Part shown: positions 1 through 64,000 of the stretch, in pieces
Layout of the letters: each line of letters begins with the position of its first letter
How positions within the stretch are numbered: position 1 is the first letter of the stretch
Made by a program: the position numbers and the translations under genes
Notes under the pieces: generated by a model
The model's input: only the letters and a program-made list of their open reading frames with translations
The model's database searches: none
Told to the model about the DNA's origin: nothing
Source: Armillaria gallica
Lineage: Eukaryota; Basidiomycota; Agaricomycetes; Agaricales; Physalacriaceae
NCBI GenBank assembly: GCA_037576215.1
Contig: JBANDB010000004.1
Location: forward strand, 2,294,001 to 2,358,000
Reading direction: 5' to 3'
Length of the DNA stretch: 64,000 bases

Positions 1-1299
1 TGCACTTTCTGACGGCTGACTTCAATCATAAAGATTTAACAGGTACTCCTGTCACAACGACCACTCCCAATCCCCCAATAGACTTGACTTTCACTATCAT
101 CTCAGAATGTCAATCCTCATTACCTATGACTCTGCTGTCACTTAATGTCAGTGATGACAGAAACGAAAGCTATCAGTGAGAATTTTTGAATGGTTGCGAG
201 AATCAGTTGCTCACAGTACTGTCTTAGCTTTACACCGGGTCATCTCCCATCAAATTGCAGATTGCAAGCCGTTACCGTATTGTCAACGTACAATACTACA
301 ATGTGAGGTTCTATCCAATTGACAGGGCTTAGTTGGAGACTGATCTCTAGGTGCCTGCCGAAGTTTAAGGCTATGGATTTTTCCCAGAAGCTCCGAGTCA
401 AGGCTCTTATGTGGCAACCGCATTGCAGTATCGCGCCGGTGATGATTCCTTGCCGAAGCACTGAAAGTGGCTACTGTCTCGACAGCAGTGAATGGCTGCA
501 ACTTCCCATTCAGATGACTCCAGGTCCTGCTGTCATGGTTGCCATCGAATTGGTTTCCCCTCCAGAGGATCTTAACACAGACGAAGACGAAGGGTGAAGC
601 ATAAACCAGCTGAGTCCATCCTGCTTAAGGCCAAGAAGAGTCGGGTATAAAGAGCTTCATCCTTGATCATAGATGTTGTATATTGGATAAATGTAAATGT
701 CGGTATGAAAAATGGATAGCAAAAATGGGTAGCAAACGTTGTTAGTTCTGTTGGAATGCTAGACTGCCAAAGCAAGGTCTGAGTCGTCGACCGACGACCG
801 CTAGTAAGCATCGGCTTACAGTCTTGCAAGAATCAAGGGTACGATGTCGTCATATAGATCATGTGATATGTCTAACTTTGAAATATTATTCTCACGGAGG
901 TCGGTCGGTCGAGCCAGTGAGGGCTAAAATATTTTTTGGACCCGATGTCATGTATTTAAAATGTGCAAACCCCTTGGCTGCCACAGAGACTAAGTACCTT
1001 TCATGTTTCTTGTGTTATCTACAGACTACCTCGTTCTGTGAGCCCTACAGTGAGAAGTGCGCCCCAAATGTTATCTGATGATTTTCGACCTTTTGTTCTT
1101 TCGATTTATCTAACTGAGTGTCCCATGTCAAACAAGAGTTGGGTACGTGCGCGGACCCTTTGTAAGTTTTACCTTAGAATTCAATAGCGACAAGCAACGC
1201 TCCCTTTATAGCCTCTAGCAATAGTTGTCTTTCACAAATAATAGAGCCAAATACGGTCACCGCGATGCACTCCATCTGATTCCTCCTACCACACCAGCG
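1..1299. other. No recognisable gene
   Basis: Short overlapping ORFs on both strands, none with a recognisable motif or convincing splice pattern. The segment from about 1140 (text beginning gggtacgtgcg) resembles sequence near 31145, so the right part probably belongs to the duplicated block described below. Confidence 0.4.
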
Positions 1300-1328
1300 T
1301 TGTGCACCAATCAGCTATTGGTGCGCAA
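1300..1328. promoter_or_regulatory. Dyad with CCAAT boxes
   Basis: TTGTGCACCAAT, five-base spacer, ATTGGTGCGCAA: 12-base arms with one mismatch. Each arm carries CCAAT/ATTGG next to a GTGCRC core. It lies upstream of the A1 repeat unit. Whether it is a protein-binding site is inference. Confidence 0.35.
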
Positions 1329-2190
1329 AAATTGACGTATATTTCATTGTCACCGGTACTTGTTAGTCTGTTTTATCCCAATGACTGTCCCCCAATTTTG
1401 GCAAGAAAAGTTTTGAGGCTGTGTTAGCTCGGCATTTGCTCGGCAACTGTACAGTACACCGGCCATTGCCGGCCATCCTTTTGTGAGCGTGTGCGTACAT
1501 TAATAATTAACGCGTCAAACCACCTCTCCGGGGAGTACAGTTCCGCTTGATGGGACGAGGCTATTGATGTTATTTAACATCGGCTACCTTGGATTCTGCG
1601 GTTTGGCTCGCGGTCCTGATGCTTTGGTGTCGTACCCACGGTCTCCGGTATTGTTCATTCAATTCCAGCCGTATCATCACGTCGCCGCGTATTCTGCTCC
1701 CTAGCTTGTAGATCCACGCGCGGCTCCTAACGGCATTGACGCACATTGGACCAATGATGATCCGAATGGTAACGCCTCGAGTCCTTGAACAGATATCATT
1801 CACAACATAGAGCATATGCACATATCAATGGTTCCTCTGCCACGCCGTGCGTTCTCTAGGAAGTAATGTGCGGTACCGAAGACTCTGCGAGGACGACGTA
1901 TTCAAATGATTATTTTTACTGCTCGCCCTTCAATTAACTCCACGGTTCACACGCCAATGTTGTGGCATCAAGTCGTGTAGCTCCGACTTGCGTCTCCTTC
2001 ATGCGTTTCTAGGAGGGAGGGTCCGGGTTGGGTCGATTATGATAATCGGCCGCTTTGCCATCATTTTCAATATAAGGGACATAGCAAAAGCCGAGTCACG
2101 CCATCAATCTTCGGATCCCCAAAACGAAAAAGGCTCATTACCCGTTTTGCGAGAGTACAAGTTGGAGAGCCTCTGTTGTGTGCCTCCCCA

Positions 2191-2357
2191 AAGCACTTCA
2201 AAGTCGCCGTGTGCTGCTGCCGCACTGAGACTCCTGTGAAATACGGCAAGAACTAGCTTCATTCTCTAATTTACGCGGCTGACAATGTCTAAGTGCGCCT
2301 GATTTGAGCCTCCACGAAGCACTTCAAAGTCGTAATGTGCGGCGGCAGCAGCACATT
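2191..2357 (+). promoter_or_regulatory. Paired GTGC dyads upstream of A1
   Basis: Two related elements about 127 bp apart, each preceded by AAGCACTTCAAAGTC. The first (about 2207-2229) reads GTGTGCTGCTGCCGCACTG. The second (2334-2357) has perfect 7-base arms AATGTGC and GCACATT around a 10-base spacer. They lie about 50-150 bp upstream of a TATA-like TACAAAAG (about 2396) and the conserved ATGs at 2482 and 2513. The same arrangement recurs upstream of A3 and near B2 and B3. Confidence 0.6.
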
Positions 2358-2481
2358 GGGACCCTAGCACCGGCTGTTTACGTTGGGAAAGAGAAGTACA
2401 AAAGCCGGCCTCATATGATACACCGTCCGGTATTATTGCTGCTGAGTTACTCGTCTTCCCCCAACGTATCTTCTTGTTGTC

Positions 2482-2550
2482 ATGGCCTCCGAAGGATTTG
2501 TTTTCCACAGGCATGTCGCGGACGTTCACCGTGTTCTGCCGATCGACTGA
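2482..2550 (+). other. Conserved short overlapping ORF (possible uORF) of A1
   Basis: A 22-codon ATG frame (starting MASEGFVFHRH) ends at TGA 2548-2550 and overlaps, in another frame, the ATG at 2513. The A3 locus keeps an equivalent 22-codon frame (MTSEGFVFHRH, 33843-33911) with the same length and overlap. This could be an upstream ORF acting on translation, or simply the remnant of a different first exon. Which ATG starts the protein is not settled. Confidence 0.35.
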
Positions 2551-3941
2551 CTCTCGCGAAGTAGTCCCACGTATACCAACGACCCTCTGTAAGTTGTTCT
2601 ACTTTTTATGCCGATCTTCTGACTGAATCGACTCCAGGAACTCCTCGCCCAAGGAGTATATGAGTGGTGAGATTCCTATGTTATGGAATGTAAATGGGAT
2701 CAGGTATGTCAAGTTGGCGTTCTTACGCTTTTCGCCCTGCGAAATTTTTATTGCCATATGATAGTTCGGGGTATGGACCTATAACGACGCCTGGCACGTA
2801 TCCACATCCTTCGACCTGTCAGCTAGACCTGTTTGATCAGGCAACTACGGGGAGGTATGTGTTCTGATGTGGTCTGCATTGAGGCATGCTCAAACATGAT
2901 TAGTTTTCCTATCTACTGCGGGGAAAGTGCCAAGATCATGCAAGACGAGAGAAGGTGCACCTCGTCAACTGTTCGTTGACCAGAGAGAATTCACATTAAT
3001 ATCGAACAGCGCTTTCCAGAATTCTTATGTTGCAGCCCAAAGCTTCAGGTGTGTTGATCCAGATCTGCTCTCATCGATGGATGCTCAATGTCTACCCAAG
3101 CCAATCTCTCGGTGATGACATAAACGAACTTCCTCCAGTATCCTCGTATCTGTCTGTCCTCTGTCTTTAGTTTCACTAGAATTGACTGTAGTATCCGCTT
3201 ATGTTTTAGGTCTTACCCCCCACTGCTGTCGTCGTTATGCTCGTCAGTTGTTTGAGTTTTAAAACTTTGTTTCTACGAGACGCTTATGCTTCATTAGCAG
3301 CAAGGACTCAAATCCGTTCGGCCTTCAAGACTGGTCTGCTTTCGTTGACGGTGGGAGTGGTGATACATCGTTTAGGTGCCATCTTTTTTATTACGCTAGG
3401 AGGGCATTTCCTGATAGAAACCTTTTCAGTTCCGTTGTTATTGGCAGTCTCTACGATTCAAATGGCCCTCAAAATCCACCGATACCAGGAAGTCATTCAA
3501 TGGACACTACGAACGGTGCACAGTGAGATTCGATTCTTGTTAGCCGATTACGGAGTTGCTTACACCCATGCCAGAAACGGGTTTTGCTTTCCAATTGATT
3601 TCCTAACGTTTGTGCCTGGCCAGAGCAATATCCCGTAGGTTGAAAACGCAGCCGTTTGTCTCTTCTCACGAACATTGTCAGTGACGCCGAGAACCAAAAC
3701 GCTTTCCACGCCGTTGCTGGGAGTGTTCCGCAACTGGAATTCACTGACGTAGCATCTGGAATACAGACTCTTCAGTACGATCTACACGTTTAAAACCGCA
3801 GCAGTCTTTGATTATTCTTATACAGGCCCTCCTCTGTCTCCACCCCTGTAACTGAAGCGATGGACGCCGCTGATGGATTGATCAAGCCTTGGCAAGTTTC
3901 TCTCCAGGTATCAATTGAAAGTCCACTGATGCTACTCTCAG
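2513..3941 (+). CDS. A1 upstream exons of three-finger gene (model unresolved)
   Basis: A probable first exon starts at ATG 2513 (MSRTFTVFCRSTDS...) and reaches a GTAAGT donor at 2589. A 49-nt intron-like segment with a CTGAC branch motif follows, ending in TCCAG at 2637. Further blocks conserved with A3 include a segment ending ...AAQSFR before a GTGTGTT donor (about 3050), a block with GLLSLTVGVVIHRLGAIFF (3330-3410) and an acidic block reading IVSDAENQNAFH (about 3670). Frames do not join cleanly with obvious splice sites, so part of this locus may be decayed. Confidence applies to the presence of gene-derived sequence, not to exact exons. Confidence 0.4.
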
Positions 3942-4680
3942 TCCTAATCGGTATCGGAAAGTTCCAGTGCAAGACTGGGCAGTAAATTTGGGCGTCAGTC
4001 CGCACTTGTGCTTCTACTACCTCCGTGATTGTTTGCCGAATACCCAGTACCAATGCTCTGTCGATCGTTGCACGGACACCTTTACAGAAACAGAAATCGG
4101 AAACCACTTCAAGGCAAAACATTATGGGATTGCCAGAAATCCACAGAGGGTGACGTGCAAGGAATGCGGGAGGACCGTGCGGGCCAAGTCCTATCACGAT
4201 CACTTCTTGCAGATACATAGCGGGCGTTCCATTTGTTGCGCCTACTGTACCAAAAGGCAGGTCCGAGTGCAGAACTTTCCTCGTCACTTCAAGACTTGTC
4301 CAGGCCTAAAGAAGTATCGGAAGGGCCAGAAGGCCCTGCGACCCACTTATGATTTCAAGTCGTACCTCCCACCGTCGTCGTCGCCACTCCCGTCAGTTAG
4401 GTCGGCTTTGACGCTTGGTTTCATCCTGCGGGGTACTTACACGCCATTGGCAGTAACCCATACCCATCCGACGTTCAAGAACGGTCTACTTCCAATGATG
4501 GTGGAAGGGATGACACATCGCTTAGGTGCCATCTATTATATTGAAATCAAAAGAAGGTATCTCCTGACAGAACTTCGCCACAGTTCCTCTACACCCTGTG
4601 AACTTGACGATGCTATGGGCACTGAAAAGCCGTCCGTACGAGCAAGGGATCTAATGGAGGCTACGAACTGGGCACAGTAA
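3942..4680 (+). CDS. A1 three-finger exon, reading through into A2
   Basis: The exon begins after a TCTCAG acceptor (3936-3941) and opens with PNRYR. It encodes finger 1 (CSVDRC...H-x4-H, C-x4-C type), finger 2 (CKECG...SYHDH-x4-H) and finger 3 (CAYC...NFPRH-x3-C). In A2 and A3 this exon ends at a GT donor before a 3-4 codon last exon. Here that position (4333) reads GC, and the frame runs on into sequence homologous to an internal region of the gene (the start of A2), stopping at 4680. The ORF is therefore a chimera of A1 tail and A2 body. Zinc-binding fingers suggest nucleic-acid or protein binding; function unknown. Confidence 0.6.
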
Positions 4681-5507
4681 GCCCCGATTTTTGTTACGGA
4701 GATACTCACACTGACGTCAGAAGTGATCTTTACTCGCGCACGAACCATATCCTGTACGTTACCAATGCAGATCTGTCAATTTTCTTCTCAAGTGGACCGA
4801 CTCTAGTGATGGCGACAATGCGAACGCTTCCCATACCCATCTTGGGAGTATTTCACCACCGGACGATGCATCCCCTCTCGCTTTCGGAACAATAAGCTCT
4901 CGGTAGTATGAGCTCTCAGATCTCACCGAGCCGACTCTGATAACTCGTACTTCCACAGCCACCCCTCTGTGACTGAAAAATTGCTCAAACCATGGCAAGT
5001 TTCCTTTCGGGTCTCAGTTGAACCTCTTCTGACGTTGCTCTCAGTCCCGATGGATATCGGGAAGTTCGAGATGATAGTATCCAAACGTGGAAAGGACGAC
5101 CACTACCCGGTCTTCTCGTCTACTACCTCCGCGATCCTCCCGCGATCCCCCATTCGTGCCCTGTCGATGGATGCACAAGCCAGTTTTTCGGAGATGGAAT
5201 TCGTGCTCATCTGAAAGCCGTGCATCGAGGTATCACCTCCCAACTATATCTGAAATGCAGGGAATGCGACCCCAAAGTGTCATGTATCGTAGCAAAGAAC
5301 TATGCGACTCATTTCTTGGATCGACATAGCGGCCATTCCATTCTTTGCGCCTATTGTCTCACGTCGCAAAGCCGAGCGAAGAACTTGCCTCGACACTTGG
5401 TCAACCATTGTTCAGGTCTAAGCTATCCGAAGAAACGGAGGGTAAGTCGCACTGGTTTTTCTGGATCAATGAATACAACTAAAAATGCCAAACAGGCCGC
5501 CGCTTAA
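4342..5507 (+). CDS. A2: 5'-truncated three-finger gene copy
   Basis: It begins inside the gene relative to A3, at a block like A3 34585 onward, and lacks the promoter and first exons. The finger exon is open from 5045 (after TCTCAG) to 5441. It starts PDGYREV, followed by CPVDGC...AHLKAVH, CRECD...ATHFLDRH and CAYC...LPRHLVNHC, and ends KKRR at a canonical GTAAGT donor (5442). A 54-nt intron ends AAACAG and a last exon encodes Ala-Ala-Ala-stop (5496-5507). All three fingers keep their ligands. As it has no visible promoter of its own, it may be expressed only through A1 read-through. Confidence 0.55.
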
Positions 5508-8500
5508 CGAACAATGGCAATAAGCCCCTGCATACTGTGTCGTCACACTCGGAATGAAGCCGTATCTCACTGCCATAATATCGCTGTCGCTTTCCCTTTT
5601 TCTAATATATCTTTGTTGTCTTTGCTCCCTTGCTACTCCCACTTCTACTAGAAGCGAACTTTGACTGTCGAGCTCCTCGTACTTTCTCTTGAATTATGAA
5701 TAGTGTTTGAATGCTTAATATTATATATTGTTCGGTATGGCCTTCGATATCTGGGTAGTAATATGGATTGGCCTTCCGCTCATAATAGGACGGCATGCAC
5801 GTCCTCGAAGAGAGGCACAAAATTATGATATGACGATCCGGAGGGAGTGGGTTTCTGTACATCATGGCTACGGGTATCTTTACGACGTTTCTGGATAATG
5901 TATGGCAGGCCCATGCCGCGTCATAGGGGACATTCTTCGTCCGAGAGGACATCTGAGTCGGCATAGTGGCTGGTGCTCGGCTCCTAACCCTTCTGGTAAT
6001 TATTCTCGAGCGATAGTAGAAGCTTCGTCAAAGATCAAAAGTTTACATACTGATAGAAGGAATTTACCGCTTGGTGGTTTTAATGCGGCATTGCGACGGA
6101 GGATGGCGCTTGATCGGAAGATTGTGCTCGAGTACTTGTAGGACGATCATAGCTCGGGGAGCAAACGTCGCTGCAGAGCAGAAAGTAAGTATTGTGTAAA
6201 ATTAACAAGCCGAAATGATACATGTACTTATTCCTCGGCCCGCAGGGAACGCTGTCCATGATTGAGATGAAGAATAGTCGAAGATAGGGACAGTACAGAA
6301 AACACTATGTCATGGGAGTTACCCTGTAACATGTCGCTCGAAGACTCTCTTCCATAGTCATGACTAAGGACTGTAACCAATATAAGTGCCAAGGGCATTG
6401 ATACCGGTGTGCCTCCATATGACTACGGCGTCATTCCGGATATGTTTAGCAGCACGCCAGGAGAGATGTTAAAAGAAGCCACAATATCATGTTGTGCATA
6501 TGCGGGGGTGTGTATGATGTTGAGATAGCCAGCGTCAACAATTGGACGACGGTCGATCTGGCACCAGCGTCGCTTACCTCTTGAAGCGGCGTTCAGGAAT
6601 GCCATTCTCTGTTCCATGATATTTTATTGGTCGAAACGCTGCGTACTGTTTTGTTCAACGGTTCCTAAGCGTCAGCCCAACAAGAAGTGCGTTAGACATG
6701 AAGAAGGCCCGTGTGTATTCGGGGTCGTTTGTTCGTCATCCAAGGACGGTGATGACGGCAGACAGGGCCGAGTGATGCTTTTGTGCCCCGCTCCTCAAAC
6801 TTCAAAAATCTTCGAGACGATGCGTAGAGCTTAGCGGCAAATGGGAAACGTCGCTCGCAAATATGCCGGGAAATGATGTACCTGCTAATGTGTCCCTTGC
6901 TAAATGATAGATGCCATTGTTGTGCTGGCCGGAGGCAAGCGACGTTCGCGGTTCAGGTAAGAACTATAGACAATCCAGATTGTCAGTTTTACTTAAATAA
7001 TAGAAATGATATCGATGACAGTGAGCTACCGAAAATAGTAAGACTCTTGAGTAGTCTAGTTACACATGCGGCACACCGTGCCACAACGATCCGGATGCGA
7101 GGCGCAAAGTAAAATCTTGGAAGCGCATCTGTGAGCCACACACTGAAAAAGCAGGTGCGAAAAGACTCACCGATGCAATGGGAATCTGTATTGGCGTCGT
7201 CGATGTACTTTATCTAGAAAGAATCGGCTTTGAGTTCGCAAGTCCCGGTGGGACGGTATGAGGTTGCCTGACGACCCACAGGCTGAACGCGACCGTCTTG
7301 TCCAGCTTCTAATCCTGTCCAAGGTGAATATAGAAAGTGATACAGGGAGGAGCTACCTACATTTCGCATTTTGATACCTGGAACCGCAGTGGCTGTAGAC
7401 CATGTCAAGGATGCCTCCAGGCGTATGCATAAGTGCTGTTGGTATCGTCTTCAGGTCAGCACAGCCGGCTCTGTAATTCTTCGCATATTGTACACATTCA
7501 ATGGCTACGATTTGGAATACCGCGAGTATGATAACCGGCGACCCGCCATCAAGGATAACAAAGGCATCTAGCACCCTCGCTCCACTACTTGATTGGCAAA
7601 TTGAGCCCTGGCTCATACCCGTGTCGTTCGTGGATAGAATTTGCATGTGCCTGAGCCGTAGGTAGAGCGGTGGCGATATTTGTGCTCGTCGTTCAGGATA
7701 AGGAGCGTGAACACCTAGTGAGATGTCCATAAAAGTATATGCCAATGGATGAGGATAAGCATACCTTCCATCTACATCTATGTGCTCAGAGATATGCTGG
7801 ATGCGATAAGGACTCGCTTTGAGACGCATATATGCAGCCGACACCGGTCGACATTGGCGAGCTCAGAGAATTCCTGGTACTGTTGAATGTCCTAGTTCAC
7901 CCAGCTGCCGAACAATGTGAGGATACCGTTGTCGGTTTAGCCCGCCCTTGTCGTTCTCGTTGCCACCAGCCCCCTCTTCGCTTCACTGGTCCGTCATCGC
8001 CAGAGAAGTCCTTCGTTTACTGTTCGTTTGGCGTGGTCTGCTGCCCAGGAAGGCTGTCACCGCCTCAGATGTCCTGTATTTTGATTTTTAGCTGCCGATA
8101 TCTTCCAACTTGGTAGCGTGGCGGATTGGAAGAGTATATCTCAAAAAATGCTGAGTGGTGGTCAGCGAGGAAAGCGTATGGTGGCTGTGCATCACGACTT
8201 GACACCGTACCGCCATGACACTCACACAACGGCAGCCTCTCGTTCCAGTTTTCTCATCAACGACCTCCTCTGTACTTTTGAATGACAGCGGAGAACCAAA
8301 GACTCCAGCATAGGATGGATGACGATGCTCACCATGCCTGTCATACCTGTATACTCCTTTCTCGACTCTGCTAGAGTGTCACGGTGACGAGAGCACCGTC
8401 GCTGTGGTACACGAGCTAGCCGACTGTTCCTACACCTCTACATCAAGCTACTTGACGAGACCGGATTGGCCCTGCATCTCGCTTCTGCGGTCGATTGTAT

Positions 8501-9132
8501 ACTGGAGAATCATGTTGGACGACATGGCCTTAAAGATGAGGGCTATCCAGTCCGCTTGTTGGCGTGTTCCTGATGGCAAACCTGGGACTAGGGAACGTCG
8601 TGCGACTAGGATATGAGGGATGAGGTACATATCGCTCTTACCTCTTCCTATATCTCCTTTTTTACATCAGTCCAGCCGAACTTCAGGATGAAAGATGAAG
8701 GTAGTGCGGTATTCCTGCCTAGGATCTGCACCACGTTCAGGAGTCCTGTTCCGAGTTTCCGAACTTGAGCACGTCTAAATGCACGGCAAAGCCTAAATCG
8801 CTGTGGCTCATACTGAAGGACAAACCTTTGTCTTCAAGTCGATGTCCGTGGAACATATGATAACCCTTGATTATCTTTGCGGTCGGAATACCGGGGTTAC
8901 CAGGTCGTTAACTTCAACACACGTAGTCGACGTTCGTCGTTCCCTCGCTCATATTGACTCACCAACATACTTAACGGTATCCGATTCCAGTACGACAGAT
9001 GGAACTAGTACTGTCATATATATGCTTCTGGGATCAGAAACCAAGTAGCACATGGCCCCACGGGCGCCTACGACAATGACCAATCGTAGCGGTGCAAGCA
9101 TTGGGGTCTCCGATTCTTTCCCGGCTTTACGA
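5508..9132. other. No recognisable gene
   Basis: ORFs up to 163 codons occur on both strands (the longest is minus, 7353-7844), but none shows a motif, a signal peptide or a consistent set of GT-AG introns that I recognise. No long repeat was seen. A gene with many short exons cannot be excluded. Confidence 0.35.
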
Positions 9133-9500
9133 GAACAATTTCGTCCTAACAAGCCTTGTGCCTATCTTGGGAAAGAGCATTAATCTTTCCTTTTCTTTCT
9201 ATTCCGACAGGTTTGTAGAGCATTGGAATACCAGTATATTGTTATCTATGTAATACAATGAACACTACAATGACTAATGTATAGAAGAACTATTTAAACA
9301 ATGAAGACCTACGAGTAATCCATCGGCGCAACAAGAATTCAGAGTCGACATTGCAAAGGAACTCGCCGCAAACTCGCCATCCTGACATACCCAACCAGAG
9401 GAATGTCCCACCTGGCTGTCCCACAAGTGTTCAATGCAGAGTCGGACTACTAGATCCCATGTCTGCGTAGGTCTACGAAGCAAACATGACCTACATCTGA
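9133..9500 (-). repeat. Repeat family R, copy 1 (inverted relative to copy 2)
   Basis: Read on the minus strand, this segment matches about 13800-14176. Shared blocks are the CTATTTAAAC block, 'gtaacaagaattc', the 'ccacctggct' block, and 'gtctacgaagcaaacatgac' next to an intron acceptor (TTCGTAG). In copy 2 the blocks look like exons of a spliced gene; here the frame is broken. It lies about 630 bp beyond the 3' end of the KDZ gene. Confidence 0.65.
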
Positions 9501-9603
9501 GATGGTAAGTAATTATTGTAAGAAATAAAAATAGACAGAAAACGCACCTGAATCGCTCTCCGTAGTCTACCCTGGCCCACCTATGACACCCGTTAATTGC
9601 CAT

Positions 9604-10133
9604 TTAATCTATTAGTGACGGCAGTGCCTGTACGGCCATAATGTATTAATCCCTTCTCCTTAGACTTGAGCATAATCTATTAAGCCATTGCCGCTACAGT
9701 GGGATTTTGCAGGGGGTATAAGGCTGGGGACAGATGGCTGACAGCCTTCAATCATGCCCTCGAGGGTGAGCTCATTGTAGGTGATGATGAGCTCACCGTA
9801 AGTGACGATGAAGATGGCGGGTTGCGGGGCTAAACGCGCTATACTACCTACTGTGGAAATAGGATCAAACCTCTCGTGTTTTTCGTGTCGGCCGCAGTCT
9901 TTCTTTGATGTGGATCTTGATGCCCATCAACGTTTGGTGTGTGGGTTCTATTTCCGTCCCTCCCATTGAATTTGTTCGCCCTCTCATGTGTCTTCTATTT
10001 CCGTCCCTTCACTTCCTGATGGTTCGTCTCCATCTTCCGGATCCGTATGTTGAAGCATGTCTCATTCAATGTTTTTTAAACATACAAAGAAATTTGTTCT
10101 AAACACTTACTACGCACGTATGCTACACTGAAT
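9604..10133. other. No recognisable gene
   Basis: AT-rich spacer between repeat R copy 1 and the 3' end of the KDZ gene. It contains a short near-tandem repeat of 'ctatttccgtccct' (about 9947 and 9988), nothing else of note. Confidence 0.4.
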
Positions 10134-11823
10134 TTACGTTGCTCCATAAACATAGCCAGCATCACCCGGCCTTGGTCGATGAGGACGTCCCCGATTTGAC
10201 TTCGGCACAATGCCTGTTTCAATCCAGGAAGGAACCAGCGCCCACATATCTATACAGTGCTGACGCATATGCACACGCATATCCGCCTGACGCAGAGCGT
10301 ACGCAACCTCGCCTATGGAGATATCTCCTCGTTCCGCCCGCGACATCCAAGTTCTTGCTTCATATGCAAAGAACGCCTTCACACGTTTCATTTCTTCTTC
10401 CACCAAAATAACTTCCTCGCGCCAGCGATGGGCACGTGCGCGGGTTTTGCACCATTCAATCCTTAATGCTACAACAATATATTTCAGATGAGAAAACATG
10501 ACAACAAGGATAGACATACCTTCTGCTGTCTCTTCCGCATCTGTATCGTGACGATGCACACGCCATATCCAACTCATTGCACGCCGACCTTCTGTCTCCC
10601 CCGGCATAGTTTCATCCAACGGGCGAACATCTGCCGCATTCAGAACCCGCAGTTGTCGATCCCATCCAACTTTTGCGTCGCCTAAAGCCGCGGCCAAAAC
10701 CACCAGGTCCGCCCGAAGCTTGCGATACCTTGCGGCAGCCTCATCAATGTTCTTGATCATGCTTGAGATGGTGGATCTCGCCCGTGTGCTCATGAGCTGG
10801 CCAGTTACATTCTGGTCCTTGAACTTGTAAATGTGGGAGCGGAATATCAGTTGGCGGCGCAACGTTGTTAGACATTCATAGGACTCTGCCTCGCGCAGCC
10901 AAAACTCGAAATCCATTAGTTTCTTGTTTTGACGGAAATGACCTATCACGGAGCTGGGGAGAAAGAGCGGTAGATCAACGGCGTCAAGGGCTTCTTCGAT
11001 GGAGACCTTGACTCGACGTCCTCGCCGGCGACCCTTCTTCTTTCCAGATTTTGTGGTAGCCGCTTCATCTGCAGCAGCCTGAGCAGCTTCAGCCTCAGCT
11101 TTGGCGATGAGCTGAGCCCTATTCCAATCCGCCCGAAGGACAGTTACGCGTGGCATGTATACCTGCTGGATCTCGAACCAGACATCGAGCCGTCGTCGCA
11201 ACCGATTTAGACCTTCTGTAACCTTCGCGCGTTCTCTGTCCGTGGAGTGAGGTCCCAGAGCGGCGTGTGCTAATTTGAGACGACGTCTATCAATTTAGTC
11301 ATTAAGAGTGAAAAATCCGATTTTACAATGAAAAGACTCACTGATCCGACTCCAGTTCAACGCCTTGCAATATCATGCTGCTGGGCCCAACTTCATGTCG
11401 CACCAAAAAAATATCATCATCTCTATCCTGCTGTGGGTTCGCCTGCACCGTCTCTGTATCTACCATCACTTCGAGTCTGCCCTCTGCCGCCATTTGATTT
11501 TGCTGAGCTTCGCGTGCAATGATCTTCGACAGCTCTGCCGCTTCTTCTTCTGCCAGTGTCAAGTGAACCTTCGTGGTGGTCAATTCTGGCAAGCAATGTC
11601 AAATATGAGATATACAATAATAAAATTAGACGTTTACGAGCAACAGTAGTGTCGAAAGGGTTGACTGCATTCACTGGGTCTCTCTCCCATCCTTCCACAG
11701 CCTCAGTCCACAAGTGAACATCCTCGGATGGAAGAGACGCTGTGAATTCGACATACACTGCGCCATAAAAAGATCGGGCGGGAATTGCTTCCTTGATCCC
11801 TTTCAAAAGCGTCGAACCTGGAA

Positions 11824-14284
11824 CATCAGCAAAACCCAGAATTGGTCTTTCCGGGCTTGGTCTTTTTTAGCCACCTTTCCGCCTATTTCTCTTGGGTGAT
11901 TGAATCTTGGTCTTGGCAAACCGGGTCTTCTGTGTCTTTGTCGTCTCATCACTAGGGTGGTCTCTTTTGAATGACTTTGCAGTACAAATGTACAGTTGGT
12001 ATATTTACCAACTGCAACTGGAATTACTATAGCACAATTTTTTTTAATACTACACATTCAGTATAATAGAGAACGTGTGTCCAAGATGATGCTGCAACGT
12101 GTAGAGGGTCCAGGAGGGAGAGCAAACGGCGGAATAGAACGCAAGAGGAACAGAAAAACTGCTAAGTTCTTTCAAACTCTGCCAGGTGCCTGCGCACAGG
12201 CCAATCACATCATCACACGTGATGTTGACTTCCCCGATTCTTTCTGAAGAATGAGGAAACGACAGAGGGTTATAGGGAGCCGTAACTGGTCATGAGTAGT
12301 GCCAAACTGTCTGGACAGGGGCTATACTCCGGGTTGGCTTAGCTAATTTGCGGTGATTGGCGAGCATCCGGCAGGCTTCGGCTGGTATGCTGGGTGGCTG
12401 GAGATGATGGCTGATGTGGCTGAAAATTTCTCTCTTTCCGATTTCTCCCTATTGGTTAGGAGAACTGGCTTGCTTATGGAGAATACTTATCGCTTTGGCC
12501 CTGATCGCAAGGATGGGTCTCTTCGCAGGAATATTTATTTTCATTTCCTCTGTCTACTTTTACCTCCTTTTCACAATACTTCATTCCAAGGAGCTCTGTT
12601 TCCTTCCCATTACTTGTCAGGCTGGACATCTTCTCTTTGACATCCTGGGCTTGTGTCTTTTGAAGTTGCTGGCTGTCGTTGCATGCTTCCACATCATCTT
12701 CCATCTTTCTTCCACCTTTTTTCGTCTTAATGCTCTGCAGACTTTTGGTCCATTCACTGTATGCAGCATACATGTAGTGGTGTTTGCATCTTCATATGCT
12801 CTTGACATCTCTGTAACTGCTCACTTGGTTTGGTTTTGCTGGTATGCCGCATTGCCATGAACCATTGCATATTGGGGGAGCAGGTGAAGTCTGATGTGTT
12901 TGTGCTCTGTGTCAGTGTAAGACATGTATCCGATCTGTGCTTCTTCCTTAATTGACCTGTTTGCTTGCACACTACCTTTGAGGCTCCTGGCTTGCCCACT
13001 CGCCCATCTTCTTTCATCCTATATCTAGTGTTAGCCTAGGATTATGAATATGATATTCTTTAATTGAGTAATTAAAAAGCCGAGTGAGAAAATGTGAGCT
13101 GGTGGCGGCTGAAGGCCACCACCGAGCGAACTTTTTCGAACGAGGTATGCTGATTTTACCCTTCAAAGACAGCATGTGTAGACATGACCCACTTAGTAAC
13201 TACATACCACAGCAAAAAAGGGTGCAAGAAAGTTAACAATTGTTGATATTTGAAAAAGAAAAGAATCGGGGACACGGCTTCTGCCGCTACTGGATTTGGA
13301 TCCGAAATTCATTCCGAATTGATCTCCACGTCTCTTCTCTTTCCCCCCCATCCTCGTTCAAAGGATGCCCTCAACGTCGAACCTCAGCATCGAAATAGCA
13401 CATCGAATTTGGACCCAAAAATGTATCACGCTCTTGCAAACAAGGTGCAGGGGTGGTGTGGATATCGCATCCAGGGATGCCGGCGGATGGGTTCAAATGG
13501 GCTTTGCGTATGGTATGTTTCTCTCTCTGGGGCTGGTTCTTCGAGCACTGATGTCCTTCTACTCCAGTGTGTTGCCATTTGTCTAAAGGTAAGTCCCTAG
13601 TCCAGGAGATTACTGTTGCTTACAGCAGGTACATTCAAGGCTCGTGCAATTTTTTTTCGGTGCTCGGATTCAAATGCCATTCAAATCGATCCCGATGACT
13701 GCAGTACCAATGGGACAAGATCCGGCATTATAAGTGGGCTGGAGAGACTACGGAGAGCTGCTCTGGTATGTTTGCTGTCTGTTTTGGTTTCTTATACCAA
13801 TTGCTTACTGTCTGTATGTCATGTTTGCTTCGTAGACCTATGCTGACGTGGGATCTAGTCATGAGTCGGCATTGAATGCTTGTCGGATAGCCAGGTGGCA
13901 CATTGCTCGGGTTGGGTATACGAAGATGGCAAGTTCCATCATTTTGCGATGTTGACTCTGTGAATTCTTGTTACGCTGATGGAATTCTCGTGCGTCTTTA
14001 TAGTTTAAATAGCTTTTCTATATGTTAGCTGTTGTAGTGTTTATTGTATTACGTAGATAACAATATAATGGTATTCCAATGCTCTTCAAACCTGTCGGAA
14101 TAGATAGAAAAGGAAAGATCAATGGTTTTCCCAAGGTAGGCACAGTGCTTGTCAAGACGAAATTGTTCTTGTCAAGACTTTGTACCTCGGTTGGACAAGA
14201 TCATCGGTCTTTCGTCTCTTTGATCTTTTTGATCTTGTACAAGACCAAAAAGATGGGAAAGATCAATGCTCAGTTTTGCTGATG
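11824..14284. mobile_element. 2.46-kb element inserted in a KDZ intron
   Basis: Ends are inverted: CATCAGCAAAAC...TTGGTCTTTCC on the left (11824) and GTTTTGCTGATG on the right (ending 14284), matching over about 28 bases with a few mismatches. The host sequence on either side is AA (11822-11823 and 14285-14286), which may be a 2-bp duplication. Removing the element leaves a KDZ intron of about 50 nt with GTAAGA donor (14330-14325) and TTCCAG acceptor (to 11818), and the reading frame joins as SALMC/STLLKGIKEAIP. The interior holds repeat R copy 2 near its right end and unrecognised ORFs. Superfamily not determined. Confidence 0.75.
13540..14176 (+). repeat. Repeat family R, copy 2 (gene-like, spliced)
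   Basis: Contains exon-like blocks: one ending LVLRALMSFYSSVLPF, then a GTAAGT donor; a block IQIDPDDCSTNGTRSG...RRAAL with a GTATGT donor (about 13767); a CGTAG acceptor (about 13835); and TYADVGSSHESALNACRIARWHIARVGY. Its left half matches 23780-24010 (inverted) and its right half matches 9133-9500 (inverted). I do not recognise the protein; it may be the cargo gene of the 11824-14284 element. Confidence 0.6.
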
Positions 14285-16627
14285 AACGCAATCTATCAGA
14301 CATGTCAATATAACATGGAAGGCTTCTTACACATCAAGGCTGACTTCCTGTAATTGTAGTCGCCAATATGATCATTGAGGGTGTCCAGGTAACCACCTGG
14401 TCCCATCACTTTCAAACTCGCGGCCAGCTGATTGAGACGACTCCAACTGCGCTCGGGGGCTTCTCTATCTGTCTCCCTGACATATGGTGTCTTGTAAAAG
14501 GAGTACTTTATATGACAACTTGGTATATGTGCCGGTAGATGGAACTTCGGAATAAGATAGACAAAGTTGCTAGGGTCCTGGGGGGGCTTCATGGAGGTAG
14601 GATATATTGCGATGCGGTCCCATAATTTCTTGGACCATTGACAATTGATATCGTACAATACCACGACACATGAGGGGGCTGACTGCTGCATTCGAGAGCA
14701 AAAAATATAATCCATTCATACTTGTCTGCAAATGGAATAAGTAAGGCTAGCCACCAGAAGTACGGACACTTACTCTTCACCATGATCAAGGATTGTCACT
14801 GCCGCTGGACCCTTCAAATCGTGACGAGCACAATCGACCGTAGCAACGCCACTGGTGGCCAACCCCGCACCACGTTTGCTAGTCACCAGCTTCACTGCCT
14901 GATGATCATGGCAATCACTAGGGTCAAACGGGATACGTTTGCCATATTCAGCGACGTGCTTCCTAAACTCCTCCTGGGCCACTACGAAACCCACTCCATT
15001 GATTAAACTGGGATCACAACCAGCGTTAGATACCACAAACCGGACCAATCGGAAGTTAGCATCAATAGCGACATAGAGTGTATATTTCCATCTTAAGGGT
15101 ATAATAAGCTTGCTGTAAATATGCCTAGGACTGAGAAATAGACATACGGATCTTGTTGATCGGTCTCCCATCCCTCATCCAAATTGATGCCAGGCCATGG
15201 GCATGCTGGGCATTTCACGGCCAATGACCCGACTGGGACAGGTAGTTCGCCAGGAGCTGTGTCTTTGAAATCCCGAGGGTGATTTGTCCAGTTTCCGCTT
15301 CAGAAGCTTGAGGTGCCGCCATTCATGGACCATCCTCATAAATGCTTGGAACCGATTCTAGCTCAATCATTCAGCTGTCAAGTTATGAGCTTCCGAACAC
15401 TGCCATACTTACTGGAGGTTGACATGTACCGGTATTATCAGTCAGGCGTACCAAAGTGTGATAAAATTCATATCCAGAAACCTTCAACATGAACGAGAGC
15501 AAATGAAAAACCTCTAACGTCCGAAACGTGGTAGCCATTTGCGGCTCAACAACTGTTGAAGGGAAAAGGTGGGAACGGAGGAGCTGGCGCCATCGGCCCA
15601 GAGATTGAGTACAGTTGCAGTAGTCGACGTAAACAGTTTGAATGCCATCGAGAGCAATTACCTGGAGCCGTCCTCGGTGGGGAGTCGCACAACAGCTGTC
15701 AGGATCATGTCCTAGGGCGAAGATCATACCCAGTTCACCTAAGGTGGTGCACTTGAAGTAGGTACCAGTCCATTCCTAAAGATGGTGAGAAATGGCACAC
15801 AATACGAAAGGAAAGGCCATACCTCGATACGATGGAAGGGATTCACGTAATGTCATTGTACAATACACTCAGAACAGAACAAGAAACACTCATTACATGA
15901 GCTACATCAATACAATGTCTGGCCATCTCCTGATGTAGATGCTTGACATCCTGCACATTGTGCGGCAAACTGGCCTGGTGATTTGTGTCGAAAAAGCTCC
16001 TCCAAGAAATCCCAGATCTGCGGCAGCCAGTCCCAAAGATGGGGGTCATCCTGATCAAATGATTTTTAGGTGCAATGACAAAACAGAAGGCTGACTTGCC
16101 TGTTGAATATCTGCATCTTCAGTGGATGCCTGAGGATCCATAGCGGCATGAGGATCATCTTCATCCTCCGAGTCTGAGTCGCTATTTTCTTCGTCCAGTG
16201 TGGGACCGTCCAGCCAGGATAGGTCCTCTGCATCCAGTATGGGATCGGGAAGCGCTCTCCTAGGTTTGACAGGACTGGGAGGGGCATCATGATAGCTTGT
16301 GGTGGACCGTAAATGAGAACCACTGTTCACATTAAAATCTGTATGTCGCAGGCGTACTGGAGAGGGAGTTTCAGTGTCCTCATTGAGATCGTTCTCATCG
16401 AAGACAGCATCAGCGACGATCTTTGATCGTTTCAGGAGTCTTTGCATCCTAGGTCACTGAAGCTGGTGGAAGAATTGTGATGAAATCAGTGGTCAAGCCC
16501 AGGTGCTAGCCAAATAAGACCCTTTTTCATATGATGGTAAATATTCCGCAAATATGAATATCTAAAATATCATACCAACATCAATATTGATTATATCTGG
16601 TAGTGACACCCCGGACAGTCAGACTAG

Positions 16628-18600
16628 TTACCTGTACCTCAGCTTCAACTTCGTTATACCCCATAGCTTCGACCCATGTATCCACATCAAGTCTCTCCCA
16701 TTCTCAGGCATCATCTGTGCGTCTAGGTAGCGCCGCATGCCAGTACAGGAGCCTGGTCTTCGCTTGAAGCCTAAGCTCAAATCTGACCTTCTTGCACTTG
16801 GTGGTGTTCTTTGCACCAGTCGCCTCTGATTCGTATCCATCGTCAGCCCATCCTAGGTCAGAGCTTGCATGAGAAGGGCTTTGGCTCCATGTGTCGGGTT
16901 GTGAGGAAGTCTGCGAGTTGCCTGAGGATGAGCCTGTCTCGCTGGATGACGAGTCTGTCTCAGGTGATGGTGACTGGTGGTAGGATGCAGCGACGTCGTT
17001 CTTGGCTGACTGACTGCCATTCCAGTTGAGCCATTGTTCCAGGCGCTGGTGGGGAATCAGGTTACGAGCATGAGAGAAGATATCCATTACATACCTTATA
17101 GCATGCAAAGACACTGGCCTTGAATTCATGCTCCCAAGGATTGGTCACCGTCTCTGGATGGATCCTAACCCACATATCCAAAAACCATGTCCAGAACTTT
17201 GTGGTCTCCTCGCGCTCAATGGCACGTACGTAGATGCCAAGGTGCTCTCTGAGAGTGTTCTCCATCTGTGCATCGATGAGGGTTTTGGGTATATGCATCT
17301 GCCGATCCGAGATTGCTCAATGCTAGCCTCAGAAACAATGAGTGACATACCGGTCTTGGAGGCAAACCCCAACAATTGGCATCTTCATTGTGCAACATAG
17401 TCCGGGGAACAACGAAGTGTAGTTCAGAGTGACGCAAAGGTTGAAGGACTTGTCATTGTCCATAAATGGTTTGATGAGTCAGTGAGCAGCCCAAGAAGTG
17501 TCGTGAAGAAGCCTAACCAGGCACGTCTTATAGAGTCTTCAAGGCCATGTAGGCAAGATGAGATGAAAGGTGGAAAGGGGTAGAGACAAGAAAGGAATCT
17601 GGTCGCCTGTCATCTGCGAGGTTGTCATGGAGGGAGAAAGTAACAAACAAAACCTCTTGAAATTCAAAGTCCATCATTCCGAGAAAGGAACGAACATGGC
17701 TGACTCCGTGGAGATAATGAGAAAGGTTGCATAGAAGAGCTATACAGCTATACATTCAAGTAGGCTAGTGTACCTTCGCGGAATGCTGACCGTAGCTTGT
17801 CGGTGCCAGAGATCGCTGAGCATAATAAATCCTTGAGCAAGTCAACCACTTCTTTAACGGCCAGACAGACTGCCGTCGCCTCCTTCCACAGCTCCGTGCA
17901 GCTGAGTTTTCGATAGATGTTAGTCGCAATGAGATTGATCCGGCCATGCAATTTGGTAAATGGTCGCAGCACAGTACCAATGGTGGCTCCTGGGTCAGCA
18001 GCACAGGGCCCAGTCGCCTCAGCATACACGATGGCAGCGATGGAAGCTGGGCTTTGATTTTCCAAGTGTTGAGTGAGCTTGTTCTGGACACTGTCGATGC
18101 CACGTCTCCAGTCCTCAGGAGTAGCAACTTTTGACATCCTGTAAAAACAGTGTTCAGGCAATGGAAACTTGAACAAATGGATGAACGTACCAGGGCGCTG
18201 TTGGGGCACTGTGAGGACGGGGTCGTCGGGGTTGGGCGGGAACGATGTGACAGCAATTGTGCTCATAGTTGCTGGAGCCTTTCTGATAGTTTCTATGCGC
18301 CTTGCGACATACATGTTCACGATTACTGGGAGGAGAGTATCCAGCAGGAAAAGCAGAACAACAAATGATTATACACACTGTTCGTAGTAGCCCTGCTGCG
18401 CCTGAGCATGAGCGGCTGCCTTTTCATCTGGGGTACTGTACTTGCGAGGTCGTCCTCATGAGCAACAACTTGGTTCATCAACTGCAGGTTGTTAGTATGG
18501 ACTGTTTTGTATTGGTAAGATAAGACTGTCGTACCCATAGCCTCTGAAGGTCCAGAGGCACTTGCATCAAGGTCAGGTAAGGATGGAGACATCTGGCCAA
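16628..18600 (-). CDS. Unrecognised multi-exon gene
   Basis: On the minus strand several blocks are joined by plausible introns. QQRPG then a 54-nt intron (GTACGT...TACAG) then MSKVATPEDWRRGIDSVQNK... form a helical block of about 115 residues ending FREG at a GTACAC donor (about 17773). Downstream, TLREHLGIYVRAIEREETTKF...FACYK ends at a GTATGT donor (17098) and a CCCACCAG acceptor leads to RLEQWLNWNGSQ, a Ser-rich stretch and a basic segment (KKVRFELRLQAK). The KDZ start at 16447 lies 180 bp downstream on the same strand, so this may be an accessory gene of that element or an older neighbour. Exon order at both ends is uncertain and I recognise no domain. Confidence 0.45.
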
Positions 18601-19956
18601 TTTGGCTGATGTCAATGGTAGAGTCAAAGGGGCTGATGTGAGACTGATGCCCAAAAAAGGCAGGAAATAAAGTCAGCAGAACAGCATGCTCTGCTGATAC
18701 AAAAACATGTAGGCGGCACCAGTTATACCTGAAGGTCTTTCAAGGCTTTCAGTGTCTTGCTTAGATGTTACTGAGATCAGCGATGCAGTTTGCAGAAGGA
18801 GAGAGGAGGGACATACCTTCACATTGATTGAACTTGGATTGACTGTGCTGCAGTAGTGCGATACGTGGTGGCGATTGTAGTTACATTGCCTAATGATTTT
18901 ATAATGATAAAAATTAAAATCAGCATTTGAACAAGATTGACAGCACTCACTGATGTCCAATATTTATAGTAGATCCTCAGAGGTCTTTCAAGGCTGCCCA
19001 CCGATGCTGATGTGTGTTTATTGGGAAACAAGTGCATGGCGAGGTCATTGTCGCTCATCTCTCACTGGACAGACCGGTCACACCGGAGTCACTGAAATGG
19101 GAAGCAGCAATTTTGTGTGATTTCTATTTGAATTTGTATGACTGAACTAGAGGAAATTGTGTGAGAGATAATCAATTTATCAAGCGTCTACAGGCGAGCC
19201 TTATAATATGCACGGGGAGAGGTACAGGAGTGAGGTTTGGTAACAGCGTATTTAGCCCAGGTTCTCTCAACCACTTCACCATCCAAGCAGTGAGGTTTGG
19301 CAACAGTGTATTCTGCCCAGGTTCTCTCAACTGCTTCGTTGTTTGGGTACCAGGGTTGAATTTTCGACGATCTCATCCTATACATTGTTTCCGCACAAGC
19401 AAGGGGATTGAACGCGGCCACGATCATGAACCTGTCATACGATCAGTCTAGATTAATAACGGGGAAATTGCATGACACACCCTTCAGGGATCTGGGCCTT
19501 TGGTTGGCACCACCGAATCATTGCGAGTGCAGTTGCACTAGGAACCTGGTTTAAATCGAGTCGCAGAGTAATAGACAAAGACTCACAGAAGATTCGCGTC
19601 GTCATCGATGTAGGCCATGGCGGTACTAGCGTGACTAACTCACAGTGACAAGGATCTAGAGTACTTGTCAGACAATGCTGAAGCCACCCACAACTACTGT
19701 ACAGTTCTGGATCATGCCGAAATGTTTGCAGCTGTTAGGAAAATCATCAAGCAAATTTTTTTAAGGGTATCATCACAGTATATTTTGAACTAGCTAAAAC
19801 GACTACAGTGAACTACAGAACGCATACATTTTTTGAGCAATTTTGAGATTTTTTAAAGAGAGAAAACGATAACAGAAAAAAAAGCGAGTGAGCAACACAG
19901 CAGTAAAGATAACAATGAGATAACAAGAAGATACGATGGCGCTAAATCAAACCCTT
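18601..19956 (-). other. ORF fragments and spacer
   Basis: Minus-strand blocks such as MSDNDLAMHLFPNKHTS followed by a GTGAGT donor (about 18950) look exonic but lead into a stop. 19450-19956 is AT-rich spacer without a recognisable feature. The fragments may be the damaged 5' part of the 16.6-18.6 kb gene. Confidence 0.3.
19231..19350 (-). repeat. 60-bp tandem duplication, in frame
   Basis: Two adjacent 60-bp copies (19231-19290, 19291-19350), both starting TGAGGTTTGG. On the minus strand the period is exactly 20 codons and the two peptide units share VERTWA-x-Y-x-V-x-KPH, so the duplication arose in, or is compatible with, a coding frame. Confidence 0.7.
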
Positions 19957-20725
19957 TCAAAGTACACGAACTTTGCCTTCAGCGAGAGCAGTCTTGAATG
20001 CCTCGGCAGCAGTGCGATATTTTTTGTGACATGCGTGGCGCACTCCAGAGACGAGAGGCTGCACGATCTCCCTATGAGCAGAACATGTTAGTTGTGGATG
20101 AAAGTGAAGAAGAAGAAAAATACACACCAGTTAGTGAAGACACCAACCTGCCTGCCCGCAGTGACCACATAGAACGTCTCGCCAGTTTGGCCTATGGCTG
20201 GGTTAAAAGCCCCACAGTTGGAGCAGTGGAAGCCTGAGTGAACTTGGGCAGGGGGCGGGGTCGGAGTCTGAGCCGAAGCGGTTACACTGCTGGCTGATGC
20301 AACAGGCTGAACCTCGTGAGGAAACCCAGTGAAGGGGCTCCTCAAAGCGACCGGCAACGACTCAGGACGGGTGGCAGACAGAGCACTGGAAGCAGATACT
20401 AGATAAAAGAAACAATGAGAGAGGTTCCCAGGCAAGTGATGAAGCAACATACCTCCAACAGGACGTGCCATTGCCACTCCTTGCTGCGTCGCAGGCAGAG
20501 CCGTGGTGTTAGCTGCCGGGACTGCAGAAGTAGCAGAGTCGTTAGCATCGTTAGATAAGACCGCAGGCACAGACAAGGTGTTCGCATCACCAGCAGCTGC
20601 AGAGAAGAGTCAGGAAAGAGGGGGGGAACAGCAATCAAATATGCACAGCCAAGGTTGAGGACAGAGAGTGCCTCTAAAAGAACCATGATGGCCTCAGGGG
20701 AAAGGTTGAGCTGTTTCTGGGCCAT
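19957..20725 (-). CDS. RNase H1 N-terminal (viroplasmin-like) domain protein
   Basis: Four exons splice cleanly: 20725-20647, 20596-20453, 20398-20128, 20071-19957, with introns of 50, 54 and 56 nt, all GT-AG. Total 202 codons plus stop. ATG at 20725 is chosen because it starts MAQKQLNLSPEA; an in-frame upstream start near 20899 is possible. The Ala/Pro/Ser-rich middle is followed by a C-x2-C pair (HCSNCGAFN) and a C-terminal domain reading FYVVTAGRQVGVFTNW-EIVQPLVSGV...KKYRTAAEAF. This matches the nucleic-acid-binding fold at the N-terminus of RNase HI and in viroplasmin proteins. No catalytic RNase H domain follows. Likely an RNA/DNA-hybrid or dsRNA binder (inference). It is divergent from the gene at 21044. 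Confidence 0.8.
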
Positions 20726-21043
20726 GGGAGCAAATGGAGCAAAGGGTGATTGCGGGTGATTGATGGTGGTAACAATCAAGGGTAAGGAAAGGTCCCATTG
20801 ATCGATATCAACCTTAAATACTCCCATGGATAAATTTGTAATTATTTGGCTGCGAATTTGGGCTGGAGTTGAATATGTTGATGCAGAGTACATCGGCATT
20901 GTCTATGCCATGTATAACTGTACAGTTTCACAGCCTTACCCGTTTGGTAAAAGTCGAAGAGCGGACAAGCATCTAAGCATTTCCAACCAAAGGTACGGTC
21001 ATTTGTCATAAAAATAGGTTCTGCACTGATTAGCTTTGATTAG
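20726..21043. promoter_or_regulatory. Shared intergenic region of a divergent gene pair
   Basis: 318 bp between the ATG of the viroplasmin-like gene (minus) and the ATG of the five-exon gene (plus). No obvious canonical TATA box. It could drive both genes. Part may be coding if the minus-strand gene starts at 20899. Confidence 0.35.
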
Positions 21044-22963
21044 ATGGAGAGTTCACCATCGCCGCAGCCATCAGTGCCACAGCCATCAGTGCCACAAGCA
21101 GAGGCTGCTGTAGTGACTCGTCAAAAGCCGGGGCCGAAACCTTGGGCATCGGCGCTTCAGTGGAACTATTTGGAAGGGGGGGTACCCGATTATCACACCG
21201 CCCAATCCAAGAAGGGAAAGAAAGCAGCAATCAGTAATTTCTTGGATGATTTCATGCCAGGGTGGTGGTTGGTTTTTCCATTGAAAAGTATGATGACTGC
21301 CACGGTGGACCACAAGGTTAGTATTTTACCTTGCTCCCTTGCTCCCTTGTCCTGATCACTGATTTAATGTTTTCACTAGCACGTGAAAGAATGGTTCCAA
21401 AATCACGGCTCTGCCAAGAAGACCGAAGCCACCGTCCGCATCAATGATATATTTCCCAAGCCAAAAACGCGTGCCTTGACAGTGGAAGAAATGTATTCCC
21501 AGAAGTTCTATGCAACGCATGTCAAGCCTATCGTTATCCAGAGGAGGAAGGAGGGCAGTACGTGAGGCGAGGTGTTGAAGCTGATCAAAGACACAACAAA
21601 GGAGGTCTTCGAAGCTGAGAGCGATGAGGTTCGGCAGATGGTTTTGCAATGGGTTAAGGAACAGGTGCCGCTCGCCGCCGCGGAGAATGGTGTTTTGACC
21701 CCTGAGATGTATGCAGCGTACGTTGTTGTGTCTGTCAAGCACTTTTAATACAATCTTATAATTCTCCAGTGTAATGAAGGCAGCACCGTCTCAGATCAAA
21801 ATGTTCATTGCAGCCCTGTCTAAAGCTACTGGGTGCGCAATCATGACGATCATGGGTGGCCCCGATCCTTTCAAAAATGGGAAAATCTTGAGCTATGGGT
21901 GTGTCTTTTGCCTGATTTCACTATGTATTGTTCTCATGTAGTATATGTTTGTAGATTCCATGCAGGGGAAGACCCACATGGGTGAACGTTCGGGCAGGTG
22001 TATATTAAGTTCAAGGAAACGTACTTGTCACCGTTCACAAGGTTCCTTCGACAGGTCTATCGTACATACATTTAAGTATGTATTCAATATTCCATTGACG
22101 TTTCCCTGACAGCTCCCGAGATTCGTGAGGCTCGAACTCTTAAAAATTCCACCGGAGTCCCAGGCAGTAGTACATCTGGGATAAAAAACAACGATGTAGA
22201 GAGCGATGTTGACGAGGACGCAAGTGGGATCACAGGAAAGGATGATGAAGTCACTCGTCTTGGTCATATTGGTGACATGGATCAATGGGCTGAAGAAGTC
22301 CAGCGTAATTCCGACAAAGTCCCCTTGCCTCCAGCCCCCTTGCCTCCAGTCAACCCTTCCCCCAGTATGCCTATACCCCCGCCTGGTGACAGGTCACCCT
22401 CGTTGATGCCAGACATGGTTGTGGATATGGACAAGACACCAGTACAGAATGAGCAGAGTGAAGAACCCATCACTCGTGGTCTCGATGTTGATAACGTCGA
22501 CAAACATGCGAAAGAAGTTCACGGCGATTCTGACAACATCCCTTTGCCTCCAGTTGACCCAGGCCCCATAGTGCCTATGCCTCCACCTAGCGACATTTCA
22601 GCTGCCTCTTTCAACCCAGCCACCACTAAACAGAATGCAGTTGGCGACACAGATCAAGTTGTAGCCTTGCTACATGCTAAGCCCACTTGCAGCCGGCCGT
22701 CTGGTACTCCTTCTCCTGTTTCAAAGGCGCTCAATGTGAACAGAGACCCTGTCACCAATGGACAAGCTGTTTCCAAGCCTGGGAAGCGCTCCTGTCCTTC
22801 TAAATGTGTTCTTACGGAAGGGACTTTGGCGTCGACGCATGAGAAAAGACTTCGTTCCAGGCCAGCACCTAAGGAGATTCTCACCCTAGCTGAGCGCGCC
22901 CGGTCTGACAGTGTGACGAGGGTAAAACCTGGCACCGCGAAACCGAAGACCAAGAAGAAGTAA
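21044..22963 (+). pseudogene. G(R/P)KPWA-type basidiomycete hypothetical protein, two in-frame TGAs
   Basis: Five exons join in frame: 21044-21316, 21380-21717, 21770-21898, 21955-22061, 22113-22963, with introns of 51-63 nt. The N-terminus has GPKPWASALQWNYLEGGVPDY, then WFQNH, ESDEVRQMV, MYAAVMKAAPSQIK, GGPDP, VYIKFKETYLSPFTRFLRQVY and PEIREART, followed by a Pro-rich tail with a basic end (PKTKKK). I know this order from recurrent Agaricomycete hypothetical proteins without assigned function. Everything is open except TGA at 21563-21565 and TGA at 21983-21985. Read as a young pseudogene. The tail ORF alone (22277-22963) is not a separate gene. Confidence 0.75.
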
Positions 22964-23779
22964 CCCAAGGTCGCAATATCTACCATCTGTACTTAGCATT
23001 GTTAACGTTTCGTACTATAATATGAAGATTTACCTTACTGAGTCAAATTGCCTGGACTTCATGTGATTTGACGGACTTCTTGTAGATGGGAGTTAGACCG
23101 CGTTATGTTGTCCAGCTTGTGGGGAATGTTGGACTGTTACATGTTCACCAGAAAGGTAGAGCAAGTACAGAAGAAACTTTAAGTGTTGTACCGGCAGCTG
23201 GGTTAATATTTGGGGGTGTAGCTCAGAGCATGGTGTTGGGAAATGATTCACGCAAACATTCTGTGGAGATGAATGAAGAATGATATTCGCTAGCGGTTGC
23301 AAGAGTATTGAGGAGGCATAGTCTTCCGGAAAACCAAACATAGAAAACATATGTGTAGGGAGAGATAACAAGGCAGAAGAAAACATATGAAGGCGGAAAT
23401 GTGGGAGGTGACATGACAGGTCAAATGGCTAAGAATAGCGCTCACATCGGGGGTCCAGGATTCTTCGTGACAAAGGGATTGATGGAATCAAACAATGTCC
23501 AAGAACGAAATGTAAAAATAACCCATCACATAAAAGAATTCTAAATTTATCCAGACGGAATTGGAAACAAATTTCGTATCGGATAACGATTACAAATGAT
23601 TCGAGGAATCTATTTTAATCCTAGCAGTGAGTGCGAGGGCAGAGAACTGCCCCAATGAGCGCCCCCCCCAATCCCAGCATGGCGGCTACACCAGAGGTAG
23701 TAATTAATTAGTTGCTCTCTCAGACTACAGTCAATATTACATTATGACCGGTACTGCTATCACAGTCTGTTAATAGAAT
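22964..23779. other. No recognisable gene
   Basis: Spacer downstream of the five-exon gene. Small ORFs on both strands without motif support. Confidence 0.4.
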
Positions 23780-24010
23780 AGAAGGGATTTAAGGCCTGCC
23801 TATGATGCCAGGTCTTGTTCTGTTGGTACTGCAGCCATCTGGATCGATTTGAATGATGTTTGAATCCGAGTCTCGCACTGAAAAAAGTAATGGGCCATGA
23901 AGGTACCTGCTGTGAGCAACAGCAATCTCCTGGACTAGGGACTTACCTTTGGACAAATATATTGGAGTAGAATAATATCAGTGCTTAAAGAACCAGCCCC
24001 TAAAGAGCAG
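23780..24010 (-). repeat. Repeat family R, copy 3
   Basis: Read on the minus strand it matches about 13540-13740: the 'ggggctggttctt' block, 'aaggtaagtccctagtcc', an 'aggagatt-ctgttgct' block and 'gactcggattcaaa'. The shared GTAAGT donor and flanking blocks suggest the copies derive from one spliced gene. This copy is a fragment. Confidence 0.6.
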
Positions 24011-24444
24011 TTATATGAAGAAAGTCCCACATTATTTTACTATGTAACATAGCTTGCTTCAACGGATCAAGGGCATGTAGTTAGCGATCTTCTGCTGTTT
24101 CAATGTGCGAAAAATGTTCGTCGGGCAAGCAAATAGGTCAAGAAAAATATGTTCCCAAGTCTATCTTGGGGTACAACAGTTCCGGATGACCAAGTATTAA
24201 TAACACTGTAAGACACTAAGCTCCGTCATATCTTATCTATGTCCAAATTAGGTTATACAGTCATCACCTGGTCCTCTGTACACCACTATTCCTTTGTACA
24301 TTTGAATATAGCTTCTCTTTCTGCTGTGTTATGGTTCCATTTTCATTTTTATCTTATAGAGTACAGTATATGCCATCAAATTACCAACAAAAATCAAGTC
24401 AAGGAGGCTTGTATCAGTCAGGAAAAAATCAATAGTAGCTGATA

Positions 24445-24773
24445 CTAGAGATCTTCATGAGTGTCACTCGCAGACACTCACATTTTTTTGTTATTTAAAG
24501 AACTCATGATTGAAATATGCAAAAAAGACAAAAAAATAACTAATCTCCACTGTTTTTTGAGCTCTATTCAATGGTAACTGGGGTTTTATATTTATATGAC
24601 ATTTATAAATCCTTAATGTGCTTGAAATATAAAACCCCAGTTACCATTGAATAGAGCTCAAAAAATAGTGGAGATTGGTTATTTTTTTGTCCTTTTTGTA
24701 TATTTCAATCATGAGTTTTTTAAATAACAAAAAAACATGAGTGTCTGCAAGTGACACTTGTGAAGATCTCTAG
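24445..24773. mobile_element. Foldback MITE, copy 1 (329 bp)
   Basis: Almost the whole element is one long inverted repeat: CTAGAGATCTTCATGAGTGT at 24445 and its complement at the right end (24773), with arms meeting near 24600. Flanked by CTGATA (24439-24444 and 24774-24779), a 6-bp TSD. No coding capacity. Second copy at 37515-37842. Confidence 0.9.
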
Positions 24774-24779
24774 CTGATA

Positions 24780-25275
24780 TGAATTTCCAAGAAACACAAA
24801 TACAGGATTGGGCAGGAGTGAGGGTACTGGGTTGCATAAATTGATCTCAAATTGTTTTACTAGCTATAAGGATAGATTTCTCCTGTGGAACCATGGGCCA
24901 GAGACCACTTGTTGTGATGCTATAGGCAAAACGAACCAGAACCTCTCTTGAGAGCCATGAGAAAACTGTCCAAATCTGGAAACAGTGGCCCAAATTTGGC
25001 ACACGGAAACTGGTGTACAGAGGTCCCGGTATCCGGTAAATTTGGACTTTCCTCAAAAAAATTCACCACCTTATCAATTCATTATAGAACCACCCAAAAA
25101 TCATAATGTGTACTCTTAAACATATCATTGACATCATTACATACTTTTCTGGATGAAAGGTGGATGAGGGGGGCTTTGAAATCCACTGGAAATTTGCCTG
25201 TACAGTGGACCGGGTGATGGCTGTAAATTTCCAAATTTGGTATCACAGCTGACAGTGGGCACCGGCAATGCCCGG
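24780..25275. other. No recognisable gene
   Basis: Spacer between the foldback MITE and the hAT element; no feature beyond the hAT target site at its right edge. Confidence 0.45.
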
Positions 25276-28200
25276 TAGTGTTCCGATGACTTGGCTTCGC
25301 ACAGCTTGAATTGACTTTGTTTGGCTTCGGCGTCATGATGACTTGAAGTCGATATTTGTAAGACAGCTTGACTCGAAGCCATTATGCCATTGACTTTTGA
25401 CAAATATGGTAGTTATATTATATTATATATCAATGACCTCCTCATATGCATCCAAACTTCTAACAAATGCGTTCAAATCAGTGGGAACACGAACTTCATC
25501 CTCCATTAATGCTTCCAACTCCTGGAGCTCATCTGTTCTGCTCAGCCCCACTGTGAAATTGAGCCCTGCATCAGTCTTTATTGCAAATTTTAATACCTGC
25601 AGTGCTTCCATCATCTCCGGTGATAGTCGGCTTCAATGGACAGTGATAGTTTCCTTACTTGAAGAGAAAACACATTCACATGGTACAGAAGAGCCCTGGA
25701 TTGGTAAGATATCCAAGGTGAGTCTGTAAATACTCGGATAGCGCTGATGATTTTCCTACAGAAAATGTTCAGTCAGAATTTCAAATTTCTGAAAATTACT
25801 CACCTGCCAAAACATAAGGCTGCTTGTAGCAGTCATATTATCCAGAAGATACATATCCACTTCCTGTTCAGCCATACGGCCTACAGTCATATTTTGACTT
25901 GTGCGCCCATGCAACAGGACCTGACTTGCCCATGCAAATTCATCATCCTTCACTGGTGGAGCTTGTTCATCTGACTGTGTGGGAGTCAATGTATGATACT
26001 GCTTAACCTGGATGCGCAATTAGATACTAAAATATACAGTACTGGTGACAGAATTCATACCACTTCAACAAATTTATAATGGGCAGCTACATACTCTGCG
26101 GGATGAAAGCGGCTGTACCACTCTAGCTTCATATGTGGATTGATTGCTGAACTAAAGCTTAAGAACAATCAGTGATATTAGAAAAGGCACATACCCATAA
26201 AGAGCAGATATGCAGGAACCTCCAGAGTCCAATTTGCATAGTCGGACAACTTACTAAGTCCCACATTGATTGCAGGTCTGAGTATTGGGTACTTGATCTT
26301 TAGTCCTTCCCAAAGTGCTGTCATAGCTGAAAAAGATGGGATGGCATCACAGAGAGTTGGTGTTTTTTCAGCGGAGAGCTGTTGCTGGAATGCATGTGGT
26401 ATCTGGGTGCTAATGTCATGTAGGCATACATCCAAGAGACAGAATTACATACCTCAAGGACTTCATTCATCATATCAAGTAATGACCACTCATCCATAAG
26501 CAAGTTGTAGTGTAAAAGGTCATGGAAATCATCCATGGACAGAAAACAGGAGATAGCCTTGATTATAACTGCTCAATATGAATCAAGGAAAGAGACAGAA
26601 CACCTACTTCTCGAAGCAGAACTCCACATTCAATTATAAAATGGGTGGATGACCAGCAAACATCAGTGTCCAAAATCACCTCAAGCTCTTTTTTCAAACA
26701 CACTTTTACAGCAGCAAGAAAATTCTCCTGATGTAGAGACGACCCCCGAATCTAGCAAGGAAGATTAGATAAATAATGTGTATGCAGAAGGAAATTCATC
26801 TACTGCTCTGATTAAACTGCGAAGCCATGAGATGAGTTGATCAGCCATGGATTCAAGCTCGCCGATTGCTGCTTTACATGCCAAGTTAATGACATGGGGA
26901 AAGCATCTAATGAGATGTAAGTAAGCAGTTATCAATATACACTAATAAAGACAGACCGAATGTGCCTTTCTACAGGATCAAACTCAAGTTGGGGAAATCG
27001 ACGTCGCGATATGACAGCTAATGCTTCCAACAATGTGTTATTATTAGAAGCATTGTCAGCGGTGATCCATCCAAGCTAACAAACAATGATGTGAAAAAGA
27101 AATTCACGCAAATGCATGACTAACCTTCTCGATGATACCTAGATGCTCCAAAATAAATACAAAAGCTTCCACCAAATGCTCTCCAGTGTGGCGTCTAGGT
27201 ACCTGATGAAAGGCTATAAGAGCTGCTCTCATCTTGAGGTGGGTTTGAGTCCCAAAAGCTGTCTCGAAGGTCTCCTCTTGAATCCAATGTGCAGTAACAG
27301 CCATGAATGAGTGTTGTTTGGTGTCTGTCCAAAGATCTGTTGTGCACAAAACCTTCCCACGAGTAACCTGAGAGATGAAATCAGATCTGATGTAGAATAG
27401 AAATAAAGAAAGCGAACTTTGAGTTCATCGTGTGTCCGTTCAAAGTAATCATCCAAGGCTAGTAAGATATGAGCCCATAAGTGGTCAGCATGTGGTATAT
27501 CTGAGTCCTTCAGATCACGCCTGAGATACAAAATAAGGTTGCGAAAGTGCCAGTTTTCAATTGCATAGATAGACTTGTGATAAGGGTCAGAAGAAATGAT
27601 TCCTGAGATAGATATGCATGCAACACACCTGATCATCGGCAACAATCCAAAGCATGCAGTAATCAATGAGACCTTCATTTGAGTATTCCCCAAATGCCGG
27701 AATCTTATTGTCGGGATCGGTTGAAACAAACGGCTTAGCATTGGATGATTCAGGATGAGCTTGGCGGTAGCGTTTTACATGGGGCTGTGCATAGTCAGCA
27801 GTGATAGAGATGCCCAGTGCATCACAGGTGGAGATCCAGTCATCAAAATGATTTTTGACAAGATGTTGGCGCATTCCATCGGTGCTAGTCCTACTATACT
27901 GGTAGAAAGGAACCTTCTCTCTGCTATCAAGCTTTTTCCTGTGGCTGAGTCATGAGGCAAGAAAGATAGACAGGTTTGAAGATACACGTATGCGCAGTAA
28001 TGACATTCATGCTTGCTGTTGATCTCATTTTTTGTAAAAAATGTCCAAACATCATCTGCAGACTTTGCCTTCTTCGCTTTCGCTTGCTTTTGGTGCTGAT
28101 CAAGGAAGGCAGGTTGTGGAATACTTGATGGTCAGGTGGTAGAAGAGCGCCTAGCAGAAACTGGAGTGCGAGTGTGCTGTAAGTGCTGAGACCTTTGAGA

Positions 28201-29556
28201 CAATGGTGTCGTTGTGACATTATGGGCTTGGGGTGTGGGTGTGGCAGTGGGTGTTGGCGTTTCCATATCAATACCGGAGAAATAAAATTCTTCGCCTGGT
28301 GTATCCGTAAAGTGAACTGTATTGCGAGCATTTCGTTGTTGACATGGTGGTGTTGATGGTACAGGTGGAGGTACTGGAATGGAACGTGAATCTAACAGCA
28401 GGAATTGATTTAAGCAAATCGAAGCGGAACAGGCATGTACCAGACCAACCTCGGACCTCAGTATTTGTTGTGTTTGTGTCCTGGACTTGGTTTTGTATAT
28501 GGTTGACTTGACCTTGAGCGTTATCCAAAGCCATCTGTTTCTTGCGGGATTTGCGAGAACGTGGCTGGGAGATGTCTGGCAAATTCACGGCTGAAGGATA
28601 TGAGAGATGATATGAGACATACTTATCATAACTCACGATGGTGCTCAGCATTATCAGTGCTGTCCTCTGAAGCTGCTGGAGGTTGAGAAGACTGTGTGGA
28701 TTGTCCTCATCGTGTATCTGCATTATATCAGGTCACAAACAACAATAAAGTCATTCAATAAGGACAGACATACTAGGTCTTGTCTGAAATACAGTCTCAA
28801 CAGCTCCACTAGGGTGGCAGGCAGTTGTTCGAGATGCACTAGCTGGCAGCATGGCATTCAAACGTCAGTAGCTGCTTGGATATACAAGGGATGAGAGACA
28901 AAGGTAAATTCATCTCATCAGTTCTTATATGCGACAGGATATGAGAAAGAAACATTCATACCATTACCCATGGGAGTATACAGCATCAAAATTGTGACTC
29001 TGGCTTTGATAGAAGTCGCATCAAATTGGTAATTGAATGCCAGTGGGCAAAACAAGAGCCAAGAAAGTAACAACATGCTGCGTATTGATGAAGGTAGCCC
29101 TATACTCCAATGACATGTAGGAATCAAAAATTTTAGGCTAAAGCAACTGATATCAGTTGCCAACCAACCGAGAGCTGAAAAAGTAAGAGGGAAGCATATA
29201 TGTCTCAGAAATTTTCAGCCAACCAGACTTGAGTCTTTGTCTCCAGGGGCTCTTGAGGGTCCATTTGAGAGGCAAAGGAGAACCATTAGATAGAAAAAGT
29301 TGGAGGGAAGTGATCTGAAGGTACTTGCAAGTGTTATCAATGGTGAATTGATGTGCAATGAAAGGCAACAAATCAATCGTTGCTGGCAGTCATGTGTTTG
29401 ATGAAGCCAATGGCTTTCCGACTCGAAGCCATAGTCAAGCCAGCCCAAGTGACTTCTGTTTTGTGACTTGCGAAAGTCAAGCTGGCATGGCTGGCTTGAC
29501 GTTTATCGGCTTGGCTCCATCAGCATGCGACTTGAAGCTGAGTCATCGGAACACTA
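25276..29556 (-). mobile_element. Complete hAT-superfamily transposon, 4.28 kb
   Basis: TIR TAGTGTTCCGATGACT at 25276, mirrored at the right end (29541-29556). Flanks are ATGCCCGG (25268-25275) and ACGCCCGG (29557-29564): an 8-bp TSD with one mismatch, typical of hAT. Subterminal regions on both sides (25276-25400 and 29390-29550) carry clustered GACTTG / CTTGAC / CTCGAAGC words, like hAT transposase binding sites. It encodes one transposase gene on the minus strand. The one-base TSD difference suggests some age. Confidence 0.92.
25423..28723 (-). CDS. hAT transposase with BED-type zinc finger
   Basis: Multi-exon gene filling the hAT element. N-terminal BED-like finger: DDVWTFFTKNE...HECHYCA (about 28060-28000) with the His pair in MRQHLVKNH on the next exon (about 27865). 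Catalytic region: CTTDLWTDTKQHSFMAVTAHW (about 27330), RRHTGEHLVEAF, then after a GTTAGT intron LGWITADNASNNNT (about 27060), CFPHVINLACK (about 26890) and DVCWSSTH (about 26660). C-terminal dimerisation region: ILPIQGSSVPCECVFSSSKE and SPEMMEALQVLKF (25700-25590), with the stop at 25423. Introns near 50 nt. No in-frame stop was seen in the blocks checked, so it may be functional. The first exon(s), around 28.4-28.9 kb, are not resolved. Confidence 0.88.
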
Positions 29557-29564
29557 ACGCCCGG

Positions 29565-30134
29565 TTCTGGAACATGAGCTGACTAAGCTCATTTTTGGTT
29601 ATTCTGATGGCAAATCAATGTTAATTGCTTCAACTCTCATTGAAGTGTGATGAGCAGCACAGACCATTGTTAATTGGCCTTTTTGCTGTGTGGACTGACA
29701 TTTGGTGGTACCAGAGTATCTTTGAAAGTTAGGATGGCATCTCATGAAGGTTCTGTGTGCTTGAAAGGTGTGCAAAAGTGCAAAAAGCTGTGTAAATGTT
29801 TGTTTGGTTATATTTGCAAAGCCTTCGGACTGCTCATCCAAATGGACCTGGTACAGGCTTCCACAGACCTTGTATCACTTCGAAAAAATTACAGAATATC
29901 ATTTGAAAATAAACTACATGTTTTCTTTGAAGCACTTTTTAAAAAAAAAGCATTTTAAATGCTATAAATGCGATGAAACTATGGTAAACAGGGGTCTAAA
30001 AAATAAATTGCCTTGAAGAAAACATGTAAAATTATGTCCTGAGTAAAATGTTCCTGCAAAAGTACATGTGAATCTTCTTCCTTCAAGCTGCAGAAGGTGC
30101 ATCCATGGAACTTACATATATTGGGCCCTGATTG
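29565..30134. other. No recognisable gene
   Basis: Spacer right of the hAT element; ORFs below 95 codons without motifs. Confidence 0.4.
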
Positions 30135-30399
30135 CACTGCATGGAGAATCCAATATTTTTGCTTATAATATTGAATTCTATAATTATTTATTTTTTTCAA
30201 TATATTGCACTGAAATATTGAGATAATATTTTCAATATATTTGTGATATTTGGGAAATTTACAATATTTTTTTCAATAAACAAGAATATTCAAATAATAT
30301 TCAAAATAATCTTTTGATATTCCAGCTTAGATTTCAAGAAAAATAAATAGTTATAGAATTCAGTATTTTAAGCCAAAACATTGGATTCTCCATGCAGTG
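30135..30399. mobile_element. AT-rich MITE, 265 bp
   Basis: TIR of about 60 bp: CACTGCATGGAGAATCCAAT at 30135 and its near-complement ending at 30399 (ATTGGATTCTCCATGCAGTG). The interior is almost pure A/T with runs of AATATT. Flanked by TTG on both sides (30132-30134, 30400-30402). CACTG ends with a 3-bp TSD suggest a CACTA or PIF/Harbinger derivative. Confidence 0.8.
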
Positions 30400-30402
30400 T
30401 TG

Positions 30403-31144
30403 AGATCGCTCGAAGTGCAAATTTTGGTGGGAGTTGCCAGTGCCCACTGACAGTAAGCAAATACAAATTGACCCCTGGCACCTTGGTTTGGCAGGGCAAA
30501 TGGTCGTTATCCTTCCTCCTCTGTCGTTTCCTCCTTATCTCGGAAAGGATCGGGGATATTATATGATCACACAAAAAGTCTCATATTAAAGTCTCAGCAT
30601 TCCCCAGGTTCAGAGTTAATCCTCTTTCAGAATCCAGATTGAGGTGAAGATCTTACACAATTTTGCCGCCCTCCTTATGTTTGGAATCCATGGCTTAACC
30701 AAGCACAAGTACTCGCTCAAGTCATTGTCAAGGTAATATGTATTCTTTACAACATCCAAAATCCTGTTCTAATCTCAGTCAGGTCTGGCGGTGTCAAATT
30801 TTCACCTAGGATACTCTTTCTCGGCCATCCATATCATCACCATGGACCTCTACCTGACGACATTTTATTCTGAGCAGCGCTCCAGCCAATCTCAGATCCT
30901 CTGCAGCTTCTGCTAAAAAAACTCTACATGCAAAGATACTTCCATGCCGAATCTTTTGAGTCAGTGTGATATTGGTGGAAGGAAGGAAGGAATGAAGTTT
31001 TACAGGTCCAACGGAGGATCGGGAATCATTGCTTCTACGAATGACTGCTGTCCATACGTTTAGTTCTTTAAACTCGTAACCTGCCTTTATATTGACTCGA
31101 GCAGAGTCTGAGGTAACGAGGATCGTCCTTTTCTGAGCAATTTC
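30403..31144. other. No recognisable gene
   Basis: Spacer; contains a short (GAAG)n run near 30975 and no supported gene. Confidence 0.4.
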
Positions 31145-32520
31145 GTGGGTAGGACCCTGAGCATTCTTAAGTTATACCTTAGGATTCAACAGCGACAAAC
31201 ATTGTCCCTTTATGGCAACAGCTTAACTTCCGCCTTCGACGCTCATGTCAACCTTTACCATGCTGAATTGTTCCAATATGAGGCTGAATGGTACACAAAA
31301 GGCATGCTTTCTTTATTCTACTACTAGGACTTTTTATGTTCCTTTCGTAGATACTTAATCTGCACTCTCAATCGCTGCGGTCTGACTAAGCGAGCAGCAA
31401 TTGAGTGGCTATGCAGCTTCTTGTCTCCCTTGACCACTGCCTCGCCTTGCCTCTACACGCCTGTACAGCATGTAAATTGTGATCTCTCTGAATGCAAAAG
31501 GTATGGTTCATTTATTTTACTACTTCTAATTGCTTTTTAGCTTCTTTCCACACATCTGGCAGCCCCAAGAGCCCTGGATTGCACATATCCTGCCCCCACC
31601 CCACACGTAAGCCCTCGGTGGAGGCAGCACTGCGATTTATTCATCCACGAAGAGGGAGACGACACCAGGACGCTCCACAGTGATGACGACCCATGCCGAC
31701 TGCTGCCATGGCTACAAATCTGACCCCCATCTCCATCCCAATCCACCCAGTACCTCCGGCATCGACATCGGTGCCTATCGCCGCTGTACACGACTTCCAC
31801 ACACTACAAGAGTGTATGTCGCATGCGGGGATTCGACATCGGCTGTCATCTCAGCGTGTGAAGGGCTATCAAAGGCGCACATAGCCACAATGACAACAAT
31901 GACCAATGAGGCAACAGCAACGACGACAATGTGGGCAGGGGTGGTTATACTCCATTGCGGTGCTATGAGGCAATCTAGGGGAGGGATGTTGGAGAAGGAG
32001 AGCTTGGAGGGAACAAGCTGGAGGGCAGGAGACATCGAGGAGGATGCCGGGATGAAGGTCAGGATGCCGGCGGCGCACAATGACAATGACAGACACGCCC
32101 TTTTGACCTTCGATGTACGACTCAAGGGTGCAACGAATGTGCTCAGAACGATGATCCTATGACCATTACCCTGCCCACCATCGCCTGCCTCGCCAAACAT
32201 CAACATCGGTGTCCCTTGCACCATGGATCTCCCCCAGCCTCCTCATACTGGAGAATTCCCTGTTATTTGGGTGGGTGATTATGTACCCGCCGTGTGCAAG
32301 GACCCATGATGTCCCAGTCGTCGTGGGTCACTACCCTATTCCGATCCCCACCCCTTCCCCCTGTTTCCATCCCTACGGCCTAGCAACCACCACCAGGGCC
32401 TCACCACTCCCGTTTTCGACATCGGGGAATCCAGTGGTGAGGCCTATTTCTCCCTCCAACTTCTCCATCGCCGTGAAAGCAGCACCGCCTGTTTTCCCCA
32501 TCCCACTGGTGTTGTGATTG
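31145..32520 (+). repeat. Degraded dispersed repeat related to 49.8-50.7 kb and 1.1 kb
   Basis: 31145-31330 resembles 1140-1230 (shared 'accttaga-ttcaa-agcgaca' and 'tccctttat'). 31350-31480 and 31700-32150 resemble 49790-49900 and 50150-50650 ('gagtggct-tgc', 'cgacatcggggcc', a CA/GA-rich stretch). Long ORFs here on both strands reflect low stop density in CA/GA-rich sequence and are not convincing genes. Confidence 0.4.
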
Positions 32521-33004
32521 CCACGATGACTCACAGACCATTTGTTTGGACATACAGTATGGTCACCCCCTCAGTGAGCACCCCCACCATGTCCTCCCAC
32601 GACGCTTGCGCATGCATTGTCCACTACAAAGGTGTATATATATTTTTATTTCAGAAATAGTATATGTCCACCTATAAATATAATATAATTTCTATCTATG
32701 AAATGTGTGAGTAGTCTAGTTGTTATCTGCATTGCTTAGTCCCAATCAAGCCTAGGATGTGTATGTGAAGTTTTGAACTCTTTAATGCCAGTCTAATTGC
32801 AGTAAGAGCAGAATGCAGAATGCACTGATATGCCATGCTAACTCACTCGAAAGACTGGGATCCTCATGAGCATTGGTTTTGTTTGAAGGACTGACCTGTA
32901 GGTTCTGGACTCGTATCCAGCCCCGTGAATATGTCATTCTCTAGCTATACTGCATTAATAACGAAATGCAAAAGGCTGTTTAATCTCAAAGTTTAGCTAG
33001 CAAG
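32521..33004. other. No recognisable gene
   Basis: AT-rich spacer between the degraded repeat and the A3 unit. Confidence 0.4.
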
Positions 33005-33559
33005 ACAATTAGTCCTGATGCTCTGGTGCCATACCAACGCTCGCCGATACTGTTTATTCAATTCCAGCCGTATCGTCATGTCGCCGCGTATTCTGTTGCC
33101 CAGCTCGTAGATCCACATTCCTAACGACACTTACTTGCGTTGGACCAATGACCATCTGAATGGAGTGCCTCAAGTCCTTGAACAGATATCACGATTCACA
33201 AAATCTAGAGCACATGTATAATTCAATGGTGCCTCTGCCGCACTGTGCATTCTCTAGAAAGCAATGTGCGGTTCCGATCAGCGAGGACGTATCAAAATGT
33301 TTATTTTTACTGCTCACCATTCAATCAACTCCACGGTTCACATGCCAATGTTGTGGCATCACATCATGCAGCTCTGACTTGTGTCCCCTTCATGTGCGTC
33401 TTTAACTGTGCGCGTAGAAAAGTGGGTCCGGGTTGGATCGATTTTGACAATCGGCTGCTTTTCCATCGATCTTCTGATCCCCAAAACGAAGAGCTCAGTA
33501 GGAACTCTTACCATTCTACGAGGCTACAAGTTGAAGAACCTCTGATGTGTGCATCCTCG

Positions 33560-33764
33560 AAGCACTTCAGAATCGCAGTGTGCTGCTGCGGCACTGAGAC
33601 TCCTATGAAATATATGGCAAGACCTAGCTTCATTCTCTAATTTGTGCGCTGACAGATTTGAAGTGCGCCAGATTTGAGCCTCCATGAAGCACTTCAGAGT
33701 CATAATGTGCGGCAGTAGCAGCAGCACACCGAGACCCCAGCACCGGCTGTTTGAAGTATAAAAA
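33560..33764 (+). promoter_or_regulatory. Paired dyads plus TATA box upstream of A3
   Basis: First dyad 33576-33596 (CAGTG...CACTG); second 33704-33729 (AATGTGC, GC-rich spacer, GCACAC), about 130 bp apart. Each is preceded by AAGCACTTCAGA. A TATA box (TATAAAAA, 33757-33764) follows 28 bp after the second dyad. The conserved ATGs lie 79 and 110 bp further on (33843, 33874), a sensible promoter geometry. Confidence 0.65.
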
Positions 33765-33842
33765 CCAGCCTCATATGATACACCGTCCGGTATCATTGCT
33801 ACTGAGCTACTCGTCTTCCCTCCAACTTATCTTCTTGTTGTC

Positions 33843-33911
33843 ATGACCTCCGAAGGATTTGTTTTCCACAGGCATGCCGCGTGCATTCACCATGTTCTGC
33901 CGTTTGACTGA
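33843..33911 (+). other. Conserved short overlapping ORF (possible uORF) of A3
   Basis: 22-codon frame (MTSEGFVFHRH...) ending TGA 33909-33911, matching that at 2482-2550 in length and sequence. It is the first ATG after the TATA box and overlaps the ATG at 33874. Confidence 0.35.
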
Positions 33912-35767
33912 CTCTTGCGAACTAGTTTCACCAACAACCCCCTGTAAGCTCATTCTTCTTTTGGTGCCGATCTTCTGACTGAACGACTCCAGGAGCTCCT
34001 CGCCCAAGGAGGATCTGGCTGGTGCATTGTTGACCCTGAGCGAGCTTCCGATTATATGGAATGCAAATGTGATCAGATATGTCAATTTGGCGTTCTTACG
34101 CTTTTTTGCTCTGCGAGATTTTTATCGCCATGTGATAGTCCGAGATATGGACTCGTAATGCTGCCTGGCACATATCCACCTCCTTCGATCTGTCAGCTAG
34201 ACCTGTTTGATCAGGCAACTACAGGGAGGTACATGTTCTGATGTGGTCTGCTTTGAGGCATGCTCAAACTTTGTTAGTTTTCCTATCTGCTATGGGGACG
34301 ATAGCGAGATCATGCCAGACCAGAGAAGGTACGCCTCACAATTGTTCCTTGACCAGAGAACTCACACTAATATCGGACATAGCACTTTCCAGAATTCTTA
34401 TCTTGCAGCCCAAAGCATCAGGTGTGTTGTTGATCCATATCTGCTCTTGTCGATGGATGCTCAATGTCTACCCAAGCCAATCTCTCGGTGATGGCCTAAA
34501 TGAGCTTCTTCCAGTATCCTCGTATCTGTTTGTCCTACGTCTTTAGTTTTACTAGAATTGTCTTTACGATCCGCTTATGTTTTTAGGTCTTACCCCCCAC
34601 CGCCGCCGTTGTTATACCTGTCAGTTGTGTGCGCTTTAAAGCTTGGTTTCTATGCGATACTTATGCTTCATTAGGAGCAACGACGCAACTTCGTCCGACC
34701 TTCAGGACTGGTTTGCTTCCATTGATGGTGGGAGTGACGATACATGGTTTAGGTGCCATCTTTTTTATTACGTTTGGAGGACATTTCCTGATAGATCCCT
34801 TTACAGTTCCTTTCTTTTGGGCGATCTCAACGATTCAATAGATGCTGAAAAGCCATCGGTACCAGGAAATTGTCCAATGGAGGTTACGAACTGTGAACAG
34901 TGAGCTTTGATTTTTGTTTGCCGATTACGAAAATATTTACACTCATGTCAGAAACGGGTTTTGCTCTCTAATCGATTTCCTAACGTTTGCACCTGGCATG
35001 AGCAGCATCCTGTAGGTTGAAAATGCAACCGTGTCGTCTCTTTCTCAAGTACATTGTCAGTGACTTCGAGAACCCAAACGCTTTCCACACCGTTCCTGGG
35101 AGTGTTCTGCAAATGGAGCATACTGATATCATAGCATCTGGAATACAAACTCCTCGGTATGATCTACTTTAACAGCGCATTCTGTGATAACTTATGTGCA
35201 GGTGCCCCTCTGTCTCCACCCCTGTGACTGATGCGATTGATGCCACTGATGGATTGATCAAGCCATGGCAAGTGTCTTTGTGGGTATCAATTGAACGTCT
35301 ATCAATGTCATTTTCAGTCCTAAAGGGTATCGGGTCGTTCTGGCCCCTCCTTTGCAATACTGGGCAGGCCTCAGTCCTGATTTATGTGTCTATTTCCTAC
35401 GTGATCCATCAGCGAATACACAGTATCATTGCTCTGTCGATCACTGTACAGACATGTTTACAGAAAAAGAAATCGGGAACCATCTCAGGGCAAAACATCA
35501 TGGGATCGAAGCTTATGATGATGTGACCTGCAAGGAATGTGGGCAGACCATGCATGCCAAGTCCTATCAAGATCACTTCTTGCAGTTACATAGCGAACGC
35601 TCCATTCATTGTGCCTACTGTAACAGTAGGCAGGTCCGAGTGCAGAACCTGCCTCGTCACTTCAACATTTGTCCAGGCCTAGACAAGTATTGGAGGGCCC
35701 GGAAGGTTTGTCGTACTTATCTCTAGCTCAATGAATTACAACTGAAATTCATCCATAGACCGCTTAA
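33874..35767 (+). CDS. A3: three-finger Cys/His-rich protein gene
   Basis: Best copy of the family. A probable first exon (MPRAFTMFCRLTDSCEL...) ends at GTAAGC (33944). The body holds an open Cys-rich block (MECKCDQICQFG...FLSPCDSPRYG, 34060-34170), a block ending AAQSIR (34421), a block with FRCHL (about 34750), one reading IVSDFENPNAFH (about 35060), and TPVTDAIDATDGLIKPWQ. The finger exon is 35318-35705: PKGYR, finger 1 CSVDHC-x11-H-x4-H, finger 2 CKECG...H-x4-H, finger 3 CAYC-x12-H-x3-C. Its length (1 + 387 nt) leaves phase 0 for a 9-nt last exon, Thr-Ala-stop (35759-35767). Upstream splicing is unresolved. Probably nuclear and nucleic-acid binding (inference). Confidence 0.6.
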
Positions 35768-36981
35768 CAGCATTAACAGGTCCCTTGAATACTGTTTTAT
35801 AATCACTGTTTTTTATGTAATCCCCTGTGTGAGCATCTGCCCTGTCACTCAAAGTTATGCACATAGTCTTGCCTAAAACCATCTCCTGCTATACTCCAAT
35901 GCATGTAATAGTACTTTTCATCCAGTGATCATGTTTGACCTGTCATTAGGTCTGTCTGTCTATGAGACTAAAAACATATGGCACTGACCGCAATAAGTCT
36001 CCTCTTCTTTGTGCATTGTCAACTTGAGTGAATTTCAACTTTGGAAGGATATCAGCTTCAGATAGTAATCCTGGCGTTTATTTCAAGTTCTATGAATTCG
36101 CTCTCATCTTTCCCGAGTATTCAAATTGTAGAATCTTCTCAAAGACAGCTGATCACTGCTGACGAGATATTTATCTACTTTCTCTGGACTTACGTTCGCG
36201 CATAGTGCTATTTCTCTTCGATAGCGGGTGTATAGCATCAAATCGGTGGGAGGAAGGAGGTTTACGGTGGACAATTTTGGAAGCAGAATCATGGGTGTGC
36301 TGGAAAGTCCAAGATAGCATGTTTTATACCCAATGCTTTATATTTCAGGCCGAATTTGCCGAACAACTTTGCTTGCCTATTCGATGTTACATTCCACCTT
36401 GGCCCCACACCTACACGAAGACTTAATTAATTATATAATGTGATATATACTGGGGTAACTAGTCCTGTTTTAACCGCGCCCCCCTTGCTATGACCATCGG
36501 CCCCGTTACATCAGCAGCCATATTTGGAAGGACTTTCCCACCACCACCACAAGAGCTACTACTGCGTCTGGCACCGTCGCACCACCCATATTTCTGCTAC
36601 TCTCGTGCCTCTGCCATACCATGGCCTCAAAAATTTCTTGGAGTTACATGAAGGTTGTCAGGCAAGGCATCCAGTATCAAAAATGAAATTTGCTCTGCAT
36701 CAGGTGGGATAGCAGGGACACCGGTGTTTTGAGGAAATGCATCTCAAGACCTTCCCTTATGAGGCATTTTTAGGACATGGAATTTTATATCAGTATTTTA
36801 CGTGTAGTACAGCGCGTCGATAGCAGAGGAATGAGAGCAAAATCATGTCAAGATGGAAAAATAAATGGGCGTGTTCCTTGAGCACATGATAGGTTTATGT
36901 AACGGAAGTGATGGTTATAGCAAGACCCCCTGGGAAAAAAACAGACTACATACATACTGTCCCTCCCTCTCTCATCAGGTA
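35768..36981. other. No recognisable gene
   Basis: Spacer with scattered small ORFs. A short A/T palindromic run occurs near 36425-36450. Confidence 0.4.
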
Positions 36982-37473
36982 CTGTACTATTACGACCAGA
37001 TCTTCACACCATGTTACGCGTTATGCGGATCTTCACTGGAACAGATCTTCACAAGCTGGCGTCATGCGTTATGGTCAAAGTAGATCTTCATTTTGTCAGC
37101 AGATATTACATGCAATGTCTCTGATTAGATGTATCCAATCCGGGTTAAATTTGAAATGAAAAAAGATCCAATGGAGACCGACTGCTATGGACTGACCACC
37201 TATTCCTCTTGCCATCTAACAGACACAATGAGTGCATTCAAAGCCGAAGAACGGATCAAACAAGGGAAAATCTGGAGCACAGTATCTCCACCTCGCCACA
37301 GCGGCAGTATGAAATTCAAGCGAAATTTTTGGTTTTTGGCTGCAAAAAAAGCCATTTACAGATACAATATGTACCATCTTCACTGGGCCATGTTACGCAT
37401 TATGGCCTTCACAGACATTCACATTACGAGTCCTTGTTACACGTTATGTGAATACATGGTCATAATAGTACAG
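36982..37473. mobile_element. TA-flanked MITE, CTGTACTATTA family (492 bp)
   Basis: Left end CTGTACTATTACGACCA and right end TGGTCATAATAGTACAG are inverted copies (one mismatch), each bordered by TA (36980-36981 and 37474-37475). This is typical of Tc1/mariner-like non-autonomous elements. The interior has repeated AGATCTTCAC words and no gene. Related ends occur at 60729 and 60768/62094. Confidence 0.75.
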
Positions 37474-37514
37474 TATGTATTGTCCGTCTGTCTATGAGAG
37501 ACTACAGGGTAACA

Positions 37515-37842
37515 CTAGAGATCTTCATGAGTGTCACCCATGAGTACTCGTGGTCCATTGTTATTTAAATAACTCATGATTGGAAAATGCAAAAAGAATG
37601 AAAAAAAACTGATCTTCACTGTTTTTTGAGCTCTATTCAATGGTGAATGAGGTTTTATATTTCAAGAACTTTTATGATTTCTGAATAGCTGTCAAATATA
37701 AAACCTTATTCACCATTGAATAGAGCTCAAAAAACAGTGAAGATCAGTTATTTTTTCATTCTTTTTGTATTTTCCAATCATGATTTATTTAAATAACAAT
37801 GGACCATGAGTACTCGTGGGTGACACTCGTGAAGATCTCTAG
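37515..37842. mobile_element. Foldback MITE, copy 2 (328 bp)
   Basis: Same terminal sequence and folded structure as 24445-24773 (CTAGAGATCTTCATGAGTGT...). Conserved central words include GAGCTCTATTCAATGGT and its complement. TSD GTAACA (37509-37514, 37843-37848) differs from copy 1's, as expected for an independent insertion. Confidence 0.9.
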
Positions 37843-37849
37843 GTAACAC

Positions 37850-38338
37850 ACATGGGTGCGATTAGACTCATAACCATTTCTCTGTCACCCTCGAACCTGA
37901 AGCTTGCACTTTTACGCCTCAGTTGCATACAAGAAAGACGATCCGCTCCAAGATCGTGAAGGAACGAAGGAAAGAAGCTGATTTTATTGGTCGTCATGGC
38001 TCGAAATTTGGACCAGTCTGCTGATGTGTGATCGAATGAAATTGATAACAGTGACAGCTGATGCTGTCAATGAAGGGAGCATGGGTACTCACAGTATGTG
38101 CAATCATGCCTTTAGGATTGACATCATCATATCAGCTCCTTACTCCCAAGACAGGTCACAGAATGCCAGCTGGCAAACCATGTTCCGGCAATTCTGGGCA
38201 TATTCCCAACTCTGTTAAGAATATGCCTACTTCAGTAGAATACCGATTGCTAAGTATGTGACGAGACTTGTATGTAGTAGGCGAGTTCGAAAATGAAAAG
38301 GGTTCACTTTACCAAGAAGGATCTGACCAAGAGGTTAG
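37850..38338. other. No recognisable gene
   Basis: Spacer between the second foldback MITE and the direct-repeat cluster; two overlapping ORFs of about 65 codons without support. Confidence 0.35.
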
Positions 38339-38418
38339 CAAGCGCTAGGCATAGCTAAAGGTTCCAACAAGCGCTTGGCATAATCAGTAAGCGAGATGAT
38401 TGGCAAGCACTTGGCATA
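38339..38418 (+). repeat. Three spaced CAAGCGCTTGGCATA repeats
   Basis: Copies at 38339-38353, 38368-38382 and 38404-38418, differing by single bases. The middle copy contains the perfect palindrome CAAGCGCTTG. Spacing is 29 and 36 bp. They lie about 300 bp upstream of the HET pseudogene. Confidence 0.6.
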
Positions 38419-38570
38419 ACCCACTTCATCACTCAAGTTCACACTAGGTCGTGGATTCAAGAAGGTAAAATTAGATGCCCTTAGGGTATACTATGATACT
38501 CAATATATACATTCTATACAACGAATATTCTGGAAGGTAACTAACTAAAGAATATGCTAGAAGAGTATCG

Positions 38571-38610
38571 AAAGAAAGAGAAAGAAAAGGAAAGAAAAGG
38601 AAAGAAAAGG
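38571..38610 (+). repeat. Polypurine (AAAGAAAAGG)n tract
   Basis: About 40 purines in a row with a 10-bp period in the later part, a simple-sequence tract. Confidence 0.8.
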
Positions 38611-38997
38611 CAAGAAATTTCTATAGCCTATGCGATGATTAATACGGTGAATAGTCAGTGAGAGTTGAGTAGTGACGTATGCCTGATATCCATAACAAAC
38701 TCCTCGCCCTATATCAATGACTCTGATGCCCCAAGTCAATCAGGAAATGAAAACAGGTGATGCGAAATACCGTTGAAATGCATTTCCTCCCTCACAGAAA
38801 CCGGAAAAGTAGAATCTTTGATACAAGTTCCATGGCAGCGGGCTTACCATGGCAGAAAGCCCATCATACCATCATCCCTTGTGGATACTCCCTGCATCAA
38901 TCTTGGCATTGATGGGCTCCTTAGCAAGTTCAACACCACCCTCAGGACATCATACACTCAGAACACATCCCTGTCCTTCCTTCTCGATGGCTGCATT

Positions 38998-41900
38998 CCG
39001 AGTCCTGTGTATACAGGTCTCAGTCTTATGCAGTCCTGAGGGTTTGGGTGTAGTCTGGCTGCAGTCCAGTCCAGGACCCTGTGAACCCAGTTGGAACCTG
39101 AACCAAACCCACAGGTTCAGGTCCGGTCCAGGTTCAGGTTCTGCACAGCCACATAGGTCCAGGTTCGAGGTTTGGGCAAGATTGGCAGGGTGCACCCGGT
39201 CTGAACCTCGAACTTGTAGGGGGGTATTCATGCAGTCTTTTTCAACTTTTTAGTGCCATTTTAGGCTTATTTTTATTGAATTATACCAGTATTATAGCAT
39301 ATCATTTTTAACTTAACCTGTAGACTCACTGAATCAACAATGATGCAATCTCCGGCACTCTTAAAGATGATATTGCCGGTAATGACATCATACTAAAAAA
39401 TGACATCCAAACAAATTTGTTCGCATCCAGCCTTTGTACAGGTATATAGCGGAACATAAGCATTGTAATACATAGCTATAATATAATAGCCTTCTGTGAA
39501 ACCATCCCATACCTCTGCAGAGCATCCCGCCCATGCGCCCACTATTGGAGGTTCAAACCCAGTCCACACCTGAACCGGACCTGAACCTCAGGTTCAGTCA
39601 CGTGACTGGACCAAACCAGACCTGAACCCCAGGTCCAGGTTCAAGGTTCAGCAAAATCTGTCCGAACCTGGACTGAACCGGACCCCAGCCAGACTATTTG
39701 GGTGGCGGTGCATTTTCATTACCTCTAATGTTTCTCCGTTTCGGCCTATATCGGCATTGTCCTTTTTGGCATATCTCGGCTTTATCATTTCGGGGATTTC
39801 TTTTTGAATTATTAATATCTAACTATTTTTATTTCTATTTGTGCCTGTCTTTTCCTGCTTTTAGTTCTGATTGACTTCCGACTGTCCGACCTTTTCTACT
39901 AGTGCATGGCCTTTGCTGCTCCCCCTTGCATCTGTCATTCATCCCTTCTCTCAGGTATGAAGGTGTTTCTTCGAATCGTGGTAGGTTATTTTCTTCATAA
40001 TTCGATACTTATTCTCCTTGGATTTCAAGTCGAATGTCATGTCCAAAATTTGCATTCATCAAGGTAAATTTTTGTGAGGTCAATGCCCAGCAGAGGATTT
40101 TGAAGATACTCATTTTAGGGCTCTGGTTTGAATGGTATGTACTGCATTAATTGTTCATTGACCTAGATTGATTTTTTTGAATTTCAGATACCATATTACC
40201 CCTTCAGAATCTCCATTGTACTCCCTTCTTCTTTCCCTTTCCCTTCTCCCTGTTATGCCCCAAATCCCAGTCCCACCTAGTTTCAAGAGAGATTACATCT
40301 GTCAGCATCTCTCTCGTCCGAAACAGCTTGAATCCAGGGATAAGAGCAATGGGGTGGTGTTTTTCCCCTGACACAATGTACCGTGACGAGCAAGGAGCGG
40401 AGAGAGTGTGTGATACCAGGTGTGCCTGAAGATGGCAGCACACCACACATGCAGGAGGAAGGACATTGACCTCACCAATCATCTGCGTGTTGAACCACAT
40501 GTCCCCACCCCAAGGCAGGCATGTCCACTCTGTAGCCATCTCCATTCATCTGTTATCACCATCACCATCTTCTGTTATTGCCATGACCATTCCTCCATTG
40601 TTATCCTCACCTGTGGACTTGAACGTTTGAACTTTGAGCACCAGGCTACATCTAACCAGGTTTTGCCCCACTGCGACATATCGACGTCCCGCAACCGAGG
40701 TGTGGGGACTGGTCTGTGATGAAGAGTTTATATTTGGAACGATGGGCACCGTGACAAGGGAGATCGACGATGCATCCCCACCCCAAGGCAGGACCATCTC
40801 TGCGACGCACCCTCCGGTGTTCGACAAGTGCATAGTGAGTTCTTTGCTCCTTGTTCCTCTATTATCTTTCATGTTGATATCTGATAGGTGCTTTTCCACG
40901 ATATTGAGCTCAGTGGCACCAGTCAGAAGCATGGTTGAGTGAACAGCGAGGGTAAGATTTATCATCAGTCAATGTTGCTTTTCACTCTAACCTTTTTCAT
41001 ACAGTGAATAGTACCACTGCTCAGATATTTTATATTGAGAGAGTGGATGGTCACTTGACTATGCCCTTTGATGCCGACACCATATGGCATTTCTCCTTTG
41101 CCTTGACATTCAAGGTATGTGTATTATACCTGTCTAGTGTTGTGTACTTACTAACCCATCGCCATCAGCCCTGAATTTTCAACCTACAGCAAGCTACAGT
41201 CTCAAGGTCACTCCTCGAGGTGTGGTGGAACTTAGGGTTTGAATGCTTGTATCAAGGTGCGAACGCTACACTTCATTTACAGCTCTCTCGCTTACCCTCC
41301 GCTAGCTTTGATGCTGGTCATGATGGCCATGAGCGGTTTCTACACTAACCAAATGGTCATGACCAGCTGCAACTACCACCATGGATACCGATGTGGAATG
41401 AGGATAGACTTGTGATCAATGAGAGGTTTTGGAAAGAAGCTGATGTTTTTGTTAGCCTGAAGGACATTGCGAGTAGAAGGATGTTGTGGCTGTACATGCC
41501 TTTGTGTTTGACTACTAACTGGTCCCATCTAGCCAGACATCAACAGCATATACTTCCTGTAGTAGGTGAGTATCATTGCCTTTCCTCCCATTTGGCACTA
41601 ACCTCATTGCAGATATCACAAATATAATTCAATTTTGATTCCAAGATGTAGCGGGCATAATGAGACTAATCCTCCGAAGGCATTCTTGTCAGAATTCTTT
41701 GGTGTTGGATGACACAATGGTTTGAACTGGCCTAAACTCATAAACACCACGAGTTGACACATCCGTTGTGCATGTTCTATCACATAGCCACCATGTGGAA
41801 TCTGGATGCCAGCGACCACCACCATCTTCTTGAAGTTCTTCCTTGTTCCGCTCACCGCTGGGCTCATCCTAAAATCCCACTTTTTGAGCCACCACACTTC

Positions 41901-42269
41901 GGACACAGTGCAATTCGCTAGTAGTAGAGTGGGGCCTTTCGAATCATACACTGTCATGGTGGACTGGTTTGACCACCGCCACTACTCCCTCCTCAGAGAT
42001 CTGCATATGAATATGAGTGTTACAAACCGTGTCTGTATTCCACATTCAACTTTTCCTATCCTCTTGTCCTATGCCATATGGATCTCAATATGTGCAATAT
42101 TATTGTGGACAGGAGGTACGACGTGTAGTCAGTCAACTGGGGCATGTCTGGTGTGTCCCTCCAAGGTTCAAGTACACAAACGATTGCATTTAAGTCATAA
42201 GTCATTCATCCTTCCTCTCCTCTTGTTTTCCTCAATGACGCATAGCCGTGCATGGCACACAGGACTCGG
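38998..42269. mobile_element. About 3.3-kb insertion in the HET pseudogene
   Basis: The interruption begins with CCGAGTCCTGTGT (38998-39010) and ends with its exact complement ACACAGGACTCGG (42257-42269). CATT occurs at both host junctions (38994-38997 and 42301-42304), but 31 bp of extra sequence separates the right repeat from the point where HET homology resumes, so the true right border is uncertain. The interior contains the nested MITE and, at 40.1-41.9 kb, ORF fragments with plausible introns but no recognised protein. Confidence 0.55.
39051..39696. mobile_element. hAT-type MITE, 646 bp
   Basis: Perfect 11-bp TIR TAGTCTGGCTG / CAGCCAGACTA, bordered by a perfect 8-bp TSD TTTGGGTG (39043-39050, 39697-39704). 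Both subterminal regions are packed with GGTTCAGGTCCGG-like words in opposite orientations, as expected for transposase binding sites. The middle is AT-rich and non-coding. The TIR differs from that of the autonomous hAT at 25276, so another hAT family must have moved it. Confidence 0.92.
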
Positions 42270-43670
42270 ACCTGCCACGCCCCGCGATGGCCCACCACTT
42301 CATTAGAAAGGACTATGACTTTGGCATTGCATATGGCCATCTCCACCCTTTTTGGTACGAATTGACCACCATAGAAGACAACTTACGCACAGACAAGAAG
42401 AAAGACCAGGATATGCGACAAAAAGCAATTGTGTGTAACCGGATTGTTAGCACAAAAATTCGCCCTCAACATGTTTGGGACCTCTATAGTAATTGGGTGA
42501 TGCCCTGTTGGGTCATGAAAAATAAGCAGTGGCCAAAGCCGATATCCTATGGATGAGAGAGATTGCATCGACATGTGGACACCCATTAATGGGTGCAAAT
42601 GGCCAGTGCCCATCCCAAATGACACTGAACTGGATCTCATCTGAATGGAGATGCTGAACCTGGGAGCGGAGTATACATGGTTGGACGTTCTCTGTTTGAG
42701 ACAGAAAGGTGGACCAAGAGAGGATCTGCGTACAGAAGAGTGGAAGCTAGATGTACCCGTGATCGGATTGGTGTATGGATGCAAGCAAGCTGTGTTGTAC
42801 CTCAGTGGTGGCCTGGGGTGACCTTTGAGTTTGAGCGCTGGTGACTTGAACAGCGATCGGTGCTGGTTCAGATGGGCATGGACACTGCAGGAAGCTGGTG
42901 AGGATCAGATCATTGCTGGGGATACCGAGGATGGACCTCTGCATGCCGAGCTGATAGATGAGGAGGGGAACTATGCAGACGAGATGCTGACAAGGTTTCA
43001 CCAGCAGCTGCATGCCTTGGACAACATCTCTCCAGATTCATACAAGATATTTGGCATGCTGGCAGAGATGCGGAGACAGATGTCAGCCAAACCTGTAGAC
43101 AAAGTCACTGGATTGGCATTTCGCCTTGAATCAACTATGATACCAGCATACAGTGAGGACCAATCCCTCAAAGGTGCTTGGACAGCATTGGTGAATACAA
43201 TTGTTCCATGGCTTCAGGGGGATCTGTTCTTCAGGGAAGGAAGGCAAGAAATGGAGACCCTCGTGGGGCCAGGTCCTGATGGAACCTCTGCCAGAGGAAG
43301 GCGAGTGTGGAGCATGGGTTGGTTGGGATAATGAGACAGGTGAAGACTGCTGTGAAGGGTACTGCATTGAAAACGGGTATGTGCAGGGCCTGGCTGTTGG
43401 ACACACCGACGGGGTTGATTGAGATGGAGAGTTCACTGTTGATGATGCCTACGGGAAAACACATGTTTTCAAAATCATTGCCACCCACCAGGTTCTCATA
43501 CCTGAAGCGGTGTATACTCTAATAGGTGTACACATGGCACCAGAGTATTGGGTCGTCGGGTGAAGATTGCCAGAGTGGAGGTTCGAGAAACTGTCAGTGT
43601 TCTAAATGGCCGTCGTTGAGGAAAGAGACAGGTTGAAAAATCTGAATATTGCCACCATTTCTTGTAGCAT

Positions 43671-45633
43671 CCTTGTTTGATACTAATAATACTACTATGG
43701 GATTTCTTTCCAACGGCTGTAAGATGGCAGAAACGGACAGGCATCAATGATTATAATGAGTCTCCAAAATATGTATTCACATTTACAATCAGTACATGTA
43801 CATGAACGAACTTTCTCCCATCGGCAGAGATGTTTACAAGAATAACACCAACGCAAGCACCTTTACATCATAACGACACTTTTCATTTATTACTATGGTT
43901 CCAGCAAAGCAAGACCAAAGATTCAAGTCTTCCTGGTTTATGACCCCTCGAATTTCGGGTGGCCCTCATGACTGTCGGGTGTACTGGATAAAGCGAAAGC
44001 CAGCACGCCTCAGCATGATACAGATGCACTCGAACAACACTGAACGTACATGTGCACTAGGTATCTTCTGTAAGTGCTGCGGAATTCGGTTGTTTTCGGG
44101 GAACGTATACCCAAGCCCATGTTTGAGATGACCATAGAAGGTTAACAAGCTTCAAAAGGAGGATGAGGCAATGAAGGGTCGGCAGCGTAGGACCCAAGTC
44201 TTCCGGTTAGACGGTGGCTATCCAATCTATAGAGCAAACAGGATAGATAACGTCGCGGAGGACTGCTGGAGGAGGAGTTCTGACAGCCCCCTCACGTACA
44301 CAGGACAAAAGGGCGGTAGTCTCCTAAAGGAGCCCTCGTAGGTACATAATCCATGCTAGTTGTTTATCGTGGATGAAAAAGTCGTGCGTGCTACTGCATA
44401 CATTTTGAGAATGAATAGTCCATTGATAGTTGGTTCCTTTGACGTCTGCCCATCGTGGTGATGTGCACAATTCAGCCAGTCTCTTTTCAGACAGCACCGC
44501 AGGAGAGACACGAGTGGTGTCTACAACTCCTGCTGTAGGTTAATAGCCGAGAGCAAAACAAGGTGACGTGATGTATCTTGGACGACAGACTTGTCTCAGC
44601 AGGCGAGGCGCAATGAGAAGTCCGGTTGGGTCTAGGTCCACATTGAAAATGTGCTGTGACTTGCGATGCTAGAACAGAAGAACTCAATGGTCCTTGTGAG
44701 GTGCGTAACAAGAGAAGGATGGCTGGATATATTCGTATCCGGCATAGTGTGGATATAAGGGCCTAGAAATGAATATCAGCAGGTCATTTGATGATTCAGA
44801 GACACTGGCTGATGTACAGGTGGTGAGCTGATTGTGGTGGTGGGATTGTGACAGCAGCTAGAGGCACTACCACGCTGACCTGGATGAAAAGGGCGCTGAC
44901 AAGGACAGCCTGACATAGTCAGGACTTGACCGAAAGCTAGGTTGGCGCACAACAGGCCGACGAAAGAGAATGCTGCTGTCTTCGCTTCCAATACTACGAG
45001 TTTCCCAGATTTGACCTCGTCATCGGTGGGCACCACAGGAAAGCTGTGTGCACGTAGTATCGTGCTCGTTAACAGGATGGGCATCTAACTTGGTTGCTGG
45101 CGGTATCGTTATTCGATGGCTGCGACTGGCGCTAGCATATGTAAGGTAACGCACAAATCCTTGGACATCATAAAATTCAACAAAGGTAGAGGACGTGAGT
45201 GCACCTGGTCCATTTTCCTCACCATTCTCTATGGTACTATTAGGCATGAAGCTACAGCATCGTTGTGTACGCCATCGTGACTGAAGCACGGCTCCGCAAT
45301 TGGTCTCGCTGACTGCGAAGAGCTGGAGTCTTTCCTGCCGCTCTAATGTTAACTAACAATGAGTGGCAGAATTTCCGGTGTAAGAGTTGTATGCACCACA
45401 GCAATCCAACTAGTATCCAAAGTTTGCACTGCAACATATCTCTTCCAAATGTACTCTTCCCTTCGCGATAAGTTTGGTATGCAATGCGGTTTTGAAGACA
45501 AGTTGAAATGGACCGATGGCCATGTAGTGGACTGTAGTGGCGGGTTGATACAGCCGGACTTCAATCAGCTATATTCGGCCACAACACTTTTACCCAATCA
45601 TCACCGATAGCACGTGCACGAACCTTGTTCTAT
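43671..45633. other. No recognisable gene
   Basis: ORFs of 60-102 codons on both strands. Minus-strand ORFs between 44776 and 45437 overlap in series and could be exons, but no motif or clear splice pattern supports them. Confidence 0.35.
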
Positions 45634-46196
45634 GCGCTCAGCTAGCCTGGCAAGTCCGGCTTTATTATATACTCACGGAACTCGTATCTGTATATAAAGC
45701 CTGGTACCCGGGGCGGAGGTCCATAGAGGAACCCCCAAATCTCAACATATTTCAAACTCAGACGTGATCCGGCTGTCCGGCTCACTAATAAGTGATGACA
45801 CATCACTGAATTTCAGGACTGAGGACTTCGAACTGCTACCCCAATCAAGTGTAGGGTATTGAAGACCATGGAAAATAACGACGGAGGAATGGATGGTATC
45901 AGAGGTCTTTTATTAAAACAAGATTCTCTATACAGCTCAAGGGAAATGACAATAGGAATGACTTATCTGGCAGTGTTCCTATTCTTCTAGACTACACACA
46001 GCAGCCAAATAGCGCAATAAGCATGAAATGCCTCGGACAAGTGGAACGCAGCTGTAAATGAAAAGATGCTTCAAAGACGCGTCGCGCGGCGCGTGAGAAT
46101 ACAAGCACGTGCCGGCTTATCTTCGGCATCCTTTCGGAGTTCGAAAAATCGTGAGATTGGGGGGTTCCTCTATAGACCCCCGCCCCGGGTATCAGG
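45634..46196. repeat. Inverted-repeat element with 45-bp arms
   Basis: Arms 45700-45744 (CCTGGTACCCGGGGCGG...) and 46152-46196 are complementary over about 45 bp with a few mismatches. The left arm is preceded by a 50-bp segment (45648-45698) that begins with the same CCTGG and holds an A/T inverted repeat (CTTTATTATATAC...GTATATAAAG). The outer word GCGCTCAGCTAGCC is also mirrored beyond the right arm. Probably a MITE, but no target duplication was seen. Confidence 0.6.
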
Positions 46197-47560
46197 CTAG
46201 CGCTCAGCGCTGTTACTGCCTGACATCGTGATCCCCTGCAGACAATCCTCGTCTAGCGCTCATACCATTTAGAATTCTCATCAAAGGCTAGGACCACCAA
46301 GCCGAGTACAATAGTACGGTTAATTTGCCAATGTGGCTCGTTGGCTCCTCGAAAAGACATACCGACGACTCTTTGAACAAGCGTTGTGGTGCTGACAAAT
46401 AGCTACTCTCGAGAGGGAGGGTCGGGCACTAGGAACCAGCACCGCGACTTCCAAGATTACCTCTACAAGACTTCGTTGACTTACTAGTTCGACTCTGCGC
46501 GGCCCCGGCATACAAGATACGGTTTACCAGGCAAACCGGAGGCGAAGCTGAATCGTCGCGTCAGGTTCAATAAGTTGTATGCTGTTGTATGTCGAGAGTC
46601 GCCAACTTGTGGAAATACGGATGTGTTCTGACTCCCGAGAGACGTCGGGTACGAGCCAGTGAGCATTGGGACGCGGCCCAGACGTGGCACCTAGAGAATG
46701 TAGCGGACTCAATACCGCCGAAAGATACCTCCGGCCAGGAGAAGACATGATTCCCACTGGAAAATGACAATCCCATCGCAAAACCCACACAATCTTATCC
46801 CGCCCTCTGTCCGTTTTGGGCACCCCTCGTAACAAACGACTTATACTTATGGTCGTGTCTCTCGTTGCTGTAGTCGGCCCTGCTAGTCTCTATGTCAAGA
46901 TTAGTTGGAATGCCCAACTCGGATTTGGATGATGCGCGGATGTTCATTCATCTGCATCACCATCATTGTGCGTCTCATACGTATGTGAGGACAGCCAAGG
47001 TCAATACTCTATGGGGGTGTCATCTTCTGCCGGACGTCCTTCGATAACATCTGGGAATCTGCCGTTCATTATGTATTTCGTCGATATCAATCATTCACCG
47101 ATTACCGATGAATGATGGAGACTCTACGCAAAGTACTAACTCTCGTTTCACTCACCGAATCACTGCAACTGATGTAGTGCCTCAGGCTGTTATCCGTGCT
47201 TCCAAAACTCAATTCAGAGCCGCAATGCACTCGTGAGCACTTCCTAAAAGCGACTGGGTATGATGTAGGCCGATCTTTGTATCAGGGTCTAGATGGACCC
47301 GCTGGCTCACTGCAGTTCGACAACGCTGAAGCGTCTGTCTCCACGATTCAGACTGCTCTTTGAGCTGTTCGGACACGATTGGGAGTACACAGGGATGAAA
47401 TGCTCCTGCACCCGTTACTCGACTTACCACCAGAATACTCTTCCCTTTCCTTAAAAGCGCCTTCCTTTCGTTGACCTCCAAACACTAATATCCCCACCAG
47501 TCCGTTCGCCCTCGCCTTTGAGTTCTGCTGATCAAATAACCTACGTGATTTATTCAACAG
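46197..47560. other. No recognisable gene
   Basis: Small ORFs only. Sequence just upstream of B1 could include its promoter, but the dyad pair seen at A1, A3, B2 and B3 was not found here. Confidence 0.35.
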
Positions 47561-47579
47561 CATAGCACCGTTAAAAATG

Positions 47580-48765
47580 TATGTTCGTTCTGAATCTCAT
47601 TTTGATCTTCCGTCTGAATGATTCCAGGGACTCGACTTATTCTTTTGATGGTCCTGAGGGTATGGGGTACGCGTTCCAACACGTTCTGCCTCGATCTCGG
47701 CCCTTATTTTGTCAGATTTTCTTCCCCATACCCCTACGGAGGCTACGTCGGAGCAAGACGAGACGAGAGAAGGTACGGCTTGCCATCCCTTCTCGACTGG
47801 GGAAGGTTTCAATCTGATACCATTACCAGCGCATCACGGCGTTCAGCGGCACTTCAGGGCTTCAGGTGCATTTCTCCTTCCTACTGATTCTTCTCTCTAA
47901 CGTCTATGGAAGTCCATCTCCAAACAGGGATTCAAATGCCAGTTCTGCCATGTATGCTTCAGAGGCTGGTATCGTTTCCAACTTGTCTGCTCAGTGCGTA
48001 TATTGTATTCTTTTCCAGGACCATCGCTAATACCGCTTATGTGCTCAGCTCTTTTCTACCGCCGCCATTACATTCTTCAGCCAGGTAACTTTGAAGCTTG
48101 GTTTCAAGCATTGTGATACTTACTCGCGTTCCAGCACTCTAGACCCATCCAAGGTTGTTGGAGGACAGAATACGTCCAACAACGGTGGAGATTTTAGGTG
48201 TGACCTAATAGATTATGTGTCTGGGAAACTCCTGACCGAATCGCTGCAGTTTCTACAGTACCAACATCCCGAACACACCTGGAACTTTTCCGTGGGCCCA
48301 GCCAATGTAAGTCGTTCACATAGTATTCACCGCATGATGCCAATGTCACTTTCAAGGCCTGGTGGGTATGAGCAAATCATTCTCTCTCGTGGACACGTCT
48401 CCGACTGGGAAGAAGGGTTGACTCTCGATGCAAGATACAACTTCTGCTATCAGCGCAAAATCGAGCCTGTTCGCCTCAAGTGCCCGCTATGCGCTCAAGA
48501 CATATTGGGCTGTAACATCCGCCAGCATCTGAAGGAAACCCATCGTGGCTACTGTCAGAAAGATAGCGAAAAAGTGAAATGTTTCGAATGCGGACCGTTG
48601 GCGCGCCCGATGAACGCGAAGTCTTATCCGGATCATGTCCGCGAGAGACACTGCCGTCTTTCCGTTCTTTGTCCCTACTGTGGAGAGGAATTCACCCGAG
48701 GAGAGAGTGTGACGCGACACTGCATTACCGTTTGTAAAACGCTCATTCCATATCGACGCCAGTAG
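47580..48765 (+). CDS. B1: three-finger Cys/His-rich protein gene
   Basis: Upstream, a 49-nt intron-like segment (GTATGT...TTCCAG, 47581-47629) resembles the first intron of A1. A body exon contains SNNGGDFRCDLIDYVSGKLL (about 48170-48235) and ends at GTAAGT (48307). After TTTCAAG (48356) the finger exon 48357-48765 reads PGGYE, GLTLDARYNFCYQR, finger 1 CPLCA-x10-H-x4-H, finger 2 CFECG...SYPDH-x4-H, finger 3 CPYCG...TRH-x4-C, and ends PYRRQ-stop. There is no extra last exon, unlike the A type. The order of motifs matches A3 throughout, so A and B are one family. Frames of the upstream exons do not join unambiguously. Confidence 0.6.
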
Positions 48766-49789
48766 ACTGCCAGGTTTGTAAGTCTTGTATCTGTGTCAAT
48801 ATTCGTCACTAATGGTTTGGTAGTTTCTCTTCGACTGCATGCTTCTGCGCGTTCCATTTCAGCATTCCACCCTAACGTGAACTGGGGTCCCTCTTTACAG
48901 TGTTTTGTTAACGACTTACCATATCTACCCATGAGGTGTTCAACCAGGTTCTCTAATTCGGTGGTATCTAGTAGACAGACGCTAAATACACGTCTGCGGA
49001 TGTAGTTTAAATTGGTATCTCCGCTCTGCATTCTTCTCTAATCTCTTTTTGGGCCTGGCGCCCATCTCAAGTTGTCGTAATTAGTTATCTTTGTTTCCAT
49101 GATATTCATCGTCTTTTTAAGAATTGTAAGTCGGCCATTTGATACTGACCTTGTTTACATGGGCGCTTTCGTCACTCCTAGTCCTGGATCGGGCCAAGAC
49201 CCAGCGACTTTCCACCCCCTCTATAAACTTCTACTAAGTACTAAGTAGAACTTCGTGGTATAAAAGTCGTTGAGCCTAGCACAAGTCAGGTTCAATAGAA
49301 TCTACACTAATCCTAGTAGACAAGATTGGTAAAAGATTGATCGAATAAAAGTTCGGCACTTCATAATTTATGATACGTACTTATATGTATGTTGAAATCT
49401 AATTCTAAGCTTATTTGACTGGTATGAAAATCACCTGCAAAACTTATGCAAAACACAGTGAGTACGTTGGATCGTTCAAGTTTCAGCCGAGGCGCTGATC
49501 CTGAGATACTAAGTAGTCTAAAGGTAAAAATTCTAAAAATCCGTCAGGGAAGAGAAGGAAGGATACTTACTTGCTATTCCTATGCAATGTCATCTTAGCA
49601 AAGTGTGTAGCTTGAAGTTGCGAAAATGGCCGGTACGAGCCCGAAGTTCAACTTGCAATTTAGGAACATCACTTAGCTGCACATGAAAAGGATAACTTCA
49701 ACGATTTGCCCAGCTACAATGGGCGTAATATAAGGTGAGCCACAGCCTAGGCCCTAGGCTTTAAGTAAACTGCAGAGCTAGCGCTCGAT
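48766..49789. other. No recognisable gene
   Basis: AT-rich spacer downstream of B1, only small ORFs. Confidence 0.4.
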
Positions 49790-50700
49790 CGGCCTGGACC
49801 GTACACTGTCCCTCCAGTGATCGAGTGGCTGTGCGACACCTTTATTTGTTCCTTTCCACCAGTCTGCGCCTCTCGCCGGTCTGTATTGTCCCTTTTTCAC
49901 GGGATCAAGTTATGTTCTCCTCGTTATAACTGATAATCGATAAAACATTGATTGTAGATCTTTTAGCACGTTTGGCGGCCCCGAGTTGGCCCTGAGAACC
50001 CCATATAGCCACCATTTGACCCCATCTCGCACATAAGCGCTAAGCCTATGCGACAGATGACGACCCATTACAAACACTACTTACTAGAATGACACCGGGC
50101 CTGGCCGGCCTATGACACCCATTCCCCGTCACGCGTCACTGCCCGCCATTGTCCAAAAAACCGGTACAATTACCCCATCCCCTACCCAGCATGCCCCACA
50201 TCGACATCGGGGCCAATCGCCTGCGCACAGTGAATCTGCACACACCAACGACTACGGATGCTGTGTAGGATTGTAGATTGAATACCATCTGTAAGGATGA
50301 GCATAAAATGACCAGGACAACGACAACGATCAACGGGACAATGGCGACAATGTCAGGAGGGCCGGAGAGGCTTCGTGGATGAAGGAGAGCCATTGCAGCT
50401 GATATGGAATGGATGCTGTGGAACCGGACATGCTGTGGAGGGTACAGGAGGATGGAAGGGTACGAGCGGGAGGGTGAGATCGGTCCTCCGACATTCGACA
50501 TTGACAGCGACGACGTCCATCCGGGCATCAATTCTCCTCTCCAATACGCGATGGACAACCAAGGGGGCGATGCTGCGGGCATCGACGGCTCCGCGAATGC
50601 CACTCCGCCCGAAACCAACGTCGTCACTTACTGCCGTCCACTCTTCCTGCACACTTTATGCATCTTACTTACTGGCTGCGTCATTCTTTTAAGACTGTAG
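49790..50700. repeat. Degraded repeat related to 31.35-32.15 kb
   Basis: Shares 'gatcgagtggctgtgc'-like and 'cgacatcggggcc' words and a GAC/ACA-rich tract with the 31 kb repeat. ORFs on both strands overlap each other and are not credible genes. Confidence 0.35.
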
Positions 50701-51422
50701 AGGTTCACCCGGAGTAAAAGTGTTATAATTGTCAGGGATGAATTTCTTTTCGCAATGATACTGCAAACTTACGGTGTCCTAGTATGTCGACCCATTTTAG
50801 GCGCACAGAATTTTTTTGGACTAAGTAATGCAATAGTAGACTGTCGGTGTCCGCCCAAGATCCCGTATTATTATCCAGGGATACCCAGCATATAAGCTCC
50901 ATCAATAGGTTGATATCATCTGTCTACGAGAGACTAGCCAATGCCTACTCGACTTCAAATACCCGGCGCACCTTCGAAGCATGTGCTTGTAGACTTTGAC
51001 CCATATATGGGCGTGCTCTGCAGATTTAGGAAGCTCGTATATTACTAACATTGATACAATGATAGCGGAGGAGATGACAAAGAGCTATAACTGAAGTAAC
51101 AAATAGTAACGACGGTGGTAAAACGATGAACGAAGACTAAATTTAAAAGGACTGATACGGGATTGGAAAAATGAAACGAGGACTTCTGATTACGCTTAGA
51201 TATGTCGTTGAACAGGTAACGAATAGAAACAGAGAGAAAGGGTTGAACATAGTTATATGTAACACTCAGAGGGTGAGGAACATCGTGGCCGCGTCGTGAG
51301 CATCGGCATGAAGTCATGGAAACTGACGTGTAGAACAGCGTGTGCTCACTGAAGAAAATCTACGAGGAACTTTATTATCACCCATAGCTCAAATAAAACT
51401 CATGTCAGACAAACCTGGCTGT
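50701..51422. other. No recognisable gene
   Basis: Spacer downstream (3') of B2; nothing supported. Confidence 0.4.
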
Positions 51423-52110
51423 CTACTGACGTCGATACGGAGTGAGCGTTTTACAAACGGTAATGCAGTGTCGCGTCACACTCTCTCCTCGGGTGAATTC
51501 CTCTCCACAGTAGGGACAAAGAACGGAAGGATGGCAGTGTCTCTCGCGGACATGATCCGGATAAGACTTCGCGTTCATCGGGCGCGCCAACGATTTGCAT
51601 TCGAAACATTTCACCTTTTCGTGATCTTTCTGACAGTAGCCACGATGGTTTTCCTTCAGATGCTGGCGGATGTTACAGCCCAATATGTCTTGAGCGCATA
51701 GCGGGCACTTGAGGTAAACAGACTCGACTTTGCGCTGATAGCAGAAGTTGTATCTTGCATCGAGAGTCAACCCTTTTCCCCACTGGCCGGAGACGTTTCC
51801 ATGGGAGAGGGTGATTGGCTCATACCCATCAGGCCTTGAAAGTGATATTGGCATTATGCGGCGGAAACTAAGTGAATGACTTACATCGGACTGCACTTAA
51901 TGGGTGTTGATTGGGGCTCTATTGGCCAATACTGAGCAATCCTGGAGATGGCATTAGCATATAATGCCCCAGATACATAGCAGGACTTGCAACGGTGTAG
52001 GAGTCGGAGAATTTGTCAAAGCACCGGCAATGGAAAACGTACTGTAGATGCCCTGTGAGGAGCCGTCCCAGTAACATAGTCTATTAAGTCGCACCTGAAA
52101 TCAAGTGTTG
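51423..52110 (-). CDS. B2: three-finger gene, inverted near-copy of B1
   Basis: Finger exon 51834-51423 on the minus strand, after a TTTCAAG acceptor, reads PDGYE, GKGLTLDARYNFCYQR, then the same three fingers as B1 with few changes (CPLCA, CFECK, CPYCG) and PYRRQ-stop. An upstream block (52110-52075) keeps DFRCDLIDYV, but a one-base change shifts the frame just after it relative to B1. So the upstream part may be damaged although the finger exon is intact. Confidence 0.55.
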
Positions 52111-52216
52111 GAGGAGGCGTTTGTGCCATGGATACGAGGGTCGATAGGCAGTGAAAGAGCCTTTACTACAGCTCTTCTATATTCTCTCCTTCACGTCTCA
52201 AAGTGCAGTTGCGAGA

Positions 52217-52326
52217 GCAGCACATTGTGGCTCGGCCAGACCTTGGAACGGAGGACAGAGTCACTCTGTAACTTCTAGTTGATTGACGGAGCGTCCCAGT
52301 GCCCAATGTGCGGAAGTAGTACATTG
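52217..52326. promoter_or_regulatory. Paired GCACATTG dyads upstream of B2
   Basis: A half-site GCAGCACATTGTGG (52217-52230) and a dyad CAATGTGC-GGAAGTA-GTACATTG (52304-52326), about 91 bp apart. They lie about 100-220 bp beyond the conserved upstream block of B2 and are followed on the plus strand by an ATG at 52695 (MFNLVHLCF) that has a counterpart near B3, so they could serve a divergent promoter. Confidence 0.5.
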
Positions 52327-54195
52327 CGCCTCTGAAGTGAATTGTAGGCGCTTGAGTTTGAGACTCGTCAAGCGAGGCTGGCTTTGGATCAAAGGCGTTA
52401 TGGTTAGTTGACATAACTGTATAGGGAGGAATCGAGACGCAATGGAGACACATACGAGGGACCTAGAGAGAGCCAGCTGATACTCGTGCCACTGCAACGC
52501 TGAGGTACAATCCAAACTCTAAACAAGCGCATTCAAGCTCATCGTGGCTGACACCGGAGGCTTCAAAGACGATAACACGGGCCACGCCTGATAGATCTAC
52601 ACGGAATTGATCCAACCTATATGTGTAATTCGTCTCCCAACAACCATTGTGTCTCCAGAGCGGAGCCGCACACACACACACTGGTGCGTTATGTTTAACC
52701 TCGTGCATTTATGCTTTCAGCCGAAAGATGGAAGACAAGGTGAACGTACAAAAACGCTCTTACGTCATTTACGCCGTTCGGCGTTGAGTGATGAGAGACG
52801 CGACATGGAAACACAGTCCGTTCAATTTTCCGACGGTCAAAACAACGCCGGATATCCCGCCGTGTGAGGTTCTACGAGCGGAAGAGAGAAACCGTATCGT
52901 AATGCGATTCGAAGAAAGACGTCAATATTGCATGGAAGGCTGATGGTAGAGTCAGGAAAACGGGAAGATCATCGTTTAATGGGTCTACCAGAACCGCACC
53001 AAAGACGTAGTGACCAACTCAATCAAAATTCAGGCCTCACAAGATTTGGAGGCCTCGCGCCGATCGACAGCGGGCGGGCGAACATGGATCAATAGGTTGC
53101 TTGGGACAGTAGCAGAGCGGTTACGGTTGGAGGAATGGCAACGAGAACGCAGAGATAGATACCTAAAAGGTGGAGGAGGCCAGTTTTTGAGCAGGAGAAC
53201 TAGCAATGGTTCAACCTGTAGTTCTCCTTGTGCGAAGCAGATCAGAATCATGAGGCTGTATTAAGAACCACGTACCAATTTCCTTTGTTACTTATGAGAG
53301 ACATATCTCGATGCTCACAAAAAGTCCTTGCAAGCGCCAGAAGGCCCTTTGGGCGCATACTACCGTGTATTAGCTAGCGTCGCCGTCTCGATGAGTTCAG
53401 ACTGGTCCCTTATGAGATAGATAACGCAGGGTGAAATTACACCTCGCTGGTCTCGCGCGTTAAGATCCATCGGTGTCACTCTTACCGCTCAACGTTTTCC
53501 AAAAAAAACGAATGGCGACTCGGACCCAGAAGACCCACCAAGGATACTGTTCGCTCTTCCTGTTGGAGCTTTGGATTCGCCCATCCTGAAGATAATCTTT
53601 CTTCAATACCCTGACATATATTTGGGCTCTAGAGAGACGACATCTTAGAAATATGTGGCTTTGGAAATATACTTTAGTCACCTACTAAAACCACAATTGA
53701 CGCGAACAAACATTTAACAAAGTGGGGGATGCGACGTTTAATAACATCAATATCGTCTTTTTTTATCGGAGATTCGGTATGTGCCATCATCCGGCCGAGT
53801 AGTCTTGTAAACCACTGTACACTCAACGATGCGTACGAAGATAAACCGTTCAATGGATGTAGATGCTAGAATTTGATCAAGGGGCGGAGGTGCGAGCGCT
53901 ACTTGAAAAGGTGTGATTGCCGATCCGGCATTGCAGGCGCTCACGTCCCGAAATGGATGACGGACCGCGGTCGCCAATACTCAGGATTGTTAACAGGCCA
54001 TCGTATTCCACAGAAAGAAAATGATCTCGCAAGAAGTGATTTAGCCGCATGCTATGTAACCCCTATATTGTCGCGCTACTACCGTGCATTTAAGAGATAA
54101 GGGTGAAGGTAAAATCATAAAATAGAGTCGCATGCTGACGCTGACGAGTCTGCCAAAACCCTTCAAAGACAGCTTTACAACGCTGAATCAGTAGT
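52327..54195. other. Diverged duplicate of 55.2-55.7 kb; otherwise no recognisable gene
   Basis: 52570-53000 shares ordered words with 55450-55700: CCTCGTGCATTT / CCTCGTGCGTTT, 'gagacgcga', GACGTCAATAT and 'ggttctacgagc'. So the B2 and B3 loci were duplicated with more than 1 kb of 5' flank. The plus-strand ORFs here have no recognised motif. 53000-54195 holds nothing supported. Confidence 0.4.
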
Positions 54196-54890
54196 CTACC
54201 CCCGTCTATATGGAGTGAGCCCTGGACAAGAGTCGATGTAGTGCCTCGTCATGTCATCCTTAGGGGTGAATTCGGTGTCACAGTAGGCGCAACGACGAGT
54301 AGAAACACCGCAATGTGTCCTGAGGACATGGTCCACATATATCCCAACATCCATGTCGTCCATTGTACATGCAGGACATGCCACCTTGAGGTATTTACCG
54401 TCCTGGGAGAAACCAGGGTGATTGACCTTCAAATGTTTACGGATTTCATACCCGTAGATAGCCTTAGTGCAGGGGGGGAGGGGACATTGGAGTCGAAAGT
54501 CTTTGGTAGGTCTGCGCTCATAGCAGAAGCGATAGCTGGCGTCAAGAGTCAATGTTGTTGCCCAATCGTCAGGGAGCACTGAAAGGAGTTTGGCTACCCG
54601 ATACCCGACAGGCCTTAAAGTAACATGAGTTGTCATGGATTATGCCTCAAATACACTGGTACTGACACTGGCTTCGGCTTCATAAAGGTGAAAGCATTCC
54701 GAACCCCGGATGGAGAGGAACTAGAGAGGTTCTGTTACGAGCTGCATAATACAATCTATCAGATCTCACCTAGCTGATGTAACGGCTCTTCCACCATCGT
54801 TGGAAGTATGCCAACCTTGAGCGATGCTGTATGCACGAGAAGTGCTATTGGTCGGTAAGATCAGGTAGCATGAAGGAATGTTTTAAAACA
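54196..54890 (-). CDS. B3: three-finger Cys/His-rich protein gene (diverged copy)
   Basis: ORF from ATG 54636 to stop 54196: MTTHVTLRPVGYRVAKLLS, WATTLTLDASYRFCYER, finger 1 CPLPPC...IRKHLKVNH (C-x4-C as in the A type), finger 2 CPAC...YVDHVLRTH, finger 3 CAYCD...TRHYIDSC, end TPYRRG. Upstream on the same strand (54810-54740) a block reading TSNDGGRA...DLID matches the SNNGGDFRCDLID block of B1, with an in-frame stop where Cys is expected. The finger ORF can stand alone from its own ATG (146 aa). Confidence 0.55.
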
Positions 54891-55049
54891 TACGTACGCG
54901 TTGGAATGGTCGCTCTGGAACGACATGATGACAGGAGATACGCTCAAAGACAGCTAAGGGTAGTCAGGCGAAAAGTCGGTCAATGCTCGAGGTTTCGCTG
55001 TGGCTCCTTTTCTTCATCTTTCGCGTCTCAAAGTGCAGTCTTGAAGCAC

Positions 55050-55217
55050 CAATGTGCGCGAGCAGCACATTGCGCCTCTGAGATGGGCCGTGCGGAGGCG
55101 CAAATCGAAGACAGCTTTCGAGTTTCGCAAAGCTGCAACGATCCATTGAGCGGCCAGGGCACAGTCGTCCTGCATTTTACAGTGTATCCGAGCGCCCCAG
55201 TGTGCGGAAGTAGCACA
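55050..55217. promoter_or_regulatory. Paired dyads upstream of B3
   Basis: CAATGTGC-GCGAGCA-GCACATTG (55050-55072, perfect 8-base arms) and TGTGC-GGAAGTA-GCACA (55201-55217), 148 bp apart. They are followed on the plus strand by a TATA-like TATATAAG (about 55430) and an ATG near 55466 (MSSLVRF). B3 itself is divergent, on the minus strand. Confidence 0.6.
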
Positions 55218-57439
55218 TCGTGTCTCTGAAGTTAATTATAGAGTAGCAAGCCGGAACCTTTCAGCCTCGCAAAGCGGCCAGACCTTCGAACGGATCCGAT
55301 CATGAGGTCGACTGATTTAGACGATTGCCTGCTAAGTTGCGGCGATTCCGAATATAGCTGTTCCCATGATCGTTCTAAAGCCGGAGCCATTTACGACTCC
55401 TGCCGCTGAATTAGATAGGCTGTATATAAGTCGGCTTCCAAGTGTCTCCAGCCGCACAATACGGTATGTCTAGCCTCGTGCGTTTTTAGGTTAGAATTAC
55501 ATCACCGTTAAGCGCTGAGCCTCAAGAAATCAGAGACGCGAAACCGAACCATGCATTTCGATGGTTCGAACCACGTCAATATTTCCCGCAGTGTTTGGTT
55601 CTACGAGCCGACGAGAAAAACCAGTCGAAAAGCGACGTCAATATGACAGGAAGCGGCAAGCGGTGGTCGCGAAGATCCACTGAAAGATGGTGGGAGCCGG
55701 TTTTAGAGCTGTCACTATGTCATCCTATTAGGTAGGGGTATGACGACTTCTCGGCGTCGCTGACGTCGCAATAGAAATGGTGAGCATTGTGATGGTGTAT
55801 ATAGCTGACGATAGCAGGATTCTCGACCCGGAAGACGTATTCGATTTTTATCGAACCAGCGAGCGGTACTTCACCATCATTAATGTTGGTGGCGGACTGC
55901 TGCTGATGCATGCCTGGTGCAAGGACAAGGGCATCAGACGTTCCCGTGAGAGCGATCCTCACTGCGACAGTGGAAAGGTCGGCGAGAGCGATGAGCCCCG
56001 CAGATTCGAGGGTGATATGATCGCGGATTGAGGAAATGAACATGACGAGCAGTTAAGACGAAGACTGGAGCAGTGAGGGGGATTTGAAGGGAGCCAAGCA
56101 GTTGATGTTGTACTATTGATGGATGGCGAAGGGAATGTGGAACGGGCAAACCAGCGCGTGTGCGGTGTGCGGTTAACGTCGTAATATGTGCTAGATCCCC
56201 CAAAATTGATTTCACCGTTAGTTCTGCCATCAGCCGCACAATGGTAGGCTCTGAAACGCTCAGGAATGATCACAGAAGAACGGCGACAAACTGTGTGCGA
56301 CACCATCAGATTCCGTGAGACTGCTCTATCATCGACAGATCAATGTGAATATAGAAGCCGAGCGCCTAATGTGCCATCAAGCTGTTGTAGGCGGGTGGAT
56401 TTTGCAACATAGCAGTGCCTGAATAAGTTCCGGATGACTTTGTGACATTGCTGGCAGTGCTGCTCCTGCAACAAATGGACCCAACGTTTTTCCCGTTCGA
56501 ATGATGACAGTCTCTCGATACTAGACAAGGTGAATACGGAAGGAGTAGCTGAAGGCAAGTCCTATTGCTGCGTCACATGAGCTTGTTATATGAAACAGGC
56601 GTCGAGGTCATTACCTCGTTCATCCTCCCACAATGCATCAATGAAGTATCATAGCACACAATGAAGAAGCTGGCCCGTAACGCGTAATGGTCGACCGATA
56701 TCGTTGTCACCCCATTAAGTGATGAAGCGGATGCATATGCGTATGGATGACGAAGGCTCTTGCCGGTGCTATATGCACTAGCGGGATTGGACAGGCGCTC
56801 TTGCTTGATATCGGTCCGCTAGCACGATAGTGTCGGTCTTGCTGTTGTTTTGAGGGAAGAACAAGGCCTCTGCTTCGCTCGCAAGGTATATTCTCCTTCC
56901 GTCGCCGTCGTTTCCCCAGCGCAGCCGCTCACCGTTCCACCTCTCCCTTTGCCTATCCTCTACTGCTCAGCCCCATCCTCGGGCCTCGTACGCTCTATAT
57001 CTGCCTAACAAGCCTCATTCGCCCTACCATCATCATCGTCGTTGGCGTTGGCGAGTTCCCGACTACGTTGCTGTTCCAAATGTCGATTAATTTCGATTGT
57101 CTTTGGCGCCAATTAGAAAGTGGTTGCCGAGGGAATGGGGCGTATTGGTATGCACCGACAGCGGGGCTGGTTGTGGACGACAGTGAGCGTAATCGCCGTT
57201 GGTTTCCGGTCATAAACCGGACAAGGCCCCGAAAAGGAACGCCGTATTATCTCATGGTCTACGTTGCGTGGATGATCTATCACTCATTAGAACTGACGGC
57301 TGACCTGTCTGGCGCCAAACACGGCGCTTTTTCGTAGCGCTTGTGACTGGATTCATTCAATAGAAGTGGCGACATGTTTCAAACGAGCTAGTTTGGGTCA
57401 CCTTTCGTCCGGTTCCCGATGGATGCAGGCAAGCAGGCT
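55218..57439. other. No recognisable gene
   Basis: 55.2-55.7 kb is the duplicate of 52.57-53.0 kb. The rest holds overlapping small ORFs on both strands without motif support. Confidence 0.35.
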
Positions 57440-57461
57440 CCGAAGTATATAAGTACTTCGG
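57440..57461 (+). promoter_or_regulatory. TATA box inside a perfect palindrome (HET promoter)
   Basis: CCGAAGTA-TATAAG-TACTTCGG: 8-base perfect arms flank the TATA core (57446-57453). It lies about 60 bp upstream of the HET start codon (57510), the expected place for a TATA box plus a short leader. Confidence 0.6.
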
Positions 57462-57509
57462 TTACAATCAACGATTTGACATCGCCCTTCTAGCCACTTC
57501 TGCAGGACA

Positions 57510-59246
57510 ATGGGCCAACCATGTTACTGTAATCCCAGATGCATTCTCAAGTCCTCACCTTGCATTGATAACTCTAATGTCCTAAGTCACTCAAGAAATG
57601 AAGAGAGGCGAGGTGAGACTCCTGAAGTCAGGATATCTGCATTCACAGAAATTGGAAAAGTAGAATCATTGATAAAGGTTCCATTGCAGCGGGTGTACTG
57701 TGGCAGAAAGCCTGTCATATCATCCTCCCTTGCAGATACTCCCTGCACTGAACTAGACTTTGATGGGCTCTTAAGGGAGCTCAACTCCACCCTCGGGACA
57801 TCATACACTCAGAACATTCCACCTCTATCCTCCCTGCTTGGTGACTGCATCACAAAGAAATATGACTTTGGTACTGCATATGCCCACTTCCGCTCTTTTT
57901 GGCATGATTTGGCTGCCATAGAAGACAAACTCTATACATGCAAGAAAAAAGACCAGGATATACGACAAAGAGCACTTGTTGGTAATAGGATTGTGGGAAC
58001 TCAAATCCCTCCTCGACGTGTTTGGGACCTATACAGTAATCGGGTGGTGCCTTGTTGGGTTATGAAAGACAAGCAGTGCCTGAAGCCAATATCTCATGCT
58101 TGGGTGGAGGAGAGGGATCAGGCTAATGTGTGGACACCCATCAATAGGCATGAATGGCCTGTGCCCATCCCAAAAGACACCAATCTGGATCTCATTCGAA
58201 TTGAGATGCTGAACCTAGGAGTTGAGTATGCATGGTTGGATGTTCTCTGTTTGAGACAGAAAGGTGGGCCAAGAGAGGATCTGCGTGTGGAAGAGTGGAA
58301 GCTGGATGTGGCCACCATTGGATATCTGTACCATGCAGCTGAGGTGGTGGTGTGGTACTTAAGTGGTCTGGGGCGGCCTTTGAGCTTGAAGCATGGTGAC
58401 TTGGACAGTGATCAGTGCTGGTTCAGACGGGCATGGACACTACAGGAGATAGGTGAAGATCGGATCATTGCTGGAGATACAGAAGATGGACCTCTGCATG
58501 CCAAGCCAATAGATGAGAAGGGGAATTATGAAAATGAGATGTTGACAAGATTTTACAAGCAGTTGGAGGCCTTGGATAATATCTCTCTTGATTCATATGA
58601 TCTGTTCTATATGCTAGCTCAGATGAAGAACCGAGTGTCAGCCAACCCTCTAGACAAAATCACTGGATTGGCATCTTGCCTTGAATCAACAAAAATGCCA
58701 GTGTACTATGAGGACCAGTCTGTTGAAAAGGCCTGGACAGCACTAGTGGACACTATCATTCCATGGTTTCGGGGGGATTTGTTCTTTCTATATCCTGAAC
58801 CAGGAGATGCATGCAAAACATGGAGACCATCATGGGATCAGGTTATCACAAAACCTCTGCCCACAAAGGACAGCTGTGGAACATGGGTTGGTTGGGATGA
58901 GGAAACAGATAAAGATTGGTGTGAAGGATACTGTATTGAAAAAGGAACTGTTGTAGGATTGAATGTGGGAAGTGCAAAAGGTGCTGATAGATATGGCAAG
59001 TTGACAGTTGATGTCTATGGAAAAAAACATGTATTTAATGTTACTGCAGCCCACAATTATCTGATTCCAGAAGGAACATACACAGTTATTAGTGCACATA
59101 CAACACTGGAGAATTGGGTTATTGGAAGAAGACTGCAAAACAATTGGTTTGAAAAAGTGTCTGTGCTTACATTACCCAACCAAGAGGAAAGAGAAAAGTT
59201 GAGGAACCTACAGATTATTACAGAGACTCTTAATTTTCTTGTATAA
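57510..59246 (+). CDS. HET-domain protein (heterokaryon incompatibility-like)
   Basis: Single open frame of 578 codons, ATG 57510. HET-type motifs: PISHAWVE (193-200), EYAWLDVLCLRQ (239-250), EEWKLDVATIGYLYHAAEVVVWYL (261-284), WFRRAWTLQE (304-313). N-terminal 110 residues and C-terminal 250 residues have no domain I recognise. In fungi HET domains execute non-self recognition and cell death after vegetative fusion; basidiomycetes carry many copies whose roles are mostly unproven. The intact ORF and its own palindromic TATA box suggest a live gene. A broken paralogue lies 14 kb upstream on the same strand. No signal peptide or membrane segment seen. Confidence 0.88.
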   Translation: MGQPCYCNPRCILKSSPCIDNSNVLSHSRNEERRGETPEVRISAFTEIGKVESLIKVPLQRVYCGRKPVISSSLADTPCTELDFDGLLRELNSTLGTSYTQNIPPLSSLLGDCITKKYDFGTAYAHFRSFWHDLAAIEDKLYTCKKKDQDIRQRALVGNRIVGTQIPPRRVWDLYSNRVVPCWVMKDKQCLKPISHAWVEERDQANVWTPINRHEWPVPIPKDTNLDLIRIEMLNLGVEYAWLDVLCLRQKGGPREDLRVEEWKLDVATIGYLYHAAEVVVWYLSGLGRPLSLKHGDLDSDQCWFRRAWTLQEIGEDRIIAGDTEDGPLHAKPIDEKGNYENEMLTRFYKQLEALDNISLDSYDLFYMLAQMKNRVSANPLDKITGLASCLESTKMPVYYEDQSVEKAWTALVDTIIPWFRGDLFFLYPEPGDACKTWRPSWDQVITKPLPTKDSCGTWVGWDEETDKDWCEGYCIEKGTVVGLNVGSAKGADRYGKLTVDVYGKKHVFNVTAAHNYLIPEGTYTVISAHTTLENWVIGRRLQNNWFEKVSVLTLPNQEEREKLRNLQIITETLNFLV

Positions 59247-60599
59247 TAGAAATACTGATTTGTAGCTTTTAATTATTTAATATGCTTTTATTAGCATAGT
59301 ACCAGTTAGTTATGTTTTAATTCTGTTCAAGGAGTTGGCAGACCACTGTTTCAGCATATTGAATTAGTCAGTTGTAGAAATCCCACCATACCTATACTGT
59401 CAGCAATTTTGAAATCAATTTTTATAGTCATGTATAATGTTGCCAAAGTTTGGTTAGAAACCTTGGTCCAGATGCTGAACACTAGAACTGAATGTGAGGT
59501 TCAGTTTATATTCATGCTTAATTCAACTGATTTATACTCCACCCAGTTCTAGGTTCAAAGACTAGCATTTGAGGGCCATCACATTCGAGTGGCATTATCT
59601 GAGTCCTATACTCTTTGCATTTTCCCAGTGAGAGCCTTCCTTCTTTACTTGCAGCTGCATCATTGATGCCTCCAAACCTCCCAGAATTATAACTGACCTG
59701 ATCCTGATAGAAACAGCCAATGATGCATACATAAAAATGTTCACCTTTATCTGACCTCCACAAACTGTCGCCGGATAGGGTATGTGACCTTCTCTACTTT
59801 CATGTCATACTAGTGGTGGTCTACCAGTGTTTTAGGTGCATTTCATGATTTTCAGTTTATGAAGGCACCCACAGTTATCAGAGTCTATCAAGTTGCTCAA
59901 AGATAACCTGCCAATTGTAGGGATGCCCACTGTTCCCATATATATGGTGGATACAGGTACCATATATATGGGACCATACCCATACTGTTAGGCCTTCAGA
60001 CTCCTGGTTTATGGTACAGTTTACAGTATGACTATAACCTATAAAACCTGTAGCATAATATGGCTTTACGGTCATAAATACGGCATCTCTTTTAGGCAAC
60101 ACTAGACATGGCTGTGTGCCACATATTCATTTTTCTAAGTTTCATATTCAGCTGTATAGACATGGTTCCTTCCTTCTCCAAATGACTTCTACAGAGCCTG
60201 GTTCTTGCTATGTACACTGATTAAATACAATTTGTGCTTTGTTCACAATCCAATGCTGTCTATAATCTGCTCAGTTTTCTCATACATTCACATTAACAGA
60301 TGCACTCTGTCAACTATTGCTTTCTTCTCACACTTGGACTTCATACATCTGAGCCTCTGCCTACCCAAGTTCCTCCTGTTAAGGTCTAGATGCTGCCATG
60401 ACATTTTATGTTCTCAAGGCCTGACTGTGCAAACTGAAGCAGACATCGTTCTGCTTCAGTTCATCTCAAACATGGACATCTCTGAGTATAGCTATACCCT
60501 TTCCAGCCTCTGTTGGACCAGATATACTGTCTTAGTACCATGTGTATTCATCTGTGAGGTATTTAGAGGTTCATGAAGCTTTTGACGTCGTCTTGAAAA
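59247..60599. other. No recognisable gene
   Basis: AT-rich region 3' of the HET gene with small ORFs (largest 123 codons, 60205-60576 plus) lacking motifs. It contains the hairpin at 59935-59972. Confidence 0.4.
59935..59972. repeat. Perfect 14-bp hairpin
   Basis: CCCATATATATGGT, 10-base spacer, ACCATATATATGGG. About 690 bp beyond the HET stop; purpose unknown. Confidence 0.7.
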
Positions 60600-60729
60600 G
60601 GTGTTTAGTGAGTAGCAACCCTTTTCATGAGCTTTGACACATGCTCCATTATGTGTTATGATATTCACAGATATTCACATTACAAGTCTATATTACACAT
60701 TATGTGAATATCTAGTTGTAATAGTACAG
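60600..60729. mobile_element. Truncated CTGTACTATTA-family MITE end
   Basis: The right end, read as complement, starts CTGTACTATTACAACTA and continues like the right end of 36982-37473 (TATTCACATAA). TA follows at 60730-60731. No matching left end was found upstream. Confidence 0.5.
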
Positions 60730-60767
60730 TACCTCTGAGTCTGACTGATTCCTGCTCAATACTAATA

Positions 60768-62094
60768 CTGTACTATTTTGTGTGGAACATTGATGAGCCT
60801 GTGGCTGTGCAAGCTGGCACAATGTCCAGTTAGCCTGAGTTTTGCTGAGTAAAGTTTACTAAGAGAAAGAAAGTACTAAAAGATACAGAATGGTGTTTAA
60901 GTAGCTAGATTTCATAGATTACTGTACTCGTTTGCCTTCTAAGCAAACATAGATTGTTGTTCCTAACTTGCTAGGCAAATGTGCCTGATCACATGGTGCA
61001 TGTGTTATCCAACATTTTGACCTTACATTCATGGCTTGTGACATGTTATGCAACATCTTCAGCTGAGCAGATGTTCATGGATGGCTGTGACAGGGTATGT
61101 TCATCTTGTTAGGGATGTGCCAAATAGACAAAGATAACTTGCACGAGCGGAGGTCCACGGAGTGCGTGGGCTTTGGCGAAGCTATTAGCAACATCACCCT
61201 TGAGCCGAAGCCCTAAGATTGGATTGCGGAGAGCGAAGGTTTGGATAGAGAGTAAAGGTAGTCCAACGGAGCGGAGGCCGCAGACTTGGAGAGCAATAGA
61301 TTAGACTTGGAGTCAGAGAGAGATTTGGCTAAACCAAGTTGATATTTGAACTGAGTATCTACAAGTATTTCTACCGTATATATATGAGTAGGTAAATCCA
61401 AGTCGGAGTCCAATGGACTCCGGCGGTGGTCTGTTCGCTACCGAATTCAGGTTCTAGAGTTAATATGTGAAATAGTAAAATGAAATGATAAATGAAATAT
61501 CAAATGGAACAGTAATGGTCAGCGGTCGGAGGCCGTGGAGTCCGATAGTGAGGAATGCTAGAGTTACAATTGAAGTTGGAATGGGTGTGAAGCGGAGGCT
61601 GGCGCCATGCACGTAACACATCTTCATATTGTATGATCTTCATCACTGTTGTGGTGTTGTAGTTATCTTTTGTGACTGAATATCTAGACTGTATGTTCAA
61701 TCCTTCGTAAATGCATTTTTTTTACCACCCAGTGGTGACATCATGGATTGCTAGATAGACAATTTGCCAGAAGGGCTGAACATTGGCAAGAGAACAGGTC
61801 AATTAAGTTTCTAAGGTCGGTACTATTTCTGCACTCCCACTTGATACCAACAATTTTTCATAGTCCTATTGAGGCCACATCATAAATCTAAATCACTGGT
61901 ATGATGGAAACATCTGGGAACACATATAGACACTCAGACATGTATATTTTGTGATTTCTTGCTTAAAAATAGCATTATTTTAGAATTTTCTTTCGGCTCT
62001 TCACTGTAAGCTGTGACATGCTATGAGATATGCATATCTTTGTTTCACAGGTTTCTGTGACATGTTATGTGAACTTAAGGTCAAAATAGTACAG
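60768..62094. mobile_element. TA-flanked element, CTGTACTATTTTG TIR (1.33 kb)
   Basis: 13-bp perfect TIR CTGTACTATTTTG / CAAAATAGTACAG bordered by TA (60766-60767 and 62095-62096). No transposase recognised. The interior contains a GGAG/CCGGAG-rich stretch (61140-61600), possibly a second nested insertion, with a perfect palindrome CGGAGTCC-AAT-GGACTCCG at 61404-61422. Confidence 0.6.
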
Positions 62095-62096
62095 TA

Positions 62097-62640
62097 AACT
62101 GGATTTGCAGCATGCAGCACACAGGACTTAAACTCAGTCCTGTTAACAGTTGGAGGAGCTTTCTATGGCATTATGGCTTAAACAAAGACATCATAGTGAG
62201 TATGGCTAGTTTGCAGTTATAGTTACCATATCAATTATTAAGAGGGTTCCAGACCATTGTTCTGGAATACTGGGTCAGTTGGTCAGTCATCTTTGAGGCA
62301 AGGGGGTACTGGAATGTTGGCCTGGAACACTGGGCAGAGAGGGACAGTCAAGTGCCAGTCATGAAATTTTTTATATGACCCCCTAGATTTTCATTGATTT
62401 CTTGACTGTTATAGCTGTTTCTGAGGGTTAGAACCTCTTGCTTGTTGTACTTCACACATATCTTTCCTCATTTCATGTTAAATAATGCTAATATGCAATA
62501 CATTTCTATATTGGAAACACTATCACGCAAGGCGGCAGTAGCTGAATTAGAAATTTTTTGGTTGTCTTCAAAATGAACTATCCCAAGATATGAAGTGGCT
62601 GAAACCACAGTATATATACTGATAGATGATATAGGCATAC
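62097..62640. other. No recognisable gene
   Basis: AT-rich spacer upstream of the last gene; nothing supported. Confidence 0.4.
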
Positions 62641-64000
62641 ACACATGATATTCCTGGCCTTAATTCACCCATCGAGCTGATCAACGAGCATAACATTTGA
62701 TGCCTGCAATGTCAATGTCCCTTTGGCATGGGCCCTGCCACTCTGGCTGGTACACTCAAGAATTTACGTGACAACCATGTCAGCACAAAGGCATGCAGAG
62801 ATAACATGCATATATCTGGTCGAGATAGAAATCCTACAAAACAGAAGAGAATATTAGTGTTTTTCGGTAAAGGGAAGTCAGGGGCCATACCAACGACAAC
62901 ATCTGCACCTACTGTTGTACCATCTAACAGCAGTTCATCATCTCAATCGCTGCCAATTCCATTGTCCACGCATACAAATGATTATCAACTCCCATATTCT
63001 CACTCTACTTTACCTTTGACAGAGCAGTTGGAACGTGCTCCTATCTCTGAGACCAACAATGCTATCAATGTACAGTACAAGATGTAATAATACAAGAGGT
63101 GATAATGCATATGATGAGGTGACTCCCAACCTCGTTCGCAGGGATTTATGCACAAGATGTGATATTTCATAATGCATACTGTTGCCGGAAAAGTTTGGCA
63201 GGGGTATGCATTATCACATCTAAAAGATACTGGATTTGGAGTATATTGATGTGCATACAGCCCCTAAAATGCCATATGCATTGGTGCAAAACTCATTAAA
63301 ATTGATCCTGTTGGGACTAAAACACAAATTCGTATGAAATACGCAGAAAACACAAGAAAATACCTGAAATGGGTGCAGCAAGGTGTGGCGCACCACATTG
63401 TCACAGGAATGTCACATTGTGTGACAACATGTTTGTGCATATGATGTGATAATGCATAAGCTGAGGTGGCTCCCAACCGTATGCATTATCACATCTTGTA
63501 CTGTACTAGAATCATCAATTGCGTTTCTTCCCAGTGACTTCCCAGTTACAGAAACCAGTGATATTCTTGTGGCCTTTTCCAGAGATCCTACAATCCATGA
63601 TGATCCTAGTATTGCATTGACAGATCTGTGGGAGGAGATTTTAAACCAGAAGATGCATGTATTTCTTGGGAAATCAGACCTTGAGCTTGTTCTCCTTGTT
63701 TGCATGGGTGAAAAGGGTATCAGCGGGTTCTGTTGGTTCATCTGTTACTTTGTTGAACAGTTTGGTGTCAATCCTATGTTGTTTGATTTCCAGGTTTGAG
63801 GCTTCGCCACAGCTATTCAGTCCATGTGAGCTTCTCAATTCATCGAAAGAGCACTGATCACTCACTGCCAAGACACAGCATCAATAAACGAAACACTTCG
63901 AGTCCTGTGGGTACCAGCAAGTCCAATGAGCATGCCTCGCAGCATCTGTGGCCAAAAGATGATGCTTCTGGATCCTTGGGTTCAAGCTATGAACAAGATC
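62641..64000 (+). pseudogene. Unrecognised gene with MITE insertion, runs off the window
   Basis: The block CLQCQCPFGMGPATLAGTL (about 62700), with a C-x2-C pair, continues to NNAINV at 63071, where a MITE interrupts the frame. Deleting the MITE and one TA joins GTA-CTA and the frame continues LESSIAFLPSDF...FVEQFGVNPMLF to about 63790. A TTTCCAG acceptor-like site and another open frame to the window end (ending GSSYEQD) suggest more exons to the right. Ser/Pro-rich middle. Not recognised; it could itself be transposon-derived. Confidence 0.5.
63073..63503. mobile_element. TA-flanked MITE in an ORF (431 bp)
   Basis: TIR CAGTACAAGATGT(A/G)ATAAT at 63073 and its complement at the right end (63503), flanked by TA (63071-63072, 63504-63505). 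Internal tandem variants of the TIR (TACAAGAGGTGATAATGCAT at 63091; GATGTGATAATGCATAAGC near 63445) give a layered structure. Tc1/mariner-like by its ends and TSD. Non-coding. Confidence 0.8.

Follow-up and report, generated by a model that had tools for sequence, protein, structure and literature searches.

Two described kinds of zinc-finger protein come closest to the genes considered here. Proteins with a zf-Di19 domain (Di19, KCMF1, RNF114, RNF125, RNF138, and RNF166) share with them a tandem C2H2 pair, a short linker that is not of the TGEKP type, and a weak profile similarity, and classical C2H2 transcription factors (PF00096) have in common with them the C2H2/C2HC ligand order, predicted finger helices, and a third finger that mostly keeps the normal x12 spacing. 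Species of Armillaria form very large, long-lived clones and cause tree disease. For one of them, A. mellea, a 2025 survey gives 51 C2H2 genes, counted with PF00096 (PMC12295980). Here, we follow up a preliminary description of a 64,000-nucleotide stretch of Armillaria gallica DNA (referred to as the window), which had proposed an undescribed three-finger gene family in six local copies.

Results

The window contains six open finger exons (A1, A2, A3, B1, B2, and B3; Table 1), each with the proposed order of C2H2, C2H2, and C2HC fingers, and all 12 zinc ligands are intact in all six triplets, as had been noticed before. In triplet A1, for example, the fingers read C-x4-C-x11-H-x4-H, C-x2-C-x11-H-x4-H, and C-x2-C-x12-H-x3-C. 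A pattern with the family spacing matched six times in the window and not once in any of 40 first-order Markov resamplings; since this pattern was tuned on the family, the resampling serves as a check rather than as an independent test. The near-fixed spacing claimed earlier fails for finger 2, which is C-x2-C-x(11-14)-H-x4-H in the window copies and has C-x9-C in 9 of 23 genome copies. The “(P)xGYR/E” start of the finger exons proved to be a splice acceptor, at which annotated Armillaria proteins are spliced, and the supposed body block DFRCDLIDYV of B1 and B2 straddles a splice donor (DF.S followed by gtgyga), i.e., it is an exon/intron junction and not conserved protein. Upstream blocks common to several copies are nevertheless real for A1 and A3, where they form in-frame coding exons (supported by P0024, P0026, and P0027), except for the segment 1613-2481, which belongs to the A1/A3 repeat and is 5′ flank in our model, with the coding start at 2482.

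Gene models were guided by spliced alignment to annotated Armillaria proteins. Several splice junctions were chosen manually such that the reading frame continued, and the A3 exon 6 acceptor was revised between successive models. The five resulting models have no internal stop and contain 47 introns of 44 to 65 nucleotides each. Triplets A1 and A2 lie in a single gene, as they do in the annotated proteins P0018 and P0021, so that the six triplets belong to five genes rather than to six separate copies. From the 3′ part of exon 10 onward, gene A1A2 follows the spliced alignment to these two proteins, which disagree on where exon 14 ends (4400 or 4391) and where exon 17 begins (4721 or 4724); exons 1 to 9, drawn from the A1/A3 comparison and from partial alignments to P0026 and P0027, are less certain. 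The introns that precede triplets A1 and A2 are of the GC-AG type. In A3, the donor of intron 3 is AT, and the remaining 12 introns start with GT or GC. The start codon of B1 is split by intron 1 (47579-47627), and for B3 the alignment to P0002 gives a different exon 2 than that to P0010.

Table 1. Positions of finger exons, triplets, and gene models in the window
Feature	Position	Strand	Description or basis
Finger exon A1 (open frame)	3919-4677	+	ORF
Finger exon A2 (open frame)	5022-5504	+	ORF
Finger exon A3 (open frame)	35295-35723	+	ORF
Finger exon B1 (open frame)	48031-48762	+	ORF
Finger exon B2 (open frame)	51426-51896	-	ORF
Finger exon B3 (open frame)	54199-54639	-	ORF
A1A2 5′ flank	1613-2481	+	Duplicated along with the gene; BLASTN self-match 1613-4333 vs 33012-35706, 78.5%
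Gene A1A2	2482-5507	+	Joined model; 21 exons, 650 aa, two triplets, no internal stop
A1A2 exons 1-7	2482-2510, 2565-2588, 2638-2703, 2765-2854, 2904-2954, 3010-3048, 3101-3145	+	
A1A2 exons 8-14	3210-3242, 3301-3375, 3430-3522, 3575-3634, 3682-3774, 3826-3891, 3942-4391	+	
A1A2 exons 15-21	4454-4525, 4584-4676, 4721-4753, 4807-4902, 4959-4994, 5045-5441, 5496-5507	+	
Triplet A1	3942-4391	+	Spliced alignment, model, pattern
Triplet A2 (second triplet of A1A2)	5045-5441	+	Spliced alignment, model, pattern
Gene A3	33843-35726	+	14 exons, 395 aa, one triplet; model, with exons 10-14 aligned to P0024
Triplet A3 exon	35318-35726	+	Alignment, model, pattern
Gene B1	47577-48765	+	Spliced alignment to P0005, P0008, P0025; model; 9 exons, 259 aa
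Triplet B1 exon	48357-48765	+	Spliced alignment, model, pattern
Gene B2	51423-52129	-	Spliced alignment to P0006, P0009; model; 4 exons (52129-52095, 52041-51991, 51941-51885, 51834-51423), 184 aa
Triplet B2 exon	51423-51834	-	Spliced alignment; DNA 92% identical to B1
Gene B3	54196-54926	-	Spliced alignment to P0010; model; 4 exons (54926-54898, 54844-54770, 54720-54667, 54613-54196), 191 aa
Triplet B3 exon	54196-54613	-	Spliced alignment, model, pattern

The window triplets are part of a larger array. In the 86-Mb genome, 16 triplet loci form a 238-kb cluster (C4:2253813-2492051) that extends past both ends of the window, and seven loci plus a distant group lie elsewhere. Two cluster copies have decayed, one being frame-broken (C4:2284535) and the other lacking an intact finger 3 (C4:2417091). 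An alignment of 23 copies, which omits these two, six further matches on C3, and a weak partial match at C9:972371 (E value of 8.2e-4, excluded from every count), shows the same residue in 21 or more rows only at the columns of the 12 zinc ligands, each of them present in 22 or 23 rows. The 5′ flank of A1 was found at three places by a search that skips very common words, namely, its own site, the 5′ flank of A3, and a site ∼2 kb 5′ of A-type triplet C4:2275888. All three sites adjoin A-type triplets within the cluster, indicating local duplication of gene units, with no dispersed element seen. Matches to the STE3 receptor lie on C1, C2, and C5 and none at the C4 cluster, and none of the 83 genome-wide HET matches falls within the cluster interval at an E value of ≤0.001 (150 of 177 candidates scored). 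The HET gene of the window is missing from that list of 83 matches, though its protein scan gave an E value of 3.9e-6.

Profile searches yielded 27 homologous proteins, and all 20 that carry a species name come from Armillaria. Only A and B members served as queries in these searches, so the result indicates restriction to the genus for the A and B subfamilies and not for C and D. Direct homologues with an identical exon order include ARMSODRAFT_767059, EDD85DRAFT_117290, and F5146DRAFT_1053849, the first two of which span the A1 and A2 units without a break, in line with our A1A2 model. The homologues are annotated as “hypothetical” or “C2H2-type,” which are database labels only, and several of their models are N-terminally truncated relative to the exons found here. 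The profile search proposed in the preliminary description returned no well-characterized family.

Likewise, no Pfam family reached its cutoff in the 35 family sequences scanned, zf-Di19 being the nearest. Its cutoff (PF05605, 27.5 bits) was reached by none of the 35 distinct A, B, or C proteins or exons (a set outside which P0020 and P0022 to P0024 fall), a tally read in part from E values (23 members, best 0.0038); at an E value of ≤0.1, zf-Di19 appears in 13 of the 23 members. Of two distant relatives on C3 that were scanned against it, one passes (36.2 bits) and the other falls just below (26.7 bits). The classical C2H2 model (PF00096, 25.2 bits) was not reached in the window, where B3 scored best (17.8 bits), and it matches 4 of 23 members at an E value of ≤0.1 (best 0.0039). 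RING and ZZ were absent above the cutoff from the family proteins scanned, the weak matches being Prok-RING_1 (E value of 0.0056, one member) and zf-UDP (E value of 0.096). The earlier statement that the fingers fit no named family therefore holds at the Pfam cutoffs and has to be qualified by the resemblance of fingers 1 and 2 to the Di19 tandem pair and by the one distant three-finger relative in the genome that passes. Compared with zf-Di19 proteins, the Armillaria family adds a third C2HC finger, has no RING or ZZ above the cutoff, scores below the cutoff in every scanned member of types A, B, and C, and shows a long acidic body in the A type and the C-x9-C spacing of finger 2 in the C subfamily. 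It differs from PF00096 factors in a finger 1 that is mostly x11, in the absence of TGEKP linkers, in a Cys as last ligand, and in its subthreshold score. The family reads as a lineage-specific form of an already known sort of zinc-finger protein.

The AlphaFold2 model of triplet B1 has a mean pLDDT of 86.7 and a helix in each finger, and the best structural match of fingers 1 and 2 is KCMF1. In a PDB sequence search with a profile of the six exons, DNA-binding C2H2 arrays came out on top (Aart, 2.7e-9; CTCF, 2e-6). All six triplets are net positive (+4 to +17), and the N-terminal bodies of A1A2 and A3 carry net charges of −21 and −26 with 2% basic residues. The model of P0018 has a mean pLDDT of 65 and a pTM of 0.40, and its linker (residues 145 to 263) stays below a pLDDT of 50, as expected for disorder.

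Ligand conservation had been taken as a sign of selection, and dN/dS across copies (Nei-Gojobori, custom script) largely bears this out for the fingers. Among the 24 comparable pairs (dS of <1.1), which share sequences and are thus not independent, 22 have a finger dN/dS of 0.14 to 0.87, and for 17 of these 22 the upper bound also lies below 1. Values are 0.38 for A1-A3, 0.42 for A2 versus C4:2275888, 0.43 to 0.54 for A1-A2, A2-A3, and B1-B3, and 0.25, 0.26, and 0.14 for three C-type pairs. The two youngest pairs exceed 1 on few changes, namely, the C2 versus C5 copies (five changes) and B1-B2 (1.22 over 136 codons or 1.96 over 130 codons, the interval including 1), and so does the N-terminal body of A1-A3 (1.30, the interval again including 1). 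Synonymous divergence between A1 and A3 is 0.157 in the body versus 0.485 in the fingers (Fisher P = 0.0003, on rounded counts). This indicates mosaicism between copies, and A3 looks like a mosaic.

Discussion

We lean toward the view that these are locally amplified, spliced cellular genes of Armillaria, presumably expressed, whose products would act in the nucleus as regulators and bind through a zinc-finger module. Each protein would combine a low-complexity N-terminal body, strongly acidic and probably disordered in the A type, with one or two triplets, each made of a Di19-like tandem C2H2 pair and a C2HC finger. Judging from charge and sequence matches, the net-basic triplet may bind nucleic acid in the nucleus, DNA being likelier than RNA, and the body may recruit the transcription machinery. 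New copies are generated when gene units duplicate inside the cluster; they seem to trade 5′ portions through recombination or gene conversion, and they either retain their fingers under selection or decay.

By analogy with the Di19 proteins, the triplet could instead be an adaptor that binds protein or poly(ADP-ribose) in ubiquitin-dependent control, outside transcription. Poly(ADP-ribose) binding has been reported for the Di19-containing C terminus of RNF166, but the Di19 part by itself did not bind; moreover, the proteins scanned contain no ubiquitin-related family above the cutoff, with RING-like matches weak only, every A, B, or C member scanned misses the Di19 cutoff, and DNA binders head the PDB sequence matches, which makes this role unlikely. 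The suggestion that the genes are element-encoded, with a transposon spreading the finger proteins, draws on a KDZ/CxC2 element in the window and a dispersed repeat near B1. However, that repeat is a separate dispersed element with its best other copies on C8, C11, and C15, contigs on which we found no family locus, the A1 5′ flank was found at its three cluster sites only, nine A. solidipes homologues come from contigs of one and the same length, and no transposase passed the cutoff among the Pfam matches of the family proteins scanned, so that we give this origin hardly any credence.

Fast-turnover genome-defense or self/nonself genes (selfish or incompatibility-like), in an arms-race cluster where copies are born, exchanged, and lost, would account for the 16-locus cluster with its frame-broken and finger 3-deficient members, for the signs of 5′ exchange between A1 and A3, and for the dN/dS above 1 in the two youngest pairs, few as the changes are. 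Yet purifying selection acts on the fingers in most of the older pairs, the HET gene adjoining the family is nothing special given the number of HET matches genome-wide, STE3 matches lie away from the cluster, and Pfam scans of the family proteins gave no toxin-like or death domain above the cutoff; we regard such a conflict role as quite improbable. Slightly more speculative is a fungal counterpart of the vertebrate zinc-finger gene clusters, i.e., a genus-specific array that would keep yielding new finger proteins as gene units duplicate, triplets double, and fingers exchange their 5′ bodies, and that would serve to keep transposons repressed or to guard the genome in a fungus that lives long as a clone. 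The AT donor in A3, the A1-A3 body ratio, and the two broken or degenerate cluster copies would also fit a family of mostly decaying relics with fingers retained by chance. We disfavor this as very unlikely: all five window models keep their frame through 4 to 21 exons, of the 13 exons that precede the finger exon, 3 have unequal lengths in A1 and A3, each of these differences being a multiple of three (some junctions being hand-picked), matching proteins are annotated in other species, and finger dN/dS is mostly well below 1.

Our literature search found no description of this three-finger family, which is thus, as far as that search shows, a large unnamed gene family of Armillaria. Given how few members match PF00096 even at an E value of ≤0.1, surveys that count domains would probably overlook the larger part of it. 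The gene models, the copy census, and the apparent mosaic history make the binding targets of clustered fungal zinc-finger genes directly testable.

Finger exons and gene models

Stop-to-stop translation combined with a pattern search yielded six open exons with ordered C2H2, C2H2 and C2HC fingers, confirming the six triplets (A1 to A3 and B1 to B3) of the preliminary description. A profile built from these exons recovered the same six from the window and no further one at an E value of ≤1, and the spacing pattern, itself fitted to the family, matched 6 times in the window, whereas 40 first-order Markov resamplings gave 0 matches each. The triplets belong to five modelled genes and not to six copies, as A1 and A2 form one gene (A1A2), joined as in the annotated Armillaria proteins P0018 and P0021. 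For gene modelling, we used Armillaria proteins as guides in a purpose-written spliced protein-to-DNA aligner and joined the exons afterwards. P0018 (A. solidipes) carries both triplets in one protein, P0021 (A. nabsnona) carries the first triplet and most of the second body (the part N terminal of the finger exon), and both have exon joins nearly as modelled; the start of P0021 is an internal Met of our model. Exons 1 to 9 and the start of exon 10 of A1A2, derived by comparing A1 with A3 and from partial similarity to the homologues P0026 and P0027, are less certain.

Features of the window (window positions) and, by identifier, C subfamily loci of its genome.
Feature	Position	Strand	Evidence or details
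Finger exon A1	3919-4677	+	translation, pattern search
Finger exon A2	5022-5504	+	translation, pattern search
Finger exon A3	35295-35723	+	translation, pattern search
Finger exon B1	48031-48762	+	translation, pattern search
Finger exon B2	51426-51896	-	translation, pattern search
Finger exon B3	54199-54639	-	translation, pattern search
Gene A1A2	2482-5507	+	model; 21 exons, 650 residues, 0 internal stops
Gene A3	33843-35726	+	model; 14 exons, 395 residues
Gene B1	47577-48765	+	model; 9 exons, intron splits start codon
Gene B2	52129-51423	-	model; 4 exons
Gene B3	54926-54196	-	model; 4 exons
HET-domain open frame, 588 codons	57480-59246	+	Pfam, E 3.9e-6
Second HET copy, divided, parts 3.3 kb apart	38698-38996 with 42297-43636	+	window self-comparison
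KDZ transposase, split in two, accompanied by its CxC2 cysteine cluster	14305-15775	-	
~330-bp repeat pair	24444-24773 and 37514-37842		both orientations match, 79-80%
C subfamily loci	L013, L027, L042, L044, L049, L050, L051, L070, L073		finger-2 spacing

The 47 introns of the five models measure 44 to 65 nt and start with GT (40), GC (6) or AT (1, in A3). GC-AG introns are thus frequent in the family (A1A2 at 2511, 3892 and 4995; A3 at 33872 and 35268; intron 2 of B2), and the in-frame TGA ahead of the A fingers lies inside a 50-nt GC-AG intron common to A1, A2 and A3. The block DFRCDLIDYV of B1 and B2, previously taken as conserved protein, turned out in spliced alignment to be an exon end joined to a splice donor.

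Distribution and relationships of the family

Three protein searches gave 27 distinct homologues, and all 20 of those with names come from Armillaria (A. gallica, A. solidipes, A. nabsnona, A. novae-zelandiae and A. mellea), labeled hypothetical or C2H2-type, which points to an Armillaria species as the source of the window; nine of these, all ARMSODRAFT, come from contigs listed at 192,192 bp, presumably one and the same. A literature search did not find a description of the family, which we rate as a new lineage-specific form of a known kind of gene. In A. mellea, 51 C2H2 genes were counted via PF00096, dispersed duplicates making up 55% and proximal ones 20% (PMC12295980). Since PF00096 matches only 4 of 23 family members at an E value of ≤0.1, counts based on it probably miss most of the family.

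We searched the window's own genome (86,048,263 bases in 28 contigs, the window being C4:2294001-2358000) with B1, A1, A2, B3 and three further members, the resulting counts being lower bounds. At least 16 triplet loci, six of them inside the window, lie within 238 kb (contig C4:2253813 to C4:2492051); the copy at C4:2284535 is broken by stops and that at C4:2417091 lacks an intact finger 3. At least 7 loci lie outside this cluster (C4:783258, C4:793941, C6:719282, C6:725005, C9:518584, C2:7984954 and C5:6399604). The C2 and C5 loci (L006 and L004) are near-identical B-like triplets at ~74 and ~79 kb from an end of their contigs, a pattern suggesting that a subterminal block was duplicated. 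A distant group of three-finger relatives comprises at least 8 matches at C3:4.80-4.85 Mb and C3:5.91-5.93 Mb, in two further arrays at C3:4803697-4853398 (5 matches) and C3:5913264-5932755 (3 matches); two members scanned score 36.2 and 26.7 bits with Di19, the nearest Pfam family.

Among 23 extracted triplets, the 12 zinc ligands are the sole columns in which the same residue recurs in 21 or more rows, each being found in 22 or 23. In the tree, support is firm for the B group (100/99) and for several small pairs, namely, A1-A3, A2-C4:2275888 and two of C type. An A+B group has a bootstrap value of 88 and a C group one of 89, and the two distant C3 rows fall outside (94). The third subfamily (C), with 9 of the 23 extracted copies, has C-x9-C instead of C-x2-C in finger 2; in the copy on C9 the spacing is C-x12-C.

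Selection and origin of the copies

Finger-exon dN/dS was 0.38 (0.22-0.64) for A1-A3, 0.54 for A1-A2, 0.48 for B1-B3, and 0.42 for A2 versus C4:2275888; three C-type pairs gave 0.26, 0.25 and 0.14. For pairs with dS under 1.1, values were 0.14 to 0.87 in 22 of 24, with an upper bound below 1 in 17 of these 22; the other five are C4:2480824 versus B1 (0.87), B2 (0.74) and the C5 and C2 copies (0.68 each), and B3 versus C2 (0.71). Against simple constraint stand B1-B2 (1.22, 0.51-6.16; 1.96 over a slightly shorter stretch), the C2/C5 pair (2.66, from five changes only) and the A1-A3 N-terminal body (1.30, 0.86-2.18).

A1 and A3 look mosaic. Their synonymous sites diverge by 0.157 in the body versus 0.485 in the fingers, and introns 1 to 9 differ at 62 of 492 sites versus 46 of 194 in introns 10 to 13 (Fisher P = 0.0007). 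In its last N-terminal exons, A3 is slightly closer to A1 (55/80 residues) than to A. solidipes P0024 (49/81), whereas in the fingers it is far closer to P0024 (110/122) than to A1 (83/119). The simplest reading is that recombination or gene conversion swapped 5′ parts between paralogues, keeping finger blocks distinct, although uneven mutation rate or constraint could also have produced the divergence contrast. The preliminary description had further considered fingers encoded by a mobile element. The 869-bp 5′ flank of A1 was found at three places in the genome, namely, its own, 5′ of A3, and C4:2278440-2279191, ~2 kb 5′ of the A-type triplet C4:2275888, so duplication acted locally on gene units. 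The dispersed repeat at 45641-46200, near B1, is an element of its own. Together these findings speak against mobile-element coding. That repeat has inverted arms (45698-45762 and 46134-46198), and a query holding it gave 56 genome matches, mostly in the repeat, three being 92 to 95% identical over ~560 bp.

Predicted function

The A1A2 and A3 bodies are acidic (net −21 and −26, 2% basic residues) with a high content of Ser, Pro, Thr, Gly, Asn and Gln. Each of the six triplets carries a net basic charge, and the P0018 linker is predicted to be disordered. Acidic A-type body, basic triplet and disordered linker would make up a nuclear-regulator layout, from which we infer that the family encodes nuclear regulators; the B bodies are short, with a net charge near zero, and an activation-tile test on the window genes gave no excess over shuffles. 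Chief among the alternatives is that the triplet acts as an adaptor that binds protein or PAR. Poly-ADP-ribose is reportedly bound by the Di19-containing C terminus of RNF166 but not by its Di19 part alone (PMC10937711), and for KCMF1 and plant DI19 a role as cofactors of UBR4 is described (PMC7618180).

Other features of the window

HET matches in the window's own genome number 83. Given its matches in both orientations, the ~330-bp repeat pair is palindromic, like a small inverted-repeat element.
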